Shown here: piece by piece, positions 1 to 41,592 of the stretch
How the letters are laid out: every line of letters starts with the position of its first letter
Numbering within the stretch: the stretch's first letter is position 1
Virus record (IMG/VR): IMGVR_UViG_3300021959_000106
Location: 1-41,592 of that record
DNA: 41,592 bases
Reading direction: 5' to 3' (one strand)
Source of the DNA: a virus
The notes under the pieces: generated by a model
Told to the model about the DNA's origin: nothing
The model's database searches: none
The model's input: only the letters and a program-made list of their open reading frames with translations
Translations under genes and position numbers: made by a program

Positions 1-358
1 GGGTCTGGAAGTCTTGCTCGGCTCGACTCGTGTTCCCTTTCTCCAGACGATCTAATCTTGCCTGAAGCTGAGACATTTGCTCTTGATATTGACGAGTTTG
101 CAACTCGGCTTGTCGTCGCTGATCAACGAGCTTTTTAATCCTGTTTTGAACCTTTTTGCTGTAAACTTCCTCTTCATCGTCGTCGGAATCTTCTTCTTTG
201 TCGACTTTTGGTTGTTTATCAGCTTTGAGTTTAGCTTTTTGCTCTTCTGGTTCGTCCTCGATCTCTATTTCCAGAGGCTCGTCGGAATCAACACCAGATT
301 TCTGCTTGGTCCTGCCGATTTCTGCTTCTATTTCTGCTAAAATATCATCTTGTGACAT
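1..358 (-). CDS. Acidic scaffold-like head protein, N-terminal part (cut by window edge)
   Basis: The frame opens at an ATG at 358 behind a strong GGAGG ribosome-binding site and runs off the left edge, so only about 119 N-terminal residues are seen. Residues 1-60 are very acidic with interspersed lysines (runs such as EIEDEPEEQ and EEDSDDDEEE). Residues from about 70 on are a Gln/Arg/Lys-rich segment with coiled-coil character. That composition, and its place downstream of terminase, portal and small virion genes, fits a capsid scaffolding protein. In tailed phages the major capsid gene usually follows, and it would lie beyond the edge. The role is inferred from composition and gene order; no domain signature was recognised. 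Confidence 0.6.
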   Translation of the reverse strand, partial: MSQDDILAEIEAEIGRTKQKSGVDSDEPLEIEIEDEPEEQKAKLKADKQPKVDKEEDSDDDEEEVYSKKVQNRIKKLVDQRRQAELQTRQYQEQMSQLQARLDRLEKGNTSRAEQDFQT

Positions 359-384
359 GGTTGGCGTCCTCCATGGTTCGTCGC

Positions 385-762
385 CTATTCGACATATGAA
401 GTTATGCTCGCACCATCTGGCAGAATCGACGTCACTTCGTCGTCATTCAGTAGCAAGAGTTTAACCCCGTTAATTACGAGCTTCTGTCCGGCGTATTTGC
501 CGTAGGTAACTCGGTTACCGACACTGGGCCATGAGCCTTTCCATGACTGACCAGAATCTCGGTCTCGATAAGCCAAATCTCCCATCGCCAGAATATGCCC
601 ATGGGCGGTCAAATATTCTTCATTCTCCTGACTGGTGTTTGAAAGAATAATGCCACCCTTGGTCGTTTTCTTGACTTCGTTTGGTTTGACTAGAACTTTC
701 CATCCCATTGGTTTGGGATATTCAGTTGCTTCCAACTGCGTTTCTTCATGCTGATGAGACAT
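385..762 (-). CDS. GroES-like co-chaperonin (Cpn10)
   Basis: The 125-residue protein has the Cpn10 layout: an N-terminal PMGWKVLVKPNEV strand, a GGIILSNTSQENEEY segment where GroES carries its mobile loop, a G-x-I-LAMGD strand, GNRVTYGKYAGQKL, and a C-terminal LLLLNDDEVTSIL strand. GroES caps the GroEL folding chamber, and phage versions such as T4 gp31 and marine-phage GroES proteins help fold the major capsid protein. No GroEL is seen, so it would act with host GroEL. It lies just upstream of the scaffold-like gene, which fits a head-assembly job. It is longer than bacterial GroES (about 97 residues) because of an N-terminal extension and an insertion near residues 65-80. Family assignment is firm; the capsid-folding role is inferred. 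Confidence 0.85.
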   Translation of the reverse strand: MSHQHEETQLEATEYPKPMGWKVLVKPNEVKKTTKGGIILSNTSQENEEYLTAHGHILAMGDLAYRDRDSGQSWKGSWPSVGNRVTYGKYAGQKLVINGVKLLLLNDDEVTSILPDGASITSYVE

Positions 763-765
763 GTG

Positions 766-963
766 TTAATCATCCTCTTCGTCTAGTTGTTTTAAAGTTT
801 CGTCGATCAGCTCACAGGCTTTTTCAAGCCCTTCTGCATAACCAACGTTTCGAGAATACGATTGAAAGTCGCTCATGCGACCTTCAACCATATCATTCGC
901 TATCGCCGTCTTTTCGTTCTTCAGGTTGCTTTTGATTTTCTTCAGTAGGTCTGTCACTGTCAT
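766..963 (-). CDS. Small helical phage protein
   Basis: This 65-residue protein has an amphipathic N-terminal helix (LLKKIKSNLKNEKTAI), a middle QSYSRNVGYAEGLEKACEL stretch and an acidic end. It resembles the short alpha-helical proteins often found near head genes in marine phages, but I cannot name a function. It ends 3 bases before the GroES-like gene. An internal ATG at 891 follows the stop of an overlapping reading frame in a TGATATG junction and is an alternative start. The longer form is preferred because its N-terminal helix fits the family pattern. Confidence 0.65.
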   Translation of the reverse strand: MTVTDLLKKIKSNLKNEKTAIANDMVEGRMSDFQSYSRNVGYAEGLEKACELIDETLKQLDEEDD

Positions 964-1042
964 CTTTATTCAGCTTCGACTTTCCTTTCATCGAAACCCC
1001 TGTTACAAAAACATTTACGACGTTTTGTTCTTCCTCAGACAT
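893..1042 (-). CDS. Possible overlapping 49-residue acidic protein
   Basis: A 49-codon frame starts in a TAATG junction with the stop of the upstream gene and ends at a TGA inside the next gene, overlapping it by 71 bases. It fills an otherwise empty 78-base gap. The product begins MSEEEQNVVNVFVTGVSMKG and ends in a charged Glu/Lys/Asp tail. The coupled start and the filled gap favour a real gene; the long overlap and lack of recognisable homology argue against it. If it is not translated, the gap is simply spacer ahead of the gene starting at 963. Confidence 0.35.
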   Translation of the reverse strand: MSEEEQNVVNVFVTGVSMKGKSKLNKDDSDRPTEENQKQPEERKDGDSE

Positions 1043-1182
1043 TAGCTTTTTTTGCCCATGGCTCGTTTCATGCCGTAGCTTTGCTTGCGTCTGGTTTTCA
1101 TGCTGGCTTTCTTGGTGCTTTCTTTGCCATTCTTCATACCCATGGACTCGTCTTTCTTGTCCTTGTACTTTTGCTTTTTCAT
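1042..1182 (-). CDS. Lysine-rich small basic protein
   Basis: This is a 46-residue, strongly basic protein (MKKQKYKDKKDES..., ending in AMGKKS) with repeated Lys/Arg-Met clusters. The start at 1182 is chosen because a near-perfect AAAGGAGGT sits just before it. An upstream ATG at 1230 overlaps the previous stop (ATGA), but using it would translate the Shine-Dalgarno sequence as coding. It is one of several short basic proteins in this late block. Nucleic-acid or capsid contact is plausible from charge only; the function is unknown. Confidence 0.6.
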   Translation of the reverse strand: MKKQKYKDKKDESMGMKNGKESTKKASMKTRRKQSYGMKRAMGKKS

Positions 1183-1226
1183 ACGACCTCCTTTAGAAAT
1201 TAAAGATGAGACTGCACTTCTGTTAA

Positions 1227-2129
1227 TCATGGCATCACCTGAACTGTTTCTTCATATGAACCAAGATTCTGTAGAGCTCCAACACCACCGACTCCGTAAA
1301 TAACTTTCCATAACTCTCCGAGTGTTCCAACTTTTTCTGGTTCACCGAATTTTAAATTACCACTCTCGTCTCTCGTAAGTCTGCCTCTGTCGCTGTAAAT
1401 AGGTGTGTTTGGGTCTAGAGTTTTCAAATCTGGAAAATTCTCCGGATCCATTTTATATATTTCTGTGAGGTAATTCGATCTACCTTGACCTTCCGCCTCG
1501 AGAGCTCTGCTGAAATGACGACCTTCATGACCTTTGATGAATATTGCACCTTGATCTGGGTCGTACCTCGCAACCATCATTGGTATTTGTTTCCATCCGG
1601 TGTAAACATCTTTTGTTGTTCTGTTAAATCGATAATCTTCTGGAAGTCGTTCTTTATAAGCTCGACGATAATAGTCTACTTTAGCTTTGTCGCTTGAAAC
1701 TTCAAACGGGTCTGTCCCTAGAACATTAATCTCGTAGTCTGGATTGTCTGAATAAAGAGGTGGATTTAATTTGCGGTGAGTCTCCGGAGTGGACAAAACC
1801 CATTGCATGTCTTGAATGTTCTGGTATGGATGATCTTCTGGTTTTTGAGCTCTTCTTGCTGAGCTCATGATTGTGTCTGGATCAAACGTTCTGAAACTGC
1901 GGTCAGACTCCCAAACAGGTTCTTTGAGCAATGCATTTATCTGAGCCCCAATCTCTCTCGACTCTTCATCCAAAGTTTCTTTATCAGGTCTGTTTCCCAT
2001 AGGAGACGTATCAATACGTTCGTCTGGTCTCGCAGCTGCTTGCTTTTTCTTAAAGTTTCTGTTAGACATCGTCAGCAGATCAGAGATTTTATCTACGACT
2101 GCCTTTGCTAATTTTGCGCCACCTGCCAT
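1227..2129 (-). CDS. Virion-associated protein of unknown function with GHEGRH motif
   Basis: This is a 300-residue soluble protein with a basic N-terminus (residues 1-40, including NRNFKKKQAAARP). At about residues 203-213 a conserved-looking FIKGHEGRHFSRAL block follows a beta strand. I recall GHEGRH-type motifs in large phage polyvalent or virion-internal proteins, but cannot assign an activity. There is no signal peptide or membrane segment. The start follows an AGAGGG site at usual spacing. It is read in the late leftward block between small proteins, so it is probably packaged or used in head assembly; that is inferred from position only. Confidence 0.6.
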   Translation of the reverse strand: MAGGAKLAKAVVDKISDLLTMSNRNFKKKQAAARPDERIDTSPMGNRPDKETLDEESREIGAQINALLKEPVWESDRSFRTFDPDTIMSSARRAQKPEDHPYQNIQDMQWVLSTPETHRKLNPPLYSDNPDYEINVLGTDPFEVSSDKAKVDYYRRAYKERLPEDYRFNRTTKDVYTGWKQIPMMVARYDPDQGAIFIKGHEGRHFSRALEAEGQGRSNYLTEIYKMDPENFPDLKTLDPNTPIYSDRGRLTRDESGNLKFGEPEKVGTLGELWKVIYGVGGVGALQNLGSYEETVQVMP

Positions 2130-2156
2130 ATGATTATCCCTCTTTAATGACCGGAG

Positions 2157-2564
2157 TTATTTAATTTTATCATTGAGGCTACTTAAAAATTTCTTCACAG
2201 GTCTGGCAATCGTTTTGGTTAATGGATAAGCCTCTAGACCTGTTAAAATAGCACCAGCACCTGCAACTGCATAATCAACAGGTGTTTCTGCTGATTTCAA
2301 CTCGCGCTTCACCTCTTCAGCTCCGAAGCCCAAACCCACAGGAGTAAAATCAAGCACCCCAAGAGAATCAACATAACTGGTGGCAGGATTGGGTGATCCG
2401 GTAAACCCCTCAGCCATGTCTCTAGCTGTTTGTGGCGTCGAAGCCAGACCAAGGCTTTGTAAATAATCACTGATAACATCTCTTGTTTTCATCCTGTAAG
2501 TCGGGTCGAAACTTTTCATTTCCCCGTAACTATCTATGGATGGAACTTTTGCCCTCTCAGCCAT
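2157..2564 (-). CDS. Hypothetical late protein, 135 residues
   Basis: The N-terminal half is polar (SYGEMKSFDPTYRMKTRDVISDYL). The centre is Gly/Pro-rich (PVGLGFGAEEV) and a small-residue hydrophobic segment lies near residues 98-110 (DYAVAGAGAILTGLEAY), followed by a basic C-terminus (RPVKKFLSSLNDKIK). The Ala/Gly segment is typical of membrane-interacting internal virion proteins, but the protein is short and I recognise no family. The start codon directly follows the stop of the upstream gene (TAAATG), which suggests translational coupling. Confidence 0.6.
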   Translation of the reverse strand: MAERAKVPSIDSYGEMKSFDPTYRMKTRDVISDYLQSLGLASTPQTARDMAEGFTGSPNPATSYVDSLGVLDFTPVGLGFGAEEVKRELKSAETPVDYAVAGAGAILTGLEAYPLTKTIARPVKKFLSSLNDKIK

Positions 2565-3026
2565 TTAAAATTCTTTCGTGTACCTAGCCATTATTGAATA
2601 ATCGTCTGTGTTAGGGTTGTATGTCGCGTTGGCTCCCAATCCGCTTGGCAAATTCATATAAGCATCGTATTCCTCGACAGATCCCCCTGGACCGTACTTA
2701 GCGGTGTGGTACGGACTGCTTTCCTTGCCTCGGTAATAATTACCTGACACCCCACCACCAAAGCTGGTTCCGCTTGGCAAAATAACATTGCCACCAATCC
2801 TGCCACCACCTTCATTTTCTACAAATCTGGTGTTTCCTTCTTCACCACCCATGCTCGTGGTTCGACCACCACTAATGCTGATGTCTGGGATAAAAGAAAA
2901 AGCACCCAAGTCGATTGGGCGAACTTCTGGCATCTCGCGCATAGCACGCTCGTCAATCATATCTCTGCCTTCACGAGCTGCAGCAACTTTATCACTCAAC
3001 GACATTAAAAACTCGCGCATCTCCAT
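2565..3026 (-). CDS. Glycine-rich protein with outer-membrane-like beta strands
   Basis: The 153-residue product has a short helical N-terminus (residues 1-35). After that come alternating polar/hydrophobic strands broken by Gly-rich turns: RIGGNVILPSGTSFGGGVSG, EEYDAYMNLPSGLGANATY, DDYSIMARYTKEF. Even spacing of short strands and a C-terminal aromatic (YTKEF-stop) resemble outer-membrane beta-hairpins and the Phe-ending signal of barrel proteins. There is no signal peptide, so the resemblance may only reflect a beta-rich virion protein. The start overlaps the upstream stop in TGATG, with AGGAGG nearby. Function unknown. Confidence 0.6.
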   Translation of the reverse strand: MEMREFLMSLSDKVAAAREGRDMIDERAMREMPEVRPIDLGAFSFIPDISISGGRTTSMGGEEGNTRFVENEGGGRIGGNVILPSGTSFGGGVSGNYYRGKESSPYHTAKYGPGGSVEEYDAYMNLPSGLGANATYNPNTDDYSIMARYTKEF

Positions 3027-3220
3027 CAGACCTGGCCTCCTGACAGCTCGCGCACTAGAATTTCCAGAGTTTCCTTAAAACCTTTGTCGAGTTCTTTTGC
3101 AGCTTTGGCAAATTTCTTCGGACTCACTTCTTCGGTTGTGATGCCTCGACGTTCGAGGAAACTTTTCGCTGCACGGATCTCAGCTGCAGCAACTTTTTTA
3201 ATAGCGGTCTTTTCTGCCAT
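3026..3220 (-). CDS. Small helical late protein, 64 residues
   Basis: A short all-alpha protein: a basic N-terminal helix (MAEKTAIKKVAAAEIRAAKSFLERR), a GITTEEVSPKKFAKAAKEL segment and a C-terminal helix ending in VRELSGGQV. No known domain was recognised. It starts in a TGATATG junction with the gene upstream and its stop overlaps the next start, so it is embedded in a coupled run of late genes. Function unknown; probably a virion or assembly accessory by position. Confidence 0.6.
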   Translation of the reverse strand: MAEKTAIKKVAAAEIRAAKSFLERRGITTEEVSPKKFAKAAKELDKGFKETLEILVRELSGGQV

Positions 3221-3221
3221 A

Positions 3222-3479
3222 TCACCAAGCCTTACATGACCAGTACCGAGCTTTTGTCTTTGGTCCTGGATTATCGCAATTGTGACGAGATCGGAAATTA
3301 GATCTGCGTCCTGGTTGATTCTTTTTAATCGTCATGTTTGGGTCGCCGAAAGTTACCCGCTTCACTCGGTCGCCATCCTGAACATAAACGACAGACTTCT
3401 TTTTCCCGTAACTGGTTTCGCCTTTTCCAATCCTGCGTGGCTTGTTCAAGGTAACTTTTTTTCCTTTGTACGTCGCCAT
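3222..3479 (-). CDS. Conserved small phage protein with RYWSCKAW tail
   Basis: An 85-residue basic protein. Residues 1-50 form a strand-rich part (KKVTLNKPRRIG, KSVVYVQDGDRVKRVTFGDP). The C-terminus has the pattern RSNFRSRHNCDNPGPKTKARYWSCKAW, with two cysteines and a histidine that could bind zinc. I recognise this C-terminal pattern from many marine-phage head-region proteins, which usually carry no function. The start lies in a TAATG overlap with the upstream gene. A virion role is likely by neighbourhood only. Confidence 0.7.
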   Translation of the reverse strand: MATYKGKKVTLNKPRRIGKGETSYGKKKSVVYVQDGDRVKRVTFGDPNMTIKKNQPGRRSNFRSRHNCDNPGPKTKARYWSCKAW

Positions 3480-3652
3480 TAAGATTTCCTCGCTTTTGTT
3501 TTGGCACGGTCTGAAAGATCTCCAATGTGATACAGATACTTGCTGTTGGGAGTGTGACGAGCACCAGACATTATTTTGCCTTTTGCGTCTTTATGAGTAG
3601 CACCTTTATACTCAGTGCCGTCTTTAAAAAAATGTTTCACACCTTTAGCCAT
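3479..3652 (-). CDS. Conserved 57-residue basic phage protein
   Basis: This short frame begins MAKGVKHFFKDGTEYKGATH and ends in LSDRAKTKARKS. The KDGTEYKG-TH and SGARHTPNSKYLYHIGDLS pieces match a small protein I recall beside head genes in many marine podoviruses and cyanophages; no activity is known to me. It overlaps the upstream gene by 8 bases, and its stop forms TAATG with the next start, so all three are probably co-translated. Confidence 0.7.
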   Translation of the reverse strand: MAKGVKHFFKDGTEYKGATHKDAKGKIMSGARHTPNSKYLYHIGDLSDRAKTKARKS

Positions 3653-3938
3653 TTTTCTTTTTACCTTTTAACAAATCTGCATCAGCTTTACGTGCACCAC
3701 CTTTGCCAGTAGCAAAAGACCTCACCCGACCAATCGCCCAAGACGTTGGAGTTTGTCCTGGTTTTGAACCTGAAGAATAATAAGCTCCCATGCCACGCTT
3801 TGCCACTTTGCGGAGTTTGTCTTTGGAGATACCAGACGACTTGCTGTATTTATCAATAGCAGCATTCAGAGAGCTTCCACCTTTAGGAGAGCTTTTTGCT
3901 TCTTTTTTCGCTGGCTTTTTTGTAGCTTTTTGTGACAT
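3645..3938 (-). CDS. Conserved small phage protein (DUF5824-like)
   Basis: A 97-residue protein with a Lys/Ala-rich N-terminal tail (residues 1-22) and a conserved core containing KRGMGAYYSSGSKPGQTP and SWAIGRVRSFATGKGGARK. The RGMGAYYSSGS-RPGQ pattern is what I remember as the DUF5824 family of phage proteins; the number should be confirmed. It overlaps the upstream gene by 56 bases, with both frames rich in lysine there, so the shared DNA encodes two basic tails. Function unknown. Confidence 0.75.
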   Translation of the reverse strand: MSQKATKKPAKKEAKSSPKGGSSLNAAIDKYSKSSGISKDKLRKVAKRGMGAYYSSGSKPGQTPTSWAIGRVRSFATGKGGARKADADLLKGKKKNG

Positions 3939-4119
3939 TGGCTGACCTTTTTTTGGCTATGCGTTCCATTTCTGATTTAGTAAGAGTTCCTTCTCGGTAC
4001 TTTTTTGCAGTGCTTTTAATCTCTGCCTCTTGAGCCTTTGGGTTTTTTGCCCCACGAACATAACTTACATTAACACCGCCTTTGGTTTTTGGCTGAGGTT
4101 TGAATTTACGACTTGCCAC
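3883..4119 (-). CDS. Small basic late protein, 78 residues
   Basis: This product starts with GTG at 4119, about 9 bases after an AAGG site inside the upstream gene. It contains a YVRGAKNPKAQEAEIKSTAK segment and a TLTKSEMERIAKKRS segment, both familiar from small marine-phage proteins that precede the RGMGAYY protein. The last 20 residues are Lys/Ser-rich and are encoded in DNA shared with the next gene. No in-frame ATG exists near the 5' end. Function unknown. Confidence 0.65.
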   Translation of the reverse strand: MASRKFKPQPKTKGGVNVSYVRGAKNPKAQEAEIKSTAKKYREGTLTKSEMERIAKKRSANVTKSYKKASEKRSKKLS

Positions 4120-4255
4120 GTTTCTTCACCTTTTTATTACCTGTGTATCCGGAAGCGTAAATGGCACGAGCTTGGCGTTCAGCTTGCTCTTTGGTTGGGT
4201 AAACTTTACCGCTTTTACCCCATCTGTAACCACCTTCGACTTTCCGGACTGGCAT
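4106..4255 (-). CDS. Conserved 49-residue phage protein
   Basis: A short frame starting MPVRKVEGGYRWGKSGKVYP and continuing TKEQAERQARAIYASGYTG before a basic tail. The pattern GGYRWG-SGKVYPTK-AERQARAI-ASGY is common in small proteins of tailed phages. The compact strand-helix layout resembles a small nucleic-acid or virion accessory protein, but no function is known to me. It overlaps the next gene by 14 bases and lies 3 bases after the acidic protein gene upstream. Confidence 0.7.
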   Translation of the reverse strand: MPVRKVEGGYRWGKSGKVYPTKEQAERQARAIYASGYTGNKKVKKRGKS

Positions 4256-4258
4256 TGG

Positions 4259-4591
4259 TTAATAGCCTTCGATCTTTGGACCACCAGCACCGAGTATGTC
4301 GTCCATCACATTCTGAATGTCGCCAGCTCCGAGCTTGATGACTTTAACTTTCATTTCACCTTCTTCCGGCATCATCTCTTCCATCATTTCATGCTCTGGA
4401 CCTTCTTCTTCCTCGTAGCCTTCATCTTCTTCCATTTCTTCTGGGGCTACCATCTCTTTGTGACAAAGCAACATGAAGTTGACAACTTGCTCATCGGTCA
4501 GATCGAGACCTTCTGAATCAGCTGGGAAACCCATCTGCATCTCGAACATCTCTCTTTGCTCTTCAATATTCGCTACATTGACTTCAGCCAT
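4259..4591 (-). CDS. Acidic, methionine/glutamate-rich late protein
   Basis: The 110-residue product is strongly acidic in the middle (EEMEEDEGYEEEEGPEHEMM). A predicted helical N-terminus contains DLTDEQVVNFMLLCHKEM, and the C-terminal MKVKVIKLGAGDIQNVMDDI stretch is strand-helix. The start at 4591 is used because it follows AGGAG at good spacing; frames opening further upstream would include non-conserved residues. It could chaperone or bind the many basic neighbours, but that is speculation from charge. Confidence 0.65.
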   Translation of the reverse strand: MAEVNVANIEEQREMFEMQMGFPADSEGLDLTDEQVVNFMLLCHKEMVAPEEMEEDEGYEEEEGPEHEMMEEMMPEEGEMKVKVIKLGAGDIQNVMDDILGAGGPKIEGY

Positions 4592-4604
4592 TTTGCTCTC
4601 CTGA

Positions 4605-4925
4605 TTATCTTCTCTGGTTATAACGATCCATTGCTGAACCGCCTTTGGGTGCTGACATAATATTAAATGCCTCATCGAAAAGCATCTTCATGCCCTCTGG
4701 CGGTATTTTACCGCTTTGCATCTGACCAACAATGTCTTCAACAGCCAAACCAGTGCTGTCCGCCATGTACTGAATAACCTGATCAGCAACAGGCAAACGC
4801 ATTAAATTTTCATATGTGTAAGGGTTAATCCCCTCACTCGGTGTTGCTTGGTTAAACGATTGCATTTCTCGGTCTGAAACTTGACCAAGTCCTGATAAAG
4901 CACCTGTGTCTGCATATCCTGGCAT
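4605..4925 (-). CDS. Hypothetical late protein, 106 residues
   Basis: A soluble protein with a Gly/Ser-rich start (MPGYADTGALSGLGQVSD), a helical core (NPYTYENLMRLPVADQVIQY, DSTGLAVEDIVGQMQ) and a short basic end (DRYNQRR). It begins after AAGGAGAG at ideal spacing. Located two genes downstream of the portal, it is probably part of the virion, but no domain is recognised. Confidence 0.65.
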   Translation of the reverse strand: MPGYADTGALSGLGQVSDREMQSFNQATPSEGINPYTYENLMRLPVADQVIQYMADSTGLAVEDIVGQMQSGKIPPEGMKMLFDEAFNIMSAPKGGSAMDRYNQRR

Positions 4926-4936
4926 CTCTGCTCTCC

Positions 4937-5245
4937 TTAAATTGTACGAGCAGATTGCTCGGGTTGTGGTTCGGGTTGTTGTGGTTTCACATTACGCATA
5001 CCACCCAAAAATCCTTCCAGCGCACCAACGTTACCTCTCCCGAGTCTTTGCTTCAGCTCCATCACTTTATTAATAAGGTATTCTTGCATACTCTCTTGCG
5101 AGCTCGGATTAAGGCTTTGGCCAGCTTGCGGTTGTGGTCCAGGAGCTCGTTGGTCTGTTTGACCACTGAAAGCGGCAGGGTTAACAGGCTGCATAGCTCC
5201 TTGTTGAATTTGAAATCTTTGCGCGAGCTCATCGATTGATGCCAC
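4937..5245 (-). CDS. Pro/Gln-rich protein downstream of portal
   Basis: The 102-residue product has Pro/Gln-rich flanks (PGPQPQAGQ, KPQQPEPQPEQSA) around a helical segment (MQEYLINKVMELKQRLGRG). It starts with GTG at 5245, six bases after GGAGG, inside the last 17 bases of the portal gene. Translation is therefore probably coupled to portal. The low-complexity flanks suggest a flexible linker or tail protein. Function unknown. Confidence 0.6.
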   Translation of the reverse strand: MASIDELAQRFQIQQGAMQPVNPAAFSGQTDQRAPGPQPQAGQSLNPSSQESMQEYLINKVMELKQRLGRGNVGALEGFLGGMRNVKPQQPEPQPEQSARTI

Positions 5246-7691
5246 GTTGTGCCTCCATTTGCATTTTCATCATGTTCTTTTCTCGTTCCAATTGAAGCTC
5301 GGCTTGTAGTTTGGCGATCTTCGCTTCAAGGTCAGCTTGTGTTTTGGCTTTTTGAATCTCCAAAGATTGCTGTGCTTTTGCTTGATCGATCTGGATATCA
5401 GACTGTGCCCGAGCTTGGTCGGCTTGAATCTGTGCTTGGGTGCGAGCCTGAAGTGCTTGAGCCTCGAGCTGTGCCAGCTGTTGAGCGTACTGCAACTCGC
5501 CACCTTGTCCTTGTTGTTGTCCTTGCTGAAGTGAACGTATGGCTTGCATCTGTGGTGCTTGCTGAACGACTTGTGCGGCACGCTGACTGATCAACATGTC
5601 CATCCTCGGATCAACATCCTCGAACTCGAACCTTTTATCTCCCAAATCTGGCAGAGCTGGCAACGGAACTCCGATGCTTGCCTCCATTCTGGTTCGGTAA
5701 AGCAACGCCACGTGTTCCGCAATGTGAGCAATCAGCACTGGTTGCAATGCTTTCGCTCCAGGATTGCCTGCCAACGATGGGTCTTGCATAAACTGCATAT
5801 GAACCGCAATGTGTGCGTCGTGATCTTGTTCTGGGAATGCTCGGATCGGTTTGCCGTAAAGCACCGACATGTTCTCGTCGATTGGGTCGAGCCTTGGAGC
5901 CTCTTCTGGCTTTTTCAAAATCTCGTCAATGTTCGGGATGCGGATCGCCTCGTACATTCGCTTGTAGGCTTCGTACATATCGTGAAGCTGTGGAGCGGTT
6001 TGTGCCATTTGAAGAATGGCTTGTGCTTGAGCGATGCGTTGTGCGGTGCTGAAGATATTTGGGTCGCTTACTGGGATCACGTCAACACGATCATTAAAAT
6101 CAGCTGCAAAAATTACTTCGGTCTGGCCAGAAACTGCGAATCTGAACTCCTCTGGTAGATAGAGAGAGTTGAGTTTTGCGAGCATCTTGAACTCTTGACC
6201 CTGCGAGTAGTGCAACCGCTTATGAATCGCTGAGAACGACTTTGAACCTTGCTCAATCAGCGCAACCGTAGAACCAACTGGTGCGTTCGGGTTCACATCC
6301 CCAACGTTCAAGTCTGCAGTGCTTGCAAACCTCCGACCAGCGTCAACAATAAAGCCAAGCAACTGGAACAAGGTGCTCGATGGCTCTTTGAACGGTAACG
6401 GCATGATAGCCTTGTTCACATCGTCAACAGTCGAGTCTAAATCTATAAACTCTCCTGGATTAACGTCAATCTCGCCACCACTCACTCGACCCTTCAGTTT
6501 AAAGCCACCTTGCATGTTTGCAAACGCAGCAGAGTCCAAAAGTGCGCGCAATGCGCCGGTTGCAGCTTTGCCCAATCCACCAATAATGTGATAAAGTCCA
6601 AAACCATAGAATCCAACTCCTGGCAAGAACTTATAGCTCACGAACCAATCTCTGCGCTTTTTGTTTTCGTCGCCTTCGTACCAGTTGCGTCGAACTGAAA
6701 CGATTTTCTGCGAGTCATAGTCAATCGTTACCACATAAGGGAACGCCACCATATTAGTATTGGTGTCGTTTTCATCTTCTTTGGATATCCCATCGATGCC
6801 ATCAAAAGTATCGTAAACGTGCATCTCCAAAAGGTTCATGACCTCGTCTTGCTGGTCATCAGCGTATGGATTTACACCCTCGATGTCATCAGTCGTGCTA
6901 CCAGATGGGTCAATACCGTCACCAGAATACTCAACTGGCAAGTACCAACCAGCCTGAACGTACTTATTAAAGTCGTTGCGCGGAAGCCTGATCAACTGGG
7001 TGTATCTGGGCGATGTGTAAAGGTCTTTGCTTTCCGGAGCAACAACAAAGTCTTCAGCGTTCACGAACTGTGAGCACTGACGATCCAAGTTCGCATCCCA
7101 CCAAACCTTTTTAAATGTCTGTCCGACAAGCGGTAACTGAAACAACATTTGATCCAGATCTGGGAAGTATTCCGGCATTTGCTCGGTGATCTGGTAATTC
7201 ATGAATTCTCTGACACGTCGTGCTTGGTCTTCAGTCTCTTCGTCAGGATTTCCTACGATGATTGTTTTGACTGGACCACCAGATGGGTAAAGCTCGGCTA
7301 TGGCTCGAGCATTGAACTGGGTCGCAGCTTCAGCGATCAGCGGATGAACGACTGTGCTCAATCCTCGGCTGGCTCGCTCTTCCTCAGACTCCATTAAACC
7401 ACCGTCTGGGTCCAGCGTTTTCAACCCTTCCTTATAACGCATCTCCCATTCAGCTCGGGCTGATTTATCGGACTCGAAATAATGAATAAGGTCTGAAGCC
7501 TTCCGACCAAGTGTCCTTTCATCAATCACCTCTGCCAAGTTCGCATCGAACGCAACCTCTGGCTCTTGGTCCATTAAATCTAGTGTTGGGTCTCCGATTA
7601 AAACATCCTCACCGAACGCTTCAACCTGTAAATCATCTGCGGGAGATCCCTCGGCAAACGGGATCACGTTATCTTCTAGCGGATCAGCCAT
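5229..7691 (-). CDS. Portal protein (P22-like podovirus type)
   Basis: The 820-residue product is the DNA-translocating portal (head-tail connector) by size and layout. There is an acidic N-terminal arm, then an alpha/beta body with VVHPLIAEAATQFNARAI at about residues 115-135. Later regions include ADLNVGDVNPNAPVGSTVAL and NDRVDVIPVSDPNIFSTAQR, typical of P22-type portals. Residues from about 690 on form a Gln-rich helix with near-heptad AQ/DQ repeats, like the portal barrel. The dodecamer normally forms at one vertex, takes terminase for packaging and later binds tail proteins. The ATG at 7691 follows GAGGG and overlaps the end of TerL by 8 bases. The family is well supported; homology to a specific phage was not tested. 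Confidence 0.85.
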   Translation of the reverse strand: MADPLEDNVIPFAEGSPADDLQVEAFGEDVLIGDPTLDLMDQEPEVAFDANLAEVIDERTLGRKASDLIHYFESDKSARAEWEMRYKEGLKTLDPDGGLMESEEERASRGLSTVVHPLIAEAATQFNARAIAELYPSGGPVKTIIVGNPDEETEDQARRVREFMNYQITEQMPEYFPDLDQMLFQLPLVGQTFKKVWWDANLDRQCSQFVNAEDFVVAPESKDLYTSPRYTQLIRLPRNDFNKYVQAGWYLPVEYSGDGIDPSGSTTDDIEGVNPYADDQQDEVMNLLEMHVYDTFDGIDGISKEDENDTNTNMVAFPYVVTIDYDSQKIVSVRRNWYEGDENKKRRDWFVSYKFLPGVGFYGFGLYHIIGGLGKAATGALRALLDSAAFANMQGGFKLKGRVSGGEIDVNPGEFIDLDSTVDDVNKAIMPLPFKEPSSTLFQLLGFIVDAGRRFASTADLNVGDVNPNAPVGSTVALIEQGSKSFSAIHKRLHYSQGQEFKMLAKLNSLYLPEEFRFAVSGQTEVIFAADFNDRVDVIPVSDPNIFSTAQRIAQAQAILQMAQTAPQLHDMYEAYKRMYEAIRIPNIDEILKKPEEAPRLDPIDENMSVLYGKPIRAFPEQDHDAHIAVHMQFMQDPSLAGNPGAKALQPVLIAHIAEHVALLYRTRMEASIGVPLPALPDLGDKRFEFEDVDPRMDMLISQRAAQVVQQAPQMQAIRSLQQGQQQGQGGELQYAQQLAQLEAQALQARTQAQIQADQARAQSDIQIDQAKAQQSLEIQKAKTQADLEAKIAKLQAELQLEREKNMMKMQMEAQRGINR

Positions 7692-9195
7692 ACATTGTTA
7701 CCCTCTGTTTGGGCAGTTCAGAATCGTCATCGTCGTAGTCTTGCGAGTGAGTCACAAACCATCCTTTTCGTAATCTCAACCAAGCCTGTGTACAAGTGTC
7801 AACTATATCGTCATTTTCCGTGGCTGGAAAGGCTGCACAGATGTCAATTAAGTTTTTAGCCCATTTTTTGTCTGATGGAAAGTAAATTCTTCCGTCTTCG
7901 AGCAATGCAGAACTTGCATGTGCGCGTGCTTCTTTATCGCGGTCTGGCATGTATTCAATCACTGGAACTCCTGCAACCCGTAAATCTTGAATCAAACTCT
8001 GGCCAGATGCCTTCTTTTCAATAAGCACTGCGTCTGGTTCGTAGGAATTATACGCTTCTTGAGCTATTCTCCTCAACTCCGGATATGTCACGCGGTCATA
8101 CCACATATCTAAAACAATCGCATTGGTCTGTCCTCGGCTTTTGAAAACTCCCCAAGTGGTTCTGGCAGAATACGAGGTTTTCTCTTTTGTGCTGAAAGCC
8201 GTATCCCAAGATTGGATAACGTACTCAATATCTGGCAGATCTGGTTTATCCCAAGGAACCCACCACTCAGCTCTCAGAATTCCACCACCTTTCGGCATTG
8301 GTCTTTGCTGTAACTGGCCAGCAGACGCATAACTGCCCAAAGACCGCTCAAGATTCCGAAGCGTTGGTTCGTCGATGCGGTCTGGCCACAACAGTTCGCC
8401 TTCCTCAGTCCTCGGGTCAGTGAAACCGAGTGAAGAAAAAGTCGGTGTCGGATGTCCGATCTCGTACCTTGCCGGCAGACAAAGGTGATCCCACTCTTGC
8501 CCAAGTTCATTCGCCAGAATGTGTCCGGTCAGGTCTTTTTCGTGCACTCGCTGCATAATAATAATGAATGCACCTGTTTTCGGGTCATTGAGTCGGGATT
8601 GCATCGCCTGATCCCACCATTCGAGAACACCTTCCCTGACTGCGGAACTTTCAGCTTCCCGAACGTTGTGCGGGTCATCAATCACAATAATATCACCACC
8701 TTCACCCGTCAACGCACCATCCACCGAAGTCGCTATGCGGTATCCGGTTTGGCTGTTCTCAAAACGTTGTTTCTGGTTTTGGTCTCCGGTCAAGTGGAAA
8801 GTTTGCCCGAAGTGTTGTTGATACCAAGGCGAATCAATCAACCGCCTACACTTAACTGAATCCCTGATGGAAAGCGAAGATGCGTACGAAGCAAACAAAA
8901 AACGCTTTTGTGGCTGGATGGTCCAAGTCCAAGCCGGTAAAGCCACAGCCACAGAAATAGACTTCATGTGACGAGGCGGTATGTTAATGATCAACCGCCG
9001 GATTTTACCTTCAACGACCGCTTGCAGATGTTCGCTGATTGCGTCTATGTGCCAGTTGTCGTGAAAATCACGTCCTGGCTCAATCGTCTGCCAAGACCTC
9101 TTGGTAAACTCCTTCAGTGATCTCCTCATCTTCTCCGCTCTCACTTCCGTCAATGACAGCGTGCTCAAGAACTCGTTCAATTGTTGTGAGGTCAT
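7684..9195 (-). CDS. Terminase large subunit
   Basis: This 503-residue protein is the packaging motor: an ATPase that pumps DNA through the portal plus a nuclease that cuts concatemers. Near residue 75 is a variant Walker A (IINIPPRHMKS). Walker B is DIIVIDDPH at 168-176. The C-terminal RNase H-like nuclease shows its acidic residues in QSWDTAF, VLIEKKASGQS and ENDDIVDT. The start at 9195 gives a 116-base overlap with the upstream gene. A second ATG at 9129, preceded by GGAG, would cut the overlap to 50 bases, so residues 1-22 are uncertain. Gene order small subunit-TerL-portal supports the call. Confidence 0.93.
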   Translation of the reverse strand: MTSQQLNEFLSTLSLTEVRAEKMRRSLKEFTKRSWQTIEPGRDFHDNWHIDAISEHLQAVVEGKIRRLIINIPPRHMKSISVAVALPAWTWTIQPQKRFLFASYASSLSIRDSVKCRRLIDSPWYQQHFGQTFHLTGDQNQKQRFENSQTGYRIATSVDGALTGEGGDIIVIDDPHNVREAESSAVREGVLEWWDQAMQSRLNDPKTGAFIIIMQRVHEKDLTGHILANELGQEWDHLCLPARYEIGHPTPTFSSLGFTDPRTEEGELLWPDRIDEPTLRNLERSLGSYASAGQLQQRPMPKGGGILRAEWWVPWDKPDLPDIEYVIQSWDTAFSTKEKTSYSARTTWGVFKSRGQTNAIVLDMWYDRVTYPELRRIAQEAYNSYEPDAVLIEKKASGQSLIQDLRVAGVPVIEYMPDRDKEARAHASSALLEDGRIYFPSDKKWAKNLIDICAAFPATENDDIVDTCTQAWLRLRKGWFVTHSQDYDDDDSELPKQRVTMYG

Positions 9196-9655
9196 TATCT
9201 GTTAGTCTGTTTATGTCCAAAACTCGTGTTTGTTCAACTTGTGCTTTTACTTCCACTGCTTTTAAATCGGGAACGCATTTACCGAGCAAAGTCTTTGCCG
9301 CCAGAACTCTGAGTTCGGGATCGGCTGCAATTTTGCCAGATTGTGTTGCGTTGCCTTGTGAGTCTTTTGTGTAAACTGGGAATATCTCTTTGCCCTGCAT
9401 CACAAGCGACAAAAACCCGACAGGGTCTGCTTGACCCATGATCCAATTGATTGTTGCGTGGTGATTCCACTTGTACCGGCTTTTGCGTGCAGGCTTTTGG
9501 TACTTCATCGGCTCAACTGATTTAAATTTGCCGTCCCAAGTCTCTGGCTGAACGGGAGGACCATCTTTAACTGGTCTTTGGACAATTATTTCCTCTCCTC
9601 TTTCTTTTGGAGGACGTCCAACACGTTTTTTATTCTCTGATTTACCATTTTCCAT
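9080..9655 (-). CDS. Candidate terminase small subunit
   Basis: A 191-residue protein just upstream of TerL, the usual place for the DNA-recognition subunit. The N-terminus is basic with an AT-hook-like VGRPPKERG. The centre (SRYKWNHHATINWIMGQADPVGFLSL and PELRVLAAKTLLGKCVPDLKAVEV) matches a pattern I recall from proteins preceding TerL in marine phages, and the C-terminus is acidic. The ATG at 9655 is used because AAAGG lies 8 bases before it; an upstream TTG is less likely. The assignment rests on position and composition, not on a diagnostic motif. Confidence 0.6.
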   Translation of the reverse strand: MENGKSENKKRVGRPPKERGEEIIVQRPVKDGPPVQPETWDGKFKSVEPMKYQKPARKSRYKWNHHATINWIMGQADPVGFLSLVMQGKEIFPVYTKDSQGNATQSGKIAADPELRVLAAKTLLGKCVPDLKAVEVKAQVEQTRVLDINRLTDNDLTTIERVLEHAVIDGSESGEDEEITEGVYQEVLADD

Positions 9656-9677
9656 GGTCAAAACCTTTATTTCTGTG

Positions 9678-9702
9678 GTCAACAGTTCAACTAACTGTCA
9701 AC
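9678..9702. repeat. Imperfect inverted repeat at the late-operon promoter
   Basis: Two 10-base arms, GTCAACAGTT and AACTGTCAAC, are inverted around a 5-base centre and match at 8 of 10 positions. The repeat sits immediately downstream of the proposed -10 box of the leftward promoter, so it would cover the transcription start. That is a typical site for an operator. The binding protein is unknown. Confidence 0.4.
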
Positions 9703-9703
9703 A

Positions 9704-9732
9704 AGTATCGCTGATTTTACGGCAAAAGAAAA
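9704..9732 (-). promoter_or_regulatory. Leftward late promoter before the terminase genes
   Basis: On the minus strand TTTTCT (9732-9727) is separated by exactly 17 bases from GATACT (9709-9704). The same TTTTCT-17-xATAAT layout occurs at several other promoters in this window. The -35 box lies within the U-tract of the terminator ending the upstream operon, so termination and re-initiation would share the same bases. It would drive the terminase-portal-head block. Confidence 0.5.
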
Positions 9733-9754
9733 GGGCTACCAGTTTCAGTAGCCC
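9722..9754 (-). terminator. Intrinsic terminator of the short leftward operon
   Basis: On the minus strand a 7-bp perfect stem GGGCTAC/GTAGCCC with an 8-base loop is followed at once by TTTTCTTTT. It lies downstream of the four small leftward genes (10922-9817) and upstream of the terminase genes. It would therefore separate early and late leftward transcription. Confidence 0.75.
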
Positions 9755-9768
9755 AAAGACTTACCTTA

Positions 9769-9798
9769 GGGGAGGAGAGAATGTGAAATTCTCACCCC
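9769..9798. other. Stem-loop in the 3' untranslated stretch
   Basis: GAGAAT (9777-9782) and ATTCTC (9788-9793) are a perfect inverted repeat with a 5-base loop, extended by GGGG/CCCC arms across an asymmetric internal loop. It lies between the last gene of the short leftward operon and its terminator. It may protect the 3' end of that mRNA or be a protein site. There is no U-tract of its own. Confidence 0.45.
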
Positions 9799-9816
9799 GA
9801 ATTATGCTCCCCTTTT

Positions 9817-9981
9817 TTAAAAAATTAAAGCCCCAAGCACCAAACCAATCATACACCAGATAAACAACTCCACAACGCGCTCGTCTTTCTGCTCAACGAA
9901 GTCTGATCTGATTAGGCTCTTGCCGTAAATATCCCGAGCAGTTCTGTTATAACGTAATGTCCAATTGCTTTTATCACCCAT
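9817..9981 (-). CDS. Small C-tail-anchored membrane protein
   Basis: A 54-codon frame with a clear GAGGAG site six bases before its ATG. The N-terminal 36 residues are polar (MGDKSNWTLRYNRTARDIYG...). The last 17 or so form one hydrophobic segment (LFIWCMIGLVLGALIF) ending at the stop, which predicts a tail-anchored inner-membrane protein with its N-terminus in the cytoplasm. It is the last gene of the four-gene leftward operon, away from the lysis cassette. An early host-envelope role is possible but unproven. Confidence 0.6.
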   Translation of the reverse strand: MGDKSNWTLRYNRTARDIYGKSLIRSDFVEQKDERVVELFIWCMIGLVLGALIF

Positions 9982-9983
9982 GT

Positions 9984-10199
9984 TCAACTCCTCAAATGTT
10001 GTTCAATTTTCTTTTCAATGTGACCCAAAACCGCCAGATTATGTTCGAACTCTTGTTGTCGGTCGTATTTTTCTTCCACCACCGGAAAGTAAAGCTGAAC
10101 CGCATCCAGCAAATACCGCAGTTCTTCTCTGTTAAATTTTAAGGTGAAGAACTCCTCTCGGGAGTTCTCCAAAATCATTCTGCTTTTAACAAGTCCCAC
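9984..10199 (-). CDS. Small hypothetical protein, 71 residues
   Basis: A mainly helical protein with KFNREELRYLLDAVQLYFPV in the centre and a charged helical C-terminus (EHNLAVLGHIEKKIEQHL). I place the start at a GTG at 10199 because GAGGAG lies six bases upstream, next to the stop of the preceding gene. An ATG at 10244 lacks a ribosome site and would overlap that gene by 35 bases. It ends 2 bases before the next start. Function unknown. Confidence 0.6.
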   Translation of the reverse strand: MGLVKSRMILENSREEFFTLKFNREELRYLLDAVQLYFPVVEEKYDRQQEFEHNLAVLGHIEKKIEQHLRS

Positions 10200-10209
10200 A
10201 CACTTCTCC

Positions 10210-10533
10210 TCAAAAGTTGTAATCGTAGAATTTAATTGGCTCATCGGCTAGGTAGTGCCGACCATGCTTGCTTCTCCAGAACCCGTGCTTGTAGCCCTTT
10301 GGTTTATTGAACCGAGCGCGGATGATTGGTTTTGTTTCGTCCGACGTAATCAACCACTTTTGCTGATCCTGATTTGGGGTGTGTCCAAAAAATCCTCCTG
10401 GGATAAACTCCCTGCCCCAATTTGTTTCGACTGCTTTCATCTGACGAATCTCAATTGTTTTCTCTGAGATCACTCGGACAACTTCGTAAGGCTCAATGTC
10501 GCTGTAGAGGTGTTGGTTGCAAAACTTTTTCAT
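10210..10533 (-). CDS. Conserved phage protein with YDYNF C-terminus
   Basis: A 107-residue protein with a beta-rich pattern: SDIEPYEVVRVISEKTIEIR, a central FIPGGFFGHTPNQ, WLITSDETKPIIRARF and a C-terminal KHGRHYLADEPIKFYDYNF. The layout SD-PY-VV-VIS-KTI-IR ... FYDYNF is a widespread family of small phage and metagenomic proteins that I recognise by pattern; it has no assigned activity. The gene begins after the AGAAAGGAA leader block and behind a hairpin terminator (10551-10576). Confidence 0.7.
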   Translation of the reverse strand: MKKFCNQHLYSDIEPYEVVRVISEKTIEIRQMKAVETNWGREFIPGGFFGHTPNQDQQKWLITSDETKPIIRARFNKPKGYKHGFWRSKHGRHYLADEPIKFYDYNF

Positions 10534-10550
10534 AACTTGTTTCCTTTCTC

Positions 10551-10576
10551 AAAAATGAGGGGGATAAGCCCCCCTC
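10551..10576 (-). terminator. Hairpin with U-tract in a 5' leader
   Basis: Reading leftward, GAGGGGG and CCCCCTC form a 7-bp stem with a 6-base loop, followed by ATTTTT and then directly by the TGAGAAAGGAA ribosome-binding block of the gene starting at 10533. A TATAAT overlaps the previous stop codon just upstream (10588-10583). It looks like a partial terminator or attenuator between two cotranscribed genes. Confidence 0.7.
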
Positions 10577-10583
10577 GTGTAAA

Positions 10584-10922
10584 TTATAAATCAATTTCCT
10601 CAACGCTTTTGGTCTCAACAATTTCTTTACCAAAATTCAAATCTTCTAAGTCAACGCGCTTAAACCCAACTGGCTCAACTCGGAACCAACCTTGTGAAGT
10701 GTGCAACACATCACCAACCGAAGTCGAAGCACAACCCTTGCCAGTGAAACATTTTTGAACAGCACCGTTGTTCCACCAGTAATCATCAACCGTTTGCGTC
10801 ATTGCATAAGCATCGCTGAGTGCAAGAGTGTTATTGTCGGTTGGAGCATCCACAACAGCCACCATGCGGAGTTCGTTGTTGTTGTTCCAGTCTTGTTGCC
10901 AAACACAAACCAATGTAGACAT
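10584..10922 (-). CDS. Hypothetical first protein of the leftward early operon
   Basis: A 112-residue soluble protein. Residues 1-60 carry aromatic/Asn-rich strands (CVWQQDWNNNNELRMVAVVD) and a helix (SDAYAMTQTVDDYWWNNG). The rest is strand-rich with GWFRVEPVGFKRVDLEDL. No family is recognised. It has its own sigma70-like promoter at 10968-10996, a short hairpin in the leader and the TGAGAAAGGAA block before ATG, so it is probably expressed early and strongly. Confidence 0.6.
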   Translation of the reverse strand: MSTLVCVWQQDWNNNNELRMVAVVDAPTDNNTLALSDAYAMTQTVDDYWWNNGAVQKCFTGKGCASTSVGDVLHTSQGWFRVEPVGFKRVDLEDLNFGKEIVETKSVEEIDL

Positions 10923-10967
10923 TTTATTTCCTTTCTCAGTTGGCGGGATTTATTTCCCGATGAAGTA

Positions 10968-10996
10968 ATTATCTCTCTTTTCGGGGAACAGAGCAA
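10968..10996 (-). promoter_or_regulatory. Leftward early promoter
   Basis: On the minus strand TTGCTC (10996-10991), 17 bases, then GATAAT (10973-10968). Downstream the leader carries a CGGGA/TCCCG hairpin (10944-10959) and the TGAGAAAGGAA block (10938-10928), and the gene starts at 10922. The arrangement matches the modules at 16497 and 24648. Confidence 0.6.
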
Positions 10997-11321
10997 CATT
11001 TTTATCACTTTTGTTTCTGTTTTAAAACAAAGACTTACAAAAAATATTAAAAAAAGTTCCCAGACTCTGGGTTACGTTTCCGCTAATAATGTTTTTCGGT
11101 TTCGTCCGTAACCTTTTGTTTTTGCTCAATAAAACAGCAGACCGAAACCAGAAACCACAGATTCTCTGAAATTTCACACACACAACAACACACAAAATCC
11201 TCCTTTATAATAAGCCGACCAATTTCCAAGGACGGGGTCCAAAACAACTCGATCCAAAAGTCTGGGTTCGGCGGTTTCGTTGTTGAAAAATAAGGAAACA
11301 ACCGGAAACGCAAAATTTTTC

Positions 11322-11350
11322 TTTTCTTCAGCACCGAAAACAACGATAAT
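11322..11350 (+). promoter_or_regulatory. Rightward early promoter
   Basis: TTTTCT (11322-11327), 17 bases, GATAAT (11345-11350), followed by TGAGAAAGGA and a GTG start at 11380. It is the only promoter candidate ahead of the first rightward genes, so it probably drives the SSB-primase-helicase section. A hairpin with GTTTC/GAAAC arms and a T-rich run lies just upstream. Confidence 0.6.
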
Positions 11351-11379
11351 TAATCTTCAACGATGAGAAAGGACAGAAA

Positions 11380-11745
11380 GTGCCAAAAGTTTACGTAGTC
11401 AACCGCCCAACTCGTAACAAGTTCGGGTGGACTCCAGATTTAAGTGATGCTGCGCGTTACGGTACACTCGAGATCGTTTTCGAGGAAAACGACCGTCCGC
11501 AGTTCTTGCCGGTGCCGAGCATACAAAAAGCTCGTCGCATCATGAAAGACTTCTCGGCAGAAGATTATATTCTTTGGCCAGGAGGTGGTGACCCGATTGC
11601 GGTGATGATTGTTACGATGATCGCACGTGAAAAGGCCAACACAGTACGAGTGCTCCGTTGGGAGCGCAATCTCGAAGAAGGCGAACGCGACAGGCGGAAA
11701 GGTTGGTACATGCCCGTTGCGCTCGAGTTTAGAAAGGAAGACTAA
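11380..11745 (+). CDS. Conserved hypothetical phage protein (MPKVYVVNR family)
   Basis: A 121-residue protein beginning with GTG six bases after AAAGGA. It opens with MPKVYVVNRPT and contains DLSDAARYGTLEIVFEE, SAEDYILWPGGGDPIAVMIV and VRVLRWERN. This resembles a common family of about 100-residue phage proteins that start MPK-(V/I)-x-V-x-NR, encoded at the head of replication modules. The Rossmann-like strand/helix alternation (YILWPGGGDPIAVMI) suggests an alpha/beta fold, but no function is known. It is the first gene after the rightward promoter. Confidence 0.7.
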   Translation: MPKVYVVNRPTRNKFGWTPDLSDAARYGTLEIVFEENDRPQFLPVPSIQKARRIMKDFSAEDYILWPGGGDPIAVMIVTMIAREKANTVRVLRWERNLEEGERDRRKGWYMPVALEFRKED

Positions 11746-11749
11746 ACGT

Positions 11750-12343
11750 ATGTCAACCGACATTGATCTGCTCATGGACGTGGCACCAGCGTCCACAGAA
11801 CTTGGTGCAGTCGCAGACATGGCTCAACGCATGGTCAATCTCGAAGCTGAGATTGAACGCATGGAAGAGCTGTTGAAGCAAAAGAAGCAGGATCTCAAAG
11901 TGTTGGCGGAGAACGATCTACCAGATCTGATGCAAGAGCTCAACATCCGTAGCTTTGAACTGAACGATGGTTCGAAGATCGACGTGAAGGATGTGATCCA
12001 AGCAAGCATTCCCTCGCAAGGTGCAATCGACCGCGCCAAAGAGGAATCTGTGCGGGCAGAGTTGTTGTTACTCCAACAGCAGTGCTTTGATTGGTTACGC
12101 GCCAATGGTGGCGGGGATCTGATCAAGAGCGCAGTTGAGGTTCAATTTGGACGTGATGAGGACGAGGCAGCAAACGCATTCACTGCAGCTTTGCGTGACC
12201 AACATCTAAATTACAAACGGGCAACCAGCGTCCACCCCCAGACACTTAACAGTTTTATGAAAGAGCGTTTGACGGAGGGTCGTGATGTGCCCATGGAGTT
12301 GTTCAGAGTTTACACTGGTCGTCGTGCCAACATTAGGAGATAA
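11750..12343 (+). CDS. Conserved phage protein with N-terminal coiled coil
   Basis: The 197-residue product has a coiled coil at about residues 25-60 (AQRMVNLEAEIERMEELLKQ). Then come NDLPDLMQELNIRSFELNDG, a helical middle and a C-terminus with SVHPQTLNSFMKERL and ELFRVYTGRRANI. The pattern (coiled coil, a leucine-rich turn then FELNDGS, then SVHPQTL-F and VY-GRRA-I) is shared by proteins that precede the SSB-like gene in many marine podophages. The start at 11750 follows AAGGAAG. A role in replication or recombination is inferred from position. Confidence 0.65.
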   Translation: MSTDIDLLMDVAPASTELGAVADMAQRMVNLEAEIERMEELLKQKKQDLKVLAENDLPDLMQELNIRSFELNDGSKIDVKDVIQASIPSQGAIDRAKEESVRAELLLLQQQCFDWLRANGGGDLIKSAVEVQFGRDEDEAANAFTAALRDQHLNYKRATSVHPQTLNSFMKERLTEGRDVPMELFRVYTGRRANIRR

Positions 12344-12348
12344 TCATT

Positions 12349-13140
12349 ATGGCAAAAGCAGAAGTAGCAAAAAAGCAAAACACCGATGTGGTCGCATTTG
12401 ACTCATCAATACTTTTAGAAGACGCAGGAGCAGGGCTGGAAAACGTCACACGTGACGATATAATGATTCCACGCCTGAGTATTCTGCAAGCGTTAAGTCC
12501 ACAAGTTAACAAACGCGACGGAGCATACATCGAAGGCGCAGAGCAAGGCTCGATCTACGACAACGTTGCGCAAGCTGTGTACGACGGAGCAAAAGGTCTC
12601 ACAGTGATTCCGGTCCACTTCCGCAAAGCACATCTTGAGTGGAAAGCGGACAGAGGTGGATTTGTCGCGGATCATGGACCAGACAGTTCTTGTCTCACAA
12701 CACTGACCAGAGGTTCACGTGGGGAGTATTTAACTCCCGACGGAAACGAAGTTGTTCCCACCTCTGAGTTCATTGTGCTTGTGGTGAACGAGGATGGTTC
12801 TTACATTCCTGCTTCAATCAGCATGTCCAAGAGCCAAAGCAAAAAAGCTCGACAGTGGAACGCAATGATGCAACGTCTCACAATCAATGTGAACGGTCAA
12901 AGCATACCTGCCGCTTCATTTTGGACCGCGTACCAACTCACGACTGTGCCCGAGGAAAACGATCAGGGTTCATGGTTTGGTTGGTCCATTAAAATGTTGT
13001 ACGATGCACAAAGCGGTGGCATCATCGAGCAACTCCCAAATGGCAAAGATTTGTATCTTGCCGCAAGATCATTCCGACAATCCGCAACATCAGGCGAAGT
13101 CAAAGTAGCACAAGAAGTCGACGAAACCGACGTAATGTAA
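12349..13140 (+). CDS. Candidate single-stranded DNA-binding protein
   Basis: A 263-residue protein, mostly beta, with DDIMIPRLSILQALSPQVNK, GLTVIPVHFRKAHLEWK, SMSKSQSKKARQWN and a C-terminal acidic tail (VAQEVDETDVM). Conserved spacing of ILQALSPQ, VIP-(H/Y)-x-(R/K)-x-x-x-EW and KKARQWN is a pattern I recall from replication-module proteins often labelled SSB or gp2.5-like. The acidic tail is typical of phage and bacterial SSBs, which use it to contact partners. The gene is followed by a strong terminator and then the primase. The SSB call is an inference. Confidence 0.5.
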   Translation: MAKAEVAKKQNTDVVAFDSSILLEDAGAGLENVTRDDIMIPRLSILQALSPQVNKRDGAYIEGAEQGSIYDNVAQAVYDGAKGLTVIPVHFRKAHLEWKADRGGFVADHGPDSSCLTTLTRGSRGEYLTPDGNEVVPTSEFIVLVVNEDGSYIPASISMSKSQSKKARQWNAMMQRLTINVNGQSIPAASFWTAYQLTTVPEENDQGSWFGWSIKMLYDAQSGGIIEQLPNGKDLYLAARSFRQSATSGEVKVAQEVDETDVM

Positions 13141-13147
13141 AACTGAC

Positions 13148-13174
13148 GAGAGGGGCTGAGCCCCCTCTCTTTTT
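13148..13174 (+). terminator. Strong intrinsic terminator before the primase gene
   Basis: GAGAGGGG (13148-13155) and CCCCTCTC (13162-13169) form a perfect 8-bp stem with a 6-base loop followed by TTTTT. It lies between the SSB-like and primase genes, directly ahead of a CAGAAAGGA ribosome site. No promoter is evident between them, so it may lower rather than end downstream transcription. Confidence 0.85.
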
Positions 13175-13192
13175 CAGAAAGGAATGATCCTG

Positions 13193-14731
13193 ATGGAAGC
13201 ACCGTTAATTAAACGCTTCATGAAATTGTTTCGTGGCTACTCGCAAGCCCACGGGGAATACCGCGTTTCCAAGCGCGAAGCCGACGGCAAAATGTCGGGC
13301 AGAGCCGTAACCGTTTCCGAACCGGCAACTCTGCAACACTACGAATCTCATTTAAAAGGTGGCGAGTTCATACTCGGTGTGATCATGTTGCGTGATGATA
13401 ACTCGTGCAACTTTGGTGTGATCGACATCGATATCCGTGGCGAAGTTAAGCTGAACGAATCTTTGGAACAGTTGGAGAAAAAAATTAGAGACACCCCACT
13501 TGTGCTTTGTAGATCGAAGAGTGGTGGTGCACACTTGTACTTATTTTGTGAACCGGCTATTGCTGCAATCGACATGGTGGCCAAACTTAACGAGTTTGCC
13601 GCAACGTTGGGTTATGGTGGTGCGGAAATATTCCCCAAGCAAATCAGCCGAGCCAACGACCGAGACCGAGGCAACTGGATTAACTTGTGTTATTGGGATG
13701 GAGACAACACTGAGCGTTTCGCAATTCACAAAGGCAAAAAACTTTCATTGGAAAGTTTTGTAGAGTTTGCAGAAAAGAAAACAACCACATGGGAAAAGCT
13801 ACAAACGTTCGAACCAGACTTAACATCTCACTTCGACGATGGTCCGCCATGCCTTCAACATATCATGACGATGGGCTTCCCAGAAGGTGGTCGCAACATC
13901 TCGTTGTTTAACGTTGGGGTGTACTTCCGGAAAAAGAACCCTGACGACTGGCAAGAGGACTTGATGCGGTTTAATTATGAAAGCATGCCAGCACCCCTGC
14001 CATCTGGTGAGGTCAATGGGTTAATAAAATCCGTGAGCAAAAAAGATTACGCATACACCTGTAAGCAAGCACCAATCTGTAACTATTGTGAGAAGTCCAA
14101 GTGCATGAAGCGTGAGTTCGGGATTGGTGGTGTTGGTGGTGGGTTGGCGATTGAGATCGACGCAATCACAAAGTACGAAACCGAGAACCGCAGTTCTGTG
14201 CGCTGGTACTTAGAGATACAAGGCGAGCGCATCGAGGTCACAACCCAACAACTCCTCGACCAAAGCCAGTTGCAAAAAATATGCGTTGAGAAACTGAACA
14301 AGTGCCCAGCAAAAATGCCTGCACAACGTTGGGAGCAACGCATTAACGAATTGCTTAACACTGTTGAAGTCATACAAGACCCAGACGACGCATCGCCACA
14401 AGGTCAGTTTGAGAAAATGTTGGACTCGTTCTTAACTGGAAAAGTTCAAGCAAGACATCGCGACGAAATTATGAACGCCAAGCCATGGCATGACCCAGAC
14501 GAGGGCAAAGTCTACTTCCGCTCCGAGGACTTATTTATATATCTCGAAGGAAGACGTTTCAGATACCCCTCTCAGCATCAGGTGTGGAGTTGGTTGCGCT
14601 CATCTGGTGGAGACCGGAAGACTTTTCGAATTAAGTCCAAACCAGTTAAAGTATGGTCGGTTCCAGCACCAGAGTTCTACGACGACGAGGATGATTTAGA
14701 AATACCAACTGCCGTACAGGAGCAGTTCTGA
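13193..14731 (+). CDS. AEP-family DNA primase (TOTE-type primase domain)
   Basis: The 512-residue protein should make primers for the phage polymerase. An archaeo-eukaryotic primase core is visible: GVIDIDIR with catalytic D78 and D80, CRSKSGGAHLYLF at about 106-118 carrying the conserved Ser-x-His, and GAEIFPKQ at 143-150. Later come a PriCT-like LQHIMTMGFPEGGRNISLF and a cysteine cluster (CKQAPICNYCEKSKCMK) that may bind zinc. There is no helicase domain; separate helicases are encoded downstream. The start at 13193 is preferred to 13184 because the ribosome site needs about 9 bases of spacing. Confidence 0.78.
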   Translation: MEAPLIKRFMKLFRGYSQAHGEYRVSKREADGKMSGRAVTVSEPATLQHYESHLKGGEFILGVIMLRDDNSCNFGVIDIDIRGEVKLNESLEQLEKKIRDTPLVLCRSKSGGAHLYLFCEPAIAAIDMVAKLNEFAATLGYGGAEIFPKQISRANDRDRGNWINLCYWDGDNTERFAIHKGKKLSLESFVEFAEKKTTTWEKLQTFEPDLTSHFDDGPPCLQHIMTMGFPEGGRNISLFNVGVYFRKKNPDDWQEDLMRFNYESMPAPLPSGEVNGLIKSVSKKDYAYTCKQAPICNYCEKSKCMKREFGIGGVGGGLAIEIDAITKYETENRSSVRWYLEIQGERIEVTTQQLLDQSQLQKICVEKLNKCPAKMPAQRWEQRINELLNTVEVIQDPDDASPQGQFEKMLDSFLTGKVQARHRDEIMNAKPWHDPDEGKVYFRSEDLFIYLEGRRFRYPSQHQVWSWLRSSGGDRKTFRIKSKPVKVWSVPAPEFYDDEDDLEIPTAVQEQF

Positions 14732-14994
14732 TGATGGACCCAAGAGACCGATCCAAGATCGAAAAAATGATTTGGGAGATTAACACCATGAGAACTTACC
14801 ACGAACTATGGACTAGTTTATCACCAAGGCAAGTTTCCGAGATAGTCGGACACATGAAATCTGTCGCACAATATCTCGACGAAGATTTTGTAAAACTCTG
14901 GCCAATGGAAAAAGATGTTAAAGAGTCAATGATGAAGTTTCTTTCTTTCATGCGTTGGATTAAAAATAATTCTTATCACGCTGACAAAGAATGA
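14731..14994 (+). CDS. Small hypothetical protein between primase and helicase
   Basis: An 87-residue helical protein rich in Met and charged residues (IEKMIWEINTMRTYHELW, VGHMKSVAQYLDEDFVKLW, MMKFLSFMRWIKNN). The start overlaps the primase stop (TGATG) and its own stop overlaps the helicase start (ATGA), so all three are translationally linked. That suggests a replication accessory, for example a linker between the two enzymes. No known family was recognised. Confidence 0.65.
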   Translation: MMDPRDRSKIEKMIWEINTMRTYHELWTSLSPRQVSEIVGHMKSVAQYLDEDFVKLWPMEKDVKESMMKFLSFMRWIKNNSYHADKE

Positions 14995-16451
14995 GACACG
15001 TTCAAGTAATACTTGGTCCGCCAGGAACTGGCAAGACAACTACGCTCCTACGCATTGTTGAAGATGCATTAACACGTGGTGTTCCGCCAGAGCGCATTGC
15101 TTACTTGGCGTTCACCCGCAAAGCTGCATACGAGGCACAAGAGCGAGCAATGTTACAGTTCGGATTCGACGAGGCACGCTTCCCGTTTTTCAGAACGTTG
15201 CACTCGTTGGCATTCAGAGAGCTGGGGTTACAGCGCGACGAGGTCATGACTGATAACCATTACCGCAAACTTGGCAAAGCACTCGGGGTTGAGTTCAGAG
15301 GCATCTACGATGAAGACTTGGGGATTCACACTGGTGATGGGCTGGGAGATAAATGTTCACGCATCGAGAGTTTGGCGCGTGTTGGGTTACGTTCTGTTGA
15401 GGATCAATACCATATAACCTCTGTGAACGATTTAACACTTCATGCAGCTCGACAATACGACAGATCTTTGCGTGCATATAAAAAAGAGTTAGGTCTGTTC
15501 GATTTCACCGACATGCTCGAATCCTACAACACCGAACTCGACATCGACATTTGCATCATTGACGAAGCACAAGACCTGAGCTCACTACAATACAAAATGG
15601 CAATCAAAGCCGCATCCTGTGCCAAGGAAGTTTACATTGCCGGCGACGATGACCAAGCAATTTTTGGTTGGGCTGGTGCAGATGTTAACAAGTTTTTAAA
15701 TTTATCTGGAGACCGTAAGATACTCCCGCAAAGTTACCGCATCCCGCGTTCGGTTCACAAACTCGCACTCAACATTGTCAGTAGGATTAAAAATCGTTAT
15801 GTGAAACCATGGTCACCACGCACAGATGCTGGCTCAGTCGAGTACATCGCAGATGAGCAACAAATCGATTTCGCAAAAGATGGCACATGGCTTTGCATGA
15901 GCCGGAGCAAGTACCTACTGAATCGCTTCAGACTGTCTGCTCGACAGCAAGGCTACGCATATTTATACAACGGACAAAACTCTTTGGAGACTGAAGAGAC
16001 TCGCGCCATATTGAGTTGGGAACGGTTACGCAGTGGTGGAAAGATCACACTGTTCGAATATAAAAACATGATTCAGTTTCTGATTGAAAAACCGAGGCTG
16101 AAAAAACAAGACACATACGTTTTTAAAGATTTTGGTTTTCCGGATGCAGCTCGGGAGTTTGATTGGATGCGGATGTTGCGCGGGATTGCCCCAGACGAGC
16201 GTGAGTATCTACGGTCATGTTTACGCAATGGGGAGAAGTTTTTCGAGAAACCAAGGATCACAATATCCACCATTCATCAATCAAAAGGTGGCGAGGCAGA
16301 CAACGTTGCGTTAATCACCGACATGGGCAAGCTGAGTTGGGAGAACTCTCACAAGGATGAGGAGAACCGAGTTTGGTATGTGGCAGTGACCAGAACTCGT
16401 CAAAATCTGATGTTAATCAGACCAAGAGGTCTGAGGCACTATGAAATTTAA
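14991..16451 (+). CDS. UvrD/Rep-like superfamily 1 DNA helicase
   Basis: A 486-residue ATP-dependent 3'-5' type helicase by motif content. Walker A is GPPGTGKTTT (9-18); motif Ia region LAFTRKAAYEA; motif II IIDEAQD (189-195); motif III GDDDQAIFGWAGAD; motif IV QSYRIP; motif V TISTIHQSKGGEADNVAL; motif VI VWYVAVTRTRQNL. It is shorter than UvrD (about 720) because domains 1B and 2B are reduced, as in many phage versions. It probably unwinds DNA at the phage fork or in recombination. The ATG overlaps the preceding stop. Confidence 0.92.
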   Translation: MRHVQVILGPPGTGKTTTLLRIVEDALTRGVPPERIAYLAFTRKAAYEAQERAMLQFGFDEARFPFFRTLHSLAFRELGLQRDEVMTDNHYRKLGKALGVEFRGIYDEDLGIHTGDGLGDKCSRIESLARVGLRSVEDQYHITSVNDLTLHAARQYDRSLRAYKKELGLFDFTDMLESYNTELDIDICIIDEAQDLSSLQYKMAIKAASCAKEVYIAGDDDQAIFGWAGADVNKFLNLSGDRKILPQSYRIPRSVHKLALNIVSRIKNRYVKPWSPRTDAGSVEYIADEQQIDFAKDGTWLCMSRSKYLLNRFRLSARQQGYAYLYNGQNSLETEETRAILSWERLRSGGKITLFEYKNMIQFLIEKPRLKKQDTYVFKDFGFPDAAREFDWMRMLRGIAPDEREYLRSCLRNGEKFFEKPRITISTIHQSKGGEADNVALITDMGKLSWENSHKDEENRVWYVAVTRTRQNLMLIRPRGLRHYEI

Positions 16452-16496
16452 TGATAACTCTTTGTTTTTAAATGAAAATAAAATTGATTAAAATTG

Positions 16497-16525
16497 TTTT
16501 CTTTTTGACAGAATTAAGAGATAAT
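16497..16525 (+). promoter_or_regulatory. Rightward promoter after the helicase gene
   Basis: TTTTCT (16497-16502), 17 bases, GATAAT (16520-16525). A TTGACA also lies inside the spacer, but it has no -10 box at proper distance. The leader holds a hairpin and the TGAGAAAGGAA block (16556-16566) before the ATG at 16573. Confidence 0.55.
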
Positions 16526-16545
16526 TATTAAACTGACAGAATTAA
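16506..16545. repeat. 12-bp direct repeat TGACAGAATTAA flanking the -10 box
   Basis: The 12-mer TGACAGAATTAA occurs exactly at 16506-16517 and 16534-16545, 28 bases apart start to start. One copy lies in the promoter spacer, the other just after the presumed start and within the leader hairpin. Two same-oriented copies about 2.7 helical turns apart around a promoter look like an operator pair. Confidence 0.5.
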
Positions 16546-16556
16546 CTGTCTTTTTT
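16535..16556 (+). terminator. Leader hairpin with U-tract (attenuator-like)
   Basis: GACAG and CTGTC form a 5-bp stem with a 6-base A/T loop, followed by TTTTTT and then the ribosome-binding block of the next gene. The stem is short, so termination would be partial. The position between promoter and gene matches the leader hairpins at 10944 and 24686. Confidence 0.45.
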
Positions 16557-16572
16557 GAGAAAGGAACTTAAC

Positions 16573-16935
16573 ATGCGTAAAGCAGCCGAGATTTATTTAG
16601 AAGCGCACAATGCAGGAATCATCGCCGGACAACGTCATACGCCACAACCGATGATTGTGACTTGGACCGACAGCAACAACCAACCACAGCGTGAAGTTGT
16701 TAGTGATGGGTTGTGTGGATTTGCTTGGATTAAAATCCACCCAGCACGCGGTAAGTTTGTGAAGTTTCTGAAAGACAACAACATTGGGCGCAAGTCTCAG
16801 TTTGAGACTGGGTACACAATTTGGGTTAATGAATTTAATCAAAGCCATGAACGCAAACGCGCCTACGCACAAGCATTCTCCGAGGTGCTCAGAAAGAACA
16901 ACATTGACGCTTACCCACAGTCAAGATTAGACTAA
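16573..16935 (+). CDS. Conserved hypothetical phage protein, 120 residues
   Basis: A soluble alpha/beta protein with AAEIYLEAHNAGIIAGQ, a strand TPQPMIVTWTD, a conserved-looking GLCGFAWIKIHPARGKFVKFLK and a C-terminal SHERKRAYAQAFSEVL...SRLD. The CGFAW-x-I-x-PA and AYA-AFxxVL-SRLD pieces recur in small proteins of replication modules that I recognise only by pattern. It starts after AAAGGAAC. Function unknown. Confidence 0.68.
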   Translation: MRKAAEIYLEAHNAGIIAGQRHTPQPMIVTWTDSNNQPQREVVSDGLCGFAWIKIHPARGKFVKFLKDNNIGRKSQFETGYTIWVNEFNQSHERKRAYAQAFSEVLRKNNIDAYPQSRLD

Positions 16936-16936
16936 C

Positions 16937-17410
16937 ATGAGCGCAAAACAAAACTGCCAGAAGCTAGCTGACTCCATGCAAATAAGCGTGGAGCAGTTGC
17001 CTCGTGGCTACGTACACATCAGTGCTGATCTTAAAGTTTTCAAAAAGAAATACAAAAGAGATTGGCACGAGTTTCACAAAACAGGCAATATCCAATTTAG
17101 TTGGGAATCAGCTCATGAGGAATTGCTCGACATTAAACAAAGACTGAAAGGTAAAACTATGGAAGTCGTAGAAGTTAAAGTTAAACAAGTCAAAAGCGGA
17201 AGCACACGTGGACGCAAATCTGGTTACGCAGGGAAAAACCTCGTAGCCAAAACTCAAGACAACAATCGTCGCAAAGACACGCACGGTTACACATCTTTGC
17301 AAATAATTATCGACAACTCCCCAATCAGCTACGAGATGTTTGTCTCGAAAGGTGGAAGGTTGCAAGACTTGGCTTGGGATATTAAAAAAGGGAATGTCGA
17401 GGTTAATTGA
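16937..17410 (+). CDS. Hypothetical basic protein, 157 residues
   Basis: The N-terminal third is mixed (QISVEQLPRGYVHISADLKV). A lysine/serine-rich middle follows (VKQVKSGSTRGRKSGYAGKN), and the C-terminus has strands (SLQIIIDNSPISYEMFVSKG). The basic middle could bind nucleic acid. Its stop overlaps the start of the FAD-protein gene (TGATG). No family recognised. Confidence 0.6.
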   Translation: MSAKQNCQKLADSMQISVEQLPRGYVHISADLKVFKKKYKRDWHEFHKTGNIQFSWESAHEELLDIKQRLKGKTMEVVEVKVKQVKSGSTRGRKSGYAGKNLVAKTQDNNRRKDTHGYTSLQIIIDNSPISYEMFVSKGGRLQDLAWDIKKGNVEVN

Positions 17411-18348
17411 TGTTTATTTATGGAGCAGGATTGGCAGGTCTGTTGGCGGCACACGCTTTGCGTAGGTTTGATCCTACCATTTGTGAGTCGCAAGGTTCTC
17501 TGCCAAACAACCATGGAGCTCTGTTGCGGTTCCGAACTGACAAAGTCGGCACAGCCTGTAACATACCGTTCAGGAAAGTTCGCGTTCACAAAGCAATCAA
17601 GTACGATGGCAAACTCGTGACAACGCCGAATCTTTTCTTGAGCAATTTGTATTCACAAAAAGTCACAGGTGCGATACTGAGCCGTTCGATCAGCAATTTG
17701 GATCCGGTTGACCGTTACATTGCTCCTTGGGAACTCATAAGCGCAATGTCTAAAAACTGCAACATATTGTACAATGATCCAATGACGATGCAGTCGATAG
17801 AGGATGCAAAAAAGTACAACACCCCAATCATCTCCACAATACCGATGCCGATACTGATGAAGATTGTTGGTTGGCCAGATGTGCCAGAGTTCCCTAAGCA
17901 AAAAATCTACACACAGACTGCACGCATTATAGACATGGAGTGCGCGGTTCACCAAACCGTTTACTACCCTGACCCAATCACAGATCACTACCGAGTTTCA
18001 GTCGTGGGTGATACGGTGATATCTGAATTCATCCGCAAGCCTAACATGAACGCTGGACAGCACACAATGATCACGCTGATGGATGATTTCGGTATAAAGC
18101 CAACCAAGCTCGTCGATATAAAAGAATCTTCTCAGGAGTTCGGGAAGATCCGACCAATCGACGAACGGTTACGCAAGCAGTTTATTTTTGAAATGACCAC
18201 CAAACACAACATTTACTCCGTTGGGCGGTTTGCCACTTGGCGACAGCTGTTAATGGATGATGTTGTTGAGGATTTAAAAATCATAGACGAGTTCGTCTCG
18301 AAAGAATCTGACTATTCACGTTGGATGCATTCTCAGAAAGGAAAATAA
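17410..18348 (+). CDS. FAD-dependent oxidoreductase-like protein
   Basis: The 312-residue protein starts with a dinucleotide-binding fold, MFIYGAGLAGLLAAH, with the GxGxxG motif at residues 5-10. Near the end it has the C-terminal FAD-contact pattern IYSVGRFATWRQLLMDDVVED. The overall shape resembles UDP-galactopyranose mutase or protoporphyrinogen oxidase-type flavoproteins, but the substrate is unknown. It lies 1 base before thyX, and ThyX itself needs reduced FAD, so a link to thymidylate synthesis or redox supply is possible. I prefer the ATG at 17410 (TGATG overlap). Confidence 0.7.
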   Translation: MFIYGAGLAGLLAAHALRRFDPTICESQGSLPNNHGALLRFRTDKVGTACNIPFRKVRVHKAIKYDGKLVTTPNLFLSNLYSQKVTGAILSRSISNLDPVDRYIAPWELISAMSKNCNILYNDPMTMQSIEDAKKYNTPIISTIPMPILMKIVGWPDVPEFPKQKIYTQTARIIDMECAVHQTVYYPDPITDHYRVSVVGDTVISEFIRKPNMNAGQHTMITLMDDFGIKPTKLVDIKESSQEFGKIRPIDERLRKQFIFEMTTKHNIYSVGRFATWRQLLMDDVVEDLKIIDEFVSKESDYSRWMHSQKGK

Positions 18349-18349
18349 A

Positions 18350-18994
18350 ATGAAGGTTGAGTTGATAAGTTACACCGATGATGCAGTTAATCTGTTGTTG
18401 TTCACCAAGAACACTCGCTTAATGAACGACGACGATGCGTACAAGAAAATTTCCAATTGGACTGAAGAACAGAAACAAGAGGAGTTGGATTATATGCTTA
18501 AAACAATCCGCTCCTCTTGGGAGTTCATTGATTACACTTTTAATGTGAGAGATGTGACCCGAGGATTCACCCACCAGTTCGTTCGCACCAGACAAGGCTC
18601 GTACGCACAGCAGTCTCAGCGCACAGTTGATATGACTGGTTTCAGTTATTACACTCCGCCACGCATCGAGGAAAACGAAGATGCAAAAACGTATTACGAC
18701 GAGTGTATGAAAACAATCAACATCTACTACCAAAAACTACGCAAGATAGTTCCGGCTGAGGATGCTCGCGGTGTATTACCGACAAACATTCATACAAACA
18801 TCGTTGCAAAATTCAATCTGCGCACACTGAGTGAAATGGCCAAGTCTCGGCTCTCACCACGTGCGCAAGGCGAGTACCAAGAAGTGTTCAAGCTGATGGT
18901 TGGGGAAGTTGTTAAAGTCCACCCATGGGCTGAACCGTTTTTGACACCCACTGAGTGGGCTGCACCATCCATGTACAAAGCACTTAACCCATAG
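18350..18994 (+). CDS. thyX: Flavin-dependent thymidylate synthase ThyX
   Basis: A 214-residue ThyX that would turn dUMP into dTMP using methylene-tetrahydrofolate, FAD and NADPH. The hallmark motif is RTRQGSYAQQSQR (residues 79-91), preceded by RGFTHQF. The usual motif is RHRxxSxNxxSxR, so here Thr replaces the first His and Ala the Asn while both Arg pairs and serines remain. A C-terminal NLRTLSEMAKSRLSPRAQGEYQEVF segment matches the substrate-binding helix (LRxxxxxxxxRxxxxAQxE). The start follows AGAAAGGAAAATAAA. Phages often carry thyX to feed DNA synthesis. Confidence 0.9.
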   Translation: MKVELISYTDDAVNLLLFTKNTRLMNDDDAYKKISNWTEEQKQEELDYMLKTIRSSWEFIDYTFNVRDVTRGFTHQFVRTRQGSYAQQSQRTVDMTGFSYYTPPRIEENEDAKTYYDECMKTINIYYQKLRKIVPAEDARGVLPTNIHTNIVAKFNLRTLSEMAKSRLSPRAQGEYQEVFKLMVGEVVKVHPWAEPFLTPTEWAAPSMYKALNP

Positions 18995-19002
18995 GAGGAT
19001 TT

Positions 19003-19194
19003 ATGAAAAAGTTGTTAGCTATTGCTGTTCTGTATTGTTCGGTTGCGATCCCTGCCATGTCCGCCACGCTGTTGCGGTGCGAGGGAGTTTCCACTGCGCA
19101 AGGGTTCAAATATGTAGGAACGTACTGCATGGATTATGATTGCAAATATGTTCAGAGGTATGTTTTTAATTCTTGGTGTCCATACAGCATTTAA
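19003..19194 (+). CDS. Small secreted cysteine-containing protein
   Basis: This 63-residue protein has a classic signal peptide (MKKLLAIAVLYCSVAIPAMSA), with likely cleavage after AMSA. The mature part is about 42 residues with cysteines in RCEG, TYCMDYDC and NSWCPYSI, probably forming two disulfides in the periplasm. It starts after AGGAGG. It sits between thyX and a small HTH gene rather than in the lysis cassette, so it may act on the host envelope early. Function unknown. Confidence 0.65.
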   Translation: MKKLLAIAVLYCSVAIPAMSATLLRCEGVSTAQGFKYVGTYCMDYDCKYVQRYVFNSWCPYSI

Positions 19195-19201
19195 GGAGAA
19201 A

Positions 19202-19396
19202 ATGATGTCCAAATACAAAAGTTTCAAATATGATCAGGCTTGTGTTGATAAGGTCCACGCTCTCCGTAAACAGGGCAAAACCTACCTACAAATAGCCGAG
19301 GAGATGGGCTGGCAGGGCAAAAAGACAGTCCAGTACCTGCTGAGTAAACGCAAGAAAACTGGGCTCCTGAGAAGGGTTTTCAGGCTTTTCTTTTGA
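19202..19396 (+). CDS. Small helix-turn-helix protein
   Basis: The 64-residue basic product (ATG at 19202 or, with better spacing to AAGGAG, 19205) has an HTH-like core: DKVHALRKQGKTYLQIAEEM then GWQGKKTVQYLLSKRK. A turn GKTYLQIAEEMG and recognition helix KTVQYLL fit a compact DNA-binding fold such as homeodomain-like or resolvase-type HTHs. The last codons overlap an intrinsic terminator. It could regulate the phage promoters; the target is unknown. Confidence 0.62.
   Translation: MMSKYKSFKYDQACVDKVHALRKQGKTYLQIAEEMGWQGKKTVQYLLSKRKKTGLLRRVFRLFF
19366..19394 (+). terminator. Terminator overlapping the HTH gene's 3' end
   Basis: CCTGAGAA and TTTTCAGG form an 8-bp stem (one G-T pair) with a 3-base loop, followed by CTTTTCTTTT and the TGA stop. 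The U-tract includes TTTTCT, which also serves as -35 box of the next promoter. Confidence 0.72.
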
Positions 19397-19414
19397 TCAA
19401 TTACAGAGTATAAT
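19386..19414 (+). promoter_or_regulatory. Promoter fused to the terminator U-tract
   Basis: TTTTCT (19386-19391), 17 bases, TATAAT (19409-19414), then TGAGAAAGGAA at 19427-19437 and the ATG at 19442. The predicted start is only about 20 bases from the gene, so the leader is very short. The same terminator/promoter overlap occurs on the minus strand at 9704-9754. Confidence 0.6.
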
Positions 19415-19441
19415 AATGGTTCTTACTGAGAAAGGAAAAAT

Positions 19442-19600
19442 ATGGAAAAATTCATAGTGTTTTTCACTAATGAGCTCGGGTTCAAATATCCGATACGTTG
19501 TGATGATTCTGCTTCGGTTTTGAAAGAAATTGAAAAGCTGTTAAAGGATCATGAATCTGGTGAGACGCCATTAAACAATATTGACATTGAAATTTTCTGA
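19442..19600 (+). CDS. Small acidic protein, 52 residues
   Basis: A 52-codon frame (MEKFIVFFTNELGFKYPIRC ... NNIDIEIF) behind a promoter and a good ribosome site. The strand-helix-strand layout (FIVFFTNE, ASVLKEIEKLLKDHE, NIDIEIF) predicts a small folded alpha/beta protein. Its stop codon TGA is part of the TGAGAAAGGAA block of the next gene. Not recognised as any family. Confidence 0.6.
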   Translation: MEKFIVFFTNELGFKYPIRCDDSASVLKEIEKLLKDHESGETPLNNIDIEIF

Positions 19601-19614
19601 GAAAGGAACAAAAG

Positions 19615-20109
19615 ATGAACATATTTTATCTACACCATTACGCGCCTCTTGCAGCAATAGCACACTGTGACAAGCATTGTGTTAAGATGATTCTCGAGAC
19701 CGCGCAGTTGCTCAGCACCGCACACCGAGAGTTGGACGGCGACACCAACGCAGACGCGCTCGGTATGTACAAGTCCACTCACAAGAATCACCCGTCAGCA
19801 GTTTGGGTACGTTCTTCAATCAAACATTACCGTTGGGCTTATGAGCTTTTTGCATCGCTCTGCAAAGAGTACACTCACCGTTACGGCAAAGTCCACAAGA
19901 CCGAGCAAAAGCTGTTACAAGCTCTTAAAGAGTTACCCAAAAACATTCCGGACGTTGCTTGGACTCAACCACCACAGTGTATGCCGGATCAATACAAACA
20001 ACACCCCAACCGCGCAGTGCAAGCGTACCGCGATTACATTGTAGGTGAAAAAATTTCTTTTGCAACAAAGTACACAAACAGAGAGGCTCCATCGTGGATA
20101 AGCGCGTAA
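19615..20109 (+). CDS. Conserved phage protein with HCDKHCVKMILE motif
   Basis: A 164-residue protein beginning MNIFYLHHYAPLAAIAHCDK, then HCVKMILETAQLLSTAHREL, MYKSTHKNHPSAVWVR, CKEYTHRYGKVHKTE and MPDQYK. The dense His/Cys/Asp pattern (HCDKH, KNHPSAVW, YTHRYGKVHKTE) is a widespread phage family that I recognise by pattern; some databases link it to pyrimidine-dimer glycosylase, which I cannot confirm. The leader TGAGAAAGGAACAAAAGATG is identical to that at 24706. Function open; conserved His/Asp suggest an enzyme. Confidence 0.68.
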   Translation: MNIFYLHHYAPLAAIAHCDKHCVKMILETAQLLSTAHRELDGDTNADALGMYKSTHKNHPSAVWVRSSIKHYRWAYELFASLCKEYTHRYGKVHKTEQKLLQALKELPKNIPDVAWTQPPQCMPDQYKQHPNRAVQAYRDYIVGEKISFATKYTNREAPSWISA

Positions 20110-20528
20110 TTATTTCAGATTTAGACGGTACGTTAGGGGATTATGGTCATAGGGTTGAGCTCTATAAAAAGCGTGAGTATGAACAATTCAACGCAGAAGG
20201 AATTAAAGACAGACCGATTGAAGCCATCTGCAACATACTGCGTAGGTTAAAAGACCCAGAGACAGAGGTTGTTATCATGACTGCGAGAACTGAGCGCAAC
20301 CGGACAGAGACCGAGCGTTGGTTGAAGCTGAACGATATACCTTACGACAGATTGCTGATGAGACCAAACGACAATCACCTTTCAGACGCAGACTGCAAAC
20401 AAAAAATCTTTCAGGACAATTTTAATTACAAAGATGTTTGGTTTGTGCTTGAGGACAAAAGCAGTTGTGTGGACATGTGGCGTGGGGAAGGTGTTCATTG
20501 TTTACAAGTTGCTCCAGGAGATATGTGA
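20094..20528 (+). CDS. HAD-superfamily phosphatase (PNKP-like)
   Basis: The 144-residue product starts at a GTG overlapping the previous gene and shows HAD motif I IISDLDGTL (D9, D11), motif II VVIMTARTERN and motif III/IV region SDADCKQKIF ... VWFVLEDKSSCVDMW. This matches the phosphatase half of T4 polynucleotide kinase-type proteins, which removes 3' phosphates from nucleic acid ends or nucleotides. No kinase domain is fused. It may repair ends or act on nucleotides; substrate inferred. Confidence 0.8.
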   Translation: MDKRVIISDLDGTLGDYGHRVELYKKREYEQFNAEGIKDRPIEAICNILRRLKDPETEVVIMTARTERNRTETERWLKLNDIPYDRLLMRPNDNHLSDADCKQKIFQDNFNYKDVWFVLEDKSSCVDMWRGEGVHCLQVAPGDM

Positions 20529-20767
20529 TGCCAGAACTTAAATTGAACGGAAATGATTTGGAACTTGACGGGGAAAAGGTTGCGCGGGTTTTCGACATTG
20601 TTGGCACGATGCGTTACAATTTAGAAAAAGCAATCGAGAGAACTTACATCGACCGAGAAGAGGAAGGCATGAGTTGGCAAACTGCATACTCTGAAGGTTG
20701 GCAAGACGGATACCGGCAAGGGCTGATTGAAGCAATGAACAAAGAAAAGGAACATTATGACTCCTGA
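20528..20767 (+). CDS. Small hypothetical protein, 79 residues
   Basis: A short protein with strands at the start (LKLNGNDLELDGEKVARVFD), a helix (TMRYNLEKAIERTYI) and a GWQDGYRQGLIEAMNK end. Start and previous stop overlap (TGATG). The QTAYSEGWQDGYRQG stretch resembles small phage proteins of unknown role. No function assigned. Confidence 0.6.
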   Translation: MPELKLNGNDLELDGEKVARVFDIVGTMRYNLEKAIERTYIDREEEGMSWQTAYSEGWQDGYRQGLIEAMNKEKEHYDS

Positions 20768-21044
20768 ACAATGCATGGAACAAGCTCTGGAAACTTTCCG
20801 AGAGCGGAGCAAAGTCTACGGGCAGAACTACCTTCAGCACGGAAAAGTTATGACAGCTTTGTTTCCGGATGGTATAACTCTGCGTACTGAGGAGGAGTGG
20901 AATCGTTTCGGGATTGTTAACATGATTGTTGCCAAGTTGACGCGGTACGCTCAAAATTGGCCAGACACTCATATTGATTCAGTCCACGATATGGGAGTTT
21001 ATGCGTTCATGTTGGAGTCTTTGGATCATGACATTAATAATTAA
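20757..21044 (+). CDS. Conserved phage protein, possibly nucleotide-associated (DUF6378-like)
   Basis: A 95-residue helical protein: ALETFRERSKVYGQNYLQHG, KVMTALFPDGITLRTEEEWN, RFGIVNMIVAKLTRYAQNW, IDSVHDMGVYAFMLESLD. The ERSKVYG-NY and AKLTRYA and D-x-x-VYAxM blocks recall MazG-like or DUF6378-type proteins found beside nucleotide-metabolism genes. All-alpha NTP pyrophosphohydrolases use E-rich helices of this kind, but the usual EExxE cluster is not obvious. Family memory is moderate. Confidence 0.6.
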   Translation: MTPEQCMEQALETFRERSKVYGQNYLQHGKVMTALFPDGITLRTEEEWNRFGIVNMIVAKLTRYAQNWPDTHIDSVHDMGVYAFMLESLDHDINN

Positions 21045-21201
21045 CGGCGAAACCAGCAAAACTTGTCAAGGCTGTAGGACTCGTCCAGCATTCAAAAGAA
21101 TATTGTTGAAGAACGGGCAACGACATTGGCGATGTGATGTTTGTTTGGCCAAGAAAAAGCCATCTGGCTTCAAAAGGAAAACTGCTGATGATAGTGTATG
21201 A
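21028..21201 (+). CDS. Small zinc-ribbon protein
   Basis: A 57-residue protein with two CxxC knuckles, CQGC and CDVC, 25 residues apart, and a basic tail (AKKKPSGFKRKTADD). The layout is that of a minimal treble-clef or zinc ribbon that may bind nucleic acid. It overlaps its neighbours on both sides by 14-17 bases. Function unknown. Confidence 0.62.
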   Translation: MTLIINGETSKTCQGCRTRPAFKRILLKNGQRHWRCDVCLAKKKPSGFKRKTADDSV

Positions 21202-21721
21202 TTTGGAAACGACCGGCTTGCCAAAAGCAGAAGGTTCTGACCTAGAAATACAACCGAAGATCATCGAGTTTGGTGGATTGAAACTCGACGCAGATCTGAA
21301 CGAGGTTGCTCGGTTGGAGTTTTTCTGCAATCCTGGTCATGAGTTAGATCCTCAGATCACCAAGATCACAGGCATCACCGACGAAATGCTGAAGGATGAA
21401 AAACCTTTCATAGGGAATTACAAAACATTGTGTGATTTTTTCCTTGGCGAAAGTCAGCTCGTGGCGCATAATTTATCTTTCGACCGTAGAATACTGCGGT
21501 TCGAACTAGAAAGGATAGACAAGATTACAAAGTTCCCATGGCCACCAGATCATATTTGCACTATGGAAATAAGCAAGTCTGTTTGGGGCAAGTTCCGTAA
21601 ACTCGGAGATATTTATTTCGAGGTTACTGGGGAAGAGCACACTGGCGCACACCGTTCGATTGCGGATGTTGAAGCAACAGTGAAAATTTTAAAATGGTAC
21701 AGAAAGGAAGGGCACATCTGA
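21188..21721 (+). CDS. DnaQ-like 3'-5' exonuclease (DEDDh)
   Basis: A 177-residue exonuclease with ExoI YDLETTGL (D5, E7), ExoII HNLSFDRRIL (D99) and ExoIII GAHRSIADVEAT (H155, D160), the complete DEDDh set. It matches the bacterial epsilon subunit core of about 180 residues. Two genes later is a DnaE-like polymerase, so this is the obvious proofreading partner. The start at 21188 is used because AAAGGA lies 9 bases upstream. Alternative: a general repair exonuclease. Confidence 0.88.
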   Translation: MIVYDLETTGLPKAEGSDLEIQPKIIEFGGLKLDADLNEVARLEFFCNPGHELDPQITKITGITDEMLKDEKPFIGNYKTLCDFFLGESQLVAHNLSFDRRILRFELERIDKITKFPWPPDHICTMEISKSVWGKFRKLGDIYFEVTGEEHTGAHRSIADVEATVKILKWYRKEGHI

Positions 21722-21780
21722 TGGATCCAATAGTTATTAATTTTATAGCTGTGTTGGTTGCGGTTATACTTTTCCCATGA
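21721..21780 (+). CDS. 19-residue membrane micro-protein between exonuclease and polymerase
   Basis: MDPIVINFIAVLVAVILFP is encoded in the exact gap between the two replication genes. Its ATG overlaps the exonuclease stop (TGATG), its TGA overlaps the polymerase start (ATGA), and an AGAAAGGAAGGG site lies about 11 bases upstream. The peptide is almost entirely hydrophobic and would make one membrane helix. It could be a coupling device that feeds ribosomes to the polymerase gene, or a real membrane peptide. Confidence 0.5.
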   Translation: MDPIVINFIAVLVAVILFP

Positions 21781-24590
21781 TCAATATCCGAGTCAGAACT
21801 GAGTACTGTTTCCGTAAAGCGTTCGGCTCGGTTAATAAAATAGTAGAATCTGTCAGCGGAGATGCAATCGGGATATGTGATTCTGGCACTTGGGGTCATG
21901 TAAACTTTAGCAAGGTTTGCAAATCTGCTGGCAAAAAGCCTCTGTTCGGGGTTGAGATTCCTGTTGTTGGAGATGCAACAGAACGTTCCAAGCAACCCGC
22001 CAACGAGATGGCTTTCATCGCCCGTAACAATGCTGGGCTGACAGAAATTTACAAGCTGGTGACAAAGAGCACTGACAAAGAACATTTTTATTATTATCCT
22101 CGGCTTGGGTACGATGATTTGTTCGATGTGAGTGAAAACATCATTATGCTGAGCGGAACAACACCGGATTGGGGTTTGTTACCGTTAACAAAGAAAGAAA
22201 ACCTTTTCATAGAGCTGAACCCAATGAGCTCACGCAAGGCTCTGGAGTTTGCAGAGAAAAAAGGTTTTCAGGTTGTGGCGACTTCAGATAATTTTTACCC
22301 AACAGTGAGAGACAAAAAAGCGTACGAGGTGCTGGTTGGTAAAAACCGCACAGACCGTACTGCCCCGATGCACGTTTTAAATGAATGGGAGTGGAGAGAT
22401 GCACTCCCTTGGGCACCTGAGATTGCACTGGAGAATACTTACAAAATTGCACAGATGTGCGATGTTAATCTACCGACCGCACAGATGGTTTCCTTCCACA
22501 GCCAGAAGACTTTGCTACAAATGTGTGAGGAAGGTGCAAAGCGTAAAAATATAAATTTGGACGACGAGGTTTATGCCGCAAGGCTCAAGCGTGAGCTGGA
22601 TATGATTGCGCAGAAAAACTTTGAAGATTATTTTTACGTCATCGCGGATATGATCAAGTACGCAAAGCAACATATGTTGGTCGGACCAGCGCGTGGTTCT
22701 TCAGCTGGGTCTCTGGTTTGTTATTTGATTGACATAACCGACATTGACCCAATTGAACATGATTTGTTGTTTGAGCGTTTCATCGATATCACTCGTGAGG
22801 ACTTGCCAGATATTGATATTGATTTTCAGGATGATCGAAGAGAAATGGTATTTGAATATTTGCGAGCTAAATACGGTGCAGAGAAAGTTGCACACTTGGG
22901 GACAGTTTCCCGTTACAAAGCCAAGAGCACAATCGCAGAAGTTGCCAAAGAGCTCGGCATCCCGTCTTGGGAAGTGAACGACTTGAAAGGTGCAATTATA
23001 GAGCGTAGCTCTGGAGATTCACGTGCCGCGTTTTGTATCCTGGACACATTTAATGAATTGGATGTTGGCAGGGCTGTGCTGGAAAAATACCCACAGATGA
23101 AAGTTGCCGCAGATATGGAAAACCACGCTCGGCACAACGGGGTTCATGCCGCAGGGATTATTGTAACTGAGCACCCAGTGAGTGAGTACTGTTCTGTTTC
23201 TGGTCAGACAGGTGCAGCACAGATTGATAAAAAAGATGCTGAAGAACTTAATCTGTTGAAGATTGATGCACTCGGATTGCGCACACTTTCTGTTTTGCAG
23301 GATGTGCTTGATCAAGTAGGGTGGGACAGAGACAAGCTGATCAATTACCCTTTGCAGGATGAAGCTGCATTTGAAGTTTTAAACACTGCCAAGTACGCAG
23401 GCATTTTCCAGTTCGAGGGCTATGCGCTACAATCCGTCACTCACCAAATGAAGGTTCATAGCTTTGAGGACATTGCCGCAATCACAGCTTTGGCGCGTCC
23501 TGGACCACTTAACTCCGGAGGCACAACCGAGTATATTAAACGTCACACTGGTGAAGCTCCGGTGGAGTATTTGCACCCATTAACTGAAAAAATAACAAAA
23601 GTCACCAACGGGGTTGTTGTTTATCAGGAACAGGTCATGACGATTGCACGCGATGTTGGCAAGTTGTCATGGGAGGATGTTTCGACTTTGCGCAAAGCGA
23701 TGTCCAAATCTTACGGAAAGGAATATTTTGACACATTCTGGGAAAGGTTCAAAGTTGGTGCAGCTGAAAATGGAATATCTGAGGAACAAGCCCAGCGCAT
23801 TTGGGATAATATCAACACTATGGGCAGTTGGGCTTTTAATCGCTCTCATGCCATTGCTTATGGGCTTGTATCTTATTGGTGCTGTGTTCTTAAGTCTAGA
23901 TTTCCTCTTGAGTTTGCTGCTGCGTGTTTGCGTAACGTTAAAGATGATGAGCAAGCGGTTCGTCTCTTACGTGAAGTGGTGAAAGAGGGTCTGGGCTATA
24001 AACCGTTTGATAAATTCAAGTCGAAGCAAAACTGGTCTGTGCAGGATGGAGAGCTGATTGGTGGGCTGGGCGGTATTAAAGGCATTGGTCCAAAAATGGC
24101 AGAGGACATTGTTGAGCGCAGAAAACTCAAACAACCATTGACACCACGTCAGGAAAAACTGCTGAACGAGGGCACAACCCCATATGACGATATTTTCGAG
24201 TGCGACCGCAAGTTCGGTCACATAAAGCGTGATCCGGAAAAGTACAACATCCGTACACAAATCACTGACATTGAAAAACTCGACGCAGACACTCCAGGAA
24301 CATTTGTGTTTTTCGGTAAGCTGAAAGAGAAAAACTTACGAGACATGAACGAAACCGTCAACCTCGCAAAGCGTGGCGGTCGTCGGGTTGATTCGAACAA
24401 TCTATGGCTGAACATGACTTTTGAGGATGACACTGGTCCAATCATCGCGACCATTGACCGTTTCAAGTACAGTAAAATCGGTAAACAAATAGTCGAGGAT
24501 GGACGCATTGGAGATTGGTACTTGATAAAAGGGAATTTAAGAGCTGGATTCCGTAAGATTTATGTTGAAAAGTGGAGGAAGCTCGAATAA
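21777..24590 (+). CDS. Family C DNA polymerase (DnaE-like alpha subunit)
   Basis: A 937-residue replicative polymerase. The palm carries GPARGSSAGS (303-312), LPDIDIDF with D345/D347/D349 and the third acid in LLKIDALGLRTL (D497); NHARHNGVHAAGIIV is the conserved His-rich block. After the fingers come a helix-hairpin-helix (GLGGIKGIGPKMAEDI) and an OB-like C-terminus (LWLNMTFEDDTGPIIATID). It is shorter than bacterial DnaE (about 1160), with no tau-binding tail visible. The N-terminal PHP domain is degenerate (RTEYC and CDSGTW in place of HSxYS and TDHGNM), so it is unlikely to bind metal; proofreading would come from the DnaQ protein upstream. Confidence 0.93.
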   Translation: MINIRVRTEYCFRKAFGSVNKIVESVSGDAIGICDSGTWGHVNFSKVCKSAGKKPLFGVEIPVVGDATERSKQPANEMAFIARNNAGLTEIYKLVTKSTDKEHFYYYPRLGYDDLFDVSENIIMLSGTTPDWGLLPLTKKENLFIELNPMSSRKALEFAEKKGFQVVATSDNFYPTVRDKKAYEVLVGKNRTDRTAPMHVLNEWEWRDALPWAPEIALENTYKIAQMCDVNLPTAQMVSFHSQKTLLQMCEEGAKRKNINLDDEVYAARLKRELDMIAQKNFEDYFYVIADMIKYAKQHMLVGPARGSSAGSLVCYLIDITDIDPIEHDLLFERFIDITREDLPDIDIDFQDDRREMVFEYLRAKYGAEKVAHLGTVSRYKAKSTIAEVAKELGIPSWEVNDLKGAIIERSSGDSRAAFCILDTFNELDVGRAVLEKYPQMKVAADMENHARHNGVHAAGIIVTEHPVSEYCSVSGQTGAAQIDKKDAEELNLLKIDALGLRTLSVLQDVLDQVGWDRDKLINYPLQDEAAFEVLNTAKYAGIFQFEGYALQSVTHQMKVHSFEDIAAITALARPGPLNSGGTTEYIKRHTGEAPVEYLHPLTEKITKVTNGVVVYQEQVMTIARDVGKLSWEDVSTLRKAMSKSYGKEYFDTFWERFKVGAAENGISEEQAQRIWDNINTMGSWAFNRSHAIAYGLVSYWCCVLKSRFPLEFAAACLRNVKDDEQAVRLLREVVKEGLGYKPFDKFKSKQNWSVQDGELIGGLGGIKGIGPKMAEDIVERRKLKQPLTPRQEKLLNEGTTPYDDIFECDRKFGHIKRDPEKYNIRTQITDIEKLDADTPGTFVFFGKLKEKNLRDMNETVNLAKRGGRRVDSNNLWLNMTFEDDTGPIIATIDRFKYSKIGKQIVEDGRIGDWYLIKGNLRAGFRKIYVEKWRKLE

Positions 24591-24647
24591 ATTTTACAAG
24601 TGATTGAATTTAAAAACCTAATAACCGTAAGGGCTGTAAGCAAAGTG

Positions 24648-24676
24648 TTGCTTTCTCTGGCAGAAAAAAGTATAAT
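24648..24676 (+). promoter_or_regulatory. Promoter of the cysteine-peptidase gene
   Basis: TTGCTT (24648-24653), 17 bases, TATAAT (24671-24676): the best sigma70-type match in the window. A leader hairpin and TGAGAAAGGAA follow. It lies just after the polymerase gene, so the peptidase can be made independently of the replication operon. Confidence 0.7.
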
Positions 24677-24685
24677 TAATGTATT

Positions 24686-24706
24686 GGGAAATGTTTCCCG
24701 ATTTTT
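24686..24706 (+). terminator. Leader hairpin with T-run before the peptidase gene
   Basis: GGGAA (24686-24690) pairs with TTCCC (24695-24699) around a 4-base loop, and TTTTT follows after two bases. The element sits between the promoter and the ribosome-binding block, where it would attenuate transcription or protect the 5' end. Confidence 0.55.
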
Positions 24707-24722
24707 GAGAAAGGAACAAAAG

Positions 24723-25169
24723 ATGGAAAAACCAGCACCACAGAAACGCGAAGTTTTCGACTGTTACGGAACACGTAGGAGAACTTGGTGTGGACCATAC
24801 GTAGTTGCAGCAGTAGCCAAGATTGACTACGAGACCTCTTATCAGGCTTTCCGCACTCACACCGGCAAACGCCACGTTGCCGGAACTTCACACTGGCAGT
24901 GCCGAGCTGTTCTGGAGCAGTTCGGGGTCGATTCTGGAAAAGTCGAACGCCCAACAAAACGTAAAAAACTCTACCACTACCTGCGCGAGAACATGGACAA
25001 TAAATTGTACATCGTTTGTGTGGGGAACCACTGGGTATTGGTCGACGGCAGGGACAACAGCATAACCGACAGCTGGACAGCTGGGGAGTGGAAACACATA
25101 AGTGAGTCTGAGCACAAGAACAGGTTCGTGAAATACTTCTTCCCGATCCTGAGCAGACCCAGATTCTGA
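24723..25169 (+). CDS. Papain-like cysteine peptidase candidate
   Basis: A 148-residue protein with a candidate catalytic triad: RTWCGPYVVAAVAKI (Cys23 at the start of a helix), GNHWVLVDG (His103 before a strand) and NSITDSWT (Asp116). This order and spacing (CG-x-x-x-x-A helix; H-W-V-x-V-D; I-x-D-S) is that of C39-like and other papain-fold peptidases. There is no signal peptide, so it should act in the cytoplasm. It has its own promoter and leader hairpin in the early region. The target is unknown: host protein, phage protein, or a modifier-type substrate. It could also be a transglutaminase-like fold. Confidence 0.6.
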   Translation: MEKPAPQKREVFDCYGTRRRTWCGPYVVAAVAKIDYETSYQAFRTHTGKRHVAGTSHWQCRAVLEQFGVDSGKVERPTKRKKLYHYLRENMDNKLYIVCVGNHWVLVDGRDNSITDSWTAGEWKHISESEHKNRFVKYFFPILSRPRF

Positions 25170-25177
25170 TGGGAAAT

Positions 25178-25194
25178 CCCCTCAAAAAGAGGGG
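25178..25194. other. Hairpin downstream of the peptidase gene
   Basis: CCCCTC and GAGGGG are a perfect 6-bp inverted repeat around AAAAA, beginning 8 bases after the peptidase stop. The following AAATAT is not a U-tract, so it is a weak terminator at best; a 3' stabilising hairpin is as likely. Confidence 0.45.
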
Positions 25195-25237
25195 AAATAT
25201 CCCTGTAAACCTTTGTTTTAAAACATGAAGAAATTTG

Positions 25238-25266
25238 TTTTAATAAGTGGCGGAATACAGTATAAT
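25238..25266 (+). promoter_or_regulatory. Promoter of the OB-fold protein gene
   Basis: TATAAT (25261-25266) has a weak TTTTAA 17 bases upstream (or TTGTTT with 20 bases). A GTTTTAAAAC palindrome at 25215-25224 precedes it, like the one at 11019-11028. TGAGAAAGGAA at 25279-25289 and the ATG at 25296 follow. The -10 box is strong, the -35 box poor. Confidence 0.5.
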
Positions 25267-25295
25267 TATTATAAATACTGAGAAAGGAAAGCAAA

Positions 25296-26120
25296 ATGAC
25301 AGACCATATCAAGCGTGAAGTTTACATCGGGACAGGCGAGCTAACTGGGTTCTACACATTGAGAAAAGTTATTTATTCAACCGACCCAAATAATGGTTGG
25401 ATGTTCAGCGACAGATACATTAAGAATCTTTCAACAGACCCTAAAAAAGCTGATGAGATGGCTGAACAATATGCATCCCGAACTGGTTCTTTGTTGACTG
25501 GGTATGCTGACTTTGATCTTCGTGCTCACAAAAATAACGAGTTACTCAACAATCGTGTTATAGCTTTCATTAAAGAGCACCAGATCATTAACTTCGGTAA
25601 ATATCGTGGCAGAACTTTTTCTGAAATCGTCGAGAAAGACCCTCAGTACATGCAATGGTTAAAGTCTGAAGAAGTCAATATCAGAATCAAACAGCCTACT
25701 TTTAAATTAACTATGGTTGCTGTTCAACAGCTTTGCGAAGAGGGTGTTCTTTCAATCCCAGAAAAAGTTGCAAAGCCAGTTGTTGAGAAAAAGACTTCAG
25801 AGTTCGTCGGCACAGTTGGTGAGAAGATCGAGATCGAACTTAAAGTTGTTTTGCGCAAGAACGTTAGCACCAAGTTTGGTGGATCAACTATGCTGATCAT
25901 GGTTGACGAAAATGGAAATGTTGTTAAAACATTCACCAATGCAAGCTGGTTGGATGAAGAGGTTAAAGACGAAACAGGATTTTATTTCCGTCAAAATGTT
26001 ATCAAAGGTGGCAAGATCAAGATTGCTGGTCTTGTCGCCAAACACGATATTTACAACGAAGAAAAATCAACTATACTCAAAAGACCAAAGTTAATTGAAG
26101 TCATGAAGGAGGCAGCATGA
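25296..26120 (+). CDS. Two-part protein: KYRGRTFSEI domain plus OB-like domain
   Basis: A 274-residue protein. Around residues 95-125 is IINFGKYRGRTFSEIVEKDP then QYMQWLKS, the signature of the DUF3820/exonuclease X-C-like domain seen in nucleic-acid enzymes. The C-terminal half (GTVGEKIEIELKVVLRKNV, STMLIMVDENGNVVKTFTNA, KIKIAGLVAKHDIYNEEKST) is a five-strand pattern typical of an OB-fold, with the G-x-V-x-x-HxxY-x-x-x-x-T-x-L-x-R theme known from phage DNA-binding proteins. It probably binds DNA at replication or repair sites. It is driven by its own promoter. Confidence 0.65.
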   Translation: MTDHIKREVYIGTGELTGFYTLRKVIYSTDPNNGWMFSDRYIKNLSTDPKKADEMAEQYASRTGSLLTGYADFDLRAHKNNELLNNRVIAFIKEHQIINFGKYRGRTFSEIVEKDPQYMQWLKSEEVNIRIKQPTFKLTMVAVQQLCEEGVLSIPEKVAKPVVEKKTSEFVGTVGEKIEIELKVVLRKNVSTKFGGSTMLIMVDENGNVVKTFTNASWLDEEVKDETGFYFRQNVIKGGKIKIAGLVAKHDIYNEEKSTILKRPKLIEVMKEAA

Positions 26121-26314
26121 AAAAACTTCATAAGTTCACCGGAACTGTGGTCAAGCGGATTTACTACGATGTTTTAGTCGAGGTCGAATGCGACCCAGAC
26201 AATATGCCGAGCGAGAAAGAAATCGCCGACCAAATGGAACTCCAAGTAACATCCGGCTTTGAAGAGCCACAAGAGTGGGAGCACTCGTTTGAAGACATAC
26301 GACTGGTACATTAA
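26117..26314 (+). CDS. Small hypothetical protein, 65 residues
   Basis: A strand-rich start (FTGTVVKRIYYDVLVEVEC), an acidic helix (SEKEIADQMELQV) and a polar end. Start and stop overlap both neighbours (ATGA and TAATG), so it is co-translated with the OB protein and the helicase. Function unknown. Confidence 0.6.
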   Translation: MKKLHKFTGTVVKRIYYDVLVEVECDPDNMPSEKEIADQMELQVTSGFEEPQEWEHSFEDIRLVH

Positions 26315-28005
26315 TGCTCATAACAAAAGCTAGCAGAAATTATTGTTTAGCAAAAACACCGCTTAATTCCGAAACTGTTCAAAGGCTCTCTGCGCTTCCA
26401 GGATTCAAAAAATGGGTTGGCAGAGAGTTAATGTTTGCCGCAACCGGAGCAAACATAGATCATATCCGTAAGTTCTGGCCAGAAGCAAAATGGGATGCTT
26501 CTGTTTCCCATATACTGGATGAATACATTACAAAGCTAAAAAGTACCGAAGAGATCCGAGAACGGAAAACTGCACCTTTGCCAGAAAAGGACGACTTTAA
26601 ATTTAAGACCAAGCCCTTCGACCACCAGCGTAAAGCCTTTTACATGAGCCGAGACAGCGAGACATTTGCGTTGTTGATGGAGCAAGGAACTGGTAAAACA
26701 AAAGTGATCATTGACAATGCCGCATATTTGTATGGGGCTGGCAAGATTAATTGCATGGTTGTAATCGCACCCAACGGGGTTCACCGGAACTGGATCCGGA
26801 AAGAGATACCGGAGCACTTGCCGGATTGGTGTCCGTACGAGTCTGTGTATTATTACTCAGGGATGAAGAAAAAAGACACCGAGCGTTTTGAAGAGGTAAT
26901 GAACACACACGATAAAATGAAAGTGTTCACTTTCAATGTTGAAGCGTTTGTGAGCAAAAATGCTGTTAATCTGATCAATAAAATAATGCTAGCCAATCAG
27001 GTTCTGCTCGTTGTGGACGAAAGCTCAAGAATTAAACGTCCAGGAGCACAGCGCACAAAAGTCATCACCAAGTTGTCTAACCTATGTAAATACCGCCGGA
27101 TCATGACCGGAACCCCTGTCACAAAAGGACCAGAGGACATTTACAGCCAGTTTAAGTTTTTGGATCCGCAGATATTGGGCTACGACAGCTTTTACAGTTT
27201 TAAAGCCAGATATTGCATCATGGGTGGTTTTGAGAACAAGCAGATTGTGGCTTATCAGAATGTGGACGAGCTGACCAAGAACATCGAGGGGCATTCCTTC
27301 CGAGTTCTTAAAAAAGACTGCTTAGACCTGCCAGATAAAATATATCAGCGTTACCCAGTGGAGTTATCGGAAAAACAACGCAAACTCTACGACCAAATGC
27401 GCAAAACCTACATTGCAGAACTCGAGGGTGAGCAGATTGATGCTCCTGCGACAATAACTCGGCTTTTGCGTTTACAACAGATTGTCTGCGGGTGGTTCCC
27501 GACAGAAACTGAGGTAAAACCAATTGAGGATAAAAACCCAAGATTAAACGCTCTTTTGGAGATTTTAAGTGACATTGACTCAAAGGTGATTATATGGGCA
27601 CGATTTAAAGCCGATTTAAAGGCTATAGAGCATGCGCTAGGGAGTTTGGCTGTTGCTTACCATGGAGAAGTGTCCAACGACGCCAGAGCGGACGCCGTAG
27701 AGCGTTTTCAGAACGATCCAAAAATACGGTATTTTGTAGGACAACCGCAATCTGGTGGAATTGGTTTAACGCTGACTGCGGCAGATTATGCGGTTTATTA
27801 CTCTAACAGCTTTGACCTAGAGACTCGGCTTCAGTCTGAGGATCGATGTCACCGTATCGGTACCAAGAACAATGTAACCTACATTGACCTAGAAGCACCC
27901 AAAACCGTAGACACGAAAATCATCAAAGCTCTGCGTAGCAAAAAGAACCTAGCCGATGTTATCACCAAAGACCCGATATCCCTGTTTTTAATGGACGATG
28001 AGTGA
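26314..28005 (+). CDS. SNF2-like superfamily 2 helicase/ATPase
   Basis: A 563-residue protein with SF2 motifs: Q-motif-like KPFDHQRKAFYM, Walker A EQGTGKTK (123-130), motif II VVDESSRIK, motif III MTGTPVTKGPEDIYSQ, and in the C-terminal lobe VIIWARFKADL, VGQPQSGGIGLTLTAADYAV and the SNF2-type motif VI QSEDRCHRIGTKNNVTYIDL. Such phage SNF2 ATPases move along dsDNA and are often paired with a VRR-NUC nuclease, as here (8-base overlap downstream). Roles proposed for the family include recombination and fork remodelling. Residues 1-100 form an extra N-terminal domain. Confidence 0.92.
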   Translation: MLITKASRNYCLAKTPLNSETVQRLSALPGFKKWVGRELMFAATGANIDHIRKFWPEAKWDASVSHILDEYITKLKSTEEIRERKTAPLPEKDDFKFKTKPFDHQRKAFYMSRDSETFALLMEQGTGKTKVIIDNAAYLYGAGKINCMVVIAPNGVHRNWIRKEIPEHLPDWCPYESVYYYSGMKKKDTERFEEVMNTHDKMKVFTFNVEAFVSKNAVNLINKIMLANQVLLVVDESSRIKRPGAQRTKVITKLSNLCKYRRIMTGTPVTKGPEDIYSQFKFLDPQILGYDSFYSFKARYCIMGGFENKQIVAYQNVDELTKNIEGHSFRVLKKDCLDLPDKIYQRYPVELSEKQRKLYDQMRKTYIAELEGEQIDAPATITRLLRLQQIVCGWFPTETEVKPIEDKNPRLNALLEILSDIDSKVIIWARFKADLKAIEHALGSLAVAYHGEVSNDARADAVERFQNDPKIRYFVGQPQSGGIGLTLTAADYAVYYSNSFDLETRLQSEDRCHRIGTKNNVTYIDLEAPKTVDTKIIKALRSKKNLADVITKDPISLFLMDDE

Positions 28006-28414
28006 ACGTAACTTTTGGAATTATGTACGGAGTTCTTTACCAGATGTTAAAATGTACCGCGTCGAGAATCGAGTCTCTGAGGGGATGCCCGATGTTCATT
28101 ATATCCGCAACGGCAAATCTGGCTGGATAGAACTTAAATACCTCGACGACTGGCCAAAGAGCAAGATCTGCGTCGGGTTAAGGCTGAATCAGTCTTTCTG
28201 GTTAAACGAATACGACGAGCTGAAAGGCAGATGCTGGATATTGATCAGAATCGGCAAAGACTTTGTCGGCATGATTAAAGGCAGTGATGCTCGTAAGGTT
28301 TACGAGAAAATCACCGTTCCAGAGTTCCTTGACTGCCTAGTGTTTAAAAAGTTCGGAAGAATGGACCAAGGCGACTGGGCAAAGCTCGCTGATATAATTA
28401 CGGAAGAAGCGTAG
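27998..28414 (+). CDS. VRR-NUC type nuclease
   Basis: The 138-residue protein has the PD-(D/E)xK core of VRR-NUC: YRVENRVSEGMPDVHYIRNG then GWIELKYL, with E23, D32, E45 and K47. Family members cut branched or flap DNA (FAN1-like) or act as Holliday-junction nucleases. The overlap with the SNF2 gene suggests one complex. Its last 17 bases are also the end of the converging late gene. Confidence 0.88.
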   Translation: MSERNFWNYVRSSLPDVKMYRVENRVSEGMPDVHYIRNGKSGWIELKYLDDWPKSKICVGLRLNQSFWLNEYDELKGRCWILIRIGKDFVGMIKGSDARKVYEKITVPEFLDCLVFKKFGRMDQGDWAKLADIITEEA

Positions 28415-30680
28415 CACTCTCTTCCAGCTTTCTGAGCAAGGAAGGTGGCGCATCGTTCACTATATCTTTAAGAGTTCTGGAATTATAAGGTCTGCTCATT
28501 GTCTCTACGGTTTCTGGACGCACCGTTGCTTGTATCGCGCCAGAGAACAGAGGTCTGTTCATCCTGTTGACTTGCTGCCGGATTGCGTCCATAGCAATTG
28601 AAGATGATCTTATCTGTTGAATAGCAGGAATAGTGCCGGTGCCAACTATCGGGACTAACTGAGCATATTTCAACAAACCTTTATGTGCCATACCTGAAAG
28701 AGTAATGTAACCAGTCCCAGGAGGGTTCAATTTAATCTCGGCCCAAAGTGTCGGGAGAACATTCTGGCGGAAAGCCTGAATTTGTTTTATTTCCTGAGGA
28801 GTGAATATGGCTTCAATAATCTTTCTGTTCTTAATAAAAATGTCGTCATAATTATTAACAATGTTAGTTCTTGTGAGTCCGGACTTGCCAGAACCAGAAA
28901 ATGCTTTTTCAAGTATCCCATCTTTCAGCAAAGCCATAACTTCTTCCGCAGTTCCGTCTGGAAGATTGTTCTTTAATTTGTCTATGACCAGAATCATTGA
29001 CTGGTTTGGATTAAACTTTGCATGACCGAACAAAGCATTAACAATCTGGGGTGGAGTGGAGTTAGGATTCGTGATCATTTGTAGTATCCTGTTTGCTGCT
29101 TTTTCCTGCGTATCTTTCCCACCACCTTTTCCTATCAGATTCATGTATTGTTTGTAAAGCTCTGTTGCAGACTTGAGTTCCTGAAGGATTGCTTCATCCC
29201 CAGCCATAATTCCTTTTTCAATTCCATCAAAGATCGCGCTGTCCACCATACCTTTAATACGGTTCAATGCCATTGCTTCTGGAGAGCCTTGTTGTGCGGA
29301 ACGTGCAGCTCTGTTAAGAGATTTCTGGTATCCGTGAAGAACTCTGAGCGGTTGACCTTTGAAGCGTGTGTTACCGGCGATTTTGCTTATCTTCTTAAGA
29401 TATTCTAGCTCTCTGCGTAACAAAGGCATGTCTGCAAGTTCACGAGCAGTTATACCCAAGCCTTCGTCGCCACCTTTTGTTATCATATCTATAATGTTTT
29501 TGGAAGTCTGTAATATGCCTTCCCGCGTCATTATAGGTTGCATGTCTGCTTCTTTAACAGTTTGGTAAGCCAACTTGGCTCTTTCTTTAAGAGCCTGAGA
29601 TTGTGCAACGCCTATGTTCTGTATTGATTCGGCTGCAGCAGGTGGAATTTCTACACTTCGTAAACCAGACATAGTCCCAGAACCAAACTCTTCTTGTAGT
29701 TCGGTTGCATCTGCTCTAATCTGATCGAGCTGTTTCTCGTCAAAGCCACGGATTATTAGCGAACCTGCTTCATCGGTTGAAGGTGCATGACGTAAAATAT
29801 CTTCTTGCTCAAGTTGTGCAGTAACTTTCTCTGTTGGTCCACGCTCAGGCAACGGGGCAGTGCGCTGACCTTGTGTCAATGGGTATTTGGATTTTTGAAG
29901 TACAGCTTTGCTCAGAACTTTCTCCGGTATAAAATCTGGGAAAACTTTACGAGCCTGTTTTGCACCTTCTCTGGTTACGGCTTTAACACCTTGGACTATT
30001 GGCTTTGCAACTGGTGGCAACAAAACGTCAACCCCAGTTCCAACAACACCTGCGGTTGCTGATTCTTTTGCAATGTCGCCTGCTGTTTTACTTTTTGCCC
30101 TTGTGGTTTCTGGAGTGAGTACAGACTCAAGTGCTTGTCCTGCTGTTTCTGTTGCGCTGTAAGTCGGTAAACCCCTAGCGATAGTTTGTGCTATGTTTTT
30201 TGCCCCAGCAACGAATTTAGTAGCTGGTAGGTATTTAATTATCTCTCCGGTGAAAGTTCCCAAATCTGGCAACCCGAATCCTGGCTTATTAACGTAATAC
30301 GGAGCACCTTCCCAGACCAACATCGGGTTTGCGTATTTATCTTTATAAATACCACCAAACCTTTTATCACCTTTGAACGCTTTTTCTATAATTTCAGCTT
30401 TGCCGAAATCATCTCTCACAAACATACCTTCAATGTTAGGTATAAGGCTCTCGAAAAATCCAACAGAATTTATCTCGGTTGCTGAAGGGACATTCGGGAA
30501 CTCTAGCTCTCCGTCATCACTAACTGTGAGCAGATTCTCTGGTAGCTCTGATAAGTTTGTGGTGAATTCTTCAATGCCTTCTTCAATCTGCTCGTCAAGT
30601 GTCAGATCTTCTTCGTTTTCTGATTCAGCGCGTTTGCTCGCACTTGCTCCGACTGCACCTTTTGGTAATGGTATTGCCAT
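28398..30680 (-). CDS. Large internal virion/ejection-type protein (760 residues)
   Basis: A 760-residue protein with an acidic N-terminus (residues 15-60), an aromatic FGGIYKDKYANPMLVWEGAP segment near 110, an Ala/Gly-rich amphipathic part at about 150-240 (SATETAGQALESVL, GVVGTGVDVLLPPVA) and long helices after 260. There is no signal peptide or lytic-transglycosylase motif. Size, Ala-rich helical nature and position at the end of the tail block, after two other large proteins, fit podovirus ejection proteins that pass through the tail to span the envelope. Role inferred. Confidence 0.6.
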   Translation of the reverse strand: MAIPLPKGAVGASASKRAESENEEDLTLDEQIEEGIEEFTTNLSELPENLLTVSDDGELEFPNVPSATEINSVGFFESLIPNIEGMFVRDDFGKAEIIEKAFKGDKRFGGIYKDKYANPMLVWEGAPYYVNKPGFGLPDLGTFTGEIIKYLPATKFVAGAKNIAQTIARGLPTYSATETAGQALESVLTPETTRAKSKTAGDIAKESATAGVVGTGVDVLLPPVAKPIVQGVKAVTREGAKQARKVFPDFIPEKVLSKAVLQKSKYPLTQGQRTAPLPERGPTEKVTAQLEQEDILRHAPSTDEAGSLIIRGFDEKQLDQIRADATELQEEFGSGTMSGLRSVEIPPAAAESIQNIGVAQSQALKERAKLAYQTVKEADMQPIMTREGILQTSKNIIDMITKGGDEGLGITARELADMPLLRRELEYLKKISKIAGNTRFKGQPLRVLHGYQKSLNRAARSAQQGSPEAMALNRIKGMVDSAIFDGIEKGIMAGDEAILQELKSATELYKQYMNLIGKGGGKDTQEKAANRILQMITNPNSTPPQIVNALFGHAKFNPNQSMILVIDKLKNNLPDGTAEEVMALLKDGILEKAFSGSGKSGLTRTNIVNNYDDIFIKNRKIIEAIFTPQEIKQIQAFRQNVLPTLWAEIKLNPPGTGYITLSGMAHKGLLKYAQLVPIVGTGTIPAIQQIRSSSIAMDAIRQQVNRMNRPLFSGAIQATVRPETVETMSRPYNSRTLKDIVNDAPPSLLRKLEESATLLP

Positions 30681-32764
30681 TATTCACCCCAACCTTTAAT
30701 GATGTAAATGTCGTCTGTGTCGAATATATCATTGTTTATGATAACAGCTCCGTCTGGCAGACTGTCGTACCACTTTTGTACAGCTTTTTGATCGTCTGGG
30801 TCGCCTGTGTATTTTTCAAATATTCCAGAATCGAAATTATTAAGCTGTTTGTTAACAGCTGCCATGTTGTTATATTCACCAGAAGTCAGCAATTCTTGCT
30901 CGAGCTGATTCAGACGTACCCCGTTTTCTGCCATCTTTTTGAAAGCGTACAGAGAGATGTAGTTAGCTTCGGGAGTGTTGCCGATAAATAATGCAGCTTG
31001 CTGGTATGCACGGAATTCCATGTCGGAAGTTGAACCTGAACCGACTGGACGCATTTTTGGAGCCAAGAAATTAGAGGTTGCTTGTAATGATTCAAGTCCC
31101 ATAATCTCAGGATCATTTATACCAAACAACTGATTAAATGTTTGCTTGAGTGGCAACAATGCTTGCTGTAATCTTCCTGTTTGCACTTTACCGGATTTCA
31201 GCAACAACATAGCTTCGTCAACCCTCGGAAGAACTTCACGAGCAGTTGTATTATATGTGTCTGTTGCTTTTGCAATCAGCGGCAGACGCTTTTCTACATA
31301 CGTTGTGAAATAAGGTGCTGCAGCAGTTTTTGATGGTGTTAGCTGAAGATTGATTACTTCACCACCTTTCGCGAGTGGGACAATCTCTAAATAAACACCA
31401 CCGTCTGTGATAGTTTTGCCAACCATCTCGTCGTTCGGTGCAGTTAACATATCGACGTTTGTTTGGAAGTTCGTATTTTCTTCCGACATCCCTTGACCTT
31501 TAACGAACTCAATCGCATCCTCTCGGGTCATGTATTTTGCCAGAGTTCCTGAACCAACAGTCTTAATAGTTCTATCTGGCTTTTCAATTGTTCCTGGGTC
31601 TGGCTGATCTACTACCCCGATCGGGTTGCCAGCATTATCGGTTACTTGATACCGGAACATTACTGCGCCTTCTGTGTTCCTGACCAAAGTTCCGTCTTCA
31701 TTAGTCACTGGACCAATTTTTTTGAAATTCTGGCCAACACCTGTGCCTTTTTCTGGCTTTATAAATTCTGCAACTTTTAAGGCATTAGCCGTTAAGGCAT
31801 CTTCAGCATCTCTTTTACGTTTGTAATCTTCCATCAGATACTTGGCTGGCTCCAATGAAGCTGTGCTTGCAGCTCCTAGAGCTGTTGCTCCTGGCTTGCT
31901 TGCCTCTGCTGCCATATTTGTGAAGAACTGAAACGCCAACAAAGCCGGATCAATCCCTTTGTATTCTGGTTGTAGTGCTTTTGCGATCTCCATAGCGTAC
32001 CCAAGGTTGCTTGCTCCGCCGAGTGCCGCGAGTGCACCTTCTGATAAATCCTCGAACCGTGTTCCGGAAACTCCAAAATCTTGTTGTGGCTCTTCTTGCG
32101 GCAACAACATTCTCTCTGCAGAAAGAACTCCATCTGCTGGTCTTGCGCTGTTTGCCTCGATTTCTGAACGTGGATTTTCGAGTGGCTTTTCCAATGATTG
32201 GTCTGCGAATGGCAATCCAGATACCATTTGACCAGAAAATTTTGGAACATAATCCGCTTGTTCTGTTTGTAAGACTGCACCAGTGTTTGTTCCTAATTCT
32301 TTCTTTATTGTTTCTTCAGTAGGCTCCAGAAGATTTGTTTCTGGATTAAAAACGTATCCTTCGCGCTCTAAAGGTTGTAAAGCCGGAGCACCCAGCGTTT
32401 TTGCTTCCAGTGCTTTAACTGGAGCAATCTTTAACTTTCCTTGAGGATACCCGCCAATATTTATATCTGGCGAGAGCCTTGCGATTTCTGAGCGCAACTC
32501 TAATATCTGTGGCTGTAATGCTACAGCTTGGGCTTTTGTTTCTGGTCGTTGTGCCAAAGATTTATATTGATTTTCCAATATCTCATATTGCCTCAACATC
32601 GTTTCATAACGAGCTTCTTTAGATCGCGTTGGGCTAGAAAAAGTCCCCATCGCCATTCTAGAAACAGGAAGCCTTCGATCTATTTGATTCAATGAGAAAT
32701 CAAGATCCCTAGCAGTTCTCTGTAGGGTTTCTCTTTTATTCCTGATATCTTCGTATGAAGCCAT
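30680..32764 (-). CDS. Large internal virion protein (694 residues)
   Basis: The N-terminal 120 residues form coiled-coil-like helices (NKRETLQRTARDLDFSLNQI, RQYEILENQYKSLAQRP). The middle has ALAALGGASNLGYAMEIAKA and FQFFTNMAAEASKPGATALG, both Ala-rich helices of membrane-active type, and the C-terminus is mixed. It starts after AAGGAAACACG, and its stop overlaps the next start (TAATG). Likely an ejection or tail-chamber protein by size and place; no enzyme motif seen. Confidence 0.6.
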   Translation of the reverse strand: MASYEDIRNKRETLQRTARDLDFSLNQIDRRLPVSRMAMGTFSSPTRSKEARYETMLRQYEILENQYKSLAQRPETKAQAVALQPQILELRSEIARLSPDINIGGYPQGKLKIAPVKALEAKTLGAPALQPLEREGYVFNPETNLLEPTEETIKKELGTNTGAVLQTEQADYVPKFSGQMVSGLPFADQSLEKPLENPRSEIEANSARPADGVLSAERMLLPQEEPQQDFGVSGTRFEDLSEGALAALGGASNLGYAMEIAKALQPEYKGIDPALLAFQFFTNMAAEASKPGATALGAASTASLEPAKYLMEDYKRKRDAEDALTANALKVAEFIKPEKGTGVGQNFKKIGPVTNEDGTLVRNTEGAVMFRYQVTDNAGNPIGVVDQPDPGTIEKPDRTIKTVGSGTLAKYMTREDAIEFVKGQGMSEENTNFQTNVDMLTAPNDEMVGKTITDGGVYLEIVPLAKGGEVINLQLTPSKTAAAPYFTTYVEKRLPLIAKATDTYNTTAREVLPRVDEAMLLLKSGKVQTGRLQQALLPLKQTFNQLFGINDPEIMGLESLQATSNFLAPKMRPVGSGSTSDMEFRAYQQAALFIGNTPEANYISLYAFKKMAENGVRLNQLEQELLTSGEYNNMAAVNKQLNNFDSGIFEKYTGDPDDQKAVQKWYDSLPDGAVIINNDIFDTDDIYIIKGWGE

Positions 32765-32776
32765 CGTGTTTCCTTA

Positions 32777-33763
32777 TTATCGGTTCAAGTAGTAAGCACT
32801 AGCGAGAGCTCCAAGCCCACCAATTGTTTGACCGTAAATGCTAGGCGTCTGAATGTATTGCTGACCTTGTTGCAAGCTCGTCTGGGTTGTTTCATATGGA
32901 ACACCCTTCAATGCTCCCAGCGCGTAGTTAACCATCTGGAACGGGTACTCACGTTGCTCGACATAATCTGCATATGCCAAGTCGAGAGCCATCTGATCGA
33001 GCGTTCGTTTTGCTTCCCCTGCGCTCAAAAGTCCAGATGCTGCTTGTTGCTGTAAGCCTTGTATCACCGGAGCAAATTGTCCGATCTGTTGAGCTGCACT
33101 GATTCTGGCTGATTCTTCGGTTTCGTAAGCACCACGTCGTGCCTGCTCTGCTCCGAACCTAGCTGCTCGGTCTTGTTCTCGCTGTTGAGCTGCAAAACCT
33201 AAACCTTCAACCCCAGCCTGTTTTCTTAATGCTGCCGCAGATCGTGCTGCCTCACCAGCTGATTCGATCTCACCAATGTATGCCCGAGATCCGCCGAATG
33301 CGCCTGACCCAACTGCCTTTGCTCGGTCAGCGATCAGTTTACGATCCAGCTGTCTTTGTATCTCTTCAACCGCAGGGTCCATCGCCCTTTGGTACATATC
33401 TATATAAGGCTGTGCCTCTTCAATACTGAATTGCTGTCCCATGAGCTGTTCAGCAGTCATCGGGTTATAACCCTGACCTAACTGCATGCTTCTCGCATAA
33501 GACTCGTCAATATAAGGTTGGTAGCTGGTAGCCCCTTCGGTCAGCATTTGTGCAGCTTGCCGTTCCTCGGCGGTCAGCTTCGATCCGTCGTAGCTCGCGA
33601 TCCTTGGACCTGTGTAAGTCGGGTAAGGACTTTCAGCTAGTGATGCTGCCTGTTGGAAAAGTTTTTGACCGCCAGCCGACACCCACTCAGGTATCTCTGT
33701 TCCGGTAATAACCAGCCTTGGATCTGGTAGGGTCTCAACCCCAGTTGTACATAAACCGCCCAT
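32777..33763 (-). CDS. Conserved podovirus structural protein with GAFGGSRA motif
   Basis: A 328-residue protein with LTAEERQAAQMLTEGATSYQ, MYQRAMDPAVEEIQRQLDRK, AVGSGAFGGSRAYIGEIES and a Gln/Ala/Arg-rich helical middle ending in YIQTPSIYGQTIGGLGALAS. The sequence of AEERQA, a repeated Tyr/Met-Pro element, then GAFGGSR is a pattern I recall from DNA-ejection or internal virion proteins of many marine podoviruses. The C-terminal Gly/Ala segment could insert in a membrane. It directly follows the GNAT-like gene (TAAATG). Confidence 0.7.
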   Translation of the reverse strand: MGGLCTTGVETLPDPRLVITGTEIPEWVSAGGQKLFQQAASLAESPYPTYTGPRIASYDGSKLTAEERQAAQMLTEGATSYQPYIDESYARSMQLGQGYNPMTAEQLMGQQFSIEEAQPYIDMYQRAMDPAVEEIQRQLDRKLIADRAKAVGSGAFGGSRAYIGEIESAGEAARSAAALRKQAGVEGLGFAAQQREQDRAARFGAEQARRGAYETEESARISAAQQIGQFAPVIQGLQQQAASGLLSAGEAKRTLDQMALDLAYADYVEQREYPFQMVNYALGALKGVPYETTQTSLQQGQQYIQTPSIYGQTIGGLGALASAYYLNR

Positions 33764-34204
33764 TTAACTCTCCACGAAAACGCAACCAGCTTTAATTAAA
33801 CCAAGACGCTCAACTAACTTGTCTTTACGGTCCAAGTCTCCCGAGAAGATATGACCTAATCTTACTGGAAGTTTAGCCTCTTGCCCTATTTTTAAAAACT
33901 CCTTAACCAACTTTATTGCTGCTGAACTACTACGATGCATCGGGTAAACATAAAACCACATATCTGCTAGGAATGTTTCCTCTGACCACCAATCGCTACT
34001 TACGATACCGCCAATTGATCCTAACAACTTATTTTGGTCATTCATAGCCACAACTACAGCCCCTCGGTTTATAGCGTCATTGACCTTTACCGAGAGTTTT
34101 GCCGGATTTATCTCCGGAACTTTAATTTCTGTCTCGTTATGCATTGTGTATAACATAGCGAGCAACGGGCTAATGTCTAAAATGTTTGCCCTTCTAATTT
34201 GCAT
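33764..34204 (-). CDS. GNAT-like acetyltransferase
   Basis: A 146-residue protein with the GNAT order: QIRRANILDISPLLAMLYTMHNE (beta1-alpha1), VVVAMNDQNKLLGSIGGIVS (beta2-beta3), ADMWFYVYPMHRSSSAAIKLVKEFL (beta4, the acetyl-CoA pyrophosphate loop as HRSSSAA and alpha3), and LGLIKAGCVFVES at the end. GNAT enzymes transfer an acetyl group to amines. Being inside the virion-protein block, it may modify a structural or host-surface target. Start overlaps the previous stop. Confidence 0.72.
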   Translation of the reverse strand: MQIRRANILDISPLLAMLYTMHNETEIKVPEINPAKLSVKVNDAINRGAVVVAMNDQNKLLGSIGGIVSSDWWSEETFLADMWFYVYPMHRSSSAAIKLVKEFLKIGQEAKLPVRLGHIFSGDLDRKDKLVERLGLIKAGCVFVES

Positions 34205-34530
34205 TAAAGACCGCCCAGTGCTCCCATATCTGATCCTTCTGGTTGTTCTTCTCTGGCTGAGATTGCTTCAAATATATCTTTGAACTCTGGTAACAACTTC
34301 ATTAAAACTGGTGCTGCCTCTTTGGTTATAACTTTATCCAAAAGAGCCAAATCCTGTTCCGTCATGCTGTTAAGTCTGACCAAAAGCACAGAAGTTATTG
34401 CGTCATCCGGTTGCATCATCATCTGCATCGCTTCTGGCGGGATAGCCTGTTCCATGCTAGGCATCTGCATACCTTCACCTCTAGGCATAGACGCGCCTTC
34501 CATCATCATTTGTTCTTCCATCATTGCCAT
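34204..34530 (-). CDS. Methionine-rich small late protein
   Basis: A 108-residue protein with a Met/Glu/Gln-rich first half (MAMMEEQMMMEGASM, MEQAIPPEAMQMMMQP) and a helical second half (AITSVLLVRLNSMTEQDLAL, VLMKLLPEFKDIFEAI). The ATG at 34530 forms TAATG with the upstream stop and has AAGGAG eight bases before. Composition is like the acidic Met-rich protein at 4259. Function unknown. Confidence 0.6.
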   Translation of the reverse strand: MAMMEEQMMMEGASMPRGEGMQMPSMEQAIPPEAMQMMMQPDDAITSVLLVRLNSMTEQDLALLDKVITKEAAPVLMKLLPEFKDIFEAISAREEQPEGSDMGALGGL

Positions 34531-36227
34531 TAGCAAATCTCCTTATCTTCATAAAGTACGGACCAATCTGTTTCTTTGCAGAATAGCCCGATGCCCCAGC
34601 AAACAGGTTCAAAAATCTTCCTGTACAACTTGCCCAGATAATCCGGCTTGTCGCGCTCGCCGTAGATATACGCGATCTCATTGGCTCTGTGTCCGGCGAT
34701 GTGTTTCCAAAACTTAACACCTTTGCCTTTTCTGAGACGTTTAACAACGTTAACAGCCCAGAAATGGTATCCAGCAACGTGCTGTGGAGTGAGATGTTCT
34801 TTGGTGAACTTGTAATCGAGCAGAACGTGCTTGGTCTCAAGCAATCCTTGTCGACGTAGTTCGTTACAGATAACCCTGCCAGTAACTTTCTTAGCGACGT
34901 CCGAAACAGTGTCAGCAACTTTCCCAAGTCCTGAAGAAACTGCTGAACCTGCTTTTTCAAATCCACTTGCGGCACCACCGAATATATCACCAACGAAATC
35001 TCCGACGCTATCTAGCGCACCTTTGGTTTCTTTAACAAGTTTTGATCCGGCTTTCTGGATAGGCTTGGCTAGAACTGTGGAAGCAATCCAGCCACCAACT
35101 GGTCCAAAGAGTGCAGTTCCTAATGCATATGCCACAGCTGATGCTCCTGCGGATTTTGCAGCTTCCACTGGTTTCATGCCTGTGGCTACGTTTAAACCGA
35201 AACTGACTAGAGCCATAGTTCCAGCTTGCCCCCAAGTCTGTCCAGCTTGAGCACCATATAATTTATCTTTAACTCCTGCCAAATATCCAACAGGCTGTGT
35301 ATTGGCTGTGATAGCTTTGCTCATGTTGGATATGTTGGCACCAGAGCCTTTTGCTAAAGTTACGCTACCATCTGCGTTGGCAAACACACCATTATTTGCC
35401 AGTATATCTGCGTTATAAACTTGTTGCCCACCAACAGTCCTTGCACCGGCTTGAAACTGCATCCCAGTTGGATTAAAAACGGCGGTAGATGCATCACCAG
35501 CATTCAATGCGTTATAAAGGTTTAGGTTACCAGAAGCCTCTGCTGCTGCTTTGTTGGCAAGTTCTGGGATGAATACTTCGTTAGAACCAAGCTTACCGAC
35601 TAGGTCCATGCCTTTTGCAGCTTCCAATCCAACTATCTCTGAAGGCAACGGGTCTGTGAATGGCAAAAATTGTTTTGCTCCTGCCATGAACCTTTCCCCA
35701 GCACCACCAGTTATGTATGGGTCTGTTGCAGCTCCTAATATGTTCCCAGCTATTGATGGTGCGGATGCGACTAGGGTTGCTTTGCCGACTTCTTTGCCTA
35801 TTGCTTTCCAGTCGTATGGGTCTGGCAATCCTTCTGGAACACCATATTTATCAACAAATTCTTTATATTGTTCTACTAGCTCTGAATCTTCCGGAGAAAA
35901 AGGGTCGTAGAGCTTCTCACCGACCTGTATCTTTTTAACCCACTCGAACATCGGCATATATGATGTTCCATATACGTCTTGCAGATTAATATATGGGTCT
36001 GGAGTCTGAGACTGTATTTGATAAATCGGTATGGTTTCTTGTTGCTCAACGTAATCTGGTCCAGGCATCCTCTTAATGTCCAATTGTATATTTGGGTCAT
36101 ATCCTTCTTTATAAGGAGGAAGTTCACCAAGGGCGCCAACTCCTTCAAGACCTTCCAATGGTCTCATTTGTATGCCTAGCTGATCTACTATAGGCGTTTC
36201 TGATAAATTATATGCATTAACAGCCAT
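34530..36227 (-). CDS. Tail/internal protein with conserved C-terminal CNELRRQG...GYHFWA domain
   Basis: A 565-residue protein. Residues 1-150 are Pro/Asp-rich and extended. About 150-430 are Ala/Gly-rich with membrane-like helices (AAKSAGASAVAYALGTALFG, GDFVGDIFGGAASGFEKAG). The last 110 residues form a compact domain with VICNELRRQGLLETK, LTPQHVAGYHFWAVNVV, FWKHIAGHRANEIAYIYG and FEPVCWGIGLF. That C-terminal domain is familiar from tail or ejection proteins of several marine phages. It sits directly after the tail-hub genes. Function inferred. Confidence 0.65.
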   Translation of the reverse strand: MAVNAYNLSETPIVDQLGIQMRPLEGLEGVGALGELPPYKEGYDPNIQLDIKRMPGPDYVEQQETIPIYQIQSQTPDPYINLQDVYGTSYMPMFEWVKKIQVGEKLYDPFSPEDSELVEQYKEFVDKYGVPEGLPDPYDWKAIGKEVGKATLVASAPSIAGNILGAATDPYITGGAGERFMAGAKQFLPFTDPLPSEIVGLEAAKGMDLVGKLGSNEVFIPELANKAAAEASGNLNLYNALNAGDASTAVFNPTGMQFQAGARTVGGQQVYNADILANNGVFANADGSVTLAKGSGANISNMSKAITANTQPVGYLAGVKDKLYGAQAGQTWGQAGTMALVSFGLNVATGMKPVEAAKSAGASAVAYALGTALFGPVGGWIASTVLAKPIQKAGSKLVKETKGALDSVGDFVGDIFGGAASGFEKAGSAVSSGLGKVADTVSDVAKKVTGRVICNELRRQGLLETKHVLLDYKFTKEHLTPQHVAGYHFWAVNVVKRLRKGKGVKFWKHIAGHRANEIAYIYGERDKPDYLGKLYRKIFEPVCWGIGLFCKETDWSVLYEDKEIC

Positions 36228-36475
36228 CAGCTTATAACTCCTTTATTCTTTAAATCTGTTATTAAAGTGCCCAAAACATCTGCAATTTCAGCTAGGGTCG
36301 TGGAATCTGCGTCGTAAGTCCTGTCTGTAGTAACATTTGAAACAATATAAGGCTCTGGAGAAGCAGTCGAGTCTAAATATTTAATTTGAAGCTCAATAGT
36401 GCTGACTAACCTTCTACCCCAATTTTCATCCCATTCTTTGGGAGGTGTTGGCAATCTGATGTTCAATACACTCAT
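36227..36475 (-). CDS. Conserved 82-residue tail-region protein
   Basis: A short protein, MSVLNIRLPTPPKEWDENWG with NVTTDRTYDADSTTLAEIADVLGTLITDLKNKGVI at the end. The TTDRTYDA-STTLAEIADVLGTL-x-xDL stretch recurs in small proteins beside tail-fibre or hub genes of diverse phages, and it resembles short trimerising tail-tip segments. It starts in an ATGA overlap with the hub gene. Function unknown, probably tail. Confidence 0.65.
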   Translation of the reverse strand: MSVLNIRLPTPPKEWDENWGRRLVSTIELQIKYLDSTASPEPYIVSNVTTDRTYDADSTTLAEIADVLGTLITDLKNKGVIS

Positions 36476-38352
36476 CTGAGACCATCCTGTCTAATGTTGG
36501 CTCGGAAATCTCCAAGCTCCCACGACTCATCAGTTCCTGTGTTCTCGAACTTTAAAGCCATCTGGCGACCTTTAACTCTAACACTTATTTTATTTGAATC
36601 TGAGTTAAAAGAAAATGGTCCTTTGGTCGTTACAGTGCCATTTGGGTACTTTTCTGACGTTATCGTCAGATTTAAGTCTCCTGTCATGGTCGCATCTGGT
36701 ATAACTTTGTCTACCAGCATTAAGAAATCCCCATCCTGAGATATCTCCATCGGGGAACTTTGTATATAAGCCCCAAGAGCTGCCCCGTCAGCATTTGTTC
36801 CATCTTCATGGTTGTATTGATACCCGTCATAAGTGAACGCAAACGGGAATAATCTAGTTCCTATCGAATCATTCCAACAAGTACGATTCATTTGTCCTAT
36901 CGACCAAACATTAAGCTCGTAATTAAAAGTCACATAAGAGTCTGGTTCTGGGTCAAGCGGGTTTGTAGCAACTTGATCTTGGCTGACGTAATACCAAGTA
37001 ACCTCATTGAACTTCTTGTTATGAGCCACAAAGAATTTGTCCGCATAATATAAGTTCGCCCTATCAAATACATAGAATTTAACCGGACAAGACAATTCTG
37101 ACATTGCACCATTGTAGAAGAAGAATGTGTCTCGGCCCATCCAGTAAATACTTCCATCGACATTAGCCACGACATTTCTACCAACCGCCCCACAGTTAGT
37201 ACCCACTAACCTGAAGGCAAAGGTGAATGGTGGGCCAACAAAGTTCATACCGTAAACAGCTTCGTCTGTAGCGATAAATGTTTCGTCTCTGGTTGGAACC
37301 ATTGAAACTATTTTTGTGCCAATTTCTAATTGTTGATCACCAGCTGTGTTGGTCGAGGTTGGAGTCCAATCTTTAAAATTCTCTTGATCCGACCACCTGA
37401 CCAGCATTGGCTCTTGTGCTCCACCGCCTACTGGCGTACATCCGCCACAGACCAAATGTCTGTCTGGGAAAGAAACCGTAGCAAATTTGCTTGCAGCCGG
37501 AACGTCAGAAGCCCCAACAAGCCCAGATACTAAAACTGCTCGAGCACTTGGACCTGCGCTTGTGTCCCAATAATAAAGAGCATTATTCCTGACCAAAGCT
37601 ATTAAATCTTCGCCCCAGTTAACCAATGACCATTGAGAGTTCTCAACTGAGCTAACAGATATTGTTCTCGGGGTTCCCCATGTTGAAGTTCCCCAAGTGC
37701 TCACGCCCCAACCAGCATTAGGTAGAGAAGTTCTGACACCAAGCCCAGCAGCAGCCCCAATTAAGTAAGTAGCTGTGACTGTTCCACCGCCAGATCCAGA
37801 GGATGTTGCAGCAACCCCAAAATCCACAGTGTAAGAGTTTGCATCCACATATGTTAATTGATACCCGTAAACGTCATTAATTGTCTCGGCTGGAATACCG
37901 TTTGTGGCACTTGCCCCAGAAAATACAACCCAGTCTCCGTCTGATGCGCCATGACCTGTATCCGCCACTGTCACCACAGAGCTGGTGTCAACCGTCGTGA
38001 ATGGGTCAGAAAGCCCAGCCTGAGTTGCTCGAACTGGTGTGATGTCATACAGCAACAGCTGATAAGTTATATAAAGATGGTTATGAGTTCCTATCCCTAA
38101 ATACCCTAACCCATCAGAAAAAGCAGTCCAATATTGAAGATTTCTAGGAACTCCGTATGGGACTACTTCAACCCCATAACCTTCAGAAGAATGGTACATA
38201 CCTTCCTCGGTCCAGCCACCAATCTTTTGTGGGTAACCGTTAACAAACCGGACATTGTTAGAGTCTGTCCAGAAAGGGCCATTTTTACCAGCACTGTACG
38301 GAGTTATGTCTTTAACAATTCCTGGCTGAAATTTAAATAGTTTTAATGGCAT
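36472..38352 (-). CDS. Tail hub / DNA-stabilisation protein (P22 gp10-like)
   Basis: A 626-residue beta-rich protein with repeated aromatic strands, beginning PLKLFKFQPGIVKDITPYSA and NNVRFVNGYPQKIGGWTEE. Blade-like repeats follow: GVPRNLQYWTAFSDGLGYLG, NSQWSLVNWGEDLIALVRNN, KFATVSFPDRHLVCGGCTPV. The opening (F-x-PG, then N-x-R-F-x-x-G-x-P-x-K-x-GG-W) is typical of podovirus head-tail plug or stabilisation proteins; P22 gp10 is a propeller-like hub. It should seal packaged DNA and join the portal to the tail needle. Family call moderately strong; no alignment run. Confidence 0.7.
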   Translation of the reverse strand: MPLKLFKFQPGIVKDITPYSAGKNGPFWTDSNNVRFVNGYPQKIGGWTEEGMYHSSEGYGVEVVPYGVPRNLQYWTAFSDGLGYLGIGTHNHLYITYQLLLYDITPVRATQAGLSDPFTTVDTSSVVTVADTGHGASDGDWVVFSGASATNGIPAETINDVYGYQLTYVDANSYTVDFGVAATSSGSGGGTVTATYLIGAAAGLGVRTSLPNAGWGVSTWGTSTWGTPRTISVSSVENSQWSLVNWGEDLIALVRNNALYYWDTSAGPSARAVLVSGLVGASDVPAASKFATVSFPDRHLVCGGCTPVGGGAQEPMLVRWSDQENFKDWTPTSTNTAGDQQLEIGTKIVSMVPTRDETFIATDEAVYGMNFVGPPFTFAFRLVGTNCGAVGRNVVANVDGSIYWMGRDTFFFYNGAMSELSCPVKFYVFDRANLYYADKFFVAHNKKFNEVTWYYVSQDQVATNPLDPEPDSYVTFNYELNVWSIGQMNRTCWNDSIGTRLFPFAFTYDGYQYNHEDGTNADGAALGAYIQSSPMEISQDGDFLMLVDKVIPDATMTGDLNLTITSEKYPNGTVTTKGPFSFNSDSNKISVRVKGRQMALKFENTGTDESWELGDFRANIRQDGLR

Positions 38353-38801
38353 TAGGCTAACTCAAAGTGTGGTGCATCGATAAAAGGTCTTTTCCCTTCC
38401 GAACGACGCAGATCAATATATTCGTTCATTAGGTCTTCACCTGTCATTCCGGAACCAGTCAGATTCTTGTGCCAAGCAGCACCCCAACGCAAATTCACAT
38501 TGAGTTCTTCTGCTGACTGACGCATCGCATCCGCAATTTCATCATAAACGTTAAGCTCCCAGCACACTTTTGGTCCAATATAAGCAACCAAATCTACAGC
38601 ATCACCTGTAATATGCTTACTTGCCATCGTTTGGCTGGCTCCCTTCTCGAACAATTCTCGCTGTTTTTCAACCGTTCGTAAACCCTCGGTAACACCAAAG
38701 TCTATTTCCGTAATTTCAATGGCTCGCTTAACAACATCGACGAGGTCTTTTTTGACCCCGTCTAAGTTATCGATACTGCGCTGGGATAGCTTAAAACTCA
38801 T
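38352..38801 (-). CDS. Endolysin, M15-type (L-Ala-D-Glu / D-Ala-D-Ala) peptidase
   Basis: A 149-residue LAS-type zinc peptidase: TEGLRTVEKQRELFEKG, SKHITGDAVDLVAY with zinc ligands H63 and D70, and APHFELA near the C-terminus with H145 and a nearby acid D142. It cuts peptidoglycan cross-links. No signal peptide is present, so it needs the holin encoded two genes upstream. The start at 38801 is chosen because ATG overlaps the previous stop (ATGA) and GAGGG/AAGG lie upstream; a TTG nine codons earlier would lengthen it. Confidence 0.88.
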   Translation of the reverse strand: MSFKLSQRSIDNLDGVKKDLVDVVKRAIEITEIDFGVTEGLRTVEKQRELFEKGASQTMASKHITGDAVDLVAYIGPKVCWELNVYDEIADAMRQSAEELNVNLRWGAAWHKNLTGSGMTGEDLMNEYIDLRRSEGKRPFIDAPHFELA

Positions 38802-38941
38802 TTGCCTTGCCCTCTGTATTTTTTCCAACTCATTTTGGCGTATTTATGTCTTGGCCTCGAGTTCGATGAGTAACCAATACTAGTCCTGTGTTTGAAATCG
38901 GTTTTAGGTCTGGCATTCTCGCTGAAAGATGCTTTGGCCAT
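38798..38941 (-). CDS. Small basic protein between holin and endolysin
   Basis: A 47-codon frame (MAKASFSENARPKTDFKHRT ... SWKKYRGQGK) that fills the gap between the holin and endolysin genes exactly. Its ATG overlaps the holin stop (TAATG), and its stop overlaps the endolysin start (ATGA). It has a high content of Lys/Arg/Ser and no hydrophobic segment. It may be a regulator of lysis timing or only a coupling frame; no family recognised. Confidence 0.6.
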   Translation of the reverse strand: MAKASFSENARPKTDFKHRTSIGYSSNSRPRHKYAKMSWKKYRGQGK

Positions 38942-39348
38942 TACTTGGTCACTCCTTTGTATTTCTCAAAACTACGCAAACCGCCAAGACCTAACATACC
39001 CATAAGCACAGTCATTAATTGACCCATGTCAAAATCAGGTAGAGGAGGAGTTTGAAGCCCGTAATAAGCCAAAACAAAAATAGCCAAAGGCTGTATAACG
39101 AAATGATAAGCAAAGGCAGTACCGCAAACCCAACCCACGAAAGGTCTCCAACCGCCTTTAAAAGTCGAATTACTAGCTGCTTCGGCTTTGTTAACCTCGA
39201 CTTGAGCCAATGCCAGCTCTTGTGCATGCCGATCAGCCATAGTAGCAATTTCATGGGCTAACTTCGCTTTCTGGTCTTTATCTTCAATGACCTTATCTAA
39301 AAGCCCTGTAACTGGCTCAATTAATGAACTTAAAAATGGTATTGCCAT
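38941..39348 (-). CDS. Holin of the 3-TM family
   Basis: A 135-residue protein with an amphipathic N-terminal half (EPVTGLLDKVIEDKDQKAKL, AQVEVNKAEAASNS) and a membrane half: FKGGWRPFVGWVCGTAFAYH, FVIQPLAIFVLAYYGL and MGQLMTVLMGMLGLGG. The GGWRPF-GWVC-x-x-F-x-YHF pattern is the mark of the 3TM holins used by phages and gene-transfer agents. It forms the inner-membrane lesion that lets the endolysin out. Strong AAGGAGGACAT ribosome site before ATG. Confidence 0.88.
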   Translation of the reverse strand: MAIPFLSSLIEPVTGLLDKVIEDKDQKAKLAHEIATMADRHAQELALAQVEVNKAEAASNSTFKGGWRPFVGWVCGTAFAYHFVIQPLAIFVLAYYGLQTPPLPDFDMGQLMTVLMGMLGLGGLRSFEKYKGVTK

Positions 39349-39357
39349 ATGTCCTCC

Positions 39358-40104
39358 TTATTGGTCAGCCAAGATGTTAGTTAAGGCTCGGTCAATCCGT
39401 TTATTCATACGCTCTTCTAATTCCTTCATCTGAGCATCCATTGAAACAATCCGTCCGTCAACCCACTTTTGAGCGTTCTCAACCATCAGCCTATTATCCG
39501 CTTCGTTGTTTTTCATTTGAACACTAACGGCTTTTATCTGCTCTGCAAACTGTGATTCAGCAGTTTTTATCCTACCCTCAAACCACGTTTTAAAATCTTG
39601 CATAGCTTTTTGGTCATCTTTTTGATTACCACGAGCAGCAGTGTTAAGAGCATCTAACCGTCCATCAAATTGCTTTTGCAACTCTTGTATATATTTACGG
39701 TTAGATATCTCGTTTTCTTTCGCTCTGGAATCTACTAACGAAACACGCTCGTCAAAATACCCTTTAGCTTCTGATATAGCTTGACGATTGCGCCCTTCAA
39801 CATCCCGAATAGCATTTTCAACATCATCCATAGCTTGTTCAACACCGATAACATCATCCCGTAAATCTTCTTTAATAGCCCTAGCATAATCAATTGCCTC
39901 CTCGACTTTAATCATAGATGTTTCCACTTGCGTGGAAATGGCTTTTGGGTCCAGATTACGAAGTTTTGATTTTAACCCTTCGTAGTCGTCCCAGAAAAGT
40001 GCAGCTCCCCAAACAATACCGGCGGCACTGCCCAAAGCGGTCAAAACCGCGAACATCCTGCCACCAGTCAGCTTTATACCACCAATATTAATTTCCGTAC
40101 TCAT
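39358..40104 (-). CDS. Membrane-anchored coiled-coil protein in the lysis cassette
   Basis: A 248-residue protein with one N-terminal membrane segment (GGRMFAVLTALGSAAGIVWG, then AALFW) and a long charged coiled coil (about residues 40-240). The coil has four roughly similar segments ending in KGYFDERV, KQFDGRLD, KTWFEGRIK and QKWVDGRIV. Placed just upstream of the holin, it may be an inner-membrane spanin-like or tail/holin partner; usual i-spanins are shorter. Function inferred from topology only. Confidence 0.6.
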   Translation of the reverse strand: MSTEINIGGIKLTGGRMFAVLTALGSAAGIVWGAALFWDDYEGLKSKLRNLDPKAISTQVETSMIKVEEAIDYARAIKEDLRDDVIGVEQAMDDVENAIRDVEGRNRQAISEAKGYFDERVSLVDSRAKENEISNRKYIQELQKQFDGRLDALNTAARGNQKDDQKAMQDFKTWFEGRIKTAESQFAEQIKAVSVQMKNNEADNRLMVENAQKWVDGRIVSMDAQMKELEERMNKRIDRALTNILADQ

Positions 40105-41323
40105 ATTGCGAATCCACCATTTCTGCCCAGACTTTCTCGTCTCGGTATATAGAACTCCAGAGCCTGTCTTTAAATTTACGGTTATCTTTAATAGTTACAT
40201 CGTCGTAAAACTTGGCATCTGGTATTTGTTTTAAATCTTTGTATTGTGGTGCGGTCATTGTCATTAAAGCCACTGCTACCGCCTGTGCCTGTGCGTCATA
40301 AACTGTCTCAAAGTTTGCCGCCACCTGATCCATGTTCATTTCATTAATACGGACAACCATAGAAGTTCTAGATTCGCCTTCTGTTTTTGGTTCCTCTTTG
40401 TTTTCTTGCTGTGAGGTTTCAGCCACTTCGCTCGACTGTTCTCGATCTTCAGATGCTTGCTGTGCTTCTGGACTTTCCATCTCAGCCACTTCAGGCTCTG
40501 TCTCTTGAGCATCGATCTCAACAACAATGTCAGGCTCTGCCATATCTGAATCTGACGGCGCATCAGCCATTTGTATCTCTTCGATCTGCATATCTGGGAT
40601 GTCTATTGCCCCCATGTCTGCGCTCATATCGGTTGCAATTGGCTCGACTGGCATATCCATCGTGATATCTGGGATGTCTACAACTGGAACATCCATAATC
40701 GAAACATCCCCGATTGAATCAGCCACATCAACTGGATCAACAAACGCAATGTCCACTGGATCAGGATTGGTTATGGTCGGATCTATAAGTATCAGATCAG
40801 TGTAAGTATTGTAGTCAAGCTCAAAAAACACATCTTTGGTCGCGCTGGCATAGTAACCGCTCCAGCCCCCAACGTCTTGTGCTGTGAAGCTGATCGTGGC
40901 TGTGTCGTAGTCGGCTGTAGCTGTGAACGAGAAAGAATAGTCCACGAAGTAATTATTGTAATTCAGCGTTACGATATCTGTATAAGTCTCACCACCGTAC
41001 TCGACCTTCACAGTGATTGTGTCATAGTAGCTAGTATCAGTGGTTTGATCGCACCATGCTCCACTAGGAGTATTGTTACATCCGTAAGACGACATCCCAT
41101 AACGAATATCCCCGATGTAATCATAAGCACTTAAATCTATGCTTTGAGAAACTGTGGCTTCAGTGTTGGTATATACCCATACAACGCTATCATTATCATA
41201 TTGCCAAAAGTCCACATCTCCGTCGATCTCCCATTGAGTATCGTCGATGAGATTCTCTGTGGTCTCTTGACAAAGACCAATGCTAGGAATCAGCAGGAAT
41301 ATTAACGGGCGTAGTGAGACCAT
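40088..41323 (-). CDS. Secreted protein with beta-sandwich and Asp/Ile/Pro repeat region
   Basis: A 411-residue protein with a signal peptide (MVSLRPLIFLLIPSIGLC). Residues 25-180 form a strand-rich sandwich-like domain. Residues 180-290 are a low-complexity stretch of VDIPD/MDVP-type repeats rich in Asp, and residues 290-330 a Glu/Ser-rich linker. The C-terminal part (residues 330-411) contains QAVAVALMTMTAPQYKDLKQ, IPDAKFYDDVTIKDNRKF and WAEMVDSQYE, a pattern I recall from marine phages. It overlaps the upstream gene by 22 bases. It may bind the host envelope or the released virion; unproven. Confidence 0.62.
   Translation of the reverse strand: MVSLRPLIFLLIPSIGLCQETTENLIDDTQWEIDGDVDFWQYDNDSVVWVYTNTEATVSQSIDLSAYDYIGDIRYGMSSYGCNNTPSGAWCDQTTDTSYYDTITVKVEYGGETYTDIVTLNYNNYFVDYSFSFTATADYDTATISFTAQDVGGWSGYYASATKDVFFELDYNTYTDLILIDPTITNPDPVDIAFVDPVDVADSIGDVSIMDVPVVDIPDITMDMPVEPIATDMSADMGAIDIPDMQIEEIQMADAPSDSDMAEPDIVVEIDAQETEPEVAEMESPEAQQASEDREQSSEVAETSQQENKEEPKTEGESRTSMVVRINEMNMDQVAANFETVYDAQAQAVAVALMTMTAPQYKDLKQIPDAKFYDDVTIKDNRKFKDRLWSSIYRDEKVWAEMVDSQYEYGN
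40590..40680. repeat. 16-bp direct repeat within the VDIPD coding region
   Basis: ATATCTGGGATGTCTA is found exactly at 40590-40605 and 40665-40680. Both copies encode part of an IDIPD/VDIPD unit in the secreted protein. They show that the low-complexity region grew by duplication of short coding units. Confidence 0.7.
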
Positions 41324-41574
41324 TGCTGTTTAGCTTTATCCGCACGAGCTTCACGATCTTTCTTCAGACCTTCTTCGTAAAGCATTGCAACTTTTTGTTT
41401 CTCGTTAACCAACGCACCCTCTGGTACGCGGTCTAAATTAGCCATCCATTGCTCTTTGGCTTTTTTACCAATCAACCCGTCAATCGGGCAATACGTTCCA
41501 GCATCCCACATTGCCTGAAACACCCTGTAATCTGCTTCACAAAGCAACGCTACAGCTGCAACCTTCATCCCCAT
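41302..41574 (-). CDS. Hypothetical protein at the right edge (possibly cut)
   Basis: The frame encodes GMKVAAVALLCEADYRVFQA, CPIDGLIGKKAKEQWM and a charged helical end (EEGLKKDREARADKAKQQW). The ATG at 41574 has no ribosome site, and the frame stays open to the window edge, reading SRQLYA before it, so the true start may lie outside. The stop overlaps the next gene by 22 bases. The function is unknown; two cysteines and a short hydrophobic start hint at an exported protein. Confidence 0.5.
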   Translation of the reverse strand: MGMKVAAVALLCEADYRVFQAMWDAGTYCPIDGLIGKKAKEQWMANLDRVPEGALVNEKQKVAMLYEEGLKKDREARADKAKQQWSHYAR

Positions 41575-41592
41575 AGCGTAAAGCTGTCTAGA

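Follow-up and report, generated by a model that had tools for sequence, protein, structure and literature searches.

Several genes of a marine phage genome open with what looks like the same leader, which raises the question of whether this leader controls their expression or is simply a strong Shine-Dalgarno (SD) sequence in A+G-rich DNA. The genome, IMG/VR record IMGVR_UViG_3300021959_000106, represents one virus and is analyzed here over its whole length of 41.6 kb (hereafter, the window). A first-pass annotation had described at least six of its genes as sharing a promoter, a hairpin and a ribosome-binding block, and had suggested a shared control of translation or attenuation. The plus strand from 11380 to 28414 holds replication-side genes, including an AEP-type primase (13193), helicases, ThyX (18350) and DNA polymerase III alpha (21777), and the minus-strand genes are mostly structural (terminase, portal and virion proteins). 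We use "early" and "late" for replication-side and structural-side genes, as assigned by gene function and strand rather than by a time course; gene starts were called with a simple program in which an SD match raises the score. With its podovirus-type portal and PolIII-alpha polymerase, the phage is not T4-like. Its closest named phages, Cronobacter phage Ss1 and Vibrio phage VA-RY-3, are distant (43% in the polymerase), and a search of INPHARED returned no near-identical phages. For comparison we used 80 related IMG/VR loci with 77-100% identity in the primase; all were recruited via the primase gene, so that the structural side is more thinly sampled.

The block, T-N-AGAAAGGA in the DNA, was found 11 times in the window as compared to 0.44 matches expected, in all 11 cases on the coding strand and just 5' of the start of a replication-side gene. 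The string GAGAAAGGA occurs exactly 8 times (0.5 expected), and TGAGAAAGGA with one mismatch allowed gives 13 matches (4.3 expected). Copies of TGAGAAAGGA precede genes 10533 (10542-10551) and 10922 (10929-10938) on the minus strand, and genes 11380 (11364-11373), 16573 (16556-16565), 19442 (19427-19436), 19615 (19598-19607) and 25296 (25279-25288), as well as 24723 (24706-24715), on the plus strand. Translation of gene 19442 stops at the TGA contained in the block of gene 19615. The primase gene (13174-13183, plus strand) and the ThyX gene (18333-18342, plus strand, within the end of gene 17410) are preceded by TCAGAAAGGA, in which one base is changed. All six leaders reported earlier, which pair the block with a (T/G)ATAAT box, are where they had been placed, as are the further blocks reported before genes 10533, 13193, 18350 and 19615 and the 20-mer shared identically by 19598 and 24706; "at least six" was an undercount. 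One copy had been overlooked, TTAGAAAGGA at 11729-11738 (plus strand), which lies within the end of gene 11380 and serves gene 11750. This copy and the one at 18333 stand inside upstream coding sequence.

The same block runs through the whole family. Among the 80 relatives the most over-represented 9-mers were TGAGAAAGG and those overlapping it, with 346 occurrences on both strands, about 21-fold over the Markov expectation, and a start codon follows closely behind 422 of 434 variant sites. In most of the ~330 non-redundant sites the GG lies 6-9 nt from the start codon, a fixed SD-like spacing, while the distance between the block and the −10 box varies. Among the matches listed in an IMG/VR scan for TGAGAAAGGAANNNNNATG, 16 of the 19 contigs with at least 3 sites encode relatives of this phage. 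The carriers of the block are an uncultured, widespread coastal-marine phage family. The distant Vibrio and Cronobacter relatives, phages of gammaproteobacteria, are without it (0/36 and 1/34 genes, respectively). Searched for TGAGAAAGG followed by ATG, 299 Pseudomonadota and 289 Alphaproteobacteria genomes gave few matches each, so that hosts in these groups do not commonly use the block as a ribosome site.

Within the family the block marks one class of genes. In the relatives it was present in 237 of 486 non-redundant replication-side leaders and in none of 98 structural-side ones, counts of leaders that are related by descent, so that their p-values should not be taken for those of independent trials; the window alone gives 11 of 25 and 0 of 30, respectively. 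Block use is nearly all-or-none per ortholog: it accompanies gene 11380 in 58/66 homologs, 11750 in 56/61, the primase in 69/81, ThyX in 38/43 and 19615 in 36/43, and is absent from the orthologs of gene 12349 (0/78), the polymerase (0/21), the terminase (0/44) and the portal (0/35). Replication-side genes that overlap the preceding gene mostly lack it. We considered the possibility that only translationally uncoupled genes bear the block, which fails in part: 11750 and ThyX abut their upstream neighbor yet carry it, making uncoupled starting a tendency and not a rule, and structural-side genes separated by gaps never do.

Closer examination of the ribosome site revealed a feature that the ordinary SD sequences of these phages lack. 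A T at position −2 precedes 96% of AGAAAGG sites, which were chosen without regard to it, and 98-100% of those with an intergenic gap of more than 25 nt. A pyrimidine occupies −3 in about 80% of the sites, and the base at −1 is free (G in 46%, T in 24%). No such T was found at the aligned position before AAGGAG, AAGGA or AGGAG sites in these same phages, and in an unrelated phage, one strand of which bears eleven AGAAAGG sites, T was not preferred at −2. A search of GTDB genomes for related contigs found no relatives beyond 36-40%, and these lay in MAGs from mixed phyla; the three loci checked there lacked the block with T at −2. The earlier proposal that the block goes beyond an SD match is thus supported, the U at −2 of the message being extra to 16S pairing.

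The core itself probably serves as a ribosome site. AGAAAGGA is the complement of ...UCCUUUCU, with which the 16S rRNA tail of one class of bacteria ends, and is known as a tail-specific SD (PMC5427494); in B. subtilis, SDs that match the tail serve mainly lowly expressed genes (PMC5427494). Among sampled real genomes we read both CCTCCTTTCTAAGG and CCTCCTTA tails, and AGAAAGGA is complementary to the CCTCCTTTCT tails of real genomes, although the tail of the phage's own host may differ. The tail match predicts a host with a CCUCCUUUCU tail; a CCUCCUUA tail would not fit. The base after GGA is A, not G, in about 80% of the sites, and the more strongly pairing AGAAAGGAGG is not preferred. Pairing with 16S rRNA was also examined as a cause of the U at −2, and the free base at −1 argues against it. 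The conserved extra U poses a clean and testable puzzle, namely what selects a class of messages beyond SD pairing.

Scanned with a generic sigma-70 model, the region showed no excess of promoters (27, versus 28 in shuffles), and the promoter case was therefore rebuilt from the relatives. A two-box motif fitted to 194 leaders reads TT[G/T][A/C]CT-17-[T/G/C]ATA[A/C]T, with an AAGAG-like sequence before the −10 box. Scores above the 99th percentile of shuffles were reached by 91 of the 194 leaders, a somewhat optimistic figure since the motif was fitted and tested on the same set; 75 of these 91 have a 17-nt spacer. The −35 and −10 hexamers separated by 17 ± 1 nt are thus above chance, as in sigma-70 promoters, and as a family motif these predicted host-type promoters are real. 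In the window, predicted promoter boxes precede gene 10922 (TTGCTC at 10991-10996 and, after a 17-nt spacer, GATAAT at 10968-10973, minus strand) and, on the plus strand, gene 11380 (TTTCTT at 11323-11328 and, 16 nt on, GATAAT at 11345-11350), gene 16573 (TTTCTT-16-GATAAT at 16498-16525, −10 at 16520-16525) and gene 24723 (TTGCTT-17-TATAAT at 24648-24676, −10 at 24671-24676). Genes 19442 and 25296 have a TATAAT box (19409-19414 and 25261-25266, plus strand). Between −10 box and block the distances are bimodal, with one group at 7-21 nt and the other at 26-37 nt; genes 11380, 19442 and 25296 have short leaders.

The long leaders are those that fold. In 23 of 25 of them we predicted a single hairpin that reaches to the block and has its first pair 0-3 nt from the predicted +1 (shuffles, 4.5 ± 1.7). 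Relative to that +1, this stable hairpin occupies the extreme 5' end. Mean MFE was −7.3 for long and −0.5 for short leaders, and the block was left unpaired in 18 of the 25 MFE folds. The three window hairpins described earlier between box and ribosome site are present: CGGGA-AATAAA-TCCCG at 10944-10959 (minus strand), with its first pair at about +3 of the predicted transcript, GACAG-AATTAA-CTGTC at 16535-16550 (plus strand), and a predicted fold around GGGAA-ATGT-TTCCC at 24684-24701 (plus strand; given as 24686-24699 before). Both fold and position rest on prediction and on the diverse sequences of the stems: unrelated stems such as CGGGA/TCCCG, TTGGGAA/TTCCCAA, GTTGGG/CCCAAC, GTTAGC/GCTAAC and AGAGG/CCTCT occupy the same place. 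No competing folds were seen for these hairpins, and an Rfam search gave no match. With the hairpin at the beginning of the predicted transcript, a leader ORF would not fit in. The majority of leaders lack a 5' hairpin, which is therefore not essential.

The hairpin before the primase gene is a second element, separate from the 5'-terminal ones. In the window it lies at 13148-13169 (plus strand), 3' of the stop codon of gene 12349 and 5' of the primase block. A perfect stem of at least 6 pairs ends 2-12 nt 5' of the block in 38 of 42 non-redundant primase leaders (shuffles, 2.6), built from 32 different stem sequences with loops of 3-34 nt and followed mostly by GACGAC, GACCAA or GCAT, not by U runs. 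Most likely, this hairpin would shield the upstream message on its 3' side or insulate the primase start.

The repeated leaders could in principle be copies of a mobile promoter-hairpin cassette, as in the PeSLs of T4-like phages, alike by recent common descent and not by function. The 20-mer shared by two leaders would be expected of such copies, and the divergent region holds, in different relatives, different small genes behind similar leaders. Copying would, however, carry stem and flanks along, whereas the stems of the relatives have a common geometry and differing sequences, with block and spacing kept. The block also stands alone within upstream coding sequence, and we consider this explanation very unlikely. 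Less likely still is a role of the hairpins as intrinsic terminators or attenuators that set read-through into downstream genes. T runs do follow the window hairpins at 13148-13169, 16535-16550 and 10557-10576 (the last a GC-rich hairpin with ATTTTT behind it on the minus strand, between genes 10922 and 10533, terminator-like here), and the window has 29 terminator-like sites against 18.9 ± 4.3. Some window hairpins thus join a GC-rich stem to a U run, but most orthologous ones do not: those of the primase leader mostly end in the sequences given above, and the 5' hairpins of relatives, mostly without U runs, begin at +1 to +4 and leave no space for a leader peptide or rival fold. Short leaders have no hairpin, and the block recurs with neither hairpin nor promoter. 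Because most hairpins lack a U run, the attenuation control once suggested is not supported.

That the block is an ordinary strong SD in A+G-rich DNA, and nothing more, is the least credible of the readings. It does contain AAGGA at SD spacing, but it is far above chance, confined to one gene class and extended by the U at −2; as a full account the plain SD is already refuted by the absence of the T before plain SDs and by the class restriction. A reading that deserves more attention, though we still hold it unlikely, takes U-N-AGAAAGGA as a translational operator, through which an RNA-binding protein of phage or host, or an RNase of the RegB/RegA kind, would jointly raise or shut down the expression of the early set. 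It draws on the 96% conservation of a U that 16S pairing leaves unexplained and that ordinary SDs lack, on its absence from an unrelated phage using AGAAAGG as SD, on the structural-side genes that never carry the block, and on the precedent of T4, where RegB cleaves early SDs at GGAG and RegA occupies the initiation sites of early messages (PMC3014915). Of the alternatives, a factor that recognizes the ribosome sites of early genes fits the U at −2 best. Against it, Pfam and PHROGs searches of the early proteins scanned gave no RNase, CsrA-, RegA- or RegB-like match, and the T4 motifs (GGAG; A+U-rich sequence around AUG) do not fit the block.

We therefore favor, as the probable though by no means certain reading, a composite leader on replication-side genes that would combine a host-type promoter, an optional mRNA-protecting 5' hairpin and a ribosome site matched to the 16S tail. 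A host sigma-70-type promoter with the above motif would start a short message, presumably transcribed by host RNA polymerase. In about a quarter of promoter-bearing leaders a predicted hairpin of 5-10 bp at +1 to +4 would open the message, ending 2-9 nt before the ribosome site; it would likely keep RppH and 5'-sensing RNases away from the 5' end and leave the ribosome site open. Hairpins at the 5' end stabilize mRNA because single-stranded 5' ends are required by RppH and RNase E (PMC3997798). U-N-AGAAAGGA may then pair over 8 nt with the ...UCCUUUCU 3' tail of the host's 16S rRNA. By the pattern of its use, the block would serve where genes must start translation independently, with overlapping genes mostly relying on coupling or a plain SD. 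The U at −2 is a conserved extra beyond pairing; a tail match with a free base between predicts no such U, which counts against the tail-match reading, as do the lack of preference for more strongly pairing sequences and the mainly low expression of the genes that use tail-matching SDs in B. subtilis. The leader is thus most likely an RNA-protecting and ribosome-loading device and not an on/off attenuator. It is conceivable, but quite improbable, that some factor of phage or host origin recognizes the U together with the SD on replication-side messages only, forming a temporal ribosome-loading switch in which the 5' hairpin sets message lifetime.

The first-pass observation is thereby confirmed and its interpretation partly upheld: the promoter-hairpin-block leader recurs family-wide, but the block is not tied to promoter or hairpin. 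Promoter motif, 5' hairpin and ribosome site can all be scanned for in metagenomes, providing a sequence-only handle on early expression in this family.

Each part of the leader resembles a known system. PeSL cassettes of T4-like phages likewise repeat an early promoter and a stem-loop between small early genes and have been described as composites of promoter and terminator mediating shuffling (PMC4503421). Judged by that description, the present leaders differ: the phage is not T4-like, most hairpins lack U runs and the stem sequences do not match, so that they do not qualify as PeSLs. With T4 RegB/RegA (PMC3014915) they share a sequence-level mark in early-gene ribosome sites; the motif differs, no RegA or RegB relative was found among the early proteins scanned, and a regulatory role here is putative. 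The 5' stem-loops of E. coli ompA and papA (PMC3997798), which stabilize mRNA, likewise place a hairpin at the 5' end or a few nt away from it, with an exposed ribosome site behind, whereas here the hairpin is predicted only, the leader is short, and the element recurs as an optional one on several genes of one family. Closest in the ribosome site are the tail-specific SDs of B. subtilis and of phage phi29 gp6 (UAGAAAG/AGAAAGGA; PMC5427494), which have in common with our block the core, the complement to ...UCCUUUCU and the SD-like distance. To these the present family adds the conserved U at −2 with its free base, and uses the site on the replication-side class only.

The intercistronic hairpin upstream of the primase gene (13148-13169) was compared across the orthologous leaders of related IMG/VR loci, L002-L081, and found to be kept in 38 of 42 non-redundant relatives. 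It is formed there by 32 different stems, with loops spanning 3-34 nt, and the sequence directly 3' of it in the relatives' leaders is usually GACGAC. The primase-leader hairpin is a separate element, at the level of RNA or DNA. A strong, nested hairpin (CCCCTC-AAAAA-GAGGGG; 25170-25204), located directly 3' of the gene 24723 stop and 5' of the promoter of gene 25296, resembles the end of an operon.

The 457-nt divergent region between genes 10922 and 11380 (10923-11379) contains two kinds of repeated element, GAAACC/GGTTTC and TCTGGGTT, and is a candidate operator or replication origin. Such repeats were also present in the divergent regions of L062, L076, L018 and L056 (418-458 nt), and were absent from L013 and L058 among the relatives compared.

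A 54,512-base relative (IMGVR_UViG_3300021962_000134; L002, L091, L098) shares the primase at 100% identity, and likewise the proteins of 34530-36227 and of gene 25296; the window therefore probably represents only part of a longer genome.

Ribosome sites resembling AGAAAGGACAACAACAATG recur within one gene cluster of an unrelated phage (L232; G320:C1:19153-22064), where they lack the U at -2 that is conserved at the block in this family.

On the replication side, the match of the 20094-20528 protein to PF25109 (E 1.6e-24), a HAD phosphatase domain of the PNKP type, suggests a role in RNA or DNA end repair. The rightward operon is headed by three consecutive genes (11380-13140) matching PF23992, PF23984 and PF23977, a conserved trio of unassigned function corresponding to gp32, gp33 and gp34 of Pam3.
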